Shown here one piece after another: positions 1 through 64,000 of a stretch of DNA of 64,000 bases. The translations under genes and the position numbers were made by a program. Each line of letters begins with the position of its first letter. Position 1 is the first letter of the stretch. The notes below the pieces were generated by a model. That model searched no databases. It had not been told where the DNA came from and saw nothing but the letters and a program-made list of their open reading frames with translations. Origin of the DNA: Betaproteobacteria bacterium GR16-43 (lineage in GTDB: Bacteria; Pseudomonadota; Gammaproteobacteria; Burkholderiales; Usitatibacteraceae); assembly GCA_001953215.1 (NCBI GenBank), contig CP019169.1, positions 3,038,001 through 3,102,000 on the forward strand, in the 5' to 3' direction.

Positions 1-2867
1 CAGCCGGTGCCCGCGTTCAGGATCTGCGCGGTGGCCAGTATGTTCATGCCCCGGATCAGCCAGATCGCGGCGCGGCCGTCGGTATGCTCGAAGTAGACGT
101 CGCTGTATCCATCGCCGTTGAAGTCTCCGACGTGCTTCACCTTCCAGCCGGTGTTGTCGCCCAGGAGCTGCGGGCCGTTGGCATTCGGGCTGAGCCAGAT
201 GGCCGCGCTGCCCTGCGCGCTGCGCCACAGGAGGTCCTTGGTACCGTCGGCGTCGAAGTCCGCGACGTGCGTGAGGGTCCAGCCGGCGCCGGCGTTCATG
301 ATCGGATAGCTGAGGACTTTCGTGAGTCCATTCATCAGCCAGATCTCGTAGCGCCCGTCGGTGTGCGCCATCACGAGATCGTCGGTGCCATCGCCATTGA
401 TGTCGCCCACTTGCGCGACGTACCAGCCGGTGCCCGCGGCGCGAAGCGTGTCGCCCGCGATCATGGTTGTGCCGTCCATGAGCCATGCGGCGATGCGCCC
501 GTCCGGGTGCCGGAAGAGGAGATCCGCCTTGCCGTCGCCGTTCAGGTCCGGCGTGTTCGTGACGACCCACCCGTCGCCCGCGTTGAAGATCTGCTGCGTG
601 GCGGTCGGCACGCGCCCGTCCATGAGGTAGAGCGCGGTGCGGCCGTCCGTATGGCGCCACATCAGGTCGCTCTTGCGGTCGCCATTGAGGTCCGCGATGT
701 GCGTCACGCTCCAGCCCGTGCCCGCGTTGATGATCTCTCCGCCGTCGGTGGTCGTGAGCCCGTCCAGCATCCAGATCGCGGCGCGTCCATCGGTGTGCGA
801 CCAGAGGATGTCGGTCTTGGCGTCCGCGGAAAAGTCGAGGGACTGCGCGCGCTTCGCGACGTAGAGGCCGTCTTCCAGCGAGAGCGACAAGGTGCGGCCG
901 CCGTTCGGCGCGCTGCCGAAGGTGCGGATGTCGGATCCGCCGAGGCCGGCGGAGTAGGCAGTCCAGCTCACGCCGCCGTCGACGGATCGATACACCGCGG
1001 GCTGGCCCGCCGGGGCGCCGACGCCGATCAGCACCGGGCCGGTGTTGTGGGCTGTGGAGGCGACATCAATGCGTTCGACGTTCTGGCCCGCGAAGACCTG
1101 CGTCCACGTGTCGCCGTTGTCGATGCTCTTCCATGCCCCGGAGGAGGCGGGCAGCGTGCCGTCGGGATTGAGATGGCTGTTGGCGAGCCAGACCTGGTTC
1201 CCGAAGTCGGGCTTCGTGAACACGCCGGCGGTGGGCAGGAGCTGCCCGGCCGAGTCGAGCGCGGTGTAGATCGCGGTCCACGTCTCGCCGCCATCGGTGC
1301 TGCGGTACACGCCCGCGTCGGTCGCGGCGTACGCGTACCCGTTCTGCGTGAAGGCGAGGCTGTTCACCACGCGGGAGGCACGCGTGGCTAGACCGACGTT
1401 CGCCGCGTGCCAGTTCGCTCCACCATCCGTCGAGCGGTAGACGCCCGAGCCCTGGAGGTTGGACATGCCCGCGAGCAGCTTCGACGCGTTGGTCGGATCG
1501 ATCGCCAGCTTGGGCGACTGGGCGCCGAGGGACGGCAGCCCGGTGTTGACGGCACTCCAGAGCATGCCGCTGTTCACGGTCTTGAAGATGCCCCGGTTGT
1601 TCGTCGTGACGTAGAGCGTCGGGGCGTTCGATCGCACCTGCAGCAGAGTGCCCTCGGTCGTGTGGCCGGTGATGCCGCCGTCCCAGGCGGCTGCCGCGCC
1701 GTAGCCCTCCAGTTCCAGGTTGCTGATGCGGCGGACCGTATTCGTCGCGAGCAACACGGTGCGGCGGTCCGCGACGTCATGGACGATGGAGTTGGCGCGG
1801 CCGTGGCCGAGGTAGAGCCCGCTGGGCTTGGCCACCGCGTTGCCGCTGAGATCCACGATCGAGATGCCGGCCAGCGTGTTTGCGTAAATGCGCCCGTTGG
1901 GACTGCCGGTGATCACGCCGCGCACGACCCCGAGGGTGGAATCGGCCGCAGGGTCTGCCCAGAGCGTCCATGTGGCGCCATCGTCGGTGGTGCGATAGAC
2001 GCCGTGCTTGTCGAGGCCCACATAGAAGGTGTTGGTGCCGGTCCCGCGCGAGAACCCCGAAAGCACGACGGCTCCGGCGGGCAGGCCCGTGTTGCTGGGC
2101 GCCCACGTGGCGCCACTGTCGGTGGACTTGTAGATCCCTTCGCCCTCGACGTACGCGAGCGCCACGCCCGTGGTCGTGGAGAAGATCAGGTGGTAGACGG
2201 TCGGGTTCGCCGACACGAAGCCGGTGTTGGACGGGACGAAGGTCGCGCCGTCGTCGTTGCTGCGGTAGATGCCGCCATTGTTGGTGTTGACCATGATCGC
2301 GAAGCCGGAGACGACGATCGACTGCACGCGAATGTCCCCGGGCAGCGTGAGGCCGCCCAGCCGCGTCCACGTGGCACCGCCGTCCGTGCTGCGGAAGACG
2401 CCGCCTCCGCTCGTGCACGATGTGCCCGCGTAGATGGCGGACCCGAAGATCGTGAGCCCGCGGATGTAGGGGCATCCGATCGCCGTGGCGCCGCTGCCAC
2501 TGCGCGGGGACCACGTGGCGCCGCCGTCCGTGGTGCGGTAGACGCCGTGGCCTTCGGGGGCCGCGTAGATCGTGCTTGCGCTGGATGCCGCGATGTTCTG
2601 CAGCCGCAGCGACGGCAGGCCCGTGTTGGCCTGCACCCAGCTCGCGCCGGTGCCGGAGACCTCCACCTTGAAGAAGCCGGCGCCCAGGGTTCCGGCGTAG
2701 AGCGTGTCGGTACCGGCCACGGGGGTGTTGAAGAACGACGTCATGCCGCGAACGATGGGTTCGGGCGCGCCACGCGCCTCCCATTGCGCGGCGGCGGGAA
2801 GCGTCGCGGCCAGGGCCGCGGCAAGCAGGATCGATGCGGACTTCGAGATGCGGATCGTGTGCGCCAT
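1..2867 (-). CDS. G1: secreted BNR/Ycf48-like propeller fused to FG-GAP propeller (3' end outside window)
   Basis: The reading frame starts at ATG 2867-2865 and is open to the window edge, giving 955 visible codons. Residues 1 to about 27 are a Sec signal peptide (MAHTIRISKSASILLAAALA start, AAAQ-like cleavage site). Residues about 30-660 hold many copies of the sialidase/BNR Asp-box motif, for example GVYRSTDGGATW, typical of Ycf48/sortilin-like propellers. From about residue 673 the FG-GAP propeller begins; six of seven blades are visible. Blade 5 is atypical, with WLSPNANGP replacing WLMNG. The FG-GAP part is much closer to that of G2 than to the rest of the array. A purine-rich AAGAGA lies 9 nt upstream of the start. 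The BNR head suggests a carbohydrate- or protein-binding scaffold; no sialidase catalytic residues were identified. The exported location is inferred. Confidence 0.88.
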   Translation of the reverse strand, partial: MAHTIRISKSASILLAAALAATLPAAAQWEARGAPEPIVRGMTSFFNTPVAGTDTLYAGTLGAGFFKVEVSGTGASWVQANTGLPSLRLQNIAASSASTIYAAPEGHGVYRTTDGGATWSPRSGSGATAIGCPYIRGLTIFGSAIYAGTSCTSGGGVFRSTDGGATWTRLGGLTLPGDIRVQSIVVSGFAIMVNTNNGGIYRSNDDGATFVPSNTGFVSANPTVYHLIFSTTTGVALAYVEGEGIYKSTDSGATWAPSNTGLPAGAVVLSGFSRGTGTNTFYVGLDKHGVYRTTDDGATWTLWADPAADSTLGVVRGVITGSPNGRIYANTLAGISIVDLSGNAVAKPSGLYLGHGRANSIVHDVADRRTVLLATNTVRRISNLELEGYGAAAAWDGGITGHTTEGTLLQVRSNAPTLYVTTNNRGIFKTVNSGMLWSAVNTGLPSLGAQSPKLAIDPTNASKLLAGMSNLQGSGVYRSTDGGANWHAANVGLATRASRVVNSLAFTQNGYAYAATDAGVYRSTDGGETWTAIYTALDSAGQLLPTAGVFTKPDFGNQVWLANSHLNPDGTLPASSGAWKSIDNGDTWTQVFAGQNVERIDVASTAHNTGPVLIGVGAPAGQPAVYRSVDGGVSWTAYSAGLGGSDIRTFGSAPNGGRTLSLSLEDGLYVAKRAQSLDFSADAKTDILWSHTDGRAAIWMLDGLTTTDGGEIINAGTGWSVTHIADLNGDRKSDLMWRHTDGRTALYLMDGRVPTATQQIFNAGDGWVVTNTPDLNGDGKADLLFRHPDGRIAAWLMDGTTMIAGDTLRAAGTGWYVAQVGDINGDGTDDLVMAHTDGRYEIWLMNGLTKVLSYPIMNAGAGWTLTHVADFDADGTKDLLWRSAQGSAAIWLSPNANGPQLLGDNTGWKVKHVGDFNGDGYSDVYFEHTDGRAAIWLIRGMNILATAQILNAGTG

Positions 2868-2950
2868 GTTGGGTTCTCTTGAATTCTTTGGGGGGGATTC
2901 TACAGGCGGTGCGCTCCGAACTCGTCGGTGTGCTGTCAGAGTAGATCGTC

Positions 2951-5395
2951 CTAGTACAGCCCGTTACCCCACTGCAGCGCGGTCCCGCAGCTCGGCGCCC
3001 CGTACGCGCAGCCGTTGTGCTCGTATCGAACGTTGATGTACCAGGGGCCGCCGGCTTCGGGCAGGCGGCACATCCCGGGAGGCACGATTGCTCCTGTAGA
3101 TGTCGTCCACATCAGTTCGTTGTAGTTGAGGTTCATGGCGCGGAGGTAGCAAACGTCGCCGTAGGTGGGATCGATCTGCTGCGTGTGATACGAGAGGTCG
3201 CCGGGGCACTTCGAGAACGCCATCGTCATCACGGCGGGATTCGGCGTGTAGGCAGCGGACGTTTCTCCGCTCATGAGGATCCCCGAGATCCGGTTGCCTG
3301 ACAGGTGCGGGACCTTCGTTGCGCCGATGACCCCCTGCGGCAGCAGGACGAGGAGGGGCACATTGATCGCCTGCAGGTCGGGCAGCATTACCACGTTCGA
3401 CGGGAGAGCAGGGCAGTCGCTCGCTCCCTGGTTCGAGGCTTCCGCGCTCGCGATGCCCCAGCCGGAACCGGGGCCGAGGATCTCGAGTCCGTCCACCAGT
3501 GTCGTGCCGTTCATCAGCCACGCGGCCACGCGGCCATCGGTGTGTTGCCAGAGGATGTCGGCCTTGCCGTCGCCGTTCAGGTCCGCCAGCGCCTTCGCGC
3601 TCCAACCGGTTCCCGCGTTGAGGATCTGCGCCGTCCCCAGGACGTTGAATCCCTTCATGAGCCAGATCGCGGCGCGGCCGTCGTCATGCTCGAAGTAGAC
3701 GTCGCTCGCGCCGTCGCCATTGAAGTCGCCGATGTGCTTCACCTTCCAGCCCGAGTTGTCGCCGACGAGGTTGGGTCCATCGCTGTTGGGGCTGAGCCAG
3801 ATTGCGGCGCGGCCCTGCACGTAGCGCCACACGAAGTCCTTCGTGCCGTCGCCGTCGAAATCGCCGAGGTGCGTGAGCGTCCAGCCTACGCCCGCATTCA
3901 TGACCGCATAGCTTCGGACCTTCGTGAGCCCGTTCATGATCCAGACTTCGTAGCGCCCGTCGGTGTGCGCCATCACGAGGTCGTCGGCGCCGTCGCCGTC
4001 GATGTCGCCCACCTGGGCCACGCTCCAGCCCGTGCCCGCACCGCGCAGCGTATCGCCCGCGATCATCGTCGTGCCGTCCATGAGCCACGCGGCAATGCGC
4101 CCGTCGGTGTGCCGGAAAAGGAGGTCCGCCTTGCCGTCGCCGTTCAAGTCCGGCGCGTGGGTGACGGTCCAGCCGTCACCCGCGTTGAAGATCTGCTGCG
4201 TGGTGGTGGGGACGCGGCCATCCATGAGGTAGATCGCGGTGCGGCCGTCGGTATGGCGCCACACGATGTCGCTCTTTCCGTCGCCGTTGAAGTCCGCGAG
4301 GTGGGTCACGCTCCATCCCGTGCCGGCGTTGATGATCTCGCCACCGTCGACCGTCGAGAACCCGTCCATCATCCAGATGGCGGCGCGGCCGTCCGCGTGC
4401 GTCCACAGGAGGTCGCTCATGCCGTTGCCGTTGAAGTCGGCGCCCGGTGCGGGGATGGGCAAAGACGCATCGAAAGGCCGAACGGTGTACGTCGTGGAGA
4501 TAGTGCCGCGCCCGCTGATCCCGTCGATCTTCACCGTGTATCGGCTGCCCGCGACGATCGTGGTCTGTGGCACGAAGACGATCGTGTTGTCGCCCGCGCT
4601 CGTGTCGTTGTTCGAGAGCACGGTCACGCCGATCGGAACGCCGTTGGCCGTCATCGATACGGTGGCGAAATCGAAGCGCCAGCTATAGAAGTCGCCGAGG
4701 GAGTAGGACCAGCGGTTCGACGCCGGCAGGACCTGGATGGGCACGTAGCCGCCCGCCGGCCACGCGGAACCGTATTGGTCCGCGTCTCGCCCCGAGCGAT
4801 CGCGGAACGTGCGCACCGCGCTGCCTCCCGACATCGCACCCACGGGTGCTGCACCAACGGCGACGCTCGGCTGCACGCGGTAGAGGATCCAGCGCCGGTC
4901 GGGCACCGCTTCGTTGCCGCTGCCGGCGTCGTCCATGTACAGGGGGATGACATCGTCGGTGGCGGAGCTCGCAACGCTCGAGATCGCCGCCGCGTTCGAA
5001 GCGGCGGGCAATAGCGACGTACAAGCGGAGAACGGCGGGTTGACGGGCACGTGGCCCGCCGCCTGGTTGGCCGCGAAGAGCACGGCGGCGGATTGCTGCT
5101 CGCCCTCGCGCGTGGCGTCCGAATCCAGCGTCACGTCGCCGGGCACGCCGGCCATGCGCCGGAAGTAGTTGATGCGCCCGATGGTGAATTGCTTGAACGC
5201 GGGCGAGATCGTTCCTGCGATGCAACCGGCCACCGAGCCCGTGAAACCCATCGCGGGCATGGCGGGTGCGAAGTAGGTGAGGTACGCGTCGCGAACGGCG
5301 CGCTTGGAGCCACGTGCGAAGGGATCCTGCGCGGTGGCGATGGCCGGAAACGATCCGAGGATCAGTGCGGTCGCGATGAGTTTGGGTATCTTCAT
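2951..5395 (-). CDS. G2: CAP/SCP-domain secreted protein with FG-GAP propeller and extra C-terminal domain
   Basis: This 814-residue protein has a signal peptide at 1-22. A bacterial CAP (SCP/PR1-like) domain lies at about 33-185 with the family hallmark RINYFRRMAGVPGDV at 74-88. A beta-rich linker at about 225-310 (DNTIVFVPQTTI) joins it to a seven-bladed FG-GAP propeller at about 318-655. A Cys-containing domain of about 155 residues follows, ending GTALQWGNGLY; I do not recognise it, and no other complete gene here continues past the propeller. CAP proteins bind ligands in a cavity built around two His. H115 is present, but the second (GHRRW in G10 and G11) is replaced by PDRRW with D166, so the canonical site looks altered. 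AGGA lies 3-6 nt before ATG 5395. The stop of G3 is 15 nt upstream, so cotranscription is likely. Blade 5 carries the unusual WLSPNSDGP seen also in G1. Confidence 0.92.
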   Translation of the reverse strand: MKIPKLIATALILGSFPAIATAQDPFARGSKRAVRDAYLTYFAPAMPAMGFTGSVAGCIAGTISPAFKQFTIGRINYFRRMAGVPGDVTLDSDATREGEQQSAAVLFAANQAAGHVPVNPPFSACTSLLPAASNAAAISSVASSATDDVIPLYMDDAGSGNEAVPDRRWILYRVQPSVAVGAAPVGAMSGGSAVRTFRDRSGRDADQYGSAWPAGGYVPIQVLPASNRWSYSLGDFYSWRFDFATVSMTANGVPIGVTVLSNNDTSAGDNTIVFVPQTTIVAGSRYTVKIDGISGRGTISTTYTVRPFDASLPIPAPGADFNGNGMSDLLWTHADGRAAIWMMDGFSTVDGGEIINAGTGWSVTHLADFNGDGKSDIVWRHTDGRTAIYLMDGRVPTTTQQIFNAGDGWTVTHAPDLNGDGKADLLFRHTDGRIAAWLMDGTTMIAGDTLRGAGTGWSVAQVGDIDGDGADDLVMAHTDGRYEVWIMNGLTKVRSYAVMNAGVGWTLTHLGDFDGDGTKDFVWRYVQGRAAIWLSPNSDGPNLVGDNSGWKVKHIGDFNGDGASDVYFEHDDGRAAIWLMKGFNVLGTAQILNAGTGWSAKALADLNGDGKADILWQHTDGRVAAWLMNGTTLVDGLEILGPGSGWGIASAEASNQGASDCPALPSNVVMLPDLQAINVPLLVLLPQGVIGATKVPHLSGNRISGILMSGETSAAYTPNPAVMTMAFSKCPGDLSYHTQQIDPTYGDVCYLRAMNLNYNELMWTTSTGAIVPPGMCRLPEAGGPWYINVRYEHNGCAYGAPSCGTALQWGNGLY

Positions 5396-5410
5396 TTTCC
5401 TGGTTTCACG

Positions 5411-7708
5411 TTAAAGGCCCGAGGCCCAGATGCTCCATCCCGTGCCGGCGGGAAGGATCTCCGCAGAATTCGTCATCGCCGTGCCGTTCATGAGCCAGAT
5501 GGCCACGCGCCCGTCGGTGTTCTCCCAGACGATGTCGGCCTTGCCGTCGCCATTGAAATCCCCGAGGCGCTTGGCAGTCCATCCGCCGCCCGCGTTGAGG
5601 ATTTGCGTCTGCATCGCGGGGGCCAGGCCGTTCATGAGCCAGATGGCCGCGCGCCCGTCCGGGTGCTCGAAGTAGAGGTCGGCCTTGCCGTCGCCGTCGA
5701 AGTCGCCGACGTGCTTCACGTTCCAGCCCGAGCCGGGGCCGAGGATGCCGGTGCCCGAAGTCATGACCGCGCCATTCATCAACCAGACGGCGAGCGATCC
5801 ATCGGTGTGGCGCCAGAGGAGGTCGGCCTTGCCGTCTCCATCGAGATCCGGGGTCTGGATCGCGGTCCATCCGGATCCCGCATTGAGGATCGTCGCTCCG
5901 GACTTCAGCGTGAGCCCGTCCATGAGCCAGATCGCGTGGCGGCCGTCCTCGTGGACCCAGAGGAGGTCGTGCTTGCCGTCCCCGTCGAAGTCCGCGACGC
6001 GGGCCACGCTCCATCCCGTGCCGGCGCCGAGGAAGTCGGCGGTGGCGCCAAGGGCGTAGCCGTTCATCGCGCGCGCGGCGACACGCCCGTCCGTGTGGCG
6101 AAGCAGCAATTCAAGACGACCGTCCCCGTCAAGGTCCGGCACGTGCGTGACGGTCCAGCCGCTTCCGGCCGCCAGCACCAGCGTCGGCGGGTACGCGCCG
6201 TTGGTTGCCGAGCGCCAATCGACTTCCGCGCGGCCGTCCGTGTTCTGCCACACGAGGTCCGGGTAGCCGTCGACGTCGAAGTTGCCGCTGTGGATGACGC
6301 TCCATCCCGTGGCCGGCCCGTTGATCTCGGCCGTCACGGTGGGCGTAAGGCCGTTCATCAACCACATGGCGCTGCGTCCGTCTCCGTGGCTCCACACGAG
6401 GTCGGTGTTGCCGTCGCGGTTGAAGTCGGTTGCGGGCGGGGGAAGCACGCGAAGGGTGACTTCCGCCTCCTGGTAGGCGAGGCCGTAGCTCACGCGGTAG
6501 CGGAAAGAGTCGGGGCCCGCTGCCGGCGGCCGCCAACGATACGTCGCGGTGGGACCGTTGAAGTCCACGGTGCCGCGCGTGGGGGCGCGCACCAGCGAAT
6601 AGGTCAGCACGCCGCCGTTGCCGATGGAGCCGGGCAGCGAGAACACCTTGAATGCGTAGCCGTTCACGACGGCGCTCGTATCCGCCGCGCTCAGGCCGTT
6701 GTAGAGGCGGTGGATGCGAATGCCGCCCTCCACCTTCACCATCAACAGGGAGCCGTCGGCTGAGATTTTCGTCCTGCCCGGGGTGTACGCCCACCCGCCG
6801 GTAATGCCAAATTGATATCCGAAATCGTACGCACCGACCTGCGTGATGGGATTCGTCGCCGTGTTGTACACGCGCACCTCACGGGTCGTTCCCCATGGAA
6901 AGTACGCGAGGTTCTCGACGGGATGGTAGGCGCCGGCGATCGGCTGGTCCCCTCCGAAGTCACCGATGATTTGCACGCCGGGCTGCCCGACGTTCCACAC
7001 GCCTGCGCGACCGCGATTGTCGGGCGCCATGACTTGCGTACCGCCCTGGTTGACCGCCACTTCGTACGAGGTGCCGACTCCGCCGACCCTCGAGACCTGT
7101 CGTGTCGCGGCGTCGTAGAGGCTGATTTCGTTCGAGTACTCGGCCCCGGCGATGGCAATCTTGCGGCGATTGCCGCTCGCCGCGAGCATTGCGTTGTCTT
7201 CGGCGAATCCAACGCGGGAGAAGTTTCCCAGCGGATCGTAGCGCCGCAGCGGATGCGATCCACCCGTCGTGGTCAAGGACTCGCTCGAGAAGAGAATCGC
7301 GCCGTCGAAGTCGAAGGCCACGGAATGCACAACGTCTTCCGTGCTGAACGGCTCCGTGTCGGTCACGGTCACCGGTATAGGAGATCCGGTCTCGAGGTTG
7401 TAGAGATGGAGTCCGTTGACGAACGAGTTCCAGTCTCCCGCGGCGAGCCTCCCGGCATCGGACGAGATATCGATCCCCATGAGGTAGGCGCCGGGAATCG
7501 ACCAGGGCGTGAGGAACGTCGCGCTTCCGACGTGGTAGCGCAGGATGGCGCCGGCGGTCGCGATGTACATCACGTCGCGCTTGAAGTCGTGGACCATGTC
7601 GATGGCGCCGGGGTCGCCGCCGACCGGCACCAGCGTGCCGACGGTTTGCGCCTGGGCCTGCGCTGACAGGCAGGTCGCGGCCAGTGCGGCCAGGATCGTT
7701 TTTTTCAT
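5411..7708 (-). CDS. G3: YVTN/WD-like propeller with Ig-like domain and FG-GAP propeller
   Basis: This 765-residue protein has a clean signal peptide at 1-20 (AQAQA-QTVG). Residues about 25-345 look like a YVTN/WD40-type propeller: repeated short strands such as IAIAGAEYSNEISLYDAATR, with no enzyme motif. Residues about 347-417 resemble the Ig-like/cadherin-like domain that carries GTVDFNGPTATYRW and DSFRYRVSYG. Seven FG-GAP blades fill about 420-765. Blade 2 is degenerate (DGRAEVDWRSATNG), as is blade 3 (AARAMNG). The start at 7708 is supported by the signal peptide; the Shine-Dalgarno is weak (TAAGA). It lies 20 nt after the G4 stop and 15 nt before the G2 start, consistent with one transcript. 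Function is unknown; the architecture suggests a binding scaffold. Confidence 0.9.
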   Translation of the reverse strand: MKKTILAALAATCLSAQAQAQTVGTLVPVGGDPGAIDMVHDFKRDVMYIATAGAILRYHVGSATFLTPWSIPGAYLMGIDISSDAGRLAAGDWNSFVNGLHLYNLETGSPIPVTVTDTEPFSTEDVVHSVAFDFDGAILFSSESLTTTGGSHPLRRYDPLGNFSRVGFAEDNAMLAASGNRRKIAIAGAEYSNEISLYDAATRQVSRVGGVGTSYEVAVNQGGTQVMAPDNRGRAGVWNVGQPGVQIIGDFGGDQPIAGAYHPVENLAYFPWGTTREVRVYNTATNPITQVGAYDFGYQFGITGGWAYTPGRTKISADGSLLMVKVEGGIRIHRLYNGLSAADTSAVVNGYAFKVFSLPGSIGNGGVLTYSLVRAPTRGTVDFNGPTATYRWRPPAAGPDSFRYRVSYGLAYQEAEVTLRVLPPPATDFNRDGNTDLVWSHGDGRSAMWLMNGLTPTVTAEINGPATGWSVIHSGNFDVDGYPDLVWQNTDGRAEVDWRSATNGAYPPTLVLAAGSGWTVTHVPDLDGDGRLELLLRHTDGRVAARAMNGYALGATADFLGAGTGWSVARVADFDGDGKHDLLWVHEDGRHAIWLMDGLTLKSGATILNAGSGWTAIQTPDLDGDGKADLLWRHTDGSLAVWLMNGAVMTSGTGILGPGSGWNVKHVGDFDGDGKADLYFEHPDGRAAIWLMNGLAPAMQTQILNAGGGWTAKRLGDFNGDGKADIVWENTDGRVAIWLMNGTAMTNSAEILPAGTGWSIWASGL

Positions 7709-7728
7709 GGCGGAATCTTACTCGCAGC

Positions 7729-10700
7729 TCATTGGCTCACCGCGGAGACACTCCATCCGGTACCGGCCCCGATGATCCCGGTCCCGCTCGTCATCGTCGT
7801 TCCGATCATCAGCCACACGGCGGTGCGGCCGTCGATGTTCTCCCACACGATGTCGGCTTTCCCGTCGCCGTTGAGATCCACGAGGCGCTTCGCGCTCCAG
7901 CCCCCGCCTGCGTTGAGGACTTGCGTGGTCTGCGTGGGAACGAGGCCATTCATCAGGTAGATCGCCGCGCGCCCATCGGCATTCAGGAAGAAGAGATCGC
8001 CGTTCCCGTCGCCATCGAAGTCGCCCACGCGAGTGACCGTCCAGCCGTGCGCGCCCGCATTGAGCAGCGTCGCGCCCGAAGTCATCGCGGTCCCGTTCAT
8101 GAGCCACGCAGCGATCGTGCCGTCCGTGTTCTGCCACACGAGGTCGGCCTTGCCGTCGCCGTTCAGGTCCGGCGTGTGCGTCGCGGTCCAGTTGCCGGCG
8201 TTGAGAATCTGCGCAGTGGACTTCACGACGAGCCCGTTCATGAGCCAGATCGCATGGCGGCCGTCCGTATGGCGCCACAGCAGATCGTCCATTCCATCGC
8301 CATCGAAGTCGGCCGTGCGGATCACGCTCCAGTCGCTGCCCGGACCCATGATCGTCGTTCCACCCGTCATCGCGGTGCCGCTCATCGTCCACACGGCCAC
8401 CGTGCCATCCGCGTGCGTGAAGAGGAGGTCGGCCTTTCCGTCGCCGTTCACGTCGGGCGTGTGCGTGACCGACCATCCACCCGCATTGAGGAGTTGCTGC
8501 GAGGAGAGCTTGGCCGTGCCGTTCATGAGATCGATCGAGATGCGGCCATCGGTGTGGCGCCATACGAGGTCGCTGCGGCCATCGCCGTTGAAGTCGGCGA
8601 CATTCGTGACGCTCCAGCCGGTGCCGGCTCCGAGGATCTCCGCGGTCGCCGTGGCCGTCGTGCCGTTCATGAGCCAGATGGCTGCGCGACCATCGGTATT
8701 CGCGAAGAGCAGGTCTTCGGCGCCGCTGCCGTCGAAGTCCGTGCTGGGGAGGTTCGCCGGGATCGTGCGGCCGCCGGAGACTTTCGTGATCGAGCGCGCG
8801 AAGCCCACGCTCGAGCCTAAGTAGAGTCCACCCGTCGAATCGCCGACCACGTCGCGGAAAGAACCCTGCCCGGGAGCGGTGATGTCGAGGCTCCACAATG
8901 GACGGCCCGTAGTTCCGTGGAACTTGAAGAGGACGGTTGCCTCGGATCCTCCGGATGCCGTGCCGACCAGCGTCACGTTTCCATCGGTGTCGACCCAGGG
9001 CATCACGAAGAACAGGTCGTCGCGCAAGTACTGGCGAGCCCAGAGGCGCGCGCCGTCAGCCGAAGCGTAGCGCCGCAGGCCTCCTTTCCGGGGAACATTG
9101 ACGTCAATGCTGGCGAGGATGGGATCGATGCCCGCTGCAAGACCGAAGCCCGTCGCGCTGAACCCCGGCTGCGGTTCGTCGACCATCCACGCGGTATTGC
9201 CCGTCGCGCCATCCAGCTTCACGAGCCCGAGTGCGTTGCGACCGACGACGTTGTCGGATAGATCGACGGCCATCTGTCCGAAACTGAGCGTCCTGTTCCA
9301 GAGCTCGACGCCGCTGTCCGCGTGGTACTTGACGGTGCCGCCCCCCGAGAAGATCACGTGGCGCTGGCTGTCCGTGGCGACATTGCCGTAGTAGTACGAA
9401 TTCGTGAACTTGGACCACACCTCGGCCCCGGTCGCGTTCGCGTACTTCATTGCCCGCGAGGCCTGCGTGCAAGGGACGTTGTCGAAGAGCAAGCACTCGT
9501 CGGCGATCACGATGACATCGCCGGCCGCGTCGACGGTGAGTGCGACGGGCGCGAGGCGCGGAGACGAAACGCTGTCGGCAGTCCAGAGCACGGCGCCGTT
9601 CGCGGCCGCATGCAAGGTCGTGCGGAGGAAGCCGCCGACATGGCGCATGGTGACCGCCACGTTGCCGGACGGATCGATGGCGACCACGCGCTGCTGCAGC
9701 AGGAAATTCGAATCCCATCCAACCAGCAGGACGTCCCAGAGTGCGTGGCCATCTGATGTGTCGTGGAGCGAGAGGCGAACTCGCCGGCCGGTGATCTCGA
9801 ACGCTGTGCCGATCGCGGCGATCCGGCCCGCCCGGGGGATGGAGAGGCCGCGAGACAAGGGGCCCGGCGAGTAGGTCTGAACGGCCCGGCCCCAGCTCAG
9901 CACGCCGGAGGAGCCCTCGTATCTTGCGACACGCACTTCGCGTGTGCCCGGAGCGCTTCCGAATGCACCGAACGCCGTGGTTGCCGAAAACAGGTTGCCG
10001 TTCGCATCGAGTGCCACCGCGGTATTTCCTGCGTTCCAGTCATAGCTTTCGGCTCCACTATCTCGCCGCCAAAGCGACGTGCCGTCGGAGCCGCGACGCT
10101 TCACGGCGCAAATCTGCCCGCTGCCGTTGAATCCCGCGATGAGTGCGTCTCCCGATGCATCGACGGCAATCCGGTCCGCCCCGCACCCGTCCGCGAGGGA
10201 TACCGCGACATCCCACACCACCAGACCCGTGTTGCCGGTGACCCGCAGGGTTCGCACGAACGAAAAGCTGTCGGTCGAAATCCCCGCGATGAAGACGTCT
10301 CCCGAAGCACTCACCGCCATCGCGGCAAGGCGCCCCGAGCTGGACGGCGAGGAAATCGAGGTGGTCCAGATCGCAACGCCCGTGGCTGGGTCCAGCCTCA
10401 GGATTCGGAATTCGAAGGTGCTCGCGAAGGCGACGGACCCCGCGACGAACAGGTTGCCCGCCGGATCGAGCGCGACCTCACGGCCATGCCCTGTGCCCCC
10501 GTCACCCGTTTCAATGTGGGACCACAGAGGCGTGCCGGTTGCCGCTTCGAACTTGGTGGTGCGAAACACGAAGACCGGCCCGGTTTCCGACGTCGAACCC
10601 GTGACGTACGCATTTCCGGCCGCATCGACCGCGATGGCGGGCGCGAACACGCCGCCCGGCGACGACCCGTTGAGCGACGCATTCCAGACGACGGCGCCCG

Positions 10701-11241
10701 TGGCGCCATCGAATCGCATCGTGCGCCACGCTCCGCCCTGGGCTCCAGTCACGTAGGCGTCGCCCGTGGGTCCGATCGCGACCGCTTGCACGGTGCCGGT
10801 CCCGCCAGGCGCGTAGTCGGCGCTCCAGATCTCGACGCCGGTCGCGCCGTTGTACTTGGTGACGCGATAGCGTTCCGAGTTTGGCGCCGCGAAGGGGCTG
10901 CTGAACCCGGCTGCGATGATGTCTCCCGCCGCGTCCACGGCGACCGCGGTGTAGCCGTCCGACCCCGATGCGCCGCCGTCTCGCGTGACCGACCACACGA
11001 CTTCGCCCGATGCGCCCTTGAGCCGGGCGAGCAGGGCGTCTTTCGGTGTCGAGCCATCGGTGGTGCAGCCCGCAACGATCACGTCGCCGTTGGGAGCGAG
11101 GGCGGCACCGCGTCCGACCCCACCGCAACTTGCCTTGCCCGTACGCTGCGCCTCTGGCCGCTGGTCGACCCATTGCACCGATTGGCCGAGTGCCTCGCAC
11201 GCGCACAGGATGAGCAACATGCCGACGACATTTCGAAGCAT
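7729..11241 (-). CDS. G4: PQQ/SBBP-like propeller protein with FG-GAP propeller
   Basis: The frame is open upstream to 11295, but ATG 11241 puts a signal peptide (MLRNVVGMLLILCACEALG) exactly at the N-terminus, giving 1170 residues. Residues about 20-815 hold repeats of the form DAAGDxxVTG...DGATGAVVWN, typical of SBBP and BamB/PQQ-like propellers. No complete PQQ-enzyme active site is visible. Seven FG-GAP blades follow from about 825, ending WSVSAVSQ. The N-terminal module is of the same kind as in G14-G18 on the other arm and shares their two-cysteine loop (here C-x8-C near 9470-9500). Its FG-GAP module, however, matches the left-arm type (blade 3 VAVWTMSG, blade 5 DGTIAAWLMNG). The gap to the G5 stop is 78 nt, with no terminator-like hairpin seen. 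The start is moderately certain. Confidence 0.87.
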   Translation of the reverse strand: MLRNVVGMLLILCACEALGQSVQWVDQRPEAQRTGKASCGGVGRGAALAPNGDVIVAGCTTDGSTPKDALLARLKGASGEVVWSVTRDGGASGSDGYTAVAVDAAGDIIAAGFSSPFAAPNSERYRVTKYNGATGVEIWSADYAPGGTGTVQAVAIGPTGDAYVTGAQGGAWRTMRFDGATGAVVWNASLNGSSPGGVFAPAIAVDAAGNAYVTGSTSETGPVFVFRTTKFEAATGTPLWSHIETGDGGTGHGREVALDPAGNLFVAGSVAFASTFEFRILRLDPATGVAIWTTSISSPSSSGRLAAMAVSASGDVFIAGISTDSFSFVRTLRVTGNTGLVVWDVAVSLADGCGADRIAVDASGDALIAGFNGSGQICAVKRRGSDGTSLWRRDSGAESYDWNAGNTAVALDANGNLFSATTAFGAFGSAPGTREVRVARYEGSSGVLSWGRAVQTYSPGPLSRGLSIPRAGRIAAIGTAFEITGRRVRLSLHDTSDGHALWDVLLVGWDSNFLLQQRVVAIDPSGNVAVTMRHVGGFLRTTLHAAANGAVLWTADSVSSPRLAPVALTVDAAGDVIVIADECLLFDNVPCTQASRAMKYANATGAEVWSKFTNSYYYGNVATDSQRHVIFSGGGTVKYHADSGVELWNRTLSFGQMAVDLSDNVVGRNALGLVKLDGATGNTAWMVDEPQPGFSATGFGLAAGIDPILASIDVNVPRKGGLRRYASADGARLWARQYLRDDLFFVMPWVDTDGNVTLVGTASGGSEATVLFKFHGTTGRPLWSLDITAPGQGSFRDVVGDSTGGLYLGSSVGFARSITKVSGGRTIPANLPSTDFDGSGAEDLLFANTDGRAAIWLMNGTTATATAEILGAGTGWSVTNVADFNGDGRSDLVWRHTDGRISIDLMNGTAKLSSQQLLNAGGWSVTHTPDVNGDGKADLLFTHADGTVAVWTMSGTAMTGGTTIMGPGSDWSVIRTADFDGDGMDDLLWRHTDGRHAIWLMNGLVVKSTAQILNAGNWTATHTPDLNGDGKADLVWQNTDGTIAAWLMNGTAMTSGATLLNAGAHGWTVTRVGDFDGDGNGDLFFLNADGRAAIYLMNGLVPTQTTQVLNAGGGWSAKRLVDLNGDGKADIVWENIDGRTAVWLMIGTTMTSGTGIIGAGTGWSVSAVSQ

Positions 11242-11319
11242 CACGATGAAGGGCCTTGCCGGATTGGACTTAACAGGCGCAATTGTACTGGGCAAAGGTG
11301 ACGAATCGGATTGAGTGGG

Positions 11320-14300
11320 CTATTGGCTCACGGGGCTCACGGTCCATCCAGTGCCGGGGCCGAGGACCTCGAGCCCGCTCATCATCGAGGTGCCGTTCAT
11401 CAGCCATACGGCCATGCGTCCGTCCGTGTGCTCCCAGACGATGTCGGCCTTTCCGTCGCCGTTGAGGTCCACAAGGCGTTTCGCACTCCAACCGCTACCC
11501 GCGTTGAGGATCTGCTGCGTGGCCGTGGGCGTGATTCCATTCATCAGGTAGATCGCGGCTCTCCCGTCCGTGTGCTGGAAGAAGACATCGTCCTTGCCGT
11601 CGCCGTCGAAGTCTCCCGTGCGAGTGACGCTCCAGCCCGAGCCCGCGCCGAGGAGTTGCGAGGACGACGTCAGCACCAGTCCGTCCATGAGCCAGACCGC
11701 CGTCATTCCATCCGTGTGTCGCCACACGATGTCGGCTTTGCCGTCGCCGTTGAGGTCGGGCGTGTGCGTCGCGGTCCAGCCGCCGGCGTTCAGGATCTGC
11801 AACCAGCCCTTGACGATGAAGCCGTTCATCAGCCAGATAATGTGGCGGCCATCGGTGTGACGGAAGAGCAGGTCCTGCACTCCGTCGCCGTCGAAGTCCG
11901 CCGTTTGGATCACGCTCCATCCGATTTCCGGGCCCAGGATCGTGGCGCTGCTGGTCACGGCCGTGCCGCTCATGGTCCAGGCCGCGGTCCTGCCATCCGT
12001 GTGCCGCAAGATGAGGTCGGCCTTGCCGTCGGCATTCAGGTCCGGGGTGTGCGTCACCGACCAGCCGCTGCCTGCGTCGAGGATCTGCTGTGTTGCCAGC
12101 GGCGCGGTTCCGTTCATGAGGTAGAGGGCGGCGCGTCCGTCGGTGTGTGTCCACACGAGGTCGGTTTTCCCGTCGCCATTGAAGTCGGCCATCTGGGTGA
12201 CGCTCCAACCGGTGCCCGGGCCGATGATCTCGGCGGACGACGAAGGCGTTGTGCCGTTCATGAGCCAGATCGCCGCGCGTCCGTCGGTGTTCGCGAAGAG
12301 GAGATCGCCTTTGCCGCTGGCGTCGAAGTCCGTCGCTGCCGGAACGATTCCGTCGCCGCCGATGAATCGCGCGAGGGTCGCAAGGGACGCGCCATAGGAC
12401 GTGCCTGCGAGGACCAGCCCGCCATTCGGTTGGATTGCGAACCCGCCCCAGCTCAGGTAGCTCAACCCGATCCGCGCGCTGGTAGTTCCTCCCTGGCCAA
12501 ACGACAGGTCGGGCGATCCATCCGGATTGAAGCGAGTCAGGTAGAACCTGGATTGCAGTTGGTCCGAACCTCCCAAGAGCATGCGGCCGCTCGAGTCGAT
12601 CTGCATGCTGCGGCCTTGCGTCGGCACGGTGAAGCGGATTCCGCCGCTCCCGAATGACGGGTCGAGGCTGCCATCCGGCAGGTAACGGGCGAAGATGGGC
12701 TTTTCATTGAGGTACCCGGTGACGAGGATTCGTTGCCCCGCGACGAGTGCCGCATCACTGATGCCAGCCCGCATCGGCGTCTGGACCCTGCCATTCGATC
12801 CAAAGCCGGCATCCGGCAATCCTGCCGCGGTGTATCGCAGGATCACGGGGTTGTCCCCCCCAATTGGGCGATATTGGGAGCCGGCAAGGACGATCTTGCC
12901 GTCGGATTGGATCATCAAGCGCTTGAGCGAATCCCACACCTGCGAACCGTTGTCGAACATCGCGGGCGGGATCACGACGCCCCCGCTACCGAATGTCACG
13001 TCCAGGGATCCGTCCGTGTTGTAGCGGGCGAGCGTGCCGCGATAAGTTGCCGCGACGATCTTGCCGTCGCCTTGAATGGCGAGATAGGTGAGGGGGTAGT
13101 CGAATCCCACCGATGCGAGCGGCGTCGCCACGAACCCGGACGTCCCGAATCCCGTGTCCATGGAGCCATCGGGATTGAGGCGCGCGAGCTCGAATCCCGA
13201 CAAGACGCCTCGCAACCCTCCGAGCACGATCTTCCCGTCGGCCTGGAGCGCGGACACCGTCATGCTTTTCGAAACGAACGCATGGCCGGCGACTCCGAAG
13301 GAAGGATCCAGACCTCCATCGGGATGGAAACGCGCGACGAGTCCATAGCCGACCCCAATGAGTTTCCCATCGGGCTGCACGAGAAGCGATTCGAACGACG
13401 TCGAGCCCGAGTCCGGATACGGGTTCGCACGCGCGACGGACTGGATCCCGAACGAGAGGTCCGGCGATCCATCCGCCTGCAGGCGCATGGCGCCGAGCGG
13501 GCCGACGGCGATGAGAATCTTGCCGGTGGTCGCCATGGCCATCGCGTTGGCCATCGTCCCGAGCCGGACAAAGCCCGCGTTGCCGAATGTCGGATCGACG
13601 TTGCCGGCGGCGTCGTATCGCGCGACGTAGCCCGTTCCACCGCTCCCCTCGTCGGGCCGGTCGGCAATGCCGGCCAGGAGGATACGTCCGTCGGGCAGGA
13701 GCGCAACGCTGCTGGGACTTCCCATGTCGTACTGGCCCGGCAATGCGGACGGCACTCGCCCCGCGATCCCGAAAGACGCGTCCGGCGTTCCGTCGGCGTT
13801 GTAGCGCACCATCGCCCAGCGTGTGTCGTAGGGATAGTAGATGTGGCGGTCCACGGTGCCCGCCACGACGATCTTGCCGTCCGATGCGATGGCTACGGCC
13901 TTCGGTCTGTCGTCGGTGGAAAGCGCCGTGAATGTCGTTGTCGCCATGCCGCCCGATGCAAATCCCGCGTCGGGGGCTCCGGTCGGAAGCATGCGCACCA
14001 CGCAGAACGACGTATAGATCGGCGTACCTTCGATATTGGTCGTGTAGCGCGTTCCCGCCGTCACGATCCTGCCATCGGCTTGCAGGGCGATGGCGCTGGA
14101 ACTGCAGTCGAAGTCAGTCACGGCGCTTCCGCCGACTCCGAATGCGGCGTCCACCGCGCCTTGCGCAGTCAGCCGCAGCACGGCCAGCTTGTTGGACTGG
14201 TTGCCGGCCAGCAGGATTCCGCCATCCTGCTGCAACGCCATGGCGTTGGAGAGGTTGCTGAAGAAGCCGGGGCCGTTGGAATAGGGGCTGTTGCCGAAGG

Positions 14301-14763
14301 TCGACACCCCGCCTTCGCCGAACGTCGCGTCCGGGGATCCGTCGGGATTGAGGCGCATGACGGCTATCGGAAAGGCGTCGTTCAGCTCCGTCGGTCGCGG
14401 AACGCGCTTGACTCCGGCCACCACGATTTTTCCGTCTGGTTGCACGACGACGGCCATAGCGCCTGGAGACAATTCGCCGAAGGGGAGGTTGATGTTTCCG
14501 TTCGACCCGAATGCGGTATCGACGGAGCCGTCCGCATTGAAGCGGGAGATCGTTGCGCTGATGAGGTAGCCCGTCGCCGAGCCCGCGACAAGGACCTTTC
14601 CGTCCGCCTGGACGGCGATAGTCCGACCACTGGTTCCCGCGTCACCCAGCGGCAGGAACACCTTGCCGCCATTTCCGAACCCGGGATCGAGATCTCCCGG
14701 CGCGGCAAGCGCGTTCGCACAGGCGAACGCCATCCACGCAACGAATGCACGCATCGATCTCAC
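11320..14763 (-). CDS. G5: delta-60 repeat propeller protein with FG-GAP propeller
   Basis: The protein is 1147 residues if it starts at GTG 14763. An ATG lies nine bases downstream (14754), but the neighbour G6 has ATA at that position and must use the GTG, and GGGAG at 14771-14775 is 7 nt from the GTG. The start overlaps the G6 stop by 4 nt (GTGA), so translation is probably coupled. After the signal peptide (FVAWMAFACANALAAPG), residues about 22-795 are delta-60 (TIGR02608-type) repeats, recognised by LxPDGSPDxxFGxxG and ADGKIVVAG. Seven FG-GAP blades complete the protein. The body resembles G7 (both contain FCVVR-[ML]-[ML]-PTGA), while the signal-peptide end is almost identical to G6, so the gene is a mosaic. 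Function is unknown; the head is probably a long beta-propeller or solenoid. Confidence 0.9.
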   Translation of the reverse strand: MRSMRAFVAWMAFACANALAAPGDLDPGFGNGGKVFLPLGDAGTSGRTIAVQADGKVLVAGSATGYLISATISRFNADGSVDTAFGSNGNINLPFGELSPGAMAVVVQPDGKIVVAGVKRVPRPTELNDAFPIAVMRLNPDGSPDATFGEGGVSTFGNSPYSNGPGFFSNLSNAMALQQDGGILLAGNQSNKLAVLRLTAQGAVDAAFGVGGSAVTDFDCSSSAIALQADGRIVTAGTRYTTNIEGTPIYTSFCVVRMLPTGAPDAGFASGGMATTTFTALSTDDRPKAVAIASDGKIVVAGTVDRHIYYPYDTRWAMVRYNADGTPDASFGIAGRVPSALPGQYDMGSPSSVALLPDGRILLAGIADRPDEGSGGTGYVARYDAAGNVDPTFGNAGFVRLGTMANAMAMATTGKILIAVGPLGAMRLQADGSPDLSFGIQSVARANPYPDSGSTSFESLLVQPDGKLIGVGYGLVARFHPDGGLDPSFGVAGHAFVSKSMTVSALQADGKIVLGGLRGVLSGFELARLNPDGSMDTGFGTSGFVATPLASVGFDYPLTYLAIQGDGKIVAATYRGTLARYNTDGSLDVTFGSGGVVIPPAMFDNGSQVWDSLKRLMIQSDGKIVLAGSQYRPIGGDNPVILRYTAAGLPDAGFGSNGRVQTPMRAGISDAALVAGQRILVTGYLNEKPIFARYLPDGSLDPSFGSGGIRFTVPTQGRSMQIDSSGRMLLGGSDQLQSRFYLTRFNPDGSPDLSFGQGGTTSARIGLSYLSWGGFAIQPNGGLVLAGTSYGASLATLARFIGGDGIVPAATDFDASGKGDLLFANTDGRAAIWLMNGTTPSSSAEIIGPGTGWSVTQMADFNGDGKTDLVWTHTDGRAALYLMNGTAPLATQQILDAGSGWSVTHTPDLNADGKADLILRHTDGRTAAWTMSGTAVTSSATILGPEIGWSVIQTADFDGDGVQDLLFRHTDGRHIIWLMNGFIVKGWLQILNAGGWTATHTPDLNGDGKADIVWRHTDGMTAVWLMDGLVLTSSSQLLGAGSGWSVTRTGDFDGDGKDDVFFQHTDGRAAIYLMNGITPTATQQILNAGSGWSAKRLVDLNGDGKADIVWEHTDGRMAVWLMNGTSMMSGLEVLGPGTGWTVSPVSQ

Positions 14764-14890
14764 GGGCTCACTCCCGAAACGCTCCATCCCGTGCCGGGGC
14801 CGAGGATCTCCTGCCCGCTCATCATCGAGGTGCCGTTCATCAACCATACGGCCACGCGTCCATCCGTGTGCTCCCACACGATGTCGGATT
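14703..14890. repeat. Junction repeat copy 1 (G6 3' end plus G5 5' end)
   Basis: The bases covering the last codons of G6, the overlapping GTGA start and the signal peptide of G5 match 18041-18228 closely at nucleotide level, at a constant offset of 3338 nt. That offset is the length of the G6 repeat unit, so a whole gene unit was probably duplicated in tandem or the junction was converted. Confidence 0.75.
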
Positions 14891-17800
14891 TGCCGTCGCC
14901 GTTCAGATCCGCGAGACGCTTCACGGACCACCCGGTTCCCGGCCCGAGCACGATCGCCGTTTCGGAAGGCCCGGGTCCGTTCATCAGCCAGAGTGCGACG
15001 CTGCCATCGGTGTGCTGGAAGACAAGATCGTCTCGGCCGTCGTTGTTGAAGTCACCGGTGTGGGTCACGCGCCAGCCGCTTCCCGCGCCGAGCAGCGTCG
15101 GCTGCTGGGTCGGAGTCACCCCATTCATCATCCACAGGGCGATCCTCCCGTCGGCATGCTGAAGCACGAGGTCGCTCCTGCCGTCGCCGTTCGTGTCCGG
15201 TGTGTGCGTGATCGTCCAGCCGCCTGCGTCGAGGATCTGCTGCTGCGCGGGCAAGCCGGGGGCGTTGGGGTCGGGCGAGATCCAGATGGCATGACGACCG
15301 TCGGTGTGTTTCCACACGAGATCCTGCCGCCCGTCACCGTTGAAATCGGCGGTGCGAGCGATGCTCCAACCCGTTCCGGCGCCGAGGATCGTTGCACCAC
15401 TCGTCATCGTCGTGCCCGACATGGTCCACTTCGCGACGGACCCATCGGTGTTCCGGAAAAGCAGGTCCGCCTTGCCGTCACCGTCCAGGTCGGCCACGTG
15501 CGTGACCGTCCAGTTTCCGGCGTTGAGGATCTGTTGCGTGCTCGCCGGCACCGTTCCCAACATCAGGTAGATCGCCACGCGGCCATCGGTGTGCTGCCAG
15601 ACGATGTCGTCCTTCCCATCGCCGTCGAAATCCGCGACGTGCGTGGCGCTCCATCCCGTGCCCGCCGCGATGATCTCGCGCGATTGCGTCGGCGTTGTTC
15701 CCGACATCAGCCAGATCGCCTGGCGACCGTCTCCGTGGTGCCAGAGGATGTCGCTGTGGCCTTCGCCGTCGAAGTCGGTGGCGACGGGCAGGATGCCGTC
15801 GCTGCCGCCGAGGAAGCGCAACATCAGACCGCCGAAGCGGATGTCACCGCCGGCCAGCAGGTGTCGTCCGTCGGCCTGGCGCGCGAGGGCCACCAGCGCC
15901 GGCTGGCTATAGGTGTCGACGGCGTAGGCCGCGACGTACGCGACGCCCGCTGTTCCGTAAGTGGCATCGGGCTGGCCGTCGGGGCGATAGCGCGCCATGG
16001 CGTAGCCGCTGCTGGTGAGGCCCCCGAGGACGATGCGGCCGTCCGGCTCGAGCACCAGTCGCGCGGAGAGGAACAACGGCGCACTCCTCACAAGGCCGCC
16101 ATTTCCGAAGGACGTGTCGGGTGTTCCATTGGCCATGTAGCGGATGAAGTACGTTTCATTCGGCCCACCGGCGGCGAGGAGTATCCGTCCATCGCCGTAT
16201 TGCTCGACGCCGAATGCAAAGGTGCCTTCCGAGACGGCGAGACTGACCCCACCCAAGGTCCCGAAGGAAGTGTCGAACGAGCCCGTCGTTCCCAGGCGCC
16301 GCAAGGCGAGTGTGCGGGGAGGGTTGAGGGACAGGCCAACGCCCGCCACCAGGAGCTTTTCGTCGGCCTGCAGCGATTGGACCATCGTCTGGCCGGAGGC
16401 GAGGTTCACGACGCCGCCGGAGCCGTAGGTCGCATCGAGCGTGCCGTTGGCCTGGTAGCAGCCGATGTACTCACCGTCGAAGGCGAGGAAGCGGCCTCCG
16501 GAGAGCGTCAGGATGCGAGAGACACCGATCCTGCCGGGTCCCGGTGCGATGCCTCCGGAGCCGAACGTCATGTCGATCGTGCCGTTGGCATTCAGTCGTG
16601 CAAGCGAGCGTCCCTGGTTCAGGAAATCGTAGTACGGACGGCCGCCCACCAGGATCTTGCCGTCGGGAAGAAGGGCCACCGCACCCGTCGGACCATCGAG
16701 CGGCGAATCCACGATGCCGGCCACCCCGAACGACGCGTCCTTCGTGCCATCCGCGAGGAATCTGGCGACGAAGAATCCATCCGAGAACGTCCCTCCACCG
16801 GCAACGATCCTGCCGTCTCCCCCGATCACGACATCGCGGAACGACGCGTAGGTGGAGCGTTCCCCCAAAGGGAAGCTCGCGGTCCCATGGGCGCCGAAGG
16901 CTTCGTCCGAAGTCCCGTCCGGTAGCAGCCGCGTGAGCGCCGTCCATCCCGCACTGACGATTCGATCCAACGGGTCGACCACCACGTTTCGCGATCCCGA
17001 CACACCGTTGTTGATGATGCGCACGCCACCGGAGCTGAAGGAGGCGTCGAGCGAGCCATTGGAGTTCAACCGTGCGACCAGCGATCCCCTCGAGGCGAAC
17101 GCAGTCACGACGATCTTTCCGTCCGCGGACACGGCGATCCCATGGCTCTCGGTGTAGTTGTTGTGCGGGACCGTGGCGACACCACGTTCGCCGAAAGACG
17201 CATCGAGTTGGCCGGAGGTCTCGAAACGCGCCACTCGCAACCCTTCGAGGGAGGGGCCGGAATTCGAAAATGCGCTAACCGTGATCTTGCCGTCGGTCGC
17301 GAGCACCACTGCCCGGGCTTTGTAGACACCCAAGAAGTCGAGATCGGAGCTTGCCTTGCCTCCGGTCCCGAAGGACGTGTCGGGCGAGCCATCCGCATTG
17401 AGCCGAAGGATCGCGACCCTCTGCCTGTCTTCGTCGTCCCCGGCCGCGACGATGCGGCCGTCTGCCTGGATCGCAACCGCGTATGCCACGGTTTCGGGGA
17501 ATAGCCGCGCGAGGCCGCCTACGCCGAATGAAGGATCGGGCGTTCCGTCGAGATTCAGTCTGGCAAAGAACGCGTTGTCCGAATCGCGCCCGACAATGAT
17601 GGCCTTGCCGTCGCCCTGCACCGCGAGTGCCTGGACGCCTGCCGTTGGCAGGACAGCGGCGACCCCCGAACTCCCGTAGCCGCCATCGACCGATCCATCC
17701 CCATTGAAGCGAGCCACCGTCCCGCGATATTGGCCGCCGGATATCGTGGTGCCGAGCACGAGGATTTTCCCGTCCCCTTGGAGGGCGAGGTCCATGTTCC

Positions 17801-18101
17801 AGCTCGGTGTTCCGCCGAAGGGGACCGCGACCCGTCCTGCATTGCCGAATGTCGTGTCGAGGGAGCCGTCGGGCATGTAGCGGGTGAGCTTCGTCAGCAC
17901 CGGCTCGCTCCCGACGGTACCGACGGCGACGATCTTGCCGTCGCCTTGAAGGCGCACGGCGATCACGGTTCCTTGGGCTTGGCCGTAGGGAAAGGTGACG
18001 CGCCCGTTGCCGTTGAATGAGGGGTCGAGGTCGCCGGGAGCGGCAAGCGCGTTCGCGCTCGCGAGCACCATCCACGCAACGAACGCACGTATCGATTTCA
18101 C
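14760..18101 (-). CDS. G6: delta-60 repeat propeller protein with FG-GAP propeller, GTG start
   Basis: This 1113-residue protein starts at GTG 18101, which overlaps the G7 stop (GTGA). The next in-frame ATG falls inside the signal peptide, so the GTG is the only start that gives a complete one. The purine tract GGGGG at 18109-18113 sits 7 nt upstream, inside the last codons of G7. The signal peptide VKSIRAFVAWMVLASANALA is followed by APGDLDPSF, the usual beginning of delta-60 proteins. Repeats of ADGKIxVAG and DGSxDxxFGxxG run to about 770. Seven FG-GAP blades follow. Blade 4 has WISPDPNAPG instead of WLMNG, echoing blade 5 of G1 and G2. The last blade is identical to that of G7 over more than 25 residues. 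It lies in a tight G7-G6-G5 translational chain. Confidence 0.91.
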   Translation of the reverse strand: MKSIRAFVAWMVLASANALAAPGDLDPSFNGNGRVTFPYGQAQGTVIAVRLQGDGKIVAVGTVGSEPVLTKLTRYMPDGSLDTTFGNAGRVAVPFGGTPSWNMDLALQGDGKILVLGTTISGGQYRGTVARFNGDGSVDGGYGSSGVAAVLPTAGVQALAVQGDGKAIIVGRDSDNAFFARLNLDGTPDPSFGVGGLARLFPETVAYAVAIQADGRIVAAGDDEDRQRVAILRLNADGSPDTSFGTGGKASSDLDFLGVYKARAVVLATDGKITVSAFSNSGPSLEGLRVARFETSGQLDASFGERGVATVPHNNYTESHGIAVSADGKIVVTAFASRGSLVARLNSNGSLDASFSSGGVRIINNGVSGSRNVVVDPLDRIVSAGWTALTRLLPDGTSDEAFGAHGTASFPLGERSTYASFRDVVIGGDGRIVAGGGTFSDGFFVARFLADGTKDASFGVAGIVDSPLDGPTGAVALLPDGKILVGGRPYYDFLNQGRSLARLNANGTIDMTFGSGGIAPGPGRIGVSRILTLSGGRFLAFDGEYIGCYQANGTLDATYGSGGVVNLASGQTMVQSLQADEKLLVAGVGLSLNPPRTLALRRLGTTGSFDTSFGTLGGVSLAVSEGTFAFGVEQYGDGRILLAAGGPNETYFIRYMANGTPDTSFGNGGLVRSAPLFLSARLVLEPDGRIVLGGLTSSGYAMARYRPDGQPDATYGTAGVAYVAAYAVDTYSQPALVALARQADGRHLLAGGDIRFGGLMLRFLGGSDGILPVATDFDGEGHSDILWHHGDGRQAIWLMSGTTPTQSREIIAAGTGWSATHVADFDGDGKDDIVWQHTDGRVAIYLMLGTVPASTQQILNAGNWTVTHVADLDGDGKADLLFRNTDGSVAKWTMSGTTMTSGATILGAGTGWSIARTADFNGDGRQDLVWKHTDGRHAIWISPDPNAPGLPAQQQILDAGGWTITHTPDTNGDGRSDLVLQHADGRIALWMMNGVTPTQQPTLLGAGSGWRVTHTGDFNNDGRDDLVFQHTDGSVALWLMNGPGPSETAIVLGPGTGWSVKRLADLNGDGKSDIVWEHTDGRVAVWLMNGTSMMSGQEILGPGTGWSVSGVSP
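14771..14775 (-). promoter_or_regulatory. Ribosome-binding site that selects the G5 GTG start
   Basis: GGGAG on the minus strand lies 7 nt from GTG 14763 and 16 nt from ATG 14754, so the GTG is favoured. It lies within the SGVSP codons of G6. The equivalent GGGGG for G6 is at 18109-18113. Confidence 0.65.
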
Positions 18102-18228
18102 GGGCTCACCCCCGAAACGCTCCACCCCGTGCCGGGCCCGAGGATCTCCTGCCCGCTCATCATCGAGGTGCCGTTCATCAACCACACGGCCACGCGTCCA
18201 TCCGAGTGTTCCCACACGATGTCGGCTT
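18041..18228. repeat. Junction repeat copy 2 (G7 3' end plus G6 5' end)
   Basis: This is the partner of the copy at 14703-14890. Differences are scattered single bases, mostly silent. One of them makes the ATG of G5 an ATA here, which fixes the GTG start of G6. Confidence 0.75.
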
Positions 18229-21200
18229 TGCCGTCGGCGTTCAGGTCGGCGAGACGCTTCGCGCTCCAGCCTCCACCGGCGTTCACGATCTGTTGCGTAG
18301 CCGTCGGCGTGAGGCCGTTCATCAGGTAGATCGCCGCGCGTCCATCGGGGTGCTGGAAGAAGAGGTCCGTCTTCCCGTCGCCGTTGAAGTCGCCCACGCG
18401 AGTCACGCTCCAACCGGTGCCCGCGTTCAGCAGCGTCGAGCCGCTCGACATCGCGGTGCCGTTCATCAACCACGCGGCGACCGTTCCGTCCGTGTTCTGC
18501 CACAGGATGTCGGCCTTGCCGTCGCCATCGAGGTCGGGCGTGTGCACGGCCGTCCAGTTGCCGGCGTTGAGGATCTGCGCGCTCGATTTCACGGCAAGTC
18601 CATGCATGAGCCAGATCGCGTGACGGCCATCCGTGTGCCGGAAGAGCAGGTCGTCGTTGCCGTCGCCGTCGAAGTCGGCGGTGCGGATCACGCTCCAGCC
18701 GGTGCCGGCGGGAAGCAGCGTGGCGCCGCCCGTGATCGTCGTGCCGTTCATCGTCCACGCGGCGATCGTGCCGTCGGCATGCTGGAAGAGCAGGTCGGCC
18801 TTGCCGTCGCCATCGAGGTCGGGCGTGTGGGTGACGGTGAAGCCGCTACCGGCATCCAGCACCTGCGCTGTTTGCTGCGCCGATTTTCCGTTCATGAGGT
18901 AGATCGCCACACGGCCGTCGTTGTGCGTCCACACGAGGTCGCTTTTCCCGTCGCCGTTGAAGTCGGCCACGTTCGTCACGCTCCAGCCCGCAGCCAGGCC
19001 GAGGATCTCCTGCGAGTCCGTTCGCGTCGTGCCGTTCATGAGCCAGATGGCTGCGCGGCCATCGGTCCTCGCGAACAGGAGATCCGAAGTGCCGCCCCCG
19101 TCAAAGTCGAACGCCGCCTTGCTCCCGGGAACGAATCCGCCGCCACCAAGGAAGCGGGCGATGCTGGCCACGCCGTCCGCGGTTTGGCCCGCCACGACGA
19201 TCCCGTCGTCCGGCTGGATCGTGAAGACCCGCCTAACCAGCCCGTTGGAGCCGACGGGCGTGCTGGCGCTGCCGCCCTCGCCGAACGAGACATCGAGCGT
19301 TCCGTCCGGATTGAAACGACTAACGCGCAGCCTGGACTCCATCTCTCCGGCGACGATCATCCGTCCTTGAGCATCGATGGCCATCGAGCCCCAGGTCGAC
19401 GGCTTCTGGTACGTTCCTCCGTTTCCGAAGGCGGCGTCGAGGTTCCCGCTCGGCAGGTAGCGCTTGAAGTACGTTTCACCCAGCACGAGGATGCGCTGGC
19501 CCTCGACGATCGCCGCATCATGGACTTCGCCGTAGGCGATGGGAGTAACGACGCGCCCGCCGTTGCCGAATCCGGGATCGGGCAGGCCCGCGGTCGTATA
19601 CCTGCGGATCACGAGGCTTCTCGAGTTGAGGTAGTAGCTGCCAACCAGGACGATCATCCCGTCTTGCTGCAGCCTCAGGGTCGGAAACGATTCGTAGACC
19701 CGCTGAGCCCCCTCGAACACCAGTGGCGGGATCATGACGCCGCCATTGCCGAATGTCGCGTCCGGCGATCCATCGGTGTTGTATCGCGCGAGCGCACCCC
19801 GCCCGCCCAGCGCCAGCAACTTGCCGTCGGGCTGGACGACGATCTGCGCGATGTTGTCGAACGTGGCGTCATTCAGCGTGACGATTCCGGACGTCCCGAA
19901 TCCGTTGTCGACCGAGCCATCGGCGTTGAGTCGTGCGAACTTCGTCACGTTGTATTCGGTACTTGCGAGGAGGATCTTCCCGTCGGCTTGCAGCGCGGAC
20001 CTGAATGACGACATCGGAGGCGATACGCGGCCGCCGGCTCCAAAGGACACGTCCGGCCCGCCGCTCGCATTCAACTGCACGACGAACGGAGACGCACTGC
20101 CCGATCCGATGACGACGAGCTTGCCGTCGGGTCGCGCGAGGAGAGCACTGATCGTCGAGGGCCCCGAATCAGCATAGGGAATGGCGTGCGCCACGCCCTG
20201 CACGCCGAAAGATGTGTCGACCGATCCATCGGCCAGCAGGCGAGCGGCTTCGAGCGAAAGGCCGTGGTTTCCGGCGACGGCGATCTTGCCGCCCGCGGCC
20301 AGGCCGATCGCATTCAGGAAGTACGGACCGGCACGCGCGAACCCCGCGTCTCCGAACGTGGGGTCGAGACCGCCAGTCGCACTGTAGCGAGCCACATAAC
20401 CCACATTTCCGAAGTCGTTCAAGAGGAACGCGTTGCCACCAAGCAGGATTCGCCCGTCGGCAAGCAATGCGATGCTTTTCGCGACGCCGTCGGCATCGGG
20501 ATGGGGAAGCCCGGATGCGACGAGGCCGGCGTTGCCGAATGAGGCATCGAGCGTGCCATCGGTGTTGTATCTCGCCATGGCCCAACGATCGGGGTGGCTC
20601 GCCGAAGACTGTGCGGTTCCCGCGACTACGATCTTGCCGTCCGGGGCGATGGCGACCGTACTCGCGTGATCCAGCACGGGGCCGGCGCGAAAGTTCGTGA
20701 TCGCGATGCCGCCGGTGGCGAACGCCGGGTCGAGCGCGCCCGTGGGCATGAGGCGCACAACGCAGAAGGCGGCTTGTGCCTGGAAGGAAGGTGCTGAGCT
20801 GTAGCCCCCGCCGGCCCCGACGATGCGGCCATCGGGCTGGATCGCCAGGGAGGATGCCAAGCAGTAGTTCGTGGCGTCTCTCGTCGGCGCTCGCCCGCCG
20901 GTTCCGAAAGTGGTGTCGAGGACACCCTGCGCATCCAGCCGGAGGACCATCACGGTTCCATCGGAACCGGCCAGAAGGATGCCTCCGTCCGGCTGCAGCG
21001 CGACCGCACTTGCATTGACGTATTGCGACAGCGCGTCGACAGCGGCTAGCCCTGCCGCGCCAAACGAGGTGTCACGCGATCCGTCCGGGTGGAACCGCGC
21101 GACGACAAGGCGGGAGGAACCGTATACCTGTCCCGAATCCGGGAGGAACTCGACGCCGGCGGCCACGATCTTTCCATCGGGTTGCACGGCGAGGGCAGTC

Positions 21201-21526
21201 AGGACGTGTGGCCGGTCCTGGCTGAGCGGGTTCTTGATGTTTCCATTCGCTCCGAAGGCGGAGTCGATCGACCCATCGACATTGAATCGGGAAATGGTCG
21301 AGCTGGTGAGATGGCCCTGCGCCCGGCCACCGACGACGATCTTGCCGTCGGCCTGCACGGCCATCGCGTTGCCTTCGGTCCAGGCGTCGCCGCTGGGAAA
21401 GAGGACCTTGCCGCCGGTTCCGAAAGTGGTGTCGAGGTCGCCGGGCGCCGCCTGCGCCAGCGCGCAAGCGAACATCGTGATCGCGGTGAATGCGCTTCGC
21501 GCAATCCTCGCTACATTCGTATTCAT
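18098..21526 (-). CDS. G7: delta-60 repeat propeller protein with FG-GAP propeller, first of a coupled trio
   Basis: This 1142-residue protein starts at ATG 21526 with a strong GGGGGAAG seven bases upstream. The signal peptide covers about 1-26 (FACALAQA-APGDLDTTF). Delta-60 repeats fill about 28-795, for example VQPDGKIVAAG and PDGSRDTSFGAAG. Seven canonical FG-GAP blades end at WSVSGVSP. The codons for this tail also supply the ribosome-binding site of G6. Upstream is a 174-nt gap containing the terminator of G8, so G7-G6-G5, and perhaps everything to G1, could form a separate transcript starting in that gap. I could not see a convincing promoter there. Role unknown; location outside the cytoplasm is inferred from the signal peptide. 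Confidence 0.92.
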   Translation of the reverse strand: MNTNVARIARSAFTAITMFACALAQAAPGDLDTTFGTGGKVLFPSGDAWTEGNAMAVQADGKIVVGGRAQGHLTSSTISRFNVDGSIDSAFGANGNIKNPLSQDRPHVLTALAVQPDGKIVAAGVEFLPDSGQVYGSSRLVVARFHPDGSRDTSFGAAGLAAVDALSQYVNASAVALQPDGGILLAGSDGTVMVLRLDAQGVLDTTFGTGGRAPTRDATNYCLASSLAIQPDGRIVGAGGGYSSAPSFQAQAAFCVVRLMPTGALDPAFATGGIAITNFRAGPVLDHASTVAIAPDGKIVVAGTAQSSASHPDRWAMARYNTDGTLDASFGNAGLVASGLPHPDADGVAKSIALLADGRILLGGNAFLLNDFGNVGYVARYSATGGLDPTFGDAGFARAGPYFLNAIGLAAGGKIAVAGNHGLSLEAARLLADGSVDTSFGVQGVAHAIPYADSGPSTISALLARPDGKLVVIGSGSASPFVVQLNASGGPDVSFGAGGRVSPPMSSFRSALQADGKILLASTEYNVTKFARLNADGSVDNGFGTSGIVTLNDATFDNIAQIVVQPDGKLLALGGRGALARYNTDGSPDATFGNGGVMIPPLVFEGAQRVYESFPTLRLQQDGMIVLVGSYYLNSRSLVIRRYTTAGLPDPGFGNGGRVVTPIAYGEVHDAAIVEGQRILVLGETYFKRYLPSGNLDAAFGNGGTYQKPSTWGSMAIDAQGRMIVAGEMESRLRVSRFNPDGTLDVSFGEGGSASTPVGSNGLVRRVFTIQPDDGIVVAGQTADGVASIARFLGGGGFVPGSKAAFDFDGGGTSDLLFARTDGRAAIWLMNGTTRTDSQEILGLAAGWSVTNVADFNGDGKSDLVWTHNDGRVAIYLMNGKSAQQTAQVLDAGSGFTVTHTPDLDGDGKADLLFQHADGTIAAWTMNGTTITGGATLLPAGTGWSVIRTADFDGDGNDDLLFRHTDGRHAIWLMHGLAVKSSAQILNAGNWTAVHTPDLDGDGKADILWQNTDGTVAAWLMNGTAMSSGSTLLNAGTGWSVTRVGDFNGDGKTDLFFQHPDGRAAIYLMNGLTPTATQQIVNAGGGWSAKRLADLNADGKADIVWEHSDGRVAVWLMNGTSMMSGQEILGPGTGWSVSGVSP

Positions 21527-21645
21527 GTTGAATCTTCCCCCTCATTCGGTTCTGGAGGGGTAGAGCAGGATCCGTACCATGCCCTTATGACGCGTTTTGG
21601 CCGGTTTCCCCGTTGCGTGGGCCACCAACTGGGCGCAAAAGTAAC

Positions 21646-21675
21646 GCGCCCCGTCACCTTGCGATGACGGGGCGC
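21646..21675 (-). terminator. Intrinsic terminator after G8
   Basis: A perfect 11-bp stem (21646-21656 pairing with 21665-21675) with an 8-nt loop lies 25 nt past the G8 stop. In the leftward direction it is followed by GTTACTTTT, a short interrupted T tract. It separates G8 from G7. Confidence 0.75.
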
Positions 21676-21700
21676 CGTGTTGCGTCAGGTGCGGGGTGGG

Positions 21701-24700
21701 CTACTGGCTTACGCCCGAAACACTCCAGCCCGTTCCGGTTCCGATGATTCCGGTGCCGCTCGTCATCGTGGTTCCGTTCATCAACCAGAGCGCCGTGCTG
21801 CCATCGACGTTCTGCCACACGATGTCGGCCTTCCCGTCGCCATTGAGATCCACGAGGCGCTTCGCGCTCCAACCGCCGCCCGCGTTGAGGATCTGCGTGG
21901 TTTGTGTTGGAACAAGTCCATTCATAAGGTAGATCGCCGCGCGCCCATCGGCATTCAGGAAGAAGAGATCGCTCTTCCCGTCGCCGTCGAAGTCTCCGAC
22001 GCGAGTCACGTTCCAGCCGTGCGCTCCGGCATTGAGCAATCCCACGCCCGAGGTCATCGCGGTTCCGTTCATGAGCCACACGGCGATCGTGCCATCCGTG
22101 TTCTGCCACACGAGGTCGGCCTTGCCGTCGCCGTTCAGGTCCGGCGTGTGCGTCGCGGTCCAGTTGCCGGCGTTCAGGATCTGCGCGGTGGATTTCACCG
22201 CGAGCCCGTTCATGAGCCAGATCGCGTGGCGGCCGTCGGTATTGCGCCACAGAAGATCGCCCTTGCCGTCGCCGTCGAAGTCCGCGGTGCCGATCACGCT
22301 CCAGCCGTGCGCGCCGGCGCCGAGGAGGCCGACGCCGCCGGTCATCGTGGTGCCGTTCATGGTCCACACCGCGACCGAGCCGTCGACGTTCTGGAAGACG
22401 AGGTCCGCCTTGCCGTCACCGTCGAGGTCGGGGGTGTGCGTCACGGACCAGCCGCCGCCGGCATTCAGGATCTGCTGCGTGGCGAGCGGCGTCGTGCCAT
22501 TCATGAGGTAGATCGCGATGCGCCCGTCGGTGTGCTTCCACACGAGGTCGGTCTTGCCGTCGCCGTTGAAGTCGGCCGTGTTGGTGACGCTGAAGCCCGT
22601 GCCCGCGCCGATGATTTCCTGCGTCGCGGTGGGCGCGATGCCGTTCATGAGCCAGATCGCCGCGCGGCCATCGGTGTTGGCAAAGAGGAGATCGCCCTTG
22701 CCGCTCGCATCGAAGTCGGGTGCGACCTTGCCGAGGGCCGTGAATGCGAAGTTCGTGATCGACCATGAGCCACCGACCGCGCGCTTGATGCGCATCGCGT
22801 TCAGGCCCTTGCGCATCGTGACCGTGAGGCTCGTGGATTGCCCGGCGGACGTGGGCAGCGAAACGTTCGTCGCCACCAGCGCGTTGTCCAGCTCGACGCG
22901 AAAGGTCTCGCCCGCGGGCGCGGTGCCGGTGAACACGAGCTTGAAGGTGCCCGCGTTGTCGGCGCGCAGCAGGTACTCGACATAACCCGGGAAGCCGAAC
23001 GGTCCCGCGCTGCCGGTCACCGGGCCCGCCGTGTTCGCGCTGCCACGGAAATTTCCGCCGGCCACCGGCGCGGTGATCGGCGCACCGATGGTGATCGCGG
23101 GCAGGGGAGCCGCGAGGATGTCGTCGATGCACTGGTTCTTCGGCACCGCCTGGTTGGTCATGTCCTCGACGAGCGGCCACATGCCGAACTGCGTCTGGTA
23201 GCTGTCGGCACCGGCATTGAACCAGAGGATGTGCTCGAAGCCGTGCGCGTGCCACAGGTTGATCAAGTCGCGGCAGATCGTGCGGACCTGCGGGTCGAGG
23301 TTCGCGGCTCGCTTGGCGGCGATGTTGTTCGCGCCGAAGTTGTCGAAGCCCGCTTCGTACGCGACGACTTTCAGTCCATACCAGGCGCCGAGGCCCGCAT
23401 GCGTGATGTATTGGTACGCGTTGGATTCCGACGGCGAGTTGGCCACGCCGGCCGCCATGCCATCGAGGATCTGCTGCGCGGTGAGGCCGGCGCCTTCGTC
23501 CGCGTTTCCATCGGGAATCGCGGAGGCGAAGATATAAGGTGCGCCGCTGATCGCATAGAAGATCGTGTCGGGCTTGATGCCGAGGCCTTCGTCGACCAGC
23601 CGCAGCCCCTCGCTCACGATGAAGCTGTTGGCCATCTGGCCGGCCAGCACCGGGCGCACGCGCGTGTTGATCGCGGCCGCACCCCACACCGTCTTGAAGA
23701 TGTCGCTCACTTCCTTCAGCCGCAGGGCCACGCGCCTGAAGCCGAGCGTGGTGGCATCCGTGGTGCCGTCGAAGCGCAGCGGCGAACCACCGGGAGATGC
23801 GGCGGCGAGGTCGCGGTTGATGGTGGCGCCGTTGAAGAAGGTGCCGCCGTTCATGTTGTCCATGTCGGTGTCGCGCAGGCTGAAGTTCCACAGCTCGTTG
23901 CCGTACTCGACGTAGACGTTGAGGCTGGGAGAGAGGCGGTCGCGCAGGAGTGTGGCGAGGTTGGTCACGTACTCGTCGTTCGCCTGCACGGGGATGTTGA
24001 TCCACGCGTCGTGGCCCATCGCGTTGGCGGCGTCGATCACCGTCTCCCATTGGGCGATGTACTGCTGGGTCTTCAACTTCTCCGGCGTGGTGCGGTCGGC
24101 CCACGCGATGGAGCGATTGCCGTTGGTGCGCGTCCAGTCGAGGAAACGCAGCACCGGGAAGCGTCCCGCGTGGGCCTGCCACGGTGCGTGGAGCAGCGGC
24201 GGATTGTCCGCGTTGTAGCCGGGCCGCACGATGCGCACGTTCTTCACCGTGCCGCCCGTCGCGCTGAAGTCCACGATCATGTTCTCCGCGCCTGCAGGAA
24301 AGACGAGGTCGGCGCGCGTGGTGTTGGTGCCGGCGTCGAACGTCTTGTTCGCGATCGTGCCTTCACCGCCGGTGGCGAGGTTCGCCTGGCCGTTGAAGAC
24401 GATCTTGTAGGTGCCCGCGAGCCCGGCCGTGCTGTTCTGTGCGGCCATCGCGAGGATGCGGAAGTCCGTCGTGGGCCAGCCGTCGGCGCCGATGGGGGCC
24501 AGGTTGGCGGGCGTGAAGTCATCGAAGGTCCCCAGCTTCAGGAACCTGCGCGACTGCTTCACCACGTCGGCGAACTCGTGGTTGCGGCGGAAGTCGCCGA
24601 TGAAGTTCAGGTTGGCGCCGAGCTTGTCGTGGGCATTGGCGCCCAGCGAAATCACGACGACGAATGCAGCGAGGAGTGCGGCCGGAAGGAGTGTGCGCAT
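21701..24700 (-). CDS. G8: glycoside-hydrolase-like secreted protein with carbohydrate-binding-like domain and FG-GAP propeller
   Basis: This 999-residue protein has a signal peptide at 1-23 (VISLGANA-HDKLG). Residues about 24-540 resemble a (beta/alpha)8 glycoside hydrolase of clan GH-A: VEYGNELWNF at 264-273 contains the Asn-Glu pair (N268-E269) that carries the acid/base in that clan. VAYEAGFD with E449 is a candidate nucleophile. Residues about 545-650 (GYVEYLLRADNAGTFKLVF, then TFRVELDN) look like a jelly-roll carbohydrate-binding module. Seven FG-GAP blades span about 655-999. This is the clearest possible sugar-active head in the array, although activity is inferred and the substrate unknown. 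The start at 24700 rests on the signal peptide; the Shine-Dalgarno is weak. The gene is flanked by a terminator downstream and a REP-like hairpin plus 11-bp repeats upstream, so it may be a single transcription unit. Confidence 0.88.
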   Translation of the reverse strand: MRTLLPAALLAAFVVVISLGANAHDKLGANLNFIGDFRRNHEFADVVKQSRRFLKLGTFDDFTPANLAPIGADGWPTTDFRILAMAAQNSTAGLAGTYKIVFNGQANLATGGEGTIANKTFDAGTNTTRADLVFPAGAENMIVDFSATGGTVKNVRIVRPGYNADNPPLLHAPWQAHAGRFPVLRFLDWTRTNGNRSIAWADRTTPEKLKTQQYIAQWETVIDAANAMGHDAWINIPVQANDEYVTNLATLLRDRLSPSLNVYVEYGNELWNFSLRDTDMDNMNGGTFFNGATINRDLAAASPGGSPLRFDGTTDATTLGFRRVALRLKEVSDIFKTVWGAAAINTRVRPVLAGQMANSFIVSEGLRLVDEGLGIKPDTIFYAISGAPYIFASAIPDGNADEGAGLTAQQILDGMAAGVANSPSESNAYQYITHAGLGAWYGLKVVAYEAGFDNFGANNIAAKRAANLDPQVRTICRDLINLWHAHGFEHILWFNAGADSYQTQFGMWPLVEDMTNQAVPKNQCIDDILAAPLPAITIGAPITAPVAGGNFRGSANTAGPVTGSAGPFGFPGYVEYLLRADNAGTFKLVFTGTAPAGETFRVELDNALVATNVSLPTSAGQSTSLTVTMRKGLNAMRIKRAVGGSWSITNFAFTALGKVAPDFDASGKGDLLFANTDGRAAIWLMNGIAPTATQEIIGAGTGFSVTNTADFNGDGKTDLVWKHTDGRIAIYLMNGTTPLATQQILNAGGGWSVTHTPDLDGDGKADLVFQNVDGSVAVWTMNGTTMTGGVGLLGAGAHGWSVIGTADFDGDGKGDLLWRNTDGRHAIWLMNGLAVKSTAQILNAGNWTATHTPDLNGDGKADLVWQNTDGTIAVWLMNGTAMTSGVGLLNAGAHGWNVTRVGDFDGDGKSDLFFLNADGRAAIYLMNGLVPTQTTQILNAGGGWSAKRLVDLNGDGKADIVWQNVDGSTALWLMNGTTMTSGTGIIGTGTGWSVSGVSQ

Positions 24701-24780
24701 GATCGTTGTTTTGCCTGCGTGAGGGACACGTGCAAGCTACACGATCGAACCGCTCCTGGATGTAGGAACTTTCAGCCGGA

Positions 24781-24807
24781 ATTCACGATCGATTCACGAT
24801 CGTGAAT
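24781..24807. promoter_or_regulatory. Tandem 11-bp direct repeat and 16-bp palindrome upstream of G8
   Basis: ATTCACGATCG occurs twice in exact tandem (24781-24802). The second copy forms a perfect 16-bp palindrome (24792-24807). It lies 81-107 nt upstream of the G8 start. The 11-bp spacing places the sites on one helix face, as in response-regulator operators. Related 11-mers lie upstream of G19. A regulatory role is inferred. Confidence 0.45.
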
Positions 24808-24829
24808 AAAGGGGTCAGACTCCTTTATT
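24805..24829. repeat. REP-like hairpin between G9 and G8
   Basis: An 8-bp stem AATAAAGG (24805-24812) pairs with CCTTTATT (24822-24829) around GGTCAGACT. The GGGGTCAGAC core resembles small palindromic repeats scattered in many proteobacterial genomes (recalled, not searched). CCTTTATTGGCTG is repeated directly at 24822-24834 and 24838-24850; the second copy includes the G9 stop codon, as if the element duplicated its target. It may also terminate G9 transcripts. Confidence 0.5.
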
Positions 24830-24840
24830 GGCTGCCCCCT

Positions 24841-27800
24841 TTATTGGCTGACGCCCGAAACACTCCATCCCGTCCCGGTCCCAAGGATCCCCGCTCCGCT
24901 CGTCATCGTGGTTCCGTTCATCAACCACACGGCGGTGCTGCCGTTCACGTTCTCCCACACGATGTCGGCTTTGCCATCGCCGTTGAGATCCAGGAGACGC
25001 TTCGCACTCCAGCCACTACCGGCATTGAGGATCTGCGTCGTTTGCGTCGGCGTGATCCCGTTCATGAGATAGATCGCGGCTCTTCCGTCCGTGTGCATGA
25101 AGAAGAGATCCGCTTTCCCGTCGCCGTCGAAGTCACCGGTACGCGTCACACTCCAGCCCGAGCCCGCATTGAGCAGCCCGGTACCGGAAGTCATCGCGGC
25201 GCCGTTCATGAGCCACACCGCGATCGTTCCATCCGTGTGTTGCCAGACGATGTCGGCTTTGCCATCGCCGTTCAGGTCCGGGGTGTGCGTCGCGGTCCAG
25301 CCGCCGGCGTTCAAGATCTGCACGGTCGACTTGATCGCGACACCGTTCATCAGCCAGATCGCGTGACGCCCGTCCGTGTGGCGGAAGAGGAGATCGTCCA
25401 TCCCGTCGCCGTCGAAGTCGGCTGCCTTGATGACGGTCCATCCCGTGCCGGAGCCGAGGAGGGTCGTACCGCCCGTCATCGCGGTTCCGTTCATCGTCCA
25501 AACCGCGATCGTTCCGTCGGTGTGCTGGAAGACGAGATCCGCTTTGCCGTCGCCATTCAGGTCCGGTGTGTGCGTCACGCTCCAGCCGCCGGCATTGAGG
25601 ATCTGCGCGGTCGAGGAGGGCGTCGTGCCGTTCATGAGATAGATCGCGATGCGCCCATCGGTGTGGCGCCACACGAGATCGGTCTTGCCGTCGCCGTTGA
25701 AGTCGGCGGCGTTCGTAGCCTCCCAGCCCGTGACGGCGCCGATGATCCCCTCCATCCGGACCGGCGCGATGCCGTCCATCAGCCAGATCGCCGCGCGGCC
25801 GTCCCACGCGTTGACCCAGAGGAGATCGCCGCGCCCTTCACCGCTGAAATCGTGATCCGTCTGTCGGGACGCGTGAAGCTTGCGCGCCGCCAGAATGTAC
25901 GGGGAAGGGCCCGTCGTCGTCGCGATGGCAAGCACCACGCTCGAGTCGCGGCCAACCATGCCCACCACGCGCCCCTCGGTCGAGCTGTCGGGAATCAGGA
26001 CCTGACCGTCGAGGCCGAACGCGCTGTCGCGCAAGCCGTTGGCCATATAGCGCGTGACACACAGGTCGTACGTGGAACTCGGGTGCCGGTTGCAGGTGCC
26101 CGAGAGCAGGATGCCGCCATCCGAGTCGAGTGCCATCGCGGCGGGACTCTCGTGGGGAGCCCAGTTGGACAGCGGCGTTGTCCCGCCGTTTCCGAATGTG
26201 GGGTCCGGCGTACCGTCCGGCATCAGCCGCGCCGCCCCCATCAAGGTGCCGAAGTCTCCCGACCGTCCGCCGCCCACGACAATGCGTCCCATCGAATCGA
26301 GGGCAATACCTACGACACCGTCCGCCGACGGAGGCGTGATCGTAGCGATGCCGCCAGTGCCGAACGACGGATCCGGGGATCCATCCGCGAGCAATCGGCG
26401 CACGACCCAATCGCGAAAGCCCCCGGCCAGGAGGACCTTCCCGTCGGCTTGCACTTCGAGTTGGCTGTAGGGACTGACGTTGGTGGCGTTCGGCAGCGTG
26501 AGCTTGCCGCCGCTGCCGAACGAAGCGACCAGGGTGCCATTGGCATCGAGGCGTTCGAGATAGGTTCCGGTGGATGACTTCGCGAGTACGAAGTACCCGC
26601 CTTCGGGCCGTACCTTGATGCGCGTGGGCTCCAGGTTTGGGTCCGCTTGAAGGGCGACACCCTGGTTGCCGAAGGTCGGATCCAGCGAGCCATCGGCAAG
26701 GTAGCGGACCCATGCGACGTCGCGCACGTAGTTGAGCGGCCCCACACGGGTCGTCCGGACGCCGGCCACGGTCAGGCGGCCATCGGGTTCCGTCGTGCTC
26801 GTCGATGACACAACGCTGCTCTCCGTGCCGAGGTCGGTCCGCACGAAACCGTTCGTGCCGAACGCGGGATCTTGCGTACCGTCGTCGAGGTAGCGCGCGA
26901 CGGTGATGTACGACCGCAGCTTGTCCATCCCCGATCCGGTGGCGATCACGCGACCATCGGGCATCGCGTGGACAGCGTTCCAGGAAGCTCGATCGCCATT
27001 GCCGAAGTCGGTCATGGCAATGCCACCCGATGCGAACGTCGGGTCGATCGACCCGTTTGCCCCGAGGCGGACGACCGTGAAGTCGTCGCTGTTTCGCAAC
27101 CAGGTCCCGGCGAACACCAGTTTTCCATCCGCCTGCGTGGCGATGGCCCCGCGCGCACCGCTGATGTTGGATCCAAATGGCGGTAACGGAAGCGGAGGCA
27201 TTCCGATGGAAACGACGCCCGCGTTGCCGAACGTCGCATCGGGCGCGCCGTTGGCGAGGAAGCGCGCGGCGGGAAAGCCAATGCCCACCGAGCCACCGGT
27301 CACGACCATGGCGCCATCCGCTTGCACCGTGATGCCAGTGATCCAACCGCCGGCCCCGGGTTGTGCCACCGTCGCGGCGAGGCCCGCATTGCCGAACGTC
27401 ACGTCGACGCCGCCGTTGGCTCCGTAGCCCACGACCGCGAAGGCGCTGTTGCCAAACGCGCCGAGGCTGCCTGCCGCGAGGATGCGGCCGTTCGGCTGCA
27501 GGGCCAGCGTCACGTCGCCCTCCGCGGCCAGCAGGTCCATCGTGGAAGGGGCGAAGGTGTTGTCGAGCGATCCGTTGTCGCCGAGGCGAACAACGACTTG
27601 CGCGTTGCTCCACTCGACCGAATTGCGGGCGATCAGCGCGTAGCCGCCGAGGAGGATGCGACCGTCGGCCTGCACGACGATTGACGAGGCGCCCTCGCGG
27701 GGTGCGAGCTGTGTTGGAATCGACGCGACACCCGCAGTGCCGAATGACGAGTCCACGCCGCCGTTCGCCTGGAATCGCCAGGCCGTGATGTGGCCGTCGG

Positions 27801-28344
27801 GGAGACTTCCCGCTTCGCCGGCGACCACGATCTTTCCGTCGGCCTGGAGCGCGACCGCCTTCGCGAGGGATCGCAACGCTCCCGCGGTCGACGTGACGAT
27901 GCCGCCGTTCCCGAACGAGGAATCCAGTTGGCCCTGGGAAGTGAAGCGCAGTAGCGCCATTCGCCCGTAGTCGTTGGTGTCCGACTGCGAAAGGCCCGCG
28001 ACGAGGATCGATCCATCCGGTTGAAGCGCAATCCCGCGGGCTTCGTAGCCTCTCGCGACCGTCTTGCCCTGGGTGCCGAAGGCCGGATCGAGGGTTCCAT
28101 CGGGCAGGTAGCGGGCGAGGGCCGTGTCATACGTATACGCCGCGTTACGGCTGCGTCCCGCCACGAGGATCTTCCCATCGGGCAGGATCCGCACGGCGAG
28201 CGCTTCGTCGAGGCTCTCGCCGAAGCGAGACCGGACGAACCCTCCCGTACCGAATATGGCCGGGTCTCCGGGGAAGGCCATCGCCCACGAGGACGTGACG
28301 ATGCCGAGCCCCATGATTGCCGCGCGCGCCCACTTCCCAACCAT
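24841..28344 (-). CDS. G9: delta-60 repeat propeller protein with FG-GAP propeller
   Basis: The frame is open upstream to 28824, but only ATG 28344 puts the signal peptide (MVGKWARAAIMGLGIVTSSW, then AMAFPGD) at the N-terminus, giving 1167 residues. A TTG at 28359 is a less likely alternative. Residues about 28-815 are delta-60 repeats (LPDGKILVAG, PDGTLDPAFGTQG and variants). They diverge clearly from the G5-G7 set, with longer inserts and a weaker first repeat (DPAIFGTGG). Seven FG-GAP blades close the protein at WSVSGVSQ. Blade 1 is unusual (WVNAWDGRAAIW). It sits alone between two hairpins, so it may be transcribed on its own; no promoter was identified in the 104-nt gap upstream. Confidence 0.88.
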   Translation of the reverse strand: MVGKWARAAIMGLGIVTSSWAMAFPGDPAIFGTGGFVRSRFGESLDEALAVRILPDGKILVAGRSRNAAYTYDTALARYLPDGTLDPAFGTQGKTVARGYEARGIALQPDGSILVAGLSQSDTNDYGRMALLRFTSQGQLDSSFGNGGIVTSTAGALRSLAKAVALQADGKIVVAGEAGSLPDGHITAWRFQANGGVDSSFGTAGVASIPTQLAPREGASSIVVQADGRILLGGYALIARNSVEWSNAQVVVRLGDNGSLDNTFAPSTMDLLAAEGDVTLALQPNGRILAAGSLGAFGNSAFAVVGYGANGGVDVTFGNAGLAATVAQPGAGGWITGITVQADGAMVVTGGSVGIGFPAARFLANGAPDATFGNAGVVSIGMPPLPLPPFGSNISGARGAIATQADGKLVFAGTWLRNSDDFTVVRLGANGSIDPTFASGGIAMTDFGNGDRASWNAVHAMPDGRVIATGSGMDKLRSYITVARYLDDGTQDPAFGTNGFVRTDLGTESSVVSSTSTTEPDGRLTVAGVRTTRVGPLNYVRDVAWVRYLADGSLDPTFGNQGVALQADPNLEPTRIKVRPEGGYFVLAKSSTGTYLERLDANGTLVASFGSGGKLTLPNATNVSPYSQLEVQADGKVLLAGGFRDWVVRRLLADGSPDPSFGTGGIATITPPSADGVVGIALDSMGRIVVGGGRSGDFGTLMGAARLMPDGTPDPTFGNGGTTPLSNWAPHESPAAMALDSDGGILLSGTCNRHPSSTYDLCVTRYMANGLRDSAFGLDGQVLIPDSSTEGRVVGMVGRDSSVVLAIATTTGPSPYILAARKLHASRQTDHDFSGEGRGDLLWVNAWDGRAAIWLMDGIAPVRMEGIIGAVTGWEATNAADFNGDGKTDLVWRHTDGRIAIYLMNGTTPSSTAQILNAGGWSVTHTPDLNGDGKADLVFQHTDGTIAVWTMNGTAMTGGTTLLGSGTGWTVIKAADFDGDGMDDLLFRHTDGRHAIWLMNGVAIKSTVQILNAGGWTATHTPDLNGDGKADIVWQHTDGTIAVWLMNGAAMTSGTGLLNAGSGWSVTRTGDFDGDGKADLFFMHTDGRAAIYLMNGITPTQTTQILNAGSGWSAKRLLDLNGDGKADIVWENVNGSTAVWLMNGTTMTSGAGILGTGTGWSVSGVSQ

Positions 28345-28393
28345 CGAGTTCTTGTTCAATTCTTCGACCCCTGAATCTCGAAACAGTCCCTTG

Positions 28394-28431
28394 AAATGCG
28401 AAACAGCCCTCCGGAGAGGGCTGTCGCATTT
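28394..28431. terminator. Terminator-like hairpin after G10
   Basis: A long stem pairs AAATGCGA plus CAGCCCTC (28394-28411, with a 2-nt bulge) with GAGGGCTG plus TCGCATTT (28416-28431) around a CGGA loop. It lies 18 nt beyond the G10 stop, with A and T tracts on both flanks, so it could act in either direction. Confidence 0.75.
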
Positions 28432-28448
28432 TAACGGATGCTGGGAGG

Positions 28449-30524
28449 CTACTGGCTGACCGCGGATACGCTCCATCCGGTGCCGGTCCCGAGGATGCCC
28501 GTCCCGCTGGTCATCGTGGTCCCGTTCATCAGCCACACCGCGGTGCTGCCATCGACGTTCTGCCAGACGATGTCGGCCTTCCCATCGCCATTGAGATCGA
28601 CGAGGCGCTTCGCACTCCAGCCACCGCCCGCGTTGAGGATCTGCGTGGTCTGCGTCGGGACGAGACCATTCATGAGGTAGATCGCCGCACGTCCGTCCGT
28701 GTGCAGGAAGAAGAGATCCGCTTTTCCGTCGCCGTTGAAGTCGCCGGTACGCGTGACACTCCAACCCGAGCCCGCGCCAAGCAGACCCGAACCCGAAGTC
28801 ATCGCGGTACCGTTCATGAGCCACACCGCGATCGTGCCGTCGGTGTGCTGCCAGACGATGTCGGCTTTGCCATCGCCATTGAGGTCCGGCGTGTGCATCG
28901 CGGTCCAGCCGCCGGCGTTGAGGATCTGCTGCGTCGACTTGATGGCCGTGCCATTCATCAACCAGATCGCATGGCGCCCATCGGTGTGGCGGAAGAGGAG
29001 GTCGTCCATTCCGTCACCATCGAAATCGGCGGTGCGAATGACGCTCCAGCCGCTGCCCGGACCCATGAGGCTCGCACCCGCGGTCATCGCCGTGCCGTTC
29101 ATCGTCCACACCGCGATCGTGCCGTCGGTGTGCTGGAAGACGAGATCCGCTTTGCCGTCGCCATTCAGGTCCGGTGTGTGCGTGACCGACCAGCCGCCCG
29201 CGTTGAGGATCTGCTGCGTCGAGGTCGGCGCCGTGCCGTTCATGAGATAGATCGCGATGCGACCATCGGTGTGGCGCCACACGAGATCGGTCCTGCCGTC
29301 GCCGTTGAAGTCGCCGACGTTGGTCACGGCCCAACCCGTACCCGCTCCAATGATCTCGGAAGTCGCCGTCGGCGCCGTCCCGTTCATCAACCAGATCGCG
29401 GCGCGGCCGTCGGTGTTGGCGAAGAGCAGGTCGCTCGAGCCGTTGCCGTTGAAGTCGCCATTCACGCCGGGGATCGTGGCCGTCGCGTCGAAGGGGCGCA
29501 CCGTGTAGGTGTAGGAGGTCATGCTCGCGCCCGCCATGCCGCTGACGGTCACGGTGTAGTTCACGCCCGCGGTGATCGTGGTCTGCGGCACGAAGACGAT
29601 CGTGTTGTCCCCGATGCAAAGGCATCCGGTCGAGCGGTAGATCACGTTCACCGTGATCGGCGAACCATTGGCCGTCATGCTGACGTTGGCGGCGGCGAAG
29701 TCGGTGGTGCCGAAGGTTCCGCTGTTGTAGAGCGAGTACGACCAGCGGCCCGAAGGAGGGAGCACCTGCGTCGGCACGAAGCCGGCGGGCGGCCAGGCCA
29801 CGCCGTTGGGCATCGCGGGGCGCGAGCCCCAAAGGGTGGCGTCGATCACGCGGATGGCGTTGCCGGGGGAGCCGCCGGACGTATTGCCGACGGACACGAG
29901 GATTTGCGGCGGATACAGGAACCAACGCCGGTGGCCGGCCAGTTCGTTGCCCGAGCCATCGTCGTCCATGAATCCCGGAACGACGTCCGTGAAGCCGAGC
30001 GCGATGTTGGACTTGCCGCCGGCGATGTCGGCGTTCGGAATCAGGCCCGGACAGGTGGTGAACGCGGGATTGGCCGTCGAAGGCATGTGGCTCAGCCTTC
30101 CGTTCGCGGCGTACAGCACCGCGGCGGATTGTTGCTCGAGTTCGACGGACGCGGGATTCGACGTGTTGAGGCCGACGCTGCCCGGAAGTCCGGTCATCGC
30201 GCGGTAGTAGTTGATGCGCGAGACAACCCACTCCTTGTACGCCGTCGAGATCGTTCCCGGCGTGCAGCCGGCGACGCTGCCGGTGAAGTCGATCGACGGC
30301 ATCGCGGGGAGGAAGTACGTCTGGTACGCACTCTTCGTCGCGTATTTCGACCCGGTGGCGATCGGCGTGATCGTCGTCACCGCCTTCGCGAACGACTTCT
30401 CCTGGGTGAAGAAGTACGCGTAGGACGAAGCGTCGAACCAGGGTGCGGGGCCGAGCTGCGCGTCCTGCGCGAACGCAGGAGCGGCAGCCAGGAGAACGAG
30501 GGACAGCAAGCGGGATTTAGCCAT
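28449..30524 (-). CDS. G10: CAP/SCP-domain secreted protein with FG-GAP propeller
   Basis: This 691-residue protein has a signal peptide at 1-19 (APAFA-QDAQ). Residues about 60-225 form a CAP domain: RINYYRAMTGLPG at 103-115, first cavity His in RLSHMPS (H146), and GHRRWFLYP with H198. A beta-rich linker with DNTIVFVPQTTI leads to seven near-consensus FG-GAP blades from about 350. CAP domains in bacteria are mostly secreted and uncharacterised; some bind sterols, lipids or peptidoglycan, so the ligand here is open. Both cavity His are kept, unlike G2. It is 55 nt downstream of G11, its closest paralogue, and is followed by a terminator. A GGGGGA lies nine bases before the start. Confidence 0.93.
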   Translation of the reverse strand: MAKSRLLSLVLLAAAPAFAQDAQLGPAPWFDASSYAYFFTQEKSFAKAVTTITPIATGSKYATKSAYQTYFLPAMPSIDFTGSVAGCTPGTISTAYKEWVVSRINYYRAMTGLPGSVGLNTSNPASVELEQQSAAVLYAANGRLSHMPSTANPAFTTCPGLIPNADIAGGKSNIALGFTDVVPGFMDDDGSGNELAGHRRWFLYPPQILVSVGNTSGGSPGNAIRVIDATLWGSRPAMPNGVAWPPAGFVPTQVLPPSGRWSYSLYNSGTFGTTDFAAANVSMTANGSPITVNVIYRSTGCLCIGDNTIVFVPQTTITAGVNYTVTVSGMAGASMTSYTYTVRPFDATATIPGVNGDFNGNGSSDLLFANTDGRAAIWLMNGTAPTATSEIIGAGTGWAVTNVGDFNGDGRTDLVWRHTDGRIAIYLMNGTAPTSTQQILNAGGWSVTHTPDLNGDGKADLVFQHTDGTIAVWTMNGTAMTAGASLMGPGSGWSVIRTADFDGDGMDDLLFRHTDGRHAIWLMNGTAIKSTQQILNAGGWTAMHTPDLNGDGKADIVWQHTDGTIAVWLMNGTAMTSGSGLLGAGSGWSVTRTGDFNGDGKADLFFLHTDGRAAIYLMNGLVPTQTTQILNAGGGWSAKRLVDLNGDGKADIVWQNVDGSTAVWLMNGTTMTSGTGILGTGTGWSVSAVSQ

Positions 30525-30579
30525 GGGTCATTTTCCCCCAGCCGCAGGGGATGCCGGTGTTACGCAAGTCACAGAATTC

Positions 30580-32661
30580 CTACTGACTTACCGGCGTGAC
30601 CGTCCAGCCCGTGCCCGTGCCGAGGATGCCCGCGCCGCTGGTCATCGTGGTCCCGTTCATCAGCCAGATCGCGGTGCTGCCGTCGGTGTTCTGCCACACG
30701 ATGTCGGCCTTGCCGTCGCCGTTCAAGTCCACGAGGCGCTTCACGCTCCAGCCGCCGCCGGCATTGAGGATCTGCGTCGTGGCCGTCGGCGTCGTGCCGT
30801 TCATGAGGTAGATCGCCGCGCGCCCGTCCGTGTGCAGGAAGAAGAGGTCGGCCCGGCCGTCGCCATCGAAGTCGCCGGCGTGCGTCACGCTCCAACCCGT
30901 ACCTGCGCCGAGCAGGCCCGTGCCCGTGGTCATCGCGGTGCCGTTCATGAGCCACACGGCGATCGTGCCGTCCGTGTGCTGCCAGACGATGTCCGCCTTG
31001 CCGTCGCCGTTGAGATCCGGCGTATGCGTCGCGGTCCAGCCTCCGGCATTGAGGATCTGCGCCGTCGACTTCACCGCGAGCCCGTTCATCAGCCAGATCG
31101 CGTGGCGCCCGTCGGTGTGGCGGAAGAGGAGGTCGTCGTTTCCGTCGCCATCGAAGTCGGCCGTGCGGATCACGCTCCAGCCGGTGCCCGCGCCGAGGAT
31201 GCCGGTGCCGCCGGTCATCGTTGCGCCGTTCATGGTCCAGATCGCGACGGAGCCGTCGACGTTCTGGAAGACCAAGTCCGCCTTGCCGTCGCCGTTCAGG
31301 TCCGGCGTATGCGTGACCGACCAGCCGCCGCCGGCGTTGAGGATCTGCTGCGTGGCCGTGGGCGCCGCGCCGTTCATGAGGTAGATCGCCATGCGTCCGT
31401 CGGTGTGCTGCCAGAGCAGGTCGGTCTTGCCGTCGCCGTTGAAGTCCGCGACGTTCGACACGCTCCAGCCCGTGCCCGCGCCGATGACCTCCGCGGTCGC
31501 CGTCGGCGCCGTGCCGTTCATCAGCCAGATCGCGTGGCGGCCGTCGGCGTTGGTGAAGAGCAGGTCGCTCGCGCCGTTGCCGTTGAAGTCGCCATTCACG
31601 CCCGGGATCGTCGCGGACGTGTCGATCGGGCGCACCGAGTACGAGGTGGTGGCCGGAACGCCGCTGCCGGCCATGCCGCTCACGGTGACGATGTAGTTCG
31701 TGCCCGCGACGATGGCCGGCGTGTGCTCGAACACGATCGTGTTGTCGCCGTAACCGTTGTCGACCTTGGAGACGATGTTCACGCCGATCGGCGTTCCGTT
31801 GGCGGTCACGGTGACGGTGGCGTTGCTGAAGTCCGCGTTGTTGAACGAGTACGACCAGCGCTTCGACGTGGGCAGGAGCTGCATCGGCACGTAGCCCGCC
31901 GGCGGCCACGCGACGCCATTCAGTGTTGCCGGGCGCGTGCCGAAGCCGCCGGTCACGCGCAGCGCGTTGGCGCCCCAGGTGCTGAAGGTGGTCGGCGTCG
32001 AGGCGTTGAGCATCGTCGCTTGCGGCGGGTAGAGGATCCAGCGGCGGTGGCCGGCGTTGGCATTGGTGCCCACGGGGCCTGATCCGTCAGATTCGTCGAT
32101 GTAGCGCGGCACCACGTCGTCGGCCGTGCTGTCGCCGAACGACAGCGCGATGTTCGAGCCGCTCGCGGCGTTGTTGGCCGCGGCGAGCAGGTTCGTGCAC
32201 GAGGTGAACGGCGGATTCGCCGGCGCGTGGTCGAGCTTCTGGTTGGCGGAGAAGAGCACGGCGGCCGATTGGCCCTCGGTCTCGCGCGTGGTGCTCAAGT
32301 CGTGAACGACGTTGCCCGGCAAGCCGGCCATGGCGCGGTAGTAGTTCACGCGGCTCAACGTGAAGTCCTTGAACGCGCTCGACACCAGTCCGGGCGAGCA
32401 GCCGCCGATGGACCCGGTGAAGTTCATCGAAGGCATCGCGGAGACGTAGTACGTGTTGTACGCATTCACGACGGCGCGCCTGGACCCGGTCGCGATCGGA
32501 AGCAGGATCGTCAAGGCTTTCGCCTTCGGGGCCACGGGCAGCCACAGGTCCGGCTGCATCGGGTCCAGCCACGGCGCGGGGCCGAGCGTCTGGATCGGGG
32601 CCGCGAGCGCGGGAGCACAGGCGAGGGCGAGGGCAAGCGGGAGCAGGCGCGATGCGTTCAT
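30580..32661 (-). CDS. G11: CAP/SCP-domain secreted protein with FG-GAP propeller
   Basis: The frame is open far upstream, but ATG 32661 gives a standard signal peptide (MNASRLLPLALALACAPALA) and a 693-residue protein colinear with G10. The CAP domain is at about 60-235, with RVNYYRAMAGLPGNV, H145 in KLDHAPA and H205 in GHRRWILYP. The linker (NTIVFEHTPAIVAGTNYIV) and seven FG-GAP blades follow from about 350. The propeller is one of the most regular in the window, with all seven blades matching consensus. The gap to the G12 stop is 38 nt, so it is probably cotranscribed with G12. G10 and G11 look like a tandem duplication. The ligand is unknown. Confidence 0.92.
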   Translation of the reverse strand: MNASRLLPLALALACAPALAAPIQTLGPAPWLDPMQPDLWLPVAPKAKALTILLPIATGSRRAVVNAYNTYYVSAMPSMNFTGSIGGCSPGLVSSAFKDFTLSRVNYYRAMAGLPGNVVHDLSTTRETEGQSAAVLFSANQKLDHAPANPPFTSCTNLLAAANNAASGSNIALSFGDSTADDVVPRYIDESDGSGPVGTNANAGHRRWILYPPQATMLNASTPTTFSTWGANALRVTGGFGTRPATLNGVAWPPAGYVPMQLLPTSKRWSYSFNNADFSNATVTVTANGTPIGVNIVSKVDNGYGDNTIVFEHTPAIVAGTNYIVTVSGMAGSGVPATTSYSVRPIDTSATIPGVNGDFNGNGASDLLFTNADGRHAIWLMNGTAPTATAEVIGAGTGWSVSNVADFNGDGKTDLLWQHTDGRMAIYLMNGAAPTATQQILNAGGGWSVTHTPDLNGDGKADLVFQNVDGSVAIWTMNGATMTGGTGILGAGTGWSVIRTADFDGDGNDDLLFRHTDGRHAIWLMNGLAVKSTAQILNAGGWTATHTPDLNGDGKADIVWQHTDGTIAVWLMNGTAMTTGTGLLGAGTGWSVTHAGDFDGDGRADLFFLHTDGRAAIYLMNGTTPTATTQILNAGGGWSVKRLVDLNGDGKADIVWQNTDGSTAIWLMNGTTMTSGAGILGTGTGWTVTPVSQ

Positions 32662-32699
32662 GTTCGGGGCTCGTTTCGTGGTTTTCTTGTGGGGGTCGT

Positions 32700-35600
32700 T
32701 CACTGGCTCACGGGCGAGACGCTCCACCCGGTGGCCGCGCCGAGGATGCCGTTGCCGCTGGTCATCGTGGTGCCGTTCATCAGCCACACGGCGACGCGTC
32801 CGTCCGTGTTCTGCCAGACGATGTCGGCCTTGCCGTCGCCGTTCAGGTCGGCCAGGCGCCGCGCGCTCCAGCCGCCGCCGGCATTGAGGATCTGCGTCTG
32901 CGTGGCGGGCACCAGGCCGTTCATCAGCCAGATCGCGGCACGGCCGTCGGTGTTGAGCCAGAAGAGATCGCTCTTGCCGTCGCCGTCGAAGTCCGCGGTG
33001 CGCGTGACGCTCCAGCCGGTGCCGGGGCCGAGCAGGCCCACGCCGGAGAGGAACGTCGTGCCGTTCATTAGCCACACGGCCGTGCTGCCGTCCGTGTTCT
33101 GCCACACGATGTCGGCGCGGCCGTCGCCATTGAGGTCCGGCGTGTGCACCACGCTCCAGCCCGTGCCGGCGTTCAAGATCTGCCCCGTGGCCTTCACGTT
33201 GAAGCCATTCATCAGCCAGATGGCCACGCGTCCGTCGGTGTGCGTGAAGAGGATGTCGCGGTTCGCATCGCCGTCGAAGTCCGCCACGCGCGTGACGCTG
33301 AAGCCGGTGCCCGCGGGCAGGATCTCCACGCTCGAGAGCGTCGTGAGGCCGTTCATGAGCCACACGGCCACGCGTCCGTCCGCGTGCTGCCACACGAGAT
33401 CGGCCTTGCCGTCGGCGTTCAGGTCGCCCGTGCCGGCCACGCTCCAGCCCGCGCCCGCGTTCATGATCTGCGCGGTGGAGATGGGTGCGGTGCCGTTCAT
33501 GAGGTAGATCGCCACGCGCCCGTCGGTGTTCTGCCAGACGATGTCGGTCTTGCCGTCGCCGTTGAAGTCCGCGAAATGCACGGGGCTCCATCCGGTGGCC
33601 GGACCGAGGATCTCGATCGCGTTGGTCGAAGCCGTGCCGCTCATGAGCCACACGGCCACGCGGCCGTCGGTGTTCTGCCACACGAGGTCGTCGGCGCCGT
33701 TGCCGTTCAGGTCGACCACGCGGTCGGGAACGCCGGGGCCGGAGCCGTCGATCGCGAACACGCGGCCGGTGTTGATGCTCGTGATGTAGAGCTCGCCCGC
33801 TTCGTCTTCGCCGAAGCCCGTGGGGCCACCGTAGTTGGCCACGGTCTGCGCGACCACGAAGCGGCTCCAGGCGCCGGCTTCGTTCTTCGTGGCGAAGATG
33901 CGGTTGCTGCCGCTATCCGCGTAGAGGTAATAGCCGTAGAGGTCGCGCCACTTGCGGCCGCGATAGACGTTGCCGCCGATGACCACGTTGCCGAGCGAGC
34001 GGTCGTACGACGTGATCGGCGGCGTATGGCCCGCGAGGGCGCACAGCGTGGTGGTGCTGCCCGTGACGAACGGGCCTTCGCAGGTGCTCCAGCCGTAGTT
34101 GCGGCCTCCCTGTGTGCCGAAGGGCTGCATGTCGATTTCTTCGGTGGTGACCTCGCCGACGTCGCCGATGTAGTGGTCGCCGGTGTGGCGATCGAAGCTC
34201 ATGCGGAACGGGTTGCGCAGGCCGAACGCCCAGATCTCCGCGCGCGTGTTGGCCACGCCCACGAACGGGTTGGACGGCGGAATCGCATAGCCCGGGCCGC
34301 CGGCGCTCACGTCGAGGCGCAGGATCTTGCCCAGCAGCACATTCTTGTTCTGACCGTTGGCGCCACCGGTGCCGCCGTCGCCCACGCTGATGTAGAGGTA
34401 GCCATCGCGGCCGAAGGCGACCTTGCCGCCGTTGTGGTTCGTGGGCCCGCTGCCGTGGTTGATGGTGATGATCGACTTCTCGCTCGTCATGTCGGCGAGG
34501 TCGGGGTTCGCGAGCTGCGTCGTGAACGAGCTGATCTGCAGGTTGCCCGTGCCGTCGTTGGGCACGTAGAACACGAAGAAGCGGCGGTTGGTGGCGAAGG
34601 CCGGGTCGAACGCGAGGCCGAGCAGGCCGCGCTCGCCGCTGGTGTCCACCGGGATCGTGAAGAACGCCGTGCCGTTCAGCACGCCGTTCTTGAGGATGCG
34701 GATGCCGCCGGTCTTCTCGACGAAGAAAAGCCGGTTGGTGCCATCGTTGGCGTTCTGGATGTCGAGCGGCTGCGAGAGGCCCTGGGCCACCTGGCGCAGC
34801 GAGATGGCGGGCGGCGGCTGGAAGGCCTGCGTCGAAGTGCTGGTGATCTGCAGCGGGGCCGTATCCACCGCTTCGAAGTCGCTGCCGTGCAGCGTCTTCA
34901 ACTGGTTCAGCAGGTTGTCGTCCCAAAGCGGGCTGTGCTCGCCCTGGAAGTACCACGCGCTGCCGTTGTCGGCGAGCACGAGGCCGTACTTCTTCATCGC
35001 GCGCAGTACGACCTGGATCTTCGGGTCGAACGTCGAGACGTTGAAGTTCGCTTTCAAACGGAAGCGCGCGCCCATCGGCGGCAGGCTCGTGTTGCTCGAG
35101 CCCGCCTGGTGCGTGGCGGGCCAGATGAACTGGTTGCGCGTGCTGGGGGCGGTGAAGCGGATCGCGTGGTTGATCTCGCCGGCCACGAACTCGTCGTAGC
35201 GCAGCAGGCCCGGGAGGATCGGCAGGCCCGCGGCGTCCGCGGAGGTGAAGGTGTCGGGGCGCCGGGCGTTCAACTTCAGGTCGAACTTCGCGCCGGAATA
35301 GGCGGCCCAGCTGTTGTCCACGTTCTTCACGCCTTCGTCGAGCTCGTAGAGCATGCACGTGTCGCGCGTGACGACGATCACGTGGCGGTCGCCGGGCGCA
35401 CCACCGCCTTCGACCAGCGCGTTGGCCGGGATGGGATAGGGGCCGGGATCGCTTTCATCCGCCGCTTCGGGGTCGAAGGTGATCGCCACCGGGGTCTGGT
35501 TCGCCGGAACGATGTTGAAGGGGATGCCGATGGGAATCCCCACGTCGAACGTGCCGAAGTCCGGGTGCGTGGGCGCGGCGGAACCGATCGAAGTGATCCA

Positions 35601-35756
35601 CGTCGCGGACGACGCATGGACCGCCAGCGTGTCGATGGGCGTGTTCCAGAAGTTCTTCTTGTCGAAGACCTGGCAGCCGCCGACGGTCGGGGAGGGCGCG
35701 GCCATCGCGGGAGCGGCGAGGGCGGCGGCGAGGAGGGCAATGAGGGCTCGGGACAT
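32700..35756 (-). CDS. G12: PQQ-type glucose/sorbosone dehydrogenase-like protein with N-terminal secreted domain and FG-GAP propeller
   Basis: ATG 35756 follows AGAGG by 7-8 nt and begins a signal peptide (MSRALIALLAAALAAPAMA); the protein is 1018 residues. Residues about 24-320 are a secreted domain that I know only as uncharacterised (CQVFDKKNFWNTPIDTLAVH; later ADNGSAWYFQGEH). Residues about 335-680 match the glucose/sorbosone dehydrogenase propeller family: ERGLLGLAFDP, HNGGKVAFGRDGYLYISVGD, IWAFGLRNPFRMSFD and NYGWSTCEG. In that family PQQ binds on top of the propeller and oxidises sugars in the periplasm or outside the cell. Activity here is inferred. Seven FG-GAP blades follow from about 685. 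It is the first gene of the left arm, so its promoter should lie in the divergent gap. Confidence 0.92.
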   Translation of the reverse strand: MSRALIALLAAALAAPAMAAPSPTVGGCQVFDKKNFWNTPIDTLAVHASSATWITSIGSAAPTHPDFGTFDVGIPIGIPFNIVPANQTPVAITFDPEAADESDPGPYPIPANALVEGGGAPGDRHVIVVTRDTCMLYELDEGVKNVDNSWAAYSGAKFDLKLNARRPDTFTSADAAGLPILPGLLRYDEFVAGEINHAIRFTAPSTRNQFIWPATHQAGSSNTSLPPMGARFRLKANFNVSTFDPKIQVVLRAMKKYGLVLADNGSAWYFQGEHSPLWDDNLLNQLKTLHGSDFEAVDTAPLQITSTSTQAFQPPPAISLRQVAQGLSQPLDIQNANDGTNRLFFVEKTGGIRILKNGVLNGTAFFTIPVDTSGERGLLGLAFDPAFATNRRFFVFYVPNDGTGNLQISSFTTQLANPDLADMTSEKSIITINHGSGPTNHNGGKVAFGRDGYLYISVGDGGTGGANGQNKNVLLGKILRLDVSAGGPGYAIPPSNPFVGVANTRAEIWAFGLRNPFRMSFDRHTGDHYIGDVGEVTTEEIDMQPFGTQGGRNYGWSTCEGPFVTGSTTTLCALAGHTPPITSYDRSLGNVVIGGNVYRGRKWRDLYGYYLYADSGSNRIFATKNEAGAWSRFVVAQTVANYGGPTGFGEDEAGELYITSINTGRVFAIDGSGPGVPDRVVDLNGNGADDLVWQNTDGRVAVWLMSGTASTNAIEILGPATGWSPVHFADFNGDGKTDIVWQNTDGRVAIYLMNGTAPISTAQIMNAGAGWSVAGTGDLNADGKADLVWQHADGRVAVWLMNGLTTLSSVEILPAGTGFSVTRVADFDGDANRDILFTHTDGRVAIWLMNGFNVKATGQILNAGTGWSVVHTPDLNGDGRADIVWQNTDGSTAVWLMNGTTFLSGVGLLGPGTGWSVTRTADFDGDGKSDLFWLNTDGRAAIWLMNGLVPATQTQILNAGGGWSARRLADLNGDGKADIVWQNTDGRVAVWLMNGTTMTSGNGILGAATGWSVSPVSQ

Positions 35757-36110
35757 TCGGATGCCTCTGTGTCTTGTCGTGAAAAAGTGGATACGCCGGT
35801 ACCTGACAGCAAGATTCGGACCGCCCCGGTTTCGGGGGTTTTGAGACGGATTGCGTCGTTGCAAGGCGACAACCCGGCTGTCTTCAGAGTGTCGCGGCCT
35901 CTCGCGTGGGGTCCAGCCGCGCCCGTTCCGGCGAGTCGCCCGGCGGAGACAAAGTGCCGAAGATTGCGCATCCGCACCCGGACCCCCGCCGTATCGCGTG
36001 GGTGGCACGAGTGCGAAGCTTCACAGTGGCCGGGCGAAATCCTCTTTATGATTCGCCGGTTTGGGACGCGCACGGGCGGCAACGCCGATCAACGAACAGG
36101 GATAAAAAGA
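35757..36110. promoter_or_regulatory. 354-bp divergent intergenic region between the two arms
   Basis: This is the only gene-free stretch over 300 bp, and it separates leftward G12 from rightward G13, so both promoters should be here. For G13, a TATGAT at 36047-36052 is a plausible -10, with TTCACA at 36020-36025 as a poor -35 (21-nt spacing). AGGGA precedes ATG 36111. No convincing leftward -10/-35 pair was seen. Open frames cross the region on both strands but begin without ribosome-binding sites and lead into the signal peptides, so I see no gene in it. Confidence 0.55.
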
Positions 36111-39100
36111 ATGAAATCCAACCGACTGGCCGGCATTGCGCTGGCGACGTTCGCAACGCTCGCCATTTCCTTTCATTCGCCCGCGGATGCGCAGTCGCGC
36201 GTGGCTTCGCTCGTGCAGGGGAGCGCACCCAAGTTCCTGCGCGGCGACGCCGACCCCAGCGTGCTTCGAGAACGCGGCGTCACTCTCAGCCTCGGCAATC
36301 TCGCGAAGGCGGCCACCGACGGCTATCGGGTCATCGAGATCGCGTTCTTCGAGGACGCGATCTTCCACATCGTCATCGATCGCACCGAGGCCACGCAAAG
36401 CGGCGGCGTCGCGTACGCGGGCACGGTGCTCGGCTCGACCACGCGCCAACCCGCGGTGATCGTGGACAACGGCGGCGTGATCGCCGCGAACGTGAATGTG
36501 GGGGATCGCCGGTTCGTGCTGCGGGGCAGTGCGGACCAGGGTTACGTGGCGCGCGAATTGGCCGCGTTCAACATTCCCGACCATCCGCCGGCGGTCCAGT
36601 ACGCGCAGCCTTCGAGGGCCGCGGTCGCCAAGGACGGAATGCCGATCCTCTGGCCGTCTACGCCCCCGGTCACGGCACCCGACACGAACAACATCATCGA
36701 CGTGATGGTCGTCTACACGCCCGCCGCGCGGGCTGCAGCGGGAGGCACGGCTGCGATGGGGACCCTCATCGACGCCGAGTTCGTCGAATCGACCACCGTG
36801 TATGGAAACTCCAACGTCGTGCAGCGCCTGCGCCTCGTCTACAAGGGCGAGGTCAACTTCGTCGAGACTGCGGGCGGCGGTGGTTTCAACACGGCGCTGG
36901 CCCAGATCGCGTCGCCGACCGATGGCGTCCTCGACGAGGTTCCGGTGCTGCGTGATCTGTACCGCGCCGACTTCGTGAGCCTGTGGATCAACAACGGCGC
37001 TTCGTGCGGCCTGGGCTACCTCATGAGCCAGGAGCGCAACTCCTTCCAGAACCTCGCTTACAACGTCGTGCACTGGGGCTGCGCCGGCGGGAACCTCACG
37101 ATGCTGCACGAGCTGGGCCACAACATGGGGCTCAACCACGATGAGAAGCCGTCTCCGGGTTCCTCCACGCAGGTCAGCCCCGAAGGCGCCCCGGTCGATC
37201 CAGGCACGACGACCATCAACTATTCGCGCGGCTACGTCGATACGACGAACCGGTTCCGGACCGTGATGGCATACAACGATGCATGCGCTGCGCTGGGATT
37301 CAGTTGCCTGCGTGCGCCATTCTTCTCGAACCCCGGGATCAACTTCCTCAACACCGCGTTCTACCCGGCGGCTGTGTTGGCGACGACGGGCGGTCTCAAC
37401 CCGCCTGCTGTCGGAGTTTCGGACGAACACCAGGCCCTGAACGACACGCGTGAAACCACGCAGAACTTCCGCCAGGCGCTGGCGACCCTCACCGGCCCCG
37501 GCATCGTGACGTTCCTGCCGCTCAGCTATGACGTCGCCGAGTCTGCGGGGAATGTCGTACTCACCGTGCAGCGCCACGCGGGCTCGACGGGCGCCATCTC
37601 GGTGAACTACACCACAGTGAACGGCACGGCGACGGCGGGCTCCGACTTCACGACGACCACCGGCACGTTGAACTGGGCCAACGGTGACGTGGCCAACAAG
37701 ACCATCACGGTCCCGATCCTGCAGGACAGCGTACTCGAGGGCTACGAGTCGTTCACGGTGGCGCTCAGCACGCCGACGGGTGGGGCCTTCATCGGCAGCT
37801 CGGGCTCGACAGCACAATCGGCCACGGTACGGATCGCCGACGACGAGCCGGATACCTTCCCGGTCGCCAGCGTCGCGCCGAAGGGCTTCCTCTCGCCGAA
37901 CGTTCCCAACGCGAATACGCCGAACTCGTCGTGGACGGTCGACCCGGTTGACGGGTTCATGAGCACGTCGAGCCTTCGCTCCGCGCAGATGTTCGCGCCC
38001 GACAGCGCCTTCACCACGTTCGGCAACTCCGACATCACATACACCGGCGTCTTCCTCGCGGGCAACGTCTCGTTCCGCTACAAGCTGTCGAGCTATCAGT
38101 CGAACTATTCAGGCTTCGACTTCATGGTGGACGGAGCCACGGTGTTCACGAATTCGGTCGGCGGTGAAGTGGATTGGACGCTCGTGACCCAGGCGGTCAC
38201 CGCGGGCACGCATACGCTGCGCTGGCGTTTCAAGAACCTGCTGCCGTTCCCGTGTGCGAACGTCTCGAGCCCCGCGCCCGCGCAAGGCGGCGCCAACTGC
38301 AAGGACCGCGCGTGGATCGATGCTGTCTCGATGCCGCTCGCCAAGGCCTTCGACTTCAGCGCCGACGGCAATACCGACCTCGTGTGGCAGAACACCGACG
38401 GCCGCGCCGCGATCTACCTCATGAACGGCCTCACGCCCACGGCCACGACCGAGATCATCGGCCCGGCGACGGGCTGGGCGGTCACGAACGTCGCGGACTT
38501 CAATGGCGACGGCAAGGCCGACCTCGTGTGGCGCCACACGGATGGCCGCATCGCGATCTACCTCATGAACGGCACCACGCCCACGACGACCACGCAGATC
38601 CTCAACGCAGGAGGCTGGAGCGTCACGCACACGCCGGACCTGAACGGTGACGGCAAGGCGGATCTCCTCTTCACGCACACGGACGGCACCGTCGCGGTCT
38701 GGACGATGAACGGCGCCACCATGACGGGCGGCGCCTCGATCATCAACGCGGGCTCGGGCTGGAGCGTGATCCGCGTGGCCGACTTCGACGGCGACGGCAA
38801 CGACGACCTCCTGTGGCGCCACACGGATGGCCGCCACGCGATCTGGTTGATGAACGGCATCGCCATCAAGGCCACCACGCAGATCCTCAACGCCGGCGGC
38901 TGGACCGCGATGCACACGCCCGACCTCGACGGCGATGGGCGCGCGGACATCGTCTGGCAGCACACCGACGGCACGATCGCGGTGTGGCTGATGGACGGCG
39001 CGGTGATGAAGTCGGGCATCGGGCTGCTCAACGCGGGCGCGGGCTGGACGGCGCTTCGCGTCGGCGATTTCGACGGCGACGGGAAGGGCGACATCGTCTT

Positions 39101-39359
39101 CCAGCACACCGACGGGCGCATCGCGATCTACCTCATGAACGGCATCACGCCCAAGCAGACGGCGCAGATCCTGCAAGGCGGCCTGGGCTGGACCGTGAAG
39201 CGCGTCGGAGACTTGAATGGCGACGGCAAGTCGGACCTCATCTTCGAGAACGCCGACGGCCGCGTGACGCTCTACATCATGGACGGCGTCGTGAAGTCGA
39301 GCAGCGTGAACCTGCTCGGTGCCGGCACGGGTTGGGCGGTGAACGGCGCGAGCCAGTAG
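36111..39359 (+). CDS. G13: metzincin (M12-like) zinc protease with Calx-beta domain and FG-GAP propeller
   Basis: ATG 36111 is preceded by AGGGA and begins a signal peptide (residues 1 to about 29, SPADA-QSRV), although the frame stays open much further upstream. The protein is 1082 residues. A prodomain-like region (about 30-195) precedes a reprolysin-like catalytic domain: zinc motif HELGHNMGLNHD at 333-344, with H333, H337 and H343 as ligands and E334 as the general base, then a Met-turn in RTVMAYND. A Calx-beta domain (about 465-575, NGTATAGSDF) and a jelly-roll-like domain (about 580-740) follow. The FG-GAP propeller runs from about 746. It should be a secreted endopeptidase, substrate unknown. 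It opens the right arm and ends at a strong terminator, so it is probably monocistronic. Its propeller is of the left-arm subtype. Confidence 0.95.
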   Translation: MKSNRLAGIALATFATLAISFHSPADAQSRVASLVQGSAPKFLRGDADPSVLRERGVTLSLGNLAKAATDGYRVIEIAFFEDAIFHIVIDRTEATQSGGVAYAGTVLGSTTRQPAVIVDNGGVIAANVNVGDRRFVLRGSADQGYVARELAAFNIPDHPPAVQYAQPSRAAVAKDGMPILWPSTPPVTAPDTNNIIDVMVVYTPAARAAAGGTAAMGTLIDAEFVESTTVYGNSNVVQRLRLVYKGEVNFVETAGGGGFNTALAQIASPTDGVLDEVPVLRDLYRADFVSLWINNGASCGLGYLMSQERNSFQNLAYNVVHWGCAGGNLTMLHELGHNMGLNHDEKPSPGSSTQVSPEGAPVDPGTTTINYSRGYVDTTNRFRTVMAYNDACAALGFSCLRAPFFSNPGINFLNTAFYPAAVLATTGGLNPPAVGVSDEHQALNDTRETTQNFRQALATLTGPGIVTFLPLSYDVAESAGNVVLTVQRHAGSTGAISVNYTTVNGTATAGSDFTTTTGTLNWANGDVANKTITVPILQDSVLEGYESFTVALSTPTGGAFIGSSGSTAQSATVRIADDEPDTFPVASVAPKGFLSPNVPNANTPNSSWTVDPVDGFMSTSSLRSAQMFAPDSAFTTFGNSDITYTGVFLAGNVSFRYKLSSYQSNYSGFDFMVDGATVFTNSVGGEVDWTLVTQAVTAGTHTLRWRFKNLLPFPCANVSSPAPAQGGANCKDRAWIDAVSMPLAKAFDFSADGNTDLVWQNTDGRAAIYLMNGLTPTATTEIIGPATGWAVTNVADFNGDGKADLVWRHTDGRIAIYLMNGTTPTTTTQILNAGGWSVTHTPDLNGDGKADLLFTHTDGTVAVWTMNGATMTGGASIINAGSGWSVIRVADFDGDGNDDLLWRHTDGRHAIWLMNGIAIKATTQILNAGGWTAMHTPDLDGDGRADIVWQHTDGTIAVWLMDGAVMKSGIGLLNAGAGWTALRVGDFDGDGKGDIVFQHTDGRIAIYLMNGITPKQTAQILQGGLGWTVKRVGDLNGDGKSDLIFENADGRVTLYIMDGVVKSSSVNLLGAGTGWAVNGASQ

Positions 39360-39378
39360 TCGCCGATCAGCGACACAG

Positions 39379-39410
39379 CGCCCCGGAGATTTTTCATCCG
39401 GGGCGTTTTT
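39379..39410 (+). terminator. Intrinsic terminator after G13
   Basis: A 9-bp perfect stem CGCCCCGGA / TCCGGGGCG (39379-39387 with 39397-39405) with a 9-nt loop is followed directly by TTTTT. It begins 19 nt past the G13 stop. Confidence 0.9.
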
Positions 39411-39455
39411 CTTGGTGCTTCGCGAAATAGAATCCGGAAAACCGGAAAGAGCACC

Positions 39456-41699
39456 ATGACCTTCATTCGCATCATCGCGGCCGCTGCGCTCTCGTTCTGC
39501 GCGATCGCGGCTCGCGCACAGCCCGTTGTGTGGCAGCACGACGAGCCGGGCCGCTATGTCGGCCCCGAGATCAGCGCACCGCGCGGAGGACGCATCGCGT
39601 CGGCGGTTTTCGAAGCCCCAACGGGTTCGCATCTTTCGCTGAGGGATACGGCAACGGGGCTGCCGCTGTGGACAGTCCGCGGGCCGAACACATCGGCGCA
39701 TCCGGGCAAGCGCATCGCCGTCGATGCCGAGGGCAATGTCATCGTCGCGCTGAGCTCGGGCGCCAACGTGCTCACCGTCAAGTACGCGGCCGTCGACGGC
39801 GCGGTGCTTTGGGGGCACGTTCATGTCGACGAGCCGCTGACGCTGGGCATGGTGGGATCGCTGGCGATCGATTCGGGCGGTGGCGTGATCGTCGGCGCCG
39901 CAACCTGCTCTCAGGTGTACGAGGAATGCCGGGTGGAGCATTGGATCGAGAAACACGATGCGCAATCGGGCGCGGTCCTCTGGCACGCAAGCCACAGCTT
40001 TGGCTTTTCCGACCATGGGATGTTCCCCGGGGCGGCGGTCTCCGTCGCGACGGATTCGGCGCGCAATGTCCTTGCGGCCGGCGGGCAGGTCATCGCGAAG
40101 TACGCCGCCGAGACCGGCGTCGCCCTTTGGAGCGTCCCCGTTGCGATTCCCCCGGCTTCGCAGCAGGTTGTCGTGGTGGACCTCCATGACGACGCGATGG
40201 TCCTGGTCTCCGACGCATCGGGCGCGCGTGTGATGAAGGTGTCGGGGTCTGACGGATCCACGATGTGGTCCACGCCGGTCCCCGGCGCGACGAAGATCGT
40301 CCTCGCATCGAATGGGGACGCGATCGTCGCGGGCGGCGCTTTCACGCGCCGGCTTTCGGGCGCCAATGGCGCCGTGTCGTGGGCGCGAAAGCTCGCGGGC
40401 GTCACGCGCGACCTTGCGATGGATGCGGACGGCAACGTCGTGGCCGCGCGCCAGGGATTCGGCAACGACGGCGCACCGCGCGCGCGAATCGTGAGGTATG
40501 AAGGTTCGAGCGGCCGCGTGCTTTCGATCTTCGCGGTGGAAGATGGCACCGAGTCGACCGCGGAGGCGATTGCCGCGGACGGTGCGGGCATCTATGCCTG
40601 CGTTTCCATCACCACCAACAACCCTTCATCGGGATCGACGGCCCGGACGGCAATGTTCACCAACACGGCGACGATCGTTCCCGGCGTGCTCGACTTCAAT
40701 GCCGACGGACGTTCGGACCTCACGTGGTCGCACCCGGATGGCCGGCATGCTCTTTGGCTGGTCGACGGCCTTTCGGTACTCGCTACAGGCGAGGTCTCCG
40801 CTCCCGCTGCCGGCGTTTCCATCACAGGTATCGCCGACTTCGACGGCGACGGAAGGGCGGATCTCCTCTTCCAGCATCCGAACGGCGAGATCTCCCTATC
40901 GTTAGTGAGCGGCACGCTTGCCACGGCGGCCTCGACCCTCGTGAGCAATCACGATGGCTGGCATGTGGCCGCCGCCGGAGACCTGGATGGCGATGGCCGG
41001 GCTGACGTCGTCCTGCAGAACGCCGATGGCCGCGTCTTCGCCTGGACCAGGATCCTGGCCGGAGGCGTGGGGTCCTACATCCTCGACGCGGGAACGGGTT
41101 GGGTCGTCTCGCACCTCGCGGATTTCGACGGCGATGGTCTCGACGACATCCTGTTCCGGCATCCGGATGGACGCCACGCGATCTGGCTCATGGATGGAAA
41201 GACGCCGAAGTCGCAAGCGCAGATCCTCAACGCAGGAGGCTGGACCGCGATGCACGCACTCGATCTCAACGGCGACGGCACGGCCGACATCCTGTGGCAG
41301 CACGCGGACGGCACGATCGCCGCGTGGCTGATGAACGGAACGTCCATGGCGAGCGGCGCGACGTTGATCGGTCCCGGTAGCGGGTGGAGCGTCACGCACA
41401 CCGGGGACTTCGACGGGGACGGCAAGTCGGACCTGCTGTTCACCCACGATGACGGGCGCGTGGCGATCTACTTGATGAACGGCCTCATGCCCGCGCAAAC
41501 GACGCAGATCCTCAATGCCGGCAGCGGCTGGAGCGTGCGGCGCCTGCTCGACCTCGATGGCGACGGAAGGGCGGACATCGTGTGGCAACACACGGATGGC
41601 AGCGTTGCGGCATGGCTCATGAACGGCACCGCAATGACCAGCGGATCGACGCTCCTCGGGCCCGGGACGGGCTGGAGCGTGAGCACCGCGAACCCGTAG
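39456..41699 (+). CDS. G14: short PQQ/SBBP-like propeller protein with FG-GAP propeller
   Basis: This 747-residue protein has a signal peptide at 1-21 (AIAARA-QPVV). Residues about 22-400 hold PQQ/BamB-like repeats (SGAVLWHASHS, NGAVSWARK). They align with the second half of the N-terminal region of G15-G18, including GGRIAS and the two-cysteine loop (TC-x6-EC). The first half, about 400 residues long in those genes, is missing, so this is a short or truncated relative rather than a broken gene: the frame is intact. FG-GAP blades run from about 408. Blades 2 and 3 (DGWHVAAAGDLDGDGRADVV) have the form specific to G14-G18. The start is 96 nt after the G13 stop, beyond a terminator, so it needs its own promoter. 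No PQQ-enzyme site was seen. Confidence 0.92.
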   Translation: MTFIRIIAAAALSFCAIAARAQPVVWQHDEPGRYVGPEISAPRGGRIASAVFEAPTGSHLSLRDTATGLPLWTVRGPNTSAHPGKRIAVDAEGNVIVALSSGANVLTVKYAAVDGAVLWGHVHVDEPLTLGMVGSLAIDSGGGVIVGAATCSQVYEECRVEHWIEKHDAQSGAVLWHASHSFGFSDHGMFPGAAVSVATDSARNVLAAGGQVIAKYAAETGVALWSVPVAIPPASQQVVVVDLHDDAMVLVSDASGARVMKVSGSDGSTMWSTPVPGATKIVLASNGDAIVAGGAFTRRLSGANGAVSWARKLAGVTRDLAMDADGNVVAARQGFGNDGAPRARIVRYEGSSGRVLSIFAVEDGTESTAEAIAADGAGIYACVSITTNNPSSGSTARTAMFTNTATIVPGVLDFNADGRSDLTWSHPDGRHALWLVDGLSVLATGEVSAPAAGVSITGIADFDGDGRADLLFQHPNGEISLSLVSGTLATAASTLVSNHDGWHVAAAGDLDGDGRADVVLQNADGRVFAWTRILAGGVGSYILDAGTGWVVSHLADFDGDGLDDILFRHPDGRHAIWLMDGKTPKSQAQILNAGGWTAMHALDLNGDGTADILWQHADGTIAAWLMNGTSMASGATLIGPGSGWSVTHTGDFDGDGKSDLLFTHDDGRVAIYLMNGLMPAQTTQILNAGSGWSVRRLLDLDGDGRADIVWQHTDGSVAAWLMNGTAMTSGSTLLGPGTGWSVSTANP

Positions 41700-41726
41700 T
41701 CGATCCCCCATAGACACGATTGTGCT

Positions 41727-41827
41727 TGACACCCGCCTCGCGTTCCCGCACTGTGGGAAAAAAACCCACACCCAGGGAGCAATTCCGTTTCGCCCCTCTG
41801 TTGATGTGAAATCAACAGCTTAAGGAG
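41727..41827 (+). promoter_or_regulatory. Leader of G15: possible promoter, two hairpins and Shine-Dalgarno
   Basis: TTGACA at 41727-41732 is a perfect -35 hexamer, but the sequence 17 nt on (CACTGT) is a poor -10. A hairpin TGTGGG/CCCACA (41753-41758 with 41765-41770) has an all-A loop. A second, 8-bp hairpin (41798-41805 with 41811-41818) ends 3 nt before AAGGAG (41822-41827), the ribosome-binding site of G15. The first hairpin may instead terminate G14. Confidence 0.4.
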
Positions 41828-41832
41828 CTTCG

Positions 41833-44800
41833 ATGTTCATGAGAATTGCTGCCGCTGCCTGCCTGATGGTCCTCCTCACCGCGTTCGACGCCTCTTCGCA
41901 GGCGCCGATCTGGTCGAAGGAAGACCACGTCCCGATCGCTTCCGACCAATGGTTCGCGAACCCTCCGCGTTCGATGGCGGTGGCACCCAACGGGGATGCC
42001 ATCGCGGTGGGCGCGGTCGGAAACGACATCGGTTCGAATGTCGCCGTCATCCGGTATTCGGGAGCGACCGGCGCCGTCGCCTGGATCAACTCTCAGCTAG
42101 CGCTGCCCTACGGGTTTCTCGAGGCGGTCGCGGTCGATGGCGCGGGCCACGTCATCGCCACCGGCTCGACCTACGTGGGCCATACCGAAGCGGCGGTCAC
42201 GATCAAATTCGACGCAGCGACGGGTGCGGTCCTCTGGACCGCGATCGTCTACCAGATCGGGCGTGGTACCGCGATCGCCATCGGCCCGGGCAATCACGTC
42301 TACATCACCGGCTACGCCAATTTTCCCGATCTCGGTGACATGACCGCAGTGAAGCTCGATAGCGCGAGCGGTGCAGTGCTCTGGGCCGGGTCCTATCCGG
42401 GCGTGCAGGCCGACGGCGGTGCCCATGGTGGCGCGATCGTGGTCGACGCCGCGGGCGACGCGTACGTGACCGGCCAGTCGGGACCCGCCAGCGGGCTCAC
42501 GTTCCAGGTGGCTCGCTTCTCGGGCGCGAACGGGTCGCTCACGTGGTCGCGTGGCATCGGTGGCGTGGGCGGGCGGGGACGCGACCTGCGCATCGACGCG
42601 GCGGGCGATGTCATCGTGGTGGGTGAAGTTGAAGCCGGCGCGGGACTGCGCTTCTGCGCGGCGAAGCTCGCGAAGGACACGGGCGTCGAAACGTGGACGC
42701 GTTGCGTCGAAGGCACGGCCGCGGGAGCTGGGCGTGCGAACAGCGTTTCGCTCGACGCAGCGGGCAACGCGTACGCGACGGGCTCCACGCAGGGTCTCGA
42801 TGCCCCGGAGATGCGCACCGTGAAGTTCGCGGCCGCCACGGGCCTCGTGCAATGGAGTCGCGTAGCCACGCACAAGTTTCCCGGCGTCGTGACCGGCATC
42901 GGCCAGGCGATCGGCGGCGCGGCAAACGGATCTCCGGTCGCGACCGGCGAGCTGCGCGTGCCCGACCCGGGCAGTTTCCTGTTCACGAGCTATCCGATGA
43001 CGGTGCGCTACTCGCCCCTCGACGGGACGCCGACGTGGAGCATCGGCGGCACGGTCGGTTCACCGGCCGGATATGGCCGCGCGGTTGCCACTGACGCCGC
43101 GGACAACGTGCTGATCGCCGGCGTCGGCTCGAGCCTGTACGGGGTCCACAAGGTTTCGGGCGCGAGCGGTGTCGAGCTTTGGGAAGCCGCGCCTTCGATG
43201 GTCAGCGGCGCGACGATGTACGCCGGTCCGAACTTCACCCTGCGTTCCGGCCGTCTCGCCTCGTTGCTCCTTCGCGCCGGATCGACTGGCCAACTCGTCC
43301 TGCGCGATGCAGCCACGGGCAACACGGCCTGGAGCGTCGAAGTGGACGGCGCGCTCGGCGCGGGTACGGATGCGCGCGTCGCGATCGATGGTGCCGGCGA
43401 CGTCGTGTATGCCGGCATGGAGAGAGTGGCGCTGGGTTTCCAGGGAAGTGCGCGCACCGCGAAGCGCTCGCACGTGGATGGGGCCGTGGTCTGGAGCGCC
43501 GACTACTCCGTGCCTTCCACGATCTACTCGCGTGCCAATGTGCTCGCGCTGGACTCCGAGGGACACGCCGTGGTGGGTGGCTCGACGTGCAGGTCCGTGC
43601 ATCCGCGCTTCGGCAGTTGCTTCGACCAGCAGGGGTGGGTGCGCAAGCTCGACGCGGCAACGGGGGCGCTCCAGTGGCACGTGGCGCTGGGGAGCTTCGA
43701 ATCCCCGTCGCTCGCCGTGGATCCCTCGAACCATGTGTTCGCAGGCGCGGGCCCGTCCGTCTTCAAATTGAATGCATCGACCGGCGCAGTGCTGTGGCAG
43801 GACACGGCGTCGGGCTCGAGTGCGGTCCAGCTGATCGCATTGGCCAGCGGCAATGTCGTCGTGCTGCGCGATAGCGGGGTCGCGACCGTCGTGACGCACC
43901 GCGACGGCTCCACGGGCGCGGCGCTTTGGGAGGCGACGATCCCGTCACCCGGAAACGGTGGGTTGATGGCCCTCTTACCCGGTGGCGACATCGTCGTGTT
44001 GTCGTACGACTACCTCGGCGAACGGTTCGGGTATCGACTGCTTCGCCTGTCGGGCGCGGACGGGACCATCCTGTGGTCGCGACGCGAGGTGGCGGCGAGC
44101 GGCTCCATCTACGCGCGTGGCGTGACGGTCGATCCGGACGGGAACGTACACGTGGCACTCACGCTGAACGTGGAATCGAACTTGTCGATGCGCGTCGCCA
44201 AGTTCAATGGCGCGAGCGGCGCGGCGATCTCGGACAAGGCCTATTCGAACGCCACGGCCACCGTGTACACGGTGGGCATCCTCAGCGATTCGACGGGTCT
44301 CTATCTCGCAGGCTATGTCGACGGCACCGGGCTCCCGCGCGCGGCGCTCACGCTCAAGCTGGACTTCGGTGCAACGGTTCCGTTTCACGCGGCTTCACTC
44401 GACTTCGACGGCAACGGGCGCTCGGACCTGTTGTGGCGCCACACCGATGGCCGCACGGCGATCTGGCTGATGGACGGCCTCGTGCCGATCACGGCCAGCG
44501 AGGTCCCGACCTTCGGTCCCGGTCCTGTCACGCGCGTGAACGACGCGAACGGCGACGGAAGGGCGGACCTGTTCATGGAAGGCCCCACGGGCGCCATCTC
44601 GGGCTTGCTCATGAATGGCACCTTCTACTCGTCGGCCTTCTACATGGGCAACGGGAGCGGCTGGCACATCGGCGGGACGGGCGATCTCGACGGCGACGGA
44701 ACCGCCGATCTCGTGTTGCAGCACACCGACGGCCGCGTGCTCGCGTGGACCCGCATCACCGCGGGAGTGGCAGGGCAGGCGACGATCCTCGGCGCGGGAA

Positions 44801-45405
44801 CGGGCTGGGTCGTCTCGCGCCTGGCCGACTTCAACGGCGACGGGGAAGACGACATCCTCTTCCGCCATCCCGACGGCCGCCACGCGATCTGGCTCATGGA
44901 TGGAACGACGCCGACGTCGCAAGTGCAGATCCTCAATGCCGGCGGCTGGACCGCGACGCACGCGCCCGACCTCAACGCCGACGGCACGGCCGACATCCTG
45001 TGGCAGCACACGGATGGAACGGTCGCGGCGTGGCTCATGGACGGCACGTCGATGGTGAGCGGCGCCACCTTGCTCGCTGCGGGTTCCGGCTGGACCGTCA
45101 CGCACACCGCCGACTTCGACGGCGACGGCCGGGACGACCTCTTCTTCACGCACACCGATGGACGTGCCGCGATCTACCTCATGAACGGCCTCGTGCCGAT
45201 GCAGACGACGCAAATCCTCAATGCGGGGAGTGGTTGGAGCGCGAAACGGATGCTGGATCTCAATGGCGATGGGAAGGCCGACATCGTGTGGGAGCACACC
45301 GATGGACGCGTCGCCGCGTGGTTGATGAACGGAACGGCGATGGTGAGTGGGAGCGAGATCCTCGGACCTGGAACGGGGTGGAGCGTGAATGGGGCGGCGA
45401 AATAA
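41833..45405 (+). CDS. G15: double PQQ/SBBP-like propeller protein with FG-GAP propeller
   Basis: ATG 41833 follows AAGGAG by 5 nt. The 1190-residue protein has a signal peptide ending near residue 23 (FDASSQA-PIW). Two successive propeller-like regions occupy about 24-440 and 445-850; both carry repeats of DAAGDAYVTG and ATGAVLW. The second contains a loop with paired cysteines (STC...GSC) shared with G4, G14 and G16-G18. FG-GAP blades run from about 854 to WSVNGAAK. Blades 1 and 2 are weak (FGPGPVTRV; GAISGLLMNG). The opening PIWSKEDHVPIASDQW matches G16 closely, so G15 and G16 are a recent pair. G16 starts 22 nt after its stop. Cofactor binding is not evident; a scaffold role is more likely than an enzyme. 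Confidence 0.92.
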   Translation: MFMRIAAAACLMVLLTAFDASSQAPIWSKEDHVPIASDQWFANPPRSMAVAPNGDAIAVGAVGNDIGSNVAVIRYSGATGAVAWINSQLALPYGFLEAVAVDGAGHVIATGSTYVGHTEAAVTIKFDAATGAVLWTAIVYQIGRGTAIAIGPGNHVYITGYANFPDLGDMTAVKLDSASGAVLWAGSYPGVQADGGAHGGAIVVDAAGDAYVTGQSGPASGLTFQVARFSGANGSLTWSRGIGGVGGRGRDLRIDAAGDVIVVGEVEAGAGLRFCAAKLAKDTGVETWTRCVEGTAAGAGRANSVSLDAAGNAYATGSTQGLDAPEMRTVKFAAATGLVQWSRVATHKFPGVVTGIGQAIGGAANGSPVATGELRVPDPGSFLFTSYPMTVRYSPLDGTPTWSIGGTVGSPAGYGRAVATDAADNVLIAGVGSSLYGVHKVSGASGVELWEAAPSMVSGATMYAGPNFTLRSGRLASLLLRAGSTGQLVLRDAATGNTAWSVEVDGALGAGTDARVAIDGAGDVVYAGMERVALGFQGSARTAKRSHVDGAVVWSADYSVPSTIYSRANVLALDSEGHAVVGGSTCRSVHPRFGSCFDQQGWVRKLDAATGALQWHVALGSFESPSLAVDPSNHVFAGAGPSVFKLNASTGAVLWQDTASGSSAVQLIALASGNVVVLRDSGVATVVTHRDGSTGAALWEATIPSPGNGGLMALLPGGDIVVLSYDYLGERFGYRLLRLSGADGTILWSRREVAASGSIYARGVTVDPDGNVHVALTLNVESNLSMRVAKFNGASGAAISDKAYSNATATVYTVGILSDSTGLYLAGYVDGTGLPRAALTLKLDFGATVPFHAASLDFDGNGRSDLLWRHTDGRTAIWLMDGLVPITASEVPTFGPGPVTRVNDANGDGRADLFMEGPTGAISGLLMNGTFYSSAFYMGNGSGWHIGGTGDLDGDGTADLVLQHTDGRVLAWTRITAGVAGQATILGAGTGWVVSRLADFNGDGEDDILFRHPDGRHAIWLMDGTTPTSQVQILNAGGWTATHAPDLNADGTADILWQHTDGTVAAWLMDGTSMVSGATLLAAGSGWTVTHTADFDGDGRDDLFFTHTDGRAAIYLMNGLVPMQTTQILNAGSGWSAKRMLDLNGDGKADIVWEHTDGRVAAWLMNGTAMVSGSEILGPGTGWSVNGAAK

Positions 45406-45427
45406 CAACAATCGGGAGGCGGTGCAC

Positions 45428-48400
45428 ATGAATCTCCAAGGGACACGCATCATCGTTGGGTCGCTGCTCGTGCTGGCGGCCCTTGCGGGGCAGGCGCAAA
45501 CGCCGATCTGGTCGAAGCTGGATCGGGCGGCGATCGAAGCGAATCAATGGATCTCGTCGACGAGGTCCCTGGTCGTTGCGCCCAATGGAGATGCGATCGC
45601 GGCCGGAGGCATCGGCAACGGGAGCGGCGGCGACTTCGCGGTGGTTCGGTACGCGGCTTCGACCGGGGCCGCGGTCTGGACGTCCACTTATTCGGCGTCC
45701 TTGTCCTACGAAGCGGCCCTTGCGGTGGCACTCGATGCGGCAGGCGATGTGATCGTCACCGGCTACGTTCCGGGCGGGCTACCGGGCTATGGGATCACCG
45801 GCGCCGTGACGGTGAAGTTCAATGGCATGACCGGCGAGCTCCTGTGGGTCGCGAAGACGGAGATCCTGTCGACCGGCAACGCCCTCGCTGTCGGTCCGCA
45901 GAACCATGTCTACGTGACGGGGAGTGCGCTGGGCGGCGGGTCCGCGATGACCGTCGTGAAGCTCGACGGCGCGACCGGCGCCGTTTCCTGGGTTGGCACA
46001 GCGCCGGATGCGGGCACGGAAGGCGGCGCGGGCAACGCGATCGTCGTCGATGCCACCGGAGATGCGTATGTCGCGGGCATCTCGAACGCCAACGTCTTCC
46101 AGGTGGCGCGCTTCGCCGGAAGCAGTGGCAACGTCACTTGGTCGCGTGCGAGGGGCTCCGCGGGCAGCCAGGGTCGTCACCTGGCGCTCGATGCCGCGGG
46201 CGACGTGATCGCGGCAGGCGGCATCGATACCGGCATGGGGATGCGGTTCTGCACCCTGAAGCTCGCGAAGGACAGCGGCACGGAGGCGTGGATGACCTGT
46301 GTCGGAGGCACGCTCGAAGGAGCCGGCCTGGCGAACGGCGTCGCACTCGATGGAGCCGGCGACGCATACGTCACGGGCTATACGAAAGGCACGTCATTCC
46401 CGGGGCAAGGCGGCGGAAATGCGGTCGGTGTCGAGATGCGCACTGTGAAGCTCGCGGGCTCGACGGGCGTCGTGCAGTGGAGCCGCACGGTCGCTCCCGA
46501 AGTGAACGGGATCGGCAATGTCGTTACCGGTGCCGGGAGCGGTGCGCCGGTCGTCACGGGCGTCCTGCAGCAGTTGGATCCCACCTACGGTTACGTGACG
46601 GCGAGCTATCCCGTGACCGTCCGCTACTCGGCTTCCGATGGATCTCCGACGTGGACCGTCGGCAGTTTCGGCTCGCCGGTGCCGGGGACGGGACGGGGAC
46701 TCGGCGTCGACGCGTCCGGCGACGTTCTCTTCGCCGGTGCAGGGTCGACCTTGTTCGGCGTGCACAAGTACGCGGGCGCGACAGGCACCGAGCTTTGGAC
46801 GGGCGCCGCCACCACGGTGCCGGCCTCGACCCGTCTCGTGGGACCGCATTTCGCCTTGCGAGGCGGGCGCCTCGCGTCGCTGCATTCCTTCGGGTACGCG
46901 AAGGGGCAGGTGGTGCTGCGCGATGCATCGAGCGGCGATCCGTTGTGGCGCGTCACCACGGACGACACGACCCTGGGGAATGGTGTGCCGCGCATCGCGA
47001 TCGATGGCGCCGGAGACGTCGTGTTGACGGGGGGCATCGGCGCGAGCTTCCAGGACAGCGTGGCGTACGCCGCCAAGCGGTCGAAGGTCGACGGCTCCGA
47101 GCTCTGGCGCGTGACGTATTCGGTTCCCGGCACGGCCTCTTCGTCCGGCACCGCGATCGCGGTGGACAGCGCGGGACACGTCGTGAGCGCGGGATCGACC
47201 TGCGGCGCGTGGGATCCGTTCATCGGAGGCTGTTTCACCCCCTCTCCCTGGGTGCGCCGCTACGACGGGGCCACGGGCGCGCTGCTGTGGCATGCCGCAG
47301 TCGCTCGCGGGGTCGCTTCGCTGGCGCTCGACGCCGCCAACAATCCGGTGATCGCGGGCGGCGACAGGGTCGCCAAGCTCGACGCGGCCACGGGCGCTCC
47401 GCTCTGGACGACAACCGAGCCCGGGGGCGCCTTCGGCGAGATGCGTCTCGATGCAGGCGGCGACGTGTGGGCCATCCGGTCCGACGGAACCTCGACCTAC
47501 CTGACCAAACGTTCCGGCGCGGATGGCAGGTTGTCGTGGTCGGTGAGAGTGGCGCAATCGACGTACGGGGGCCGGTTGACGCTCGCTCCGGACGGCGATG
47601 CCGTGTTCGCGGTGGATGAGTACTCGAACTCTGCGTACGTGTATCGCGTGGTGCGCGTCGCGGGCGACGGGACGATCCGCTGGTCGCGCCGCCAATCGCA
47701 GGGAAGTCCCTCGAATGGGGTCACGGTCGATGCGGACGGAAACGTGTACGTCGCGTCTTCGTATGGGCTGCGCGCGAGCAAGTTCCACGGCGCCACCGGC
47801 GCCTGGATCTGGGATTTCGTCCACGAGTACGGCACGAGTACCAACGCGATCCTCGCCGACGTCTCGGGAATCTACCTGGCCGGCTACGGAACGGTGCCGG
47901 GCAGCGGGCTTCCCGATGCCGCATTGACGCTCAAGCTGTCGCCGGGCGCGACGATGCCGCCGTACGTTGCGTCGTACGACTTCGACCGCGACGGTCATTC
48001 CGACCTGCTCTGGAAGAACGTCGACGGCCGGCATGCGATCTGGCTGATGAGCGGGCTGTTGCCCACGGCCACGGCCGAGGTCGCGGCCTTCCCCGCGCCG
48101 TGGGTCGCGACGCACGTCGACGACATCGACGGCAACGGCAAGGCAGACCTGCTGTTCCAGCATCCCGATGGACGGATCGGACTCTCGTTGATGAACGCGA
48201 CGCAGGCCGTTTCCACCAACGTCATCGTCGGCAACACGGAAGGCTGGCACATTGCCGCGATCGGGGACCTCGATGGCGATGGGCGCGCCGACCTCGTCCT
48301 GCAGCACGCCGACGGCCGCGTGATGGTGTGGGTCCAGGTCGTGAACGGCACCGCGGGGCAAGCCGTGATCCTCGGGACCGGTACCGGGTGGCTCGTCTCG

Positions 48401-48988
48401 CGCCTTGCCGACTTCAACGCCGACGGGCAGGACGACATCCTCTTCCGCCATCCCGATGGCCGCCACGCGATCTGGCTCATGGATGGAAAGACGCCGTCAT
48501 CGCAAGTGCAGATCCTCAACGCGGGCGGTTGGACCGCGACGCACGCACCCGATCTCAATGGTGATGGCAAAGCCGACATCCTGTGGCAGCACACGGACGG
48601 AACTGTCGCGGCGTGGATCATGAACGGCACGTCGATGGCGAGCGGGGCCACGTTGCTCGCGGCGGGGTCGGGTTGGACCGTCACGCACACCGCGGACTTC
48701 GACGGCGACGGCAAGGACGACCTCTACTTCACGCACGCCGATGGTCGTGCCGCGATCTACCTGATGAACGGGCTCATGCCGACGCAGACCACGCAGATCC
48801 TCAATGCGGGAAGTGGCTGGTCCGCGAAGGTGATGCGCGATCTCAACGGCGATGGAAAAGCGGACATCGTCTGGGAACACACCGATGGACGTGTCGCCGT
48901 GTGGTTGATGAATGGGACCGCGATGGTGAGTGGGAGCGAGATCCTGGGGCCTGGGACGGGGTGGAGCGTGAGTGGGGCGGGGCAGTGA
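45428..48988 (+). CDS. G16: double PQQ/SBBP-like propeller protein with FG-GAP propeller
   Basis: The true start is ATG 45428: GGGAGG (45414-45419) lies 8 nt upstream and the signal peptide follows at once (LLVLAALAGQA-QTPIW), giving 1186 residues. An in-frame ATG at 45389 would overlap G15 and spoil the signal peptide. The repeats resemble G15 throughout, with an extra insert near 46385-46435 (a Gly/Phe-rich loop). The cysteine loop is STCGAWDPFIGGC. FG-GAP blades run from about 847. The codons of its last residues (SVSGAGQ) contain the ribosome-binding site for G17, whose GTG overlaps the stop. It is part of the G15-G18 block. Function unknown; exported. Confidence 0.92.
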   Translation: MNLQGTRIIVGSLLVLAALAGQAQTPIWSKLDRAAIEANQWISSTRSLVVAPNGDAIAAGGIGNGSGGDFAVVRYAASTGAAVWTSTYSASLSYEAALAVALDAAGDVIVTGYVPGGLPGYGITGAVTVKFNGMTGELLWVAKTEILSTGNALAVGPQNHVYVTGSALGGGSAMTVVKLDGATGAVSWVGTAPDAGTEGGAGNAIVVDATGDAYVAGISNANVFQVARFAGSSGNVTWSRARGSAGSQGRHLALDAAGDVIAAGGIDTGMGMRFCTLKLAKDSGTEAWMTCVGGTLEGAGLANGVALDGAGDAYVTGYTKGTSFPGQGGGNAVGVEMRTVKLAGSTGVVQWSRTVAPEVNGIGNVVTGAGSGAPVVTGVLQQLDPTYGYVTASYPVTVRYSASDGSPTWTVGSFGSPVPGTGRGLGVDASGDVLFAGAGSTLFGVHKYAGATGTELWTGAATTVPASTRLVGPHFALRGGRLASLHSFGYAKGQVVLRDASSGDPLWRVTTDDTTLGNGVPRIAIDGAGDVVLTGGIGASFQDSVAYAAKRSKVDGSELWRVTYSVPGTASSSGTAIAVDSAGHVVSAGSTCGAWDPFIGGCFTPSPWVRRYDGATGALLWHAAVARGVASLALDAANNPVIAGGDRVAKLDAATGAPLWTTTEPGGAFGEMRLDAGGDVWAIRSDGTSTYLTKRSGADGRLSWSVRVAQSTYGGRLTLAPDGDAVFAVDEYSNSAYVYRVVRVAGDGTIRWSRRQSQGSPSNGVTVDADGNVYVASSYGLRASKFHGATGAWIWDFVHEYGTSTNAILADVSGIYLAGYGTVPGSGLPDAALTLKLSPGATMPPYVASYDFDRDGHSDLLWKNVDGRHAIWLMSGLLPTATAEVAAFPAPWVATHVDDIDGNGKADLLFQHPDGRIGLSLMNATQAVSTNVIVGNTEGWHIAAIGDLDGDGRADLVLQHADGRVMVWVQVVNGTAGQAVILGTGTGWLVSRLADFNADGQDDILFRHPDGRHAIWLMDGKTPSSQVQILNAGGWTATHAPDLNGDGKADILWQHTDGTVAAWIMNGTSMASGATLLAAGSGWTVTHTADFDGDGKDDLYFTHADGRAAIYLMNGLMPTQTTQILNAGSGWSAKVMRDLNGDGKADIVWEHTDGRVAVWLMNGTAMVSGSEILGPGTGWSVSGAGQ

Positions 48989-51900
48989 CGATCTCACGCG
49001 CTCTGCTCGCCATTGCCGCCGCGCTGGTGATGCCGCTGGCTTCCCTGGGCCAGACGACCCTTTGGCAGCACGACGAGAAATTCGTCGGCGAAGTGCATCC
49101 GGTGCCGGGCTGCGGCGACACGCGCACCCCGGAGAACAAGGCGGTGGCCCTCTTCGCCAACGGGGATCTCGCAGTCACCGGTTGCACGTCGCGACTCTCG
49201 GGATGGACCGTCGTTCGCTACGCCGCAGCAACAGGCCAGCCCGTGTGGACGGCGGTGCTGGGCGAATCGACCATTGACGGCCAGCAGCGGGGATACGCAC
49301 TGGCGATCGATGGAAATGGCGATGTCGTCGTGACGGGCGATCGCTACGGTGTGGCAACGGCACCGACCTTCGCCTTTCCGATCTTCAAGTTGGACGGAGT
49401 GACGGGCGCGGTGCTGTGGGAGTCGCAGCCGCTGGGCGAGCCCGGATTCGGGTTTGCGATCGCGATCGGTCCGTCGAACGATATCTTCGTCACGGCGCGG
49501 GGTACCCTCTACACGGGGTTTCGCGCGGCCCGCCTCGACGGCGCCACCGGTTCGGTGAAGTGGAACGTGGCCTCGCCGATTGCGCAACCACCGGATCGAC
49601 TCTCCGGATCCGCGATCGCGGTGGACTTGAACGGGGATGCATTTGTCACTGGAGACGGGGGGTCGTCCGGCCTCTTCCACGTGGTCAAGTTCGGTGGCTC
49701 CGACGGAAGCGTTGCGTGGTTGCATGTTTCCGACCCGGGTGTTGGCATGGACGTAGCCCTGGACCCATCCGGGGATGTCATTGCCGTTGGCCGCAAGCGG
49801 GCGGCGGGCGGCGAGATGCGCTTCTGCGCCGTGAAGCTGGCGAAGGCCACGGGCATCGCGGCTTGGACCTCGTGCATCGAGGGCACCGGCGGCCCCGCGG
49901 GCCAGGCCAATTCAATCTCGATCGACGCGATCGGCGATGCCTACGTGACCGGATACACCGCGGGCGCTCTCGACACCGAGATGCGTACCGTGAAGATGTC
50001 GGGCGCCACCGGCCAGGTCGTCTGGGCGGCCGTGGATCCCGGTGCGAGAGGCGGCGGCAACGCAATTGCCGGGGCATCGACGGGCAACCCCGTCGTCACG
50101 GGCTTCGCGGGCAGCAACGCGCTGGACGAGAAGGCGCGCACGGTTCGCTACTCGAGCGCGAATGGCATGCCGATCTGGGTCGTCGATCGAGACACGGCCA
50201 GCGTTGCCGGTATGGCGGCGAAGGTCGACGCCGCGGGCGACGTGATCGTGGCGCTCAACGCGGGCTACGTGAAATACGCGGGCTCCAATGGCGCCCTTCG
50301 TTGGGAAGCTCCAAAGGTTGCCCCGCCCCGTCTGACGTTCTCCGTCGGCGGCCGCCTCACTTTGCGCGGGGGCCGTGTCGCCTCGCTCGCCGTATCGAAT
50401 GCCGACTCGCGTGTCCAGTTGACGGTCCGCGATGCGATCTCCGGCGCGGTCGCGTGGCGCGCATACGTCGAGGGCCCCGGCTACCTCTCGTCGATGCCGG
50501 TCATGGCGCTGCATGGCAGCGGCGACGTACTGGTCACCTCGAACTCCGCGGGTGGGTCGCGCATCGCCAGGGTCTCGGCGGTGGACGGTTCCACAGTCTG
50601 GACTTCGGATCGAGCGGCGCCGAACGGCGACTTCGCTCGCATCGTGGCGTCCGGGGGCCCCGGGCGCGTCGTGACCGTCGGCATTGCCTGCTCTGCCAAC
50701 GCATGTCCTGCGACTTCGTGGATCGAGATGCGCGATGGCGCTTCGGGCACGCTGCTGTGGCAGGTCGAGCACGGCCAAACCCTCGACCGGACAGTCGACG
50801 CGATCTCGGGCGTGGGCATCGATGCGGCAGGCGACGTGATTGCGGCCGGAGTGCTGTCGACATCGAAATATTCCGGCGCGAACGGGACCTTGCTGTGGAA
50901 CGCGTCCGAGTGGCCCGGCTATGCGATCGACATGACGATGACGGCTCAAGGCGATGCCATCGTGCTGGCCGAGGGTAGCAACAGCGCGGTTCAGCTCTCA
51001 CGAATCGCGGGCGCCAGCGGCATGCGCACCTGGTTCGTCTCGTTTCCCCGATCCTTGAACCGGCCGCGAATGGCCGTCCTGCCCGGAGGGGATCTCGTGC
51101 TTCGGGTCGACGGAGTCGTGCGGCGCATTTCGCCCGCCGACGGCACCGTGATCTGGGCGCGGGCGTCGCGGGGTACGGCGATCGGCCTGGCCGTCAACGC
51201 GGCAGGGGACATTCTCGAACTCGGGCTCGATCCGACGGTTGGAGAGCAGAAGGCGCGCCTGGTGAAGTACGAGGGATCTTCCGGGGGCATCCTGACGGTG
51301 GACGCTCTCGATTTCGTTCCCCAGCCCAATCTGCCGCTGGCGATCGAGGCCGATACGAGCGGCGCGTATCTCCTGTTCTCGCTCGTGACCGGGGCCCGCG
51401 TCATGAAAGTGTTGCCGGGCAGCAACCCGCCCGTGCCACGCCTGACCGTGGACTTCGACCTCGATGGCGATGGCCGCAACGATTTGTTGTGGGTGCACGC
51501 CGACGGGCGCAAGGCCGTGTGGCTGATGAATGGTCTTACGCTCAAGGATTCCGGCGTGCTCGCGGTACCCGCGACATTCGTGCCCCGGGGCCGTGGCGAC
51601 ATCGATGGCGGCGGCAAGTCGGACATCTTCTGGGACAACGCCGATAGCACAGTGTGGATCTCGTACATGCAGGGCGCCGGTGTCGAGCGCAACGTGCCGC
51701 TCGTTTCCAACACCGACCGTTGGCACGTCGCAGGGGTGGGCGACCTCGACGCGGACGGCACCACCGACGTTGTGCTGCAGAACGCGGACGGTCGCGTCTT
51801 CGCATGGACCGCGATCGAGAAGCCCGCGGCGGCGCAGGCATTGATCCTCGGACCCGGTACAGGGTGGATCGTTGCGCGCGTTGCGGACTTCGATGGCGAC

Positions 51901-52464
51901 GGCTACGCCGACATCCTCTTTCGACACCCCGATGGCCGCCACGCGATCTGGTTGATGGGCGGCGTCCAGCCGATCGGGTGGGCGCAGATCCTCGGCGCGG
52001 GTGGCTGGACCGCGACGCACGTCGGCGATTTCAACGCGGACGGCAGGGCCGACATCGTCTGGCAGCACACAGATGGAACCATCGCCTTGTGGCTCATGAA
52101 CGGCACCTCGATGGCGAGTGGTGCGACGTTGATTGGCCCGGGTAGTGGGTGGACCGTGACGCACACCGCCGACTTCGACGGCGACGGCAAGGACGACCTC
52201 TTCTTCACGCACGCCGATGGTCGTGCCGCGATCTACCTCATGAACGGGCTCGTGCCGACGCAGATGAAGCAGATCCTCAACGCGGGGAGTGGTTGGTCCG
52301 CGAAGCTGCTGCGCGATCTCGACGGCGATGGAAAGGCCGACATCGTCTGGGAGCACACGGATGGGCGCGTGGCGGTGTGGCTGATGAACGGGACGGCGAT
52401 GGTGAGTGGGAGCGAGATCCTGGGCGCGGGCACGGGCTGGCGCGTGAGTGGAGTGTCACCATGA
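48985..52464 (+). CDS. G17: double PQQ/SBBP-like propeller protein with FG-GAP propeller, GTG start
   Basis: The start is GTG 48985, overlapping the G16 stop by 4 nt (GTGA). It gives a signal peptide (VTISRALLAIAAALVMPLAS) and 1159 residues. No ATG serves: the next in-frame one lies within the signal peptide. AGTGGGG (48971-48977) is 7 nt upstream. PQQ/SBBP-like repeats fill about 25-815, with RYAAATGQPVW near the start as in G18. The two-cysteine loop is short (ACSANAC). FG-GAP blades run from about 821. Blade 1 has a one-residue insert (DLDGDGRND), and blade 2 is degenerate (SDIFWDNADSTVWISYMQG), so the Asp loop stays but LMNG is lost. Its last bases overlap ATG of G18. Confidence 0.91.
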   Translation: MTISRALLAIAAALVMPLASLGQTTLWQHDEKFVGEVHPVPGCGDTRTPENKAVALFANGDLAVTGCTSRLSGWTVVRYAAATGQPVWTAVLGESTIDGQQRGYALAIDGNGDVVVTGDRYGVATAPTFAFPIFKLDGVTGAVLWESQPLGEPGFGFAIAIGPSNDIFVTARGTLYTGFRAARLDGATGSVKWNVASPIAQPPDRLSGSAIAVDLNGDAFVTGDGGSSGLFHVVKFGGSDGSVAWLHVSDPGVGMDVALDPSGDVIAVGRKRAAGGEMRFCAVKLAKATGIAAWTSCIEGTGGPAGQANSISIDAIGDAYVTGYTAGALDTEMRTVKMSGATGQVVWAAVDPGARGGGNAIAGASTGNPVVTGFAGSNALDEKARTVRYSSANGMPIWVVDRDTASVAGMAAKVDAAGDVIVALNAGYVKYAGSNGALRWEAPKVAPPRLTFSVGGRLTLRGGRVASLAVSNADSRVQLTVRDAISGAVAWRAYVEGPGYLSSMPVMALHGSGDVLVTSNSAGGSRIARVSAVDGSTVWTSDRAAPNGDFARIVASGGPGRVVTVGIACSANACPATSWIEMRDGASGTLLWQVEHGQTLDRTVDAISGVGIDAAGDVIAAGVLSTSKYSGANGTLLWNASEWPGYAIDMTMTAQGDAIVLAEGSNSAVQLSRIAGASGMRTWFVSFPRSLNRPRMAVLPGGDLVLRVDGVVRRISPADGTVIWARASRGTAIGLAVNAAGDILELGLDPTVGEQKARLVKYEGSSGGILTVDALDFVPQPNLPLAIEADTSGAYLLFSLVTGARVMKVLPGSNPPVPRLTVDFDLDGDGRNDLLWVHADGRKAVWLMNGLTLKDSGVLAVPATFVPRGRGDIDGGGKSDIFWDNADSTVWISYMQGAGVERNVPLVSNTDRWHVAGVGDLDADGTTDVVLQNADGRVFAWTAIEKPAAAQALILGPGTGWIVARVADFDGDGYADILFRHPDGRHAIWLMGGVQPIGWAQILGAGGWTATHVGDFNADGRADIVWQHTDGTIALWLMNGTSMASGATLIGPGSGWTVTHTADFDGDGKDDLFFTHADGRAAIYLMNGLVPTQMKQILNAGSGWSAKLLRDLDGDGKADIVWEHTDGRVAVWLMNGTAMVSGSEILGAGTGWRVSGVSP

Positions 52465-55400
52465 CGCGCATCGCCAGGAAGCCCATGGCGCGTACTCTCG
52501 CGGGCCTGCTCGTGGTGCTCTCGATGATGCTGGCATGCGCGGGCGCCAGCGCGTCTTCCGTGGTTTGGTCGCAGGACGAGTGGGGCACCGTCGACGCGGC
52601 CCTCTCGCCGGGGTGCACGTTTGCGCACGGCACCGGCGCGGCGAAGCAGGCCATGGCCGTGGCCGCGAATGGCGACGTCGTCGTCGCCGGATGCGCTCTG
52701 GACCATCAGCCCGCGCCGCTCGTGGCCGCGCGCTTCAGCGCCGCGACCGGACAGCCGGTCTGGATCGCCACGTACCACGGCTTGTTCCCCGGGTACGACC
52801 GGGCGGGCGGCATCGCGGTCGCCATCGACGCGGCGGGGGACGTGGTGGTGGGCGGCTATTCCAGCGACGAGGCCTACGTCATGACCGGACGAGTGAACAA
52901 GTACGACGGTTCCACGGGCGCGTTGCTCTGGAGCGCGGCGCTGTCCGATCTCATGCGGGTGGAGGCTCTTGCCCTCGGGCCCGGAGGTTCGGTCTATGTC
53001 ACCGGCACCACGCGCTCCGAACTCGACGTGCGCGCCGCGAAGATCGACGGTGCGACGGGCGCCGTGGCGTGGCAGTCGGGCGGGTCGCTCGCGGAGCGAG
53101 GCGAGGGCACGGCGATCGCGGTGGACGGCTCCGGCCATGCCTTCGTCACGGGCAACCTATCCGGGAAGATGCGCGTCCTGCGGCTCGACGGCGCGACAGG
53201 CGCCGTCGCGTGGCAATTGCTCAACGCAAGCGCAATCGGCAACGACGTGAAGCTCGATGCCGCGGGTGACCTCCTGATTGCCGGCGGCATCCTTCGCACG
53301 TACCCGGCGGATTTTTGCGTCCTCAAGCTGGAGCGCAACGCCGGTGGAACGGTGTGGACCGCGTGCCTCGACGGGGGCGGCTCCGCGGCGGCGCTGGCGC
53401 TCGGCCCCTCGGGCGAGATCTACGCGACCGGTTCGACGATCGTGGGCCCGTATTTGCAGATGCGCACGGTTCGCATCGATCCGACGGGAACCGTGGCATG
53501 GAGCGTCGCGCCGACCGGCTTGCTGGGTGACGGCGTGGCGATCTCGGGTGCCGCGACCAGCTTGCTGGGTGAGGGCGTGGCGATCTCAGGTGCCGAGACC
53601 GGCTCGCCGGTCGTGACCGGGTGGACCACTCCTGACTTCCAGAACGCGTTGCGGGTTTCGCGAACGGTTCGATACAACGGGACGAGCGGCGCGGTCCAGT
53701 GGACGGTCGACGGCCCGCAGGGCGTGTACTCCTCCGGCGCGAGCGTGGCCGTCGACACCGCGGGAAACGTCTTCACCGGATTGCGCAACGGCGTCCGGAA
53801 GCATTCCGCGGCCGACGGGGCCGAGGCATGGCTCGCATCGCCGATCACCCTGCGCGGCGGCACGGGTTTCAGCAGGGGAAGCGGTCCCGCCGGGCCTCGT
53901 GCAGGCCGTATCGCGACCCGGGCCACGATGTCTCCTTCGGGCAGCGTTCTCACCGTGCGCGACACGACGACGGGCGCCGCCATCTGGTCGCGCGAAGTCG
54001 ATCCGGAGACGTACGGTCGCCATCACCTGGGCGCGGACGGTAGCGTCGTCACGAGCGCGTCGCTTGCCATCGATCCCAAGACGCGCGGGGGGCTGTCCGA
54101 TCGGGTCGTCACGACGAAGTACGCCGCCGCGGACGGAGCGATCCTCTGGCAGGCGCAATACGGCCCCCGACCGAGCGCCTACATGAACGTCGGGATGTCC
54201 GTGGTGGACGGGACCGGGGCAGTCACGATCGCGGGTTCCACGTGTCCGTACGATCCACCGTTTTCCGGCCTGTGCCCCTCGGAAGGCTGGATCGAGCGCT
54301 ACGGCGGCTCCACCGGCCACCGCCTCTGGCATGCGACCCACGGCACGGTGATCGATGGCGTGAGCGATTTCATCGGCGCGATCGTGGTCGACGCGGCCGG
54401 CGACGTGATTGCCTCGGGCTCGCGAACGCGAGCGAAGTACTCGGCCGCGACCGGGGCCGTGCTCTGGTCCGTGCCGCAGGATTCCCCCCCGGTTTACGGC
54501 GGCGTGGTCGATGCGCAAGGTAATGTGACAGGTTGGCGCCGCACAAACGACGACCGGGTGAGCGTGAGCAAGTTCTCCGGGTCGACCGGAGCGGAGCTGT
54601 GGACCACGTCGTCGGTGGCCGGATCCTATGTCGGGCCGATCCAGCTCGCGCCGAACGGCGACGTGATCGCCGCCGCCGGAGACTATGACGGATCGGTCCG
54701 GCGCGTTTCGGCCGACGGCCGCGTCCTCTGGGTGCGACTCGTGAAGGGAGCGACGACGGGCATCGCTGTCGATGCGCAAGGCGACGTGCTGCTCTCGCAG
54801 TCCCTGTTCGATTGGCAGTCCCAGCGGTACCGGGAGAGCCGCGTCGTCAAGCTGCGCGGCGACACCGGCCGCATCGTGGCGCTGGATTCGATTGGTGCCG
54901 CGGACACCGTGCCGATGGGGATCGCCCTCGACGCGACGGGCGTCTACGTGACCCTTTCGATCACCGCCGGCCGCGAGCCGTCTCGCGCCCGCACCCTGAA
55001 GATGGTCGTCACCGAGGCATTGCAGCCGGTGCCGGCCGCGATGGACTTCGATGGGGATGGAAAGAGCGATCTCCTCTGGGCGCACACCGACGGTCGCGTG
55101 GCCGTGTGGCTGATGGACTCTCTCTCGCCGGCCGTGCAAGCCGAGGTGCCGCCGCCTTCGGGGTCGGCGAGCTTCGCGCTCGTGGGCGCTTGGGACGCGC
55201 ACGGCGATGGCAAGACGGATCTTGTCTGGCAGCAATCGAACGGCGCGCTCTGGCTCTCCCCTATGAACGGTGCCGCGCCCTACTACGCGCCGTGGCAGGT
55301 CACCGGCAACGCCGAGGGCTGGCAGCTCGCCGCGGCGGGGGACCTCGACGGCGACGGGCGCAAGGACTTCGTGCTGCAGCATCCGGATGGGCGGGTGCTG

Positions 55401-56054
55401 GCGATGATCTATCCGGTCGGGCCGCAAGCCACGATCCTCGGCGCGGGCACCGGCTGGATCGTGCAACGGGTCGCCGACTTCGACGGCGACGGGCGCGACG
55501 ACATCCTCTTCCGCCACCCGGATGGACGCCATGCGATCTGGCTGATGGACGGCACCACGCCGAAAGCGCAGGTGCAGATCCTCAATGCCGGCGGCTGGAC
55601 TGCGACGCACACGTTGGACCTCGACGGTGACGGCCGCGCGGACATCCTCTGGCAGCACACGGACGGCACCGTCGCGGCGTGGATCATGAACGGCACGGCG
55701 ATGAAGAGCGGCGCCACGATCCTCGACGCGGGCTCGGGTTGGAGCGTCACGCAAACCGGCGACTTCGACGGCGACGGCAAGGACGATCTCTTCTTCACGC
55801 ACGCCGATGGACGGGCCGCAATCTACCTCATGAATGGTCTCGTGCCGGCACAGACCACGCAGATCCTCAATGCGGGGAGCGGCTGGAGCGCGCGGCGTCT
55901 TCTCGACCTGAACGGTGATGGAAAGCTCGACATCGTGTGGGAGCACACGGATGGCCGCGTGGCGGCGTGGCTGATGAACGGCACCGCGATGACGGATGGG
56001 CGCGAGGTCATCGGCGCGGGTACGGGGTGGCGGGTCAGCGACGTGGGCCGATAG
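52461..56054 (+). CDS. G18: double PQQ/SBBP-like propeller protein with FG-GAP propeller
   Basis: ATG 52461 overlaps the G17 stop (ATGA), with GGAG at 52450-52453 seven bases upstream. The 1197-residue protein begins with a long signal peptide (LAGLLVVLSMMLACAGASA). Propeller repeats run from about 35 to 850, with the cysteine loop STCPYDPPFSGLC. A 14-residue tandem duplication (LLG-[DE]-GVAISGA) lies at about residues 352-379 and is absent from the paralogues. FG-GAP blades begin near 859 and end WRVSDVGR. Blade 2 is reduced (NGALWLSPMNGAAP). It closes the coupled G16-G17-G18 chain. No terminator-like hairpin was obvious in the 104 nt that follow. Confidence 0.92.
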   Translation: MTRIARKPMARTLAGLLVVLSMMLACAGASASSVVWSQDEWGTVDAALSPGCTFAHGTGAAKQAMAVAANGDVVVAGCALDHQPAPLVAARFSAATGQPVWIATYHGLFPGYDRAGGIAVAIDAAGDVVVGGYSSDEAYVMTGRVNKYDGSTGALLWSAALSDLMRVEALALGPGGSVYVTGTTRSELDVRAAKIDGATGAVAWQSGGSLAERGEGTAIAVDGSGHAFVTGNLSGKMRVLRLDGATGAVAWQLLNASAIGNDVKLDAAGDLLIAGGILRTYPADFCVLKLERNAGGTVWTACLDGGGSAAALALGPSGEIYATGSTIVGPYLQMRTVRIDPTGTVAWSVAPTGLLGDGVAISGAATSLLGEGVAISGAETGSPVVTGWTTPDFQNALRVSRTVRYNGTSGAVQWTVDGPQGVYSSGASVAVDTAGNVFTGLRNGVRKHSAADGAEAWLASPITLRGGTGFSRGSGPAGPRAGRIATRATMSPSGSVLTVRDTTTGAAIWSREVDPETYGRHHLGADGSVVTSASLAIDPKTRGGLSDRVVTTKYAAADGAILWQAQYGPRPSAYMNVGMSVVDGTGAVTIAGSTCPYDPPFSGLCPSEGWIERYGGSTGHRLWHATHGTVIDGVSDFIGAIVVDAAGDVIASGSRTRAKYSAATGAVLWSVPQDSPPVYGGVVDAQGNVTGWRRTNDDRVSVSKFSGSTGAELWTTSSVAGSYVGPIQLAPNGDVIAAAGDYDGSVRRVSADGRVLWVRLVKGATTGIAVDAQGDVLLSQSLFDWQSQRYRESRVVKLRGDTGRIVALDSIGAADTVPMGIALDATGVYVTLSITAGREPSRARTLKMVVTEALQPVPAAMDFDGDGKSDLLWAHTDGRVAVWLMDSLSPAVQAEVPPPSGSASFALVGAWDAHGDGKTDLVWQQSNGALWLSPMNGAAPYYAPWQVTGNAEGWQLAAAGDLDGDGRKDFVLQHPDGRVLAMIYPVGPQATILGAGTGWIVQRVADFDGDGRDDILFRHPDGRHAIWLMDGTTPKAQVQILNAGGWTATHTLDLDGDGRADILWQHTDGTVAAWIMNGTAMKSGATILDAGSGWSVTQTGDFDGDGKDDLFFTHADGRAAIYLMNGLVPAQTTQILNAGSGWSARRLLDLNGDGKLDIVWEHTDGRVAAWLMNGTAMTDGREVIGAGTGWRVSDVGR
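53514..53597 (+). repeat. 42-bp tandem duplication inside G18
   Basis: Two 42-nt copies (53514-53555 and 53556-53597) differ at four positions. They keep the frame and add 14 residues to a propeller loop. Confidence 0.85.
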
Positions 56055-56076
56055 GAAGACTAGGCGCGGCGGTACG

Positions 56077-56109
56077 CCTAACGCTGGATTAACGCTCGAT
56101 TCACGCAGG
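56077..56109 (+). promoter_or_regulatory. Three 11-bp direct repeats upstream of G19
   Basis: CCTAACGCTGG, ATTAACGCTCG and ATTCACGCAGG follow one another without gaps. The last ends 17 nt before CATAGT (56127-56132), a possible -10, so the array would cover the -35 region, as in promoters activated by OmpR/PhoB-type regulators. The G19 start is 50 nt downstream of the repeats. The pattern is seen directly; the role is inferred. Confidence 0.45.
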
Positions 56110-56158
56110 CTTGCGCGAAGCGCGGGCATAGTGGATTCCTCGATAGAGAGGAACCACC

Positions 56159-59100
56159 ATGGTCCCCGTTTCCGCGCATCGCCTTCTCGCCGCGCTCGCA
56201 TTCCTGCTGTTCTCGATGGTCGCGCACGCCCAGCAGATCGAGCGGCCCACCAACGTCGTCGCGACCGCGGGCGTGGGGCAGGCGACGATCACCTTCTCGC
56301 CTTCCGTGTGGCACGGCGCGCAGGGGCCCAGCGGCTACGAGGTGTTTTCGACGCCGGCCGGCGGCGTGGACGTCACGGGAAGAAATACCTCCACGACGCA
56401 CGTCGTGAAGAACCTCGTCGCGGGCCAGGCCTACACGTTCATCGTTCGCGTGTACGACTTCGGCGGCACGTACGTGAATCTCTCGTTCCCCTCCAACAGC
56501 GTGACGCCGACGGCCGGCCCGCCCGAGGTGCCGACGAACTTCACCGTGGTCCCCGGCGTCGGCCAGGCGACGCTCACCCTCACGCCGCCGGTCAACAATG
56601 GCGGAGCGGCGATCACGAGCTACACGGCGACGTGGTCGCCTGCGCACGGCGTCGACACGTCGGCGGGAACGAATGCGACCACGCGCGTGATCACCGGCCT
56701 CACCAACGGCGTGCAGTACACGTTCTCGGTGGTGGCCACCAATCCGTCGGGCTCGAGCCCGGCCACGCCGCAGGTGCAGGCCATCCCGCGCGCGGCCGCG
56801 GCCACGATCACCGTCAACAATCCGTTCGACAACGACAACCTCTGCACGCTGCGCCGCGCGGTGGAGAACGCGAGCGGCTTGTACCCCGCGCATCCGCAGT
56901 GCGCGCCGGGCGCGTTCGATACGACGATCGCCTTCGACTACTTCGGGTACGACACCTACGCCATCGGGCCGGAGCCGCTGAACCTCGCGAACAACTCGAC
57001 GGCGGCTGCGTCGATCACGCTGCAGGGCAACGGCCGCGGCCGCACGATCATCAACGGGCAGGGTGCGACGCGCATCTTCGAGAACGACCCGCCGAATCCC
57101 ATCACGATCCGCCTGAAGGACCTGAGTGTCGTGAACGGCCACAACGAACTGCCCGGCATTCCGAACGACCTCTCGCGCGGCGGGGCGATCTACTTCTCGC
57201 CGGGCGCCACGGCTTACCTGGACAACGTGGCGGTGGTGAACAACAACGGTTCGCAGCTCTCCGCGGTCTACAGCCGCGGCAGCCTCACGGTCTCGCGCAG
57301 CACGTTCCAGGGCAATGGCACGGGCAACTCCGGTTTCGCCGGCGCCATCACGAGCTACGGCGGGCTCGTCGTCTCCGACAGCACGTTCGAGGGCAACACG
57401 GGTTACGTCGGCGGGGCGATCCTGCATTTCGTCAACGACGGCAATCCCGCGAAGGCGCTCACGATCTCCAACAGCACGTTCACGGGCAACCACGGCGTGT
57501 CGCAGGGTGGGGCGATCTTCGAGAACTCGAACGTGCCGACGACCCTCACGCACGTCACCATCACCGGCAATTCCACCGACGAGGGCAGCTTCCAGCAGGG
57601 CGGAGGCGTGGTGCACGGCGGGCCGGGCGTGTTCACGCTCGACCGCAGCATCATCGCGGGCAACACGTCACCGATGGGGGCGGATTGCATGACGTTCGTG
57701 TCGTTCAACCAGATCGTGTCGGCGGGCTACAACGTCGTGGGTTCGCTGCAGGACTGCAACATCACCGGGAACACCGCGTCCAACATCGTCGGGCCCGCCC
57801 TGCTCGGTGCGATCGGTGAGAACGGCGGGCCCACGCGCACGATCGCGCCGCTGGCCGGCAGCCCCGCGATCGACCGGGCGCCTACGTGCACGAGCGCGTT
57901 CGACCAACGCGGACGATCGCGTCCGCAGGGCGCAGGCTGCGAGAGCGGGGCCTTCGAGATCACGGCGCCCGATGCGCCCTACGATGTTTCGGCGTCCATG
58001 GCCAGCACGCAAGCCACGGTGACGTTCACGCCGCCGGGTGTCGACGGCGGTTCCCCGATCACGGGCTACACCGTCGTCTCCAATCCCGCGGGTGGCGTGG
58101 ACACGAATGCCAACACGCTTGCCACGAGCCACGTCGTGACCGGCCTCGTGGATGGCGTGACCTATGTGTTCACGGTTCGCGCGGTGAACGCGATCGGAAC
58201 GGGCCCCGCTTCGGATCCCTCGTACCCCGCCGTGTTCGCGACGGTGCCGGGCGCGCCGTCCATCTTCGCGGTCAATACCGGCAATGGATCGGCCACGGTG
58301 TTCTTCAGCGCGCCTGCACTCGACGGCGCATCGCCCATCACGGGCTACACCGTGACGTCGAATCCTGCGGGCGGCACGGACAGCAACGCGGGTACGCTGG
58401 ACGACCCGCACGTCGTCACCGGGCTCACGAATGGCGTGGCCTACACCTTCACCGTCACCGCGACGAATTCCGTGGGGACCGGCCCGGCCTCCGCGCCTTC
58501 GGGCAGCGTGACGCCGAACGTCGTTCCCGATGCGCCGAGCAACGTCGTGGCCGCGGCCACGGGCGGCAGCACGGCAACCGTGACCTTCGCCGCGCCCGCG
58601 CCCAACGGGGGCACATCGGTCACGGGCTACAGCGTGTTCTCGGAGCCGAGCGGTGCGGTGGACATCAACGCGGGTTCCACGTCGACGTCGCATGCGATCA
58701 CCGGCCTGCAGTCCGGCAACGTCTACACGTTCTACGTCGTCGCGACGAATGCGGCCGGCAGCGGCCCGGCGTCGGCGCCTTCGAACGCGCTGTCGTTCGT
58801 GACCGTGCCCGCGGCACCGAACATGATCGGCGCGACGCCGTTCAGCAATGCCGGTCCTGTTCAAGTGGTGTTCGACGGGCTGGTGAACGACGGCGGCTCG
58901 CCGATCACGGGCTTCACGGTGTATTCGAATCCGCCCGGCGGTGTCGACCCGCAGGCGAACACGCTGGCGCAAGCGCACAACATCACCGGCCTCACGCCGG
59001 GTGTGTCGTACACGTTCACCGTGCGCGCGAGGAACGCGATCGGGGAGGGCCCGGCGTCGCAACCTTCGAATGCCGTGACGCTCTCCGGCCCGCCCGGGGC

Positions 59101-60679
59101 GCCCACGAACGTGACCGTGACGTACGGGTCGCAACCGATGACGCTGGTCGTGAGCTTCACGCCGCCCGCGGACAATGGCAGCTCGCCGATCACGGGCTAC
59201 TTCCTCTCGAGCCCGCAGTTCATCAACGACGCGGACGGCGGCACGACGAAGACCTCGCACCTGATCGTCTCGCTGAGTTCCGACACGACTTACACATTCA
59301 CGGCGCGAGCCCGCAACGTGAACGGCTTCTCGTCCTTCTCGGCGGAATCCAACGCGATCTACCTCAACCAGCGGCCGGGTGCGCCGACCAACGTGACGGC
59401 CGAAGCGCGCAGTGGCGAGGCGCTCGTGTCGTTCGCGGCGCCGGCGTATCGCGGCAACTATCCGCCGACCGGCTACACGGTCACCTCGGTGCCCGGCGGG
59501 GTCAGTGCAACGGGCGCGTCTTCACCGCTCGTGGTCGGCGGCCTCACCAACGGGATTGCGTACACGTTCGTGGTGACGGCGCAGAGCCTGGCGGGGCCGG
59601 GCGACATGTCCGCGCCCTCGAACAGCGTGACGCCCGCCAATCCGCCGGCGAAGCAGCGCGAGGTCGATTTCAACGCCGACGTGAAGTCGGATGTGCTCAT
59701 CCGCAACGTCGATGGCAGCTCCGCCATCTGGCTGATGAACGGCACGGCGATCGCCTCGAGCACGCAGATCTTCCCCGCGGGCACCGCGTGGCAGGTCGCG
59801 CACATGGTCGACCTGAACGGCGATTTCAAGACCGACCTCGTGTGGCAGCACCCGGACGGCCGCGTGACCGTGTACCTCATGGACGGAGCGACCGCGGTCA
59901 CGAAGCAGTTGATCCTGCCCGCGGGTGGCGGCTGGACGGTGACCCAGGCGGCGGACCTCGACGGCGACGGCAAGGCCGACCTCGTCTTCCAGAATGCGGA
60001 CGGCACGCTCGCCGCATGGCTGATGAACGGGGCCACGATGACCGCCGGGGGAACGATCCTCGGCCCGGGCAGCGGCTGGAGCATCACGAAGACCGGGGAC
60101 TTCAATGGCGACGGCAAGGCCGATCTGCTGTTCACGCACACCGATGGCCGCGTCGCGATCTGGCTCATGAACGGCCTCACCCCGATCCAGCAGACGCAGA
60201 TCCTCAATGCCGGATCCGGCTGGAGCGTTTCGCACGTGGCCGACCTCGATGGCGACGGCAAGGCCGACCTCGTCTGGCGCAACACCGACGGGCGCGTGGC
60301 TGCGTGGCTGATGAATGGAACCGCGATGACCTCCGGCGCGGAGCTGCTCAACGCGGGTACCGGGTGGACCGTCACCAGGACGGGCGACTTCGACGGCGAC
60401 CACAAGGCCGACCTCCTCTTCGAGCACACCGACGGGCGGGTGGCGATCTTCCTGATGAACGGCCTCACGCCCGTGACGACCACGCAGATCCTGAACGGCG
60501 GGAGCGGCTGGAGCGTGAAGCGCACGGCCGACTTGAATGGCGACGGGAAGAGCGACCTGGTCTGGCAGAACGCGGATGGGCGCATCGCGGTGTGGTTGAT
60601 GAACGGCACGACGATGGTGGGCGGGAGCGAGGTCCTGGGGCCCGGCACGGGATGGACCGTGTCCACCGTGAGCCAGTAG
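56159..60679 (+). CDS. G19: fibronectin III / beta-helix secreted protein with FG-GAP propeller
   Basis: At 1506 residues this is the longest gene here. ATG 56159 follows GAGAGGA and gives a signal peptide ending near 24 (SMVAHA-QQIE). Two fibronectin III domains (about 27-215) are followed by a parallel beta-helix region (about 220-530; repeats such as VSRSTFQGNGTGNSGFAGAI). A choice-of-anchor-Q-like segment follows (NGGPTRTIAPLAGSPAID, DQRGRSRPQG, SGAFE; about 530-600). Six more fibronectin III domains (about 602-1160) each begin like PGAPTNVT and contain SPITGY and TYTFTVRA. FG-GAP blades run from about 1167. Such a head suggests an extended adhesin or polysaccharide-binding surface protein, though some beta-helices are lyases; I saw no catalytic set. 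A possible regulator-binding array precedes it. The closest paralogue modules are absent from this window. Confidence 0.93.
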   Translation: MVPVSAHRLLAALAFLLFSMVAHAQQIERPTNVVATAGVGQATITFSPSVWHGAQGPSGYEVFSTPAGGVDVTGRNTSTTHVVKNLVAGQAYTFIVRVYDFGGTYVNLSFPSNSVTPTAGPPEVPTNFTVVPGVGQATLTLTPPVNNGGAAITSYTATWSPAHGVDTSAGTNATTRVITGLTNGVQYTFSVVATNPSGSSPATPQVQAIPRAAAATITVNNPFDNDNLCTLRRAVENASGLYPAHPQCAPGAFDTTIAFDYFGYDTYAIGPEPLNLANNSTAAASITLQGNGRGRTIINGQGATRIFENDPPNPITIRLKDLSVVNGHNELPGIPNDLSRGGAIYFSPGATAYLDNVAVVNNNGSQLSAVYSRGSLTVSRSTFQGNGTGNSGFAGAITSYGGLVVSDSTFEGNTGYVGGAILHFVNDGNPAKALTISNSTFTGNHGVSQGGAIFENSNVPTTLTHVTITGNSTDEGSFQQGGGVVHGGPGVFTLDRSIIAGNTSPMGADCMTFVSFNQIVSAGYNVVGSLQDCNITGNTASNIVGPALLGAIGENGGPTRTIAPLAGSPAIDRAPTCTSAFDQRGRSRPQGAGCESGAFEITAPDAPYDVSASMASTQATVTFTPPGVDGGSPITGYTVVSNPAGGVDTNANTLATSHVVTGLVDGVTYVFTVRAVNAIGTGPASDPSYPAVFATVPGAPSIFAVNTGNGSATVFFSAPALDGASPITGYTVTSNPAGGTDSNAGTLDDPHVVTGLTNGVAYTFTVTATNSVGTGPASAPSGSVTPNVVPDAPSNVVAAATGGSTATVTFAAPAPNGGTSVTGYSVFSEPSGAVDINAGSTSTSHAITGLQSGNVYTFYVVATNAAGSGPASAPSNALSFVTVPAAPNMIGATPFSNAGPVQVVFDGLVNDGGSPITGFTVYSNPPGGVDPQANTLAQAHNITGLTPGVSYTFTVRARNAIGEGPASQPSNAVTLSGPPGAPTNVTVTYGSQPMTLVVSFTPPADNGSSPITGYFLSSPQFINDADGGTTKTSHLIVSLSSDTTYTFTARARNVNGFSSFSAESNAIYLNQRPGAPTNVTAEARSGEALVSFAAPAYRGNYPPTGYTVTSVPGGVSATGASSPLVVGGLTNGIAYTFVVTAQSLAGPGDMSAPSNSVTPANPPAKQREVDFNADVKSDVLIRNVDGSSAIWLMNGTAIASSTQIFPAGTAWQVAHMVDLNGDFKTDLVWQHPDGRVTVYLMDGATAVTKQLILPAGGGWTVTQAADLDGDGKADLVFQNADGTLAAWLMNGATMTAGGTILGPGSGWSITKTGDFNGDGKADLLFTHTDGRVAIWLMNGLTPIQQTQILNAGSGWSVSHVADLDGDGKADLVWRNTDGRVAAWLMNGTAMTSGAELLNAGTGWTVTRTGDFDGDHKADLLFEHTDGRVAIFLMNGLTPVTTTQILNGGSGWSVKRTADLNGDGKSDLVWQNADGRIAVWLMNGTTMVGGSEVLGPGTGWTVSTVSQ

Positions 60680-60729
60680 GGGGAATCCGGCCGTGACCCG
60701 GGGGGAAAGGCGCTGGTTTCGGATGTAAG

Positions 60730-60757
60730 AACGCTTGCGTTAAGGCTTCGGTAGAAT
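60730..60757 (+). promoter_or_regulatory. Possible promoter elements upstream of G20
   Basis: TAGAAT at 60752-60757 matches a -10 hexamer in five of six positions. No -35 lies at normal spacing. An inverted repeat AACGC-TT-GCGTT (60730-60741) lies just upstream and shares AACGCT with the repeats before G19. Confidence 0.3.
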
Positions 60758-60787
60758 GTCGCCAGACTTAACAACAAGCAAAAACAG

Positions 60788-63787
60788 ATGCGCACGCTCT
60801 CCCTGGTATTCGCGGCTTTCCTGGCCTTCGCGGTGCCCGCGGCGGCCCAGACCCGGCTCTGGATCCAGAGCGATTCGGGGGACTACATCGGGCAGGGCGT
60901 GACGCACACGTACACGCACCCGGCCGAACCCGTCACGTACTACTCGTCCTCGCCCAGCGCGGTCACGGTGTCCGCCGGCGGCTACACGCTCGACGTGGTG
61001 GCGCCCCAGGGCGCGGTCCTCGGCGCCGGCCCCTACGAGAGTGCGGCCCGCTACCCGTTCCAGGGCAACTCGCCCGGGCTCAACTTCTCCGGCAACGGCC
61101 GGGGCTGCAACACGCTGACCGGCCGCTTCGTCGTGCTCGCCGTCTCGTTCAACGGCAGCGGCGGCATCTCCAGCCTCGCGGTGGACTTCGAGCAGCATTG
61201 CGAGGGCGGCACCGCGGCCCTCTGGGGCGAGCTGCGCATCAATTCCGCCTTGCCGCTCACGGTCGAGAAGCCCCCCGGTTCCACCGTGCCCGACAACATG
61301 ACCTTCGGCGGGCAGCTCGCCGTGCCGCCGTCGACGCTCGTCACCTCCGGCGCCAGCACGGTGTACGGGATCAACGCGCCCGCGGCCATCTCGGTGGTCG
61401 ATGGCGAATACAGCATCGATGGCGGCGCCTTCACCTCGGTCGCGGGCACGGTGACCAATCGCGCGCATGTGCGGGTGCGGGGAACTTCGTCGACCACGCC
61501 GGGCGCGGTGAAGTACGTGACGCTGCTGGTCGGCGGCGATGCGGTCGGCAGCTTCTCGATCGCCACCTACCTGCCGGGGTCGGTGCAGACAGGCCTCGTC
61601 GTCGACAGCTTCCCGGGCGACTACATCGGGGGAGGGCAGTTCCTCTTCGCGCGCGCTCCGGATTGGACCGTCGCTTTCAACTCGAGCTATTCGAACGCGA
61701 TCGACGGCACGGGCCCCAACGGCCGCCGCTTCTCGCTCACGCTGCGCGCCGCGGGCAGCGAGGCGCTCGCGGTCGGCCCCTACGAGGATGCGGTGCGCGC
61801 GGGCGGCGCGAGCGCGTCCCCGGGGCTCGACCTCAGCATGGACTCGCGCGGCTGCAACCGGATCGCCGGCCGCTTCGTGGTGCTCGAGATCGACCTCAAC
61901 GCCGTTCCGAAGCGGCTCGCGGTCAACTTCGAACAGTGGTGCGAGGGCTCGAGCCAGCCGCTCTTCGGCGAGCTGCGCATGAACTCCACCATCCCGTATT
62001 TCTTCCAGGCGCCCGCCGGCGATGCGCAGCCCGACGCGATGGGCCTCACCGCGCAGAACCCCGTGCGCGCGGGCTCGATGGTGTCTTCGAACTTCACGCG
62101 CATCTACGGTGTGAACGCCCCGGTGCCGATCTCGATCTCCGGCGGTGGGGAGTACAGCGTGAACGGCGGCGCCTTCACCTCGGCCGCCGGGACCGTGAGC
62201 GAGCTCGACTCGATCCAGGTCCGCCTCAAGGCCTCGGCCACGCCCAATGGGGTGAAGACGGCCACGCTCAACGCGGGCGGCACCCTCTCGAACTTCCAGG
62301 TCCGGACCTACGGCCCGGGCACGGTGGTGAACGGGCTCTACTTCAGCAGCAGCCCCGGCGATTACGTCGGCCTCGGCCAGACGAAGTTCTATCCCGCGCC
62401 TCCGAACCGGATGTCGGTCCAGCCGTACGGCACCGGGGCGTACTTCAGCTTCGACGTGGTCGGCGGCACGTGGTGGAGCCTCATCATCGGCGCGGCCGGC
62501 GGCGCGCAGCTTGCCCCCGGGACGTACGAAAACGCGCAACGTTTCGCCTCCGGCACCAACCCCGGACTCGACTTCAGCGGCGACGGTCGTGGCTGCAACC
62601 AGCAGGCCGGGCGCTTCGTCGTCCACGAAGCCGTGTATTCGTTCGGCACCCTGGTCAAGTTCGCCGCGGACTTCGAGCAGCACTGCGAGGTCACCGGTCC
62701 GCCGCTGCGCGCGCAGGTGCGCTTCAACACGACCGTCCCGTTCAGCCAGTACCTCGCGCAGAACGTGCCGCAGGACCTGAGCGGCGAAGGTTTCGACGAT
62801 CTCCTCTGGCAGCATCCGGACGGGCGCCACGCGCTGTGGCTGATGAACGGAACGTCGGCCACCGCGACGGGCGAGATCCTCGGCGCGGGCACGGGCTGGA
62901 ACGCCACGCATGCGGCCGATTTCGACGGCGACGGCAAGGCCGACGTCGTGTGGCAGCACACCGACGGACGCATGGCGATCTACCTCATGAACGGGCAGGT
63001 GCCCACGGCCACGCAGCAGCTCCTCAACGCCGGCAGCGGCTGGACGGTCACGCATACCTCGGACTTCACCGGCGACGGCAAGGCGGATCTCCTGTTCCAT
63101 CACACCGATGGCAGCACCTCGATGTGGCTGATGAACGGCCTCGCGGTGACGGGTGGCACGACGCTGGTCGGCCCGGGCAGCGGATGGAGCGCCACGCGCA
63201 CCGGCGACTTCGACGGCGACGGCAAGGCCGACATCCTCTGGACGCACACCGATGGCCGCGTCGCGATCTGGCTCATGGACGGCGCCGGCGTGAAGTCCAC
63301 CAACCAGATCCTGAACGCGGGCAGCGGATGGAGTGCCACGCACGTCGGCGACCTGAGCGGCGACGGCAAGGCCGACATCGTCTGGCAGCACATCGACGGC
63401 CGCGTTGCCGTGTGGCTGATGAACGGCTCCGCGATGGCGAGCGGTGGCGGCATCCTCAACGCGGGCAGCGGCTGGAGCGTGGCGCGCGTCGCGGACTTCG
63501 ACGGCGACGGCAAGGTGGACCTCTTCTTCCAGCACACCGACGGGCGCGCCGCGATCTGGCTGATGGACGGGCTCGTGGCCGCGACGCAGACCCAGATCCT
63601 CAACCCCGCGAGCGGCTGGACGGTGCGCCGGGTGGCGGACCTGAACGGCGACGGTCGTGCCGACATCATCTGGCGCCATACCGACGGGCGCCATGCGGCG
63701 TGGCTCATGTACGGCACGGCGATGACGAGCGGCACCGGCATCCTCGGGCCCGGCACGGGATGGAGCGTCTCGACGGCGGGGCAGTAG
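60788..63787 (+). CDS. G20: protein with triplicated unnamed domain and FG-GAP propeller
   Basis: This 999-residue protein has a signal peptide at 1-21 (AVPAAA-QTRL). Residues about 24-660 hold a repeat with a period near 246. Each unit opens with a domain containing SPGDYIGxGQ, then LAxGPYE-x-A, SGNGRGCN, GRFVVLE and DFEQHCEG with invariant Cys. A second domain follows, with YGINAPVPIS, EYSVNGGAFTSAAGTV and a VR strand. Units start near 24, 270 and 516; the third lacks the second domain. I have no name or function for either domain, although similar sequences seem widespread in secreted bacterial proteins (from memory). FG-GAP blades fill about 663-999 and are very regular. The stop is 2 nt before the ATG of G21, so they are cotranscribed. 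The Shine-Dalgarno is weak. Confidence 0.92.
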   Translation: MRTLSLVFAAFLAFAVPAAAQTRLWIQSDSGDYIGQGVTHTYTHPAEPVTYYSSSPSAVTVSAGGYTLDVVAPQGAVLGAGPYESAARYPFQGNSPGLNFSGNGRGCNTLTGRFVVLAVSFNGSGGISSLAVDFEQHCEGGTAALWGELRINSALPLTVEKPPGSTVPDNMTFGGQLAVPPSTLVTSGASTVYGINAPAAISVVDGEYSIDGGAFTSVAGTVTNRAHVRVRGTSSTTPGAVKYVTLLVGGDAVGSFSIATYLPGSVQTGLVVDSFPGDYIGGGQFLFARAPDWTVAFNSSYSNAIDGTGPNGRRFSLTLRAAGSEALAVGPYEDAVRAGGASASPGLDLSMDSRGCNRIAGRFVVLEIDLNAVPKRLAVNFEQWCEGSSQPLFGELRMNSTIPYFFQAPAGDAQPDAMGLTAQNPVRAGSMVSSNFTRIYGVNAPVPISISGGGEYSVNGGAFTSAAGTVSELDSIQVRLKASATPNGVKTATLNAGGTLSNFQVRTYGPGTVVNGLYFSSSPGDYVGLGQTKFYPAPPNRMSVQPYGTGAYFSFDVVGGTWWSLIIGAAGGAQLAPGTYENAQRFASGTNPGLDFSGDGRGCNQQAGRFVVHEAVYSFGTLVKFAADFEQHCEVTGPPLRAQVRFNTTVPFSQYLAQNVPQDLSGEGFDDLLWQHPDGRHALWLMNGTSATATGEILGAGTGWNATHAADFDGDGKADVVWQHTDGRMAIYLMNGQVPTATQQLLNAGSGWTVTHTSDFTGDGKADLLFHHTDGSTSMWLMNGLAVTGGTTLVGPGSGWSATRTGDFDGDGKADILWTHTDGRVAIWLMDGAGVKSTNQILNAGSGWSATHVGDLSGDGKADIVWQHIDGRVAVWLMNGSAMASGGGILNAGSGWSVARVADFDGDGKVDLFFQHTDGRAAIWLMDGLVAATQTQILNPASGWTVRRVADLNGDGRADIIWRHTDGRHAAWLMYGTAMTSGTGILGPGTGWSVSTAGQ

Positions 63788-63789
63788 GG

Positions 63790-64000
63790 ATGCGCGCGCT
63801 CTCGCTGCTCGTCGCCGCCACGGCACTCCTGTGCGGCAACGTCCAGGCCCAGTATCCGGTGCAATCGCTCGTGATCGAGGGGCCCTCGGAAATCAACAGC
63901 CTCGTGGACCTGAACGTCCAATACCGGGCCAAGGCGGTGTTCACCGACGGCAGCACGGGCTACGTGAACGCGATCTGGCACGCGAACTCGAACGGGTACG
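63790..64000 (+). CDS. G21: secreted Ig-like protein (5' end only)
   Basis: ATG 63790 lies 2 nt after the G20 stop, and GGGG (63778-63781) is 8 nt upstream, so translation is probably coupled. About 70 residues are visible: a signal peptide (MRALSLLVAATALLCGNVQA, cut before QYPV), then a segment reading LVIEGPSEINSLVDLNVQYR and later FTDGSTGYV, the usual start of a bacterial Ig-like (Big2-type) domain. The window ends inside it. By position it is expected to end in another FG-GAP propeller, but that cannot be seen. Confidence 0.8.
   Translation, partial: MRALSLLVAATALLCGNVQAQYPVQSLVIEGPSEINSLVDLNVQYRAKAVFTDGSTGYVNAIWHANSNGY

Follow-up and report, generated by a model that had tools for sequence, protein, structure and literature searches.

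The array of propeller genes

The window, that is, the whole stretch of 64,000 nucleotides analysed here, contains an array of 21 genes, of which 19 are complete, p23 is cut at the left edge and p43 at the right edge; the two directions of transcription are separated by a divergent gap in which no sigma-70 consensus was found (Table 1). The preliminary description had assigned to these genes a variable head followed by a constant seven-bladed propeller, and a blade HMM made from the window sequences, which was used for counting blades per gene, detected seven blades in 19/19 complete genes. The truncated p23 and p43, which had been said to fit the pattern, also gave seven blades each once the flanking genome sequence was added, and the array was indeed found to extend beyond both edges, directly on the right and past a 6.5-kb gap on the left. 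The proteins end close to blade 7 as described, with 18 of the 19 complete genes stopping 16–17 residues past the last blade match, and p24 was the exception with 179 further residues. When the sequences were read by eye for a known sorting tail (LPXTG, PEP-CTERM or GlyGly-CTERM), none was found, in agreement with the earlier reading; the ends form a beta-strand (..GTGWSVS..) and no helix.

The module HMM gave 52 matches in the whole genome, corresponding to 50 genes (p34 being split in two) and an ORF at 1.596 Mb whose blades are weak and of a different kind. This ORF and a 5-bit stray match far upstream in p11 were excluded from the count. The 50 module genes comprise blocks of 15 and 30 genes and 5 singles; in the genome stretches retrieved, seven blades were present in 50/50, including two poor ones (11 and 8 bits) in p06, and 48/50 terminate 13–19 residues beyond the last blade match. 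A signal-peptide candidate was detected in all 50 by an in-house heuristic, which defines the term "secreted" here, the start being re-picked by eye in 4 of them. The names given to the heads stood in part: HMM searches recovered BNR/sortilin, PQQ_2, delta-60 (DUF5122), GSDH, reprolysin with Calx-beta, and fn3, and the CAP assignment was not supported, with no Pfam match in three heads, no NCBIfam match in the two scanned and no PDB match for the profile. AlphaFold returned no usable model of a CAP-like head (pLDDT 38), and the "hydrolase-like" head of p30 had no match in Pfam or NCBIfam.

Table 1. Genes and features of the window, with module positions where delimited
Feature	Content	Position	Strand	Module	Remark
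p23	BNR/sortilin-like head and propeller	1..2867	-		C-terminal part and 178-aa extra tail left of the window
p24	CAP-like head (unconfirmed), seven-blade module, ~179-residue extra tail	2951..5395	-		
p25	Unnamed head	5411..7708	-	5414-6454	
p26	PQQ_2/SBBP head	7729..11241	-	7732-8763	
p27	Delta-60/DUF5122 head	11320..14787	-	11323-12369	
p28	DUF5122 head	14760..18101	-	14763-15803	Start re-picked by eye
p29	DUF5122 head	18098..21526	-	18101-19132	
p30	Unnamed 650-aa head	21701..24700	-	21704-22744	
p31	DUF5122 head	24841..28344	-	24844-25872	
p32	CAP-like head (unconfirmed)	28449..30524	-	28452-29510	Module modelled by AlphaFold
p33	CAP-like head (unconfirmed)	30580..32661	-	30583-31638	
p34	Unnamed p34N domain fused to GSDH	32700..35756	-	32703-33752	Key cargo for tag comparison
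Gap	354 bp between two transcription directions	35757..36110	.		Divergent
p35	Reprolysin metzincin and Calx-beta head	36111..39359	+	38319-39356	Start re-picked by eye
p36	PQQ_2 head	39456..41699	+	40632-41696	
p37	PQQ_2/SBBP head	41833..45405	+	44377-45402	
p38	PQQ_2/SBBP head	45389..48988	+	47957-48985	
p39	SBBP head	48961..52464	+	51436-52461	
p40	Head without Pfam match, homologous to p39	52461..56054	+	55011-56051	
p41	Eight fn3 stretches	56159..60679	+	59642-60676	
p42	Unnamed head	60788..63787	+	62750-63784	
p43	Signal peptide and first residues	63760..64000	+		Gene runs on rightward, seven-blade module there

Fold, exchange and position of the module

The p32 module modelled by AlphaFold2 with a 47-row alignment showed 28 strands, that is, seven times four, with a mean pLDDT of 94, as expected of the proposed propeller, and it matched Pfam FG-GAP_3 (PF13517) in seven stretches with 194.7 bits, above the cut-off. 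The first and last columns of the calcium loop (DxDxDG) are D in 98–100% of the blades of this genome (G000), and the GW motif in loop DA' has G in a fraction of 0.90 and W in 0.98 of these blades. The G position of this motif is mostly E or A in the related genome G010 and mostly N or D in G041, and the genome-specific blade residues extend beyond the sugar loop. Foldseek searches of PDB and BFVD with the module returned generic propellers only (TM ≤0.58 among the matches listed), and the 47-row module profile matched CRTAC1 and RGL11 lyases in the PDB and no lectin. PDB 8W20 was the closest solved sequence to one module (E 4.7e-07) and was not recovered by the 47-row profile at E 0.001.

Blade i of a module best matched blade i of other proteins in 7/7 rows. 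The DNA similarity was found to end abruptly at the module edges, with 14–46% identity in the first 50 bp outside on either side; this comparison covers the high-identity pairs listed and holds with one exception, two top rows (1 and 10 bases) being ignored as alignment artefacts. The synonymous difference between p11 and p12 was 0.20 in the module versus 0.43 in the head, and the sharp edges together with low synonymous difference in p11/p12, p01/p46 and p10/p18 indicated recombination. Over 60 random module pairs the mean pS was 0.48, about as high as in alignments of unrelated heads. The module dN was well below dS in the 16 pairs listed, which indicated that the modules are under purifying selection.

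The modules of five genomes in one family grouped by genome with 4 changes, the minimum possible, as compared with 43.7 after shuffling, and in 40 cross-genome pairs of homologous heads the module identity was near the cross-genome background (mean z 0.33). For instance, p30 and its G010 homologue share 74% identity over 635 aa of the head and 42% in the module, which has seven blades here and six in G010; six blades were counted in 30/36 rows of the G010 set, in which one gene was entered twice through two overlapping stretches, versus seven in this genome. The genome was thus a better predictor of the tail than the head was. Head and module were still weakly linked, the modules of the five best-scoring cross-genome head pairs lying at background percentiles of 0.81–0.92. 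Genome-wise monophyly of the modules would also be expected from plain lineage-specific expansion.

The C-terminal position of the module is not obligatory. Both G023 and G041 place it first, ahead of CAP-like, DUF1800-like (by eye) and p02-like cargo common to this genome, and the notion of an obligatory terminal tail had to be given up. A mostly N-terminal or internal position in relatives, which the preliminary description had set against a docking role, was observed in distant loci (45 of 80, with 26 C-terminal, 7 near stand-alone and 2 cut), but not in G003, G010, G023 and G041, where 47/52 uncut rows were C-terminal (one gene counted twice), nor in the best 12 rows of a cross-phylum search, 11 of which had tails of ≤20 residues.

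Tags of the same cargoes and neighbourhood of the arrays

In sister genomes without the propeller, the same cargoes terminate in unrelated tails. The p34N cargo carries the propeller in G000, G003, G010 and G023, two WRSP repeats in G002 and in a second G003 copy, two ISTRG repeats in G004, Ig plus dockerin in G017 and G024, and DUF4214 in G018; the copies in G019 and G043, with fn3 and a short hydrophobic end, and that in G042 fall outside every tag class. Where p34N and its closest GSDH homologue are on separate readable genes, both have the same tag class in 5/5 genomes, and the more distant GSDH paralogues (33–41%) in G000, G002 and G004 have none of these tags. G004 has an array of its own, the ISTRG set, with 12 full tags of 68% mean identity, and 11 of the 13 heads of this set match a head in the present genome at ≥100 bits. 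Two tags can also be present in one genome, as G000 and G003 have WRSP-tagged proteins in addition. The propeller is copied as a unit, occurs on many heads and at either end of the cargo, is typical of the genome and is swapped in sister genomes. The earlier proposal of a unit independent of its cargo was thus borne out by the position-wise blade matches, the sharp DNA edges, the genome-wise clustering and the unrelated tails in sister genomes, and a module for docking or anchoring would be expected to behave in this way.

Array B lies between genes of capsule type, with Capsule_synth, GT4, Poly_export and a GT on one side and PhyH, a sulfotransferase, an APS-kinase fusion, a GT and an ABC-2 transporter on the other; no glycan genes were recognised at the edges of array A. 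The C33 array of G010 and the G004 array also adjoin glycosyltransferases. Capsule_synth is present in 3 of the 5 strong carriers (absent in G003 and G010) and in 5 of 23 other family genomes. PF05159 was rejected as universal partner gene, being present in 8/28 genomes and missing in G010. The search for a co-occurring transporter, as had been proposed, yielded a type II secretin in 16/16 genomes searched, carriers and non-carriers alike, and it was not accepted as a partner specific to the module. ECF sigma factors adjoin some arrays, and PF07638 at 2672263 within array A precedes an ORF that resembles a kinase, as judged by eye only; an ECF gene beside a Ser/Thr kinase gene is the hallmark described for ECF43 (PMC13147305). 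An ECF sigma as fixed companion was discarded, as 2/2 strong ones in G002 had no WRSP, ISTRG or propeller gene in the surrounding 20 kb.

Possible function of the propeller and related systems

Because some of these proteins recur in close relatives with tails of a quite different kind, the common tail on about fifty otherwise unrelated exported proteins suggests an address label or anchor of the genome's own. Judged from these sequence patterns, there is about an even chance that the propeller serves this genome as its own module for docking exported proteins. By analogy with Vibrio Bap1/RbmC, it would be an exchangeable docking module, probably a lectin that binds a surface glycan of the producer itself. 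The cargo would exit by Sec, probably followed by type II secretion, and would be retained through its propeller by an extracellular receptor specific to the producer, for which the cell's own capsule or matrix polysaccharide is the most likely candidate. This polysaccharide may be bound in pockets at the GW loops between blades, the GW loop being known to contribute to the sugar pocket in PVL and tachylectin-2 (PMC8023676). The glycan genes beside array B and the glycosyltransferases next to the G010 C33 and G004 arrays favour this reading; the patchy occurrence of Capsule_synth, the failure to recognise glycan genes beside array A, the second tag in G000 and G003, the p34N copies and GSDH paralogues outside the tag classes, the residual link of head and module, the spread of genome-specific residues beyond the sugar loop, and the structure and profile matches to generic propellers and lyases weigh against it. 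In sister genomes the same problem of retention would be met by the ISTRG pair, the WRSP pair, dockerin or DUF4214, binding other receptors. If the docking tags are each genome's own, a cargo passing between arrays would therefore take the local tag, through domain exchange or gene conversion. We propose more tentatively, and with somewhat unfavourable odds, that the family has a common secreted stock and each genome a house docking domain (seven-blade, six-blade, ISTRG, WRSP or dockerin) matched to its own surface receptor and exchanged in its entirety whenever a lineage or a cargo changes hands; the tail would then be a self-recognition code for the exported proteome.

The possibility was weighed that lineage-specific expansion and gene conversion spread a generic stable fold beside secreted genes with no matching function, within-genome similarity being a by-product of duplication and recombination. 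The signs of recombination in the three gene pairs (sharp edges, low synonymous difference) and the mean pS over random module pairs, which is as for old duplicates, are in its favour, but it predicts neither the unrelated modules on the same cargoes in sister genomes nor the tag class common to two different cargoes in all five readable genomes, and purifying selection on the modules also argues against it; we consider it unlikely. A lectin for foreign glycans (prey, competitor, plant or detritus), taking the heads to a target and not holding them at home, is likewise rather improbable, as one near-uniform module is present on fifty cargoes where targeting would call for a variety of lectins, as in UmbA, array B lies amid the producer's own glycan-export genes, and 8W20 escaped the 47-row profile. 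Consistent with foreign targets are the origin of 8W20, the nearest solved sequence to one module, from a Streptomyces umbrella particle (PMC11062931), the reported binding of target-species glycans by UmbA lectins and their retargeting by lectin-domain swap (PMC13274773), and the ECF sigma beside some arrays, a related Xanthomonas sigma–kinase pair being reported to promote amoeba resistance (PMC13147305).

From the sequences, the folded module might also be an export signal recognised by an exporter such as the type II system, which would agree with the secretin in every genome searched and with the report that secretion of Bap1 is impaired when the propeller is missing (PMC10102183). However, the secretin is equally present in non-carriers and an exporter common to the sister genomes would be faced with tags unrelated between them, making this very unlikely. 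The proposed docking function is compared below with known systems.

A cellulosome dockerin is a single short docking domain on many enzymes, and the same cargoes in G017 and G024 terminate in dockerin-like domains, although the propeller is unrelated to dockerins. To our knowledge, the CTD group of type IX secretion is specific to Bacteroidota. Bap1 and RbmC of Vibrio cholerae are described as secreted modular proteins with one common beta-propeller, which binds the cell's own VPS, and other domains with different jobs (PMC10102183). Their propeller has eight blades and is found on two proteins, and its binding is to the own exopolysaccharide, whereas here seven blades are found on 50 proteins with many head types and the binding is predicted. 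The DxDxDG calcium motif, the GW loop, the signal sequence and the four-stranded blades are shared with the VCBS/FG-GAP superfamily (PF13517; PVL lectins and the related tachylectin-2), as reported for these (PMC8023676), from which the present set differs in being large, genome-uniform, on diverse heads and exchanged as a unit between genomes. Similarly, the LPXTG, PEP-CTERM and GlyGly-CTERM systems put one C-terminal region on many unrelated secreted proteins per genome, and the tail type is reported to vary within some known families; those tails are short (motif, membrane helix, basic end) and are processed by membrane enzymes (PMC3237569), whereas the tail here is a whole folded domain that has no membrane helix and can be at either end. 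UmbA is also secreted with a C-terminal propeller, from which its glycan specificity is reported to come (PMC11062931, PMC13274773), and the matching chain of 8W20 is presumably UmbA; but UmbA is described with a constant trypsin-like head and variable lectins, and here it is the heads that vary and the lectin-like part that stays the same. Membership of the umbrella toxins was rejected because no trypsin-like head was found in the 40 of 50 heads scanned (20 from the window and 20 further ones).

No account of folded-tail exchange of this kind was recognised among the papers listed in searches of the open-licence literature. Tail exchange was already known for short sorting signals (PMC3237569); what changes here is an entire folded domain, throughout a set of exported genes whose cargo can still be recognised. 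Should the tails be docking domains, the tag of a genome would lead to its receptor, a comparison of tags with glycan loci could reveal many surface receptors that lack annotation, and the propeller would make a portable anchor for protein display on the matrix. The large annotation class of "FG-GAP/VCBS repeat protein" becomes a testable functional class.

Module genes and their heads in GR16-43

The window is part (bases 3,038,001–3,102,000) of the 4.81-Mb, single-contig genome of strain GR16-43 (G000) and contains 21 genes predicted to encode secreted proteins; the minus strand carries twelve of them and the plus strand nine. The preliminary description had assigned seven blades to each of the 19 complete genes, and this was borne out for 19 of 19 by a blade HMM; the two cut genes also fitted the pattern once the flanking genome sequence had supplied their missing parts. 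When the whole genome was searched with a profile of 47 modules, i.e. of the seven-blade FG-GAP_3/VCBS propeller, the 50 module genes and only one further, weak match were returned. All 50 genes have seven blades by the blade HMM, and in 48 of them the last blade match lies 13–19 residues from the protein end. The AlphaFold2 model of the p32 module has 28 strands, four per blade, with a pLDDT of 94. The adjacent genes p23 and p24 have ~178 extra residues in common after blade 7 (window 1–866 and 2951–3490); the p24 tail has no Pfam match, and its scanned portion has no NCBIfam match. The p10 protein (L011 16036–17175), with 380 residues, is nearly all signal peptide and propeller and resembles the near stand-alone propellers of the Nostoc and Scytonema loci L034 and L030.

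Locations of tagged genes in GR16-43 and in its same-genus relative G004
Feature	Location	Number or size	Remark
Array A	2.646–2.715 Mb	15 module genes	GR16-43
Array B	3.005–3.110 Mb	30 module genes	GR16-43; includes the window
Single module genes		5 module genes	GR16-43, elsewhere
Divergent gap	window 35,757–36,110	354 bp	separates minus-strand from plus-strand genes
ISTRG array	3,447.8–3,480.1 kb	10 of 12 full tags	G004
ISTRG tags outside array	3,055.9–3,061.4 kb	2 of 12 full tags	G004

The variable heads were scanned against Pfam and NCBIfam for 40 of the 50 genes. Those named in the window are BNR/sortilin, PQQ_2/SBBP, delta-60, GSDH, reprolysin with Calx-beta, and fn3, and 20 further heads include GH44, RCC1, NHL, subtilase, cytochrome-like, InlB-type and Ig-type domains. 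For 7 of 20 window heads, Pfam gave no family at E 0.001, and the CAP assignment proposed for p24, p32 and p33 was not confirmed.

Copying and exchange of the module

Each blade was closest to the same-numbered blade of other proteins (7 of 7 rows, diagonal identity 53–69%), and therefore the modules were copied whole. Blades 3, 5 and 7 are mutually closer than to their neighbours, as are blades 4 and 6, which is the remnant of an older two-blade repeat. Near-alike modules can belong to unlike heads and lie as much as 1.3 Mb from each other, with DNA identities of 89.7% for p01/p46, 88.5% for p10/p18 and 87.3% for p13/p22, the heads of the last pair being RCC1 and subtilase. The likeness stops sharply at the module edges, as the first 50 bp beyond it are 14–46% identical on either side (25 listed pairs minus two artefacts), except in p21/p22, where 50 bases downstream of the stop are identical. 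The synonymous difference of p11/p12 is 0.20 in the module vs 0.43 in the head; because its mean over 60 random module pairs is 0.48, most module pairs are old. The p34 module (window 32703–33752) is split by the profile, its first blades matching profile positions 198–343, which suggests shuffling of blades within this gene.

Within the family Usitatibacteraceae, strong module relatives were found in few genomes (G003, G010, G023 and G041), and weaker matches, 23–31 each, in G006, G009, G011, G013, G015 and G021, where the subset viewed has modules in both C-terminal and N-terminal positions. Of complete genomes from the genus of GR16-43, G002 gave zero matches and G004 two weak ones, and in the class sample a match at 1e-20 was found in 8 of 368 other genomes. 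The module tree of 102 rows required 4 genome-label changes, the minimum possible, vs 43.7 in shuffles; the G023 rows alone are not a single clade, and the G010 group is weakly supported. Heads are shared across genomes: GSDH and CAP-like heads are common to GR16-43 and several relatives, the p30 head is 74% identical to a G010 head over 635 aa, and the p22 and p02 heads are 58% and 64% identical to G041 heads over 920 and 675 residues, respectively. For 40 cross-genome pairs of homologous heads, module identity was near background (mean z 0.33). The modules of the five best head pairs stood at percentiles 0.81–0.92 of background, and therefore a weak head–module link persists. By these comparisons, the module tracks the genome more than the head.

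Six blades are present in 30 of 36 G010 module rows (one gene counted twice). When read by eye, the G010 homolog of p30 aligned with the GR16-43 head nearly to the head's end, and therefore the module swap was clean. Strong p22 homologs are carried only by G000, G023 and G041 among 28 family genomes, and p30 homologs by 2 of 369 class genomes, namely G000 and one with a 34% match. In the complete genome G006, of another genus, long secreted genes (L153, L154, L171–L173) have near-identical N- and C-terminal ends and unequal lengths, a set that looks like recent mosaic duplication.

Position of the module and other tails on the same cargo

The claim of a terminal tail stood among the strong relatives, where the module is C-terminal in 47 of 52 uncut rows, and failed more widely: at 80 loci of other groups the module was C-terminal in 26, near stand-alone in 7, cut in 2 and either N-terminal or internal in 45. 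In that search, 11 of the top twelve rows end at most 20 residues past the module. Among the strong relatives, some modules precede CAP-like and DUF1800-like cargo in G023 (DUF1800 recognised by eye) and the p02 homolog in G041.

The p34 protein is an unnamed domain (p34N) fused to GSDH, and both parts were also found in genomes without the propeller. There, p34N and GSDH each end in two WRSP repeats of ~120 residues apiece in G002, in two ISTRG repeats of ~128 residues apiece in G004, and in an Ig-like region with dockerin in G017 and G024 (PF00404, E 1.1e-05 on the G024 GSDH copy, the remaining copies being assigned by homology). The p34N tail is DUF4214 in G018 (E 1.1e-49), fn3 with a short hydrophobic end in G019 and G043, and unlike all other classes in G042; the G005 copy is cut. 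When p34N and the GSDH homolog nearest to it are encoded by separate genes, the tag class was alike in 5 of 5 readable genomes (G002, G004, G017, G023 and G024, the G023 p34N copy being cut by a contig end). A strict rule is broken by G003, which carries p34N twice with a different tag on each, and by a second GSDH in G000 that bears WRSP; distant GSDH paralogs (33–41%) in G000, G002 and G004 bear none of these tags, and the p34N tails of G019, G043 and G042 also speak against such a rule. The ISTRG and WRSP modules (L217, L242–L243) gave no Pfam family at E 0.001 and no confident match to a solved structure.

The 12 full ISTRG tags of G004 have a mean identity of 68% (51–83%). Excluding two partial rows, 11 of 13 ISTRG heads match a G000 head with a score of at least 100 bits, namely two CAP-like, metzincin, GSDH, p34N, four RCC1-like, NHL-like and p09-like. 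ISTRG formed the largest shared-C-terminus group (11 members, runner-up 3) in 262 sampled G004 genes, from stretches chosen partly for these matches; the largest in 283 sampled G002 genes was 3.

Neighbouring genes and a possible docking role

Array B is preceded by Capsule_synth, GT4, Poly_export and another GT gene and followed by PhyH, sulfotransferase, a CysN/APS-kinase fusion, GT and ABC-2 transporter genes, the flanking polysaccharide genes all lying within ~11 kb. Of the GT (PF00534) matches, 3 of 14 in G000 are within 10 kb of the array B edges and 4 of 16 in G010 are no more than 10 kb from an array, with one locus accounting for three of the four. Downstream of the G004 array are one TPR protein and then a GT4/GT2 protein. 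Capsule_synth is present in only 8 of 28 family genomes and 3 of 5 strong carriers.

VCBS propellers are described as including the PVL lectins, where the GW loop contributes to the sugar pocket (PMC8023676), and the Bap1/RbmC propeller as binding the producer's exopolysaccharide (PMC10102183). The W of this loop is kept in 98% of G000 blades, and the residues before it vary by genome (GTGW in G000, EW or AW forms in G010, PNW in G041). Since other blade positions vary between genomes as much or more, these differences are only suggestive. The propeller probably keeps secreted cargo attached to the glycan coat of the cell that made it, with sister lineages using other modules to the same end; here we infer the receptor, the cargo retention and the export route. 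The docking or anchoring tail of the preliminary description was right in direction and wrong in detail: the module is exchanged, is typed by genome and tolerates either position, and is probably an exchangeable docking module rather than a terminal sorting signal. Such modules have a real chance of representing a wider principle.

Genes for ECF sigma factors (PF07638 matches with E below 1e-30) lie within 10 kb of tagged genes in several genomes: 4 of 4 in G010, the single one in G004, 1 of 4 in G000 (a second being 13 kb off) and, of three in G041, the one examined. G023 has three such genes, and in the stretches around the two of G002, neither was near tagged genes. An adjoining Hanks kinase is described as the hallmark of the ECF43 group (PMC13147305), and, judged by eye, such a kinase adjoins several of the ECF genes above. 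Array A itself contains an ECF sigma factor gene together with a kinase-like one (genome 2672242–2675742), and just before it is a run of seven secreted paralogs whose starts are ADIVLTP-like (L009, genome 2637068–2645858). By eye, phage-tail-collar-like small proteins were seen inside array A (genome 2681940–2682461) and adjoining p48 (three consecutive, genome 4027789–4029359).
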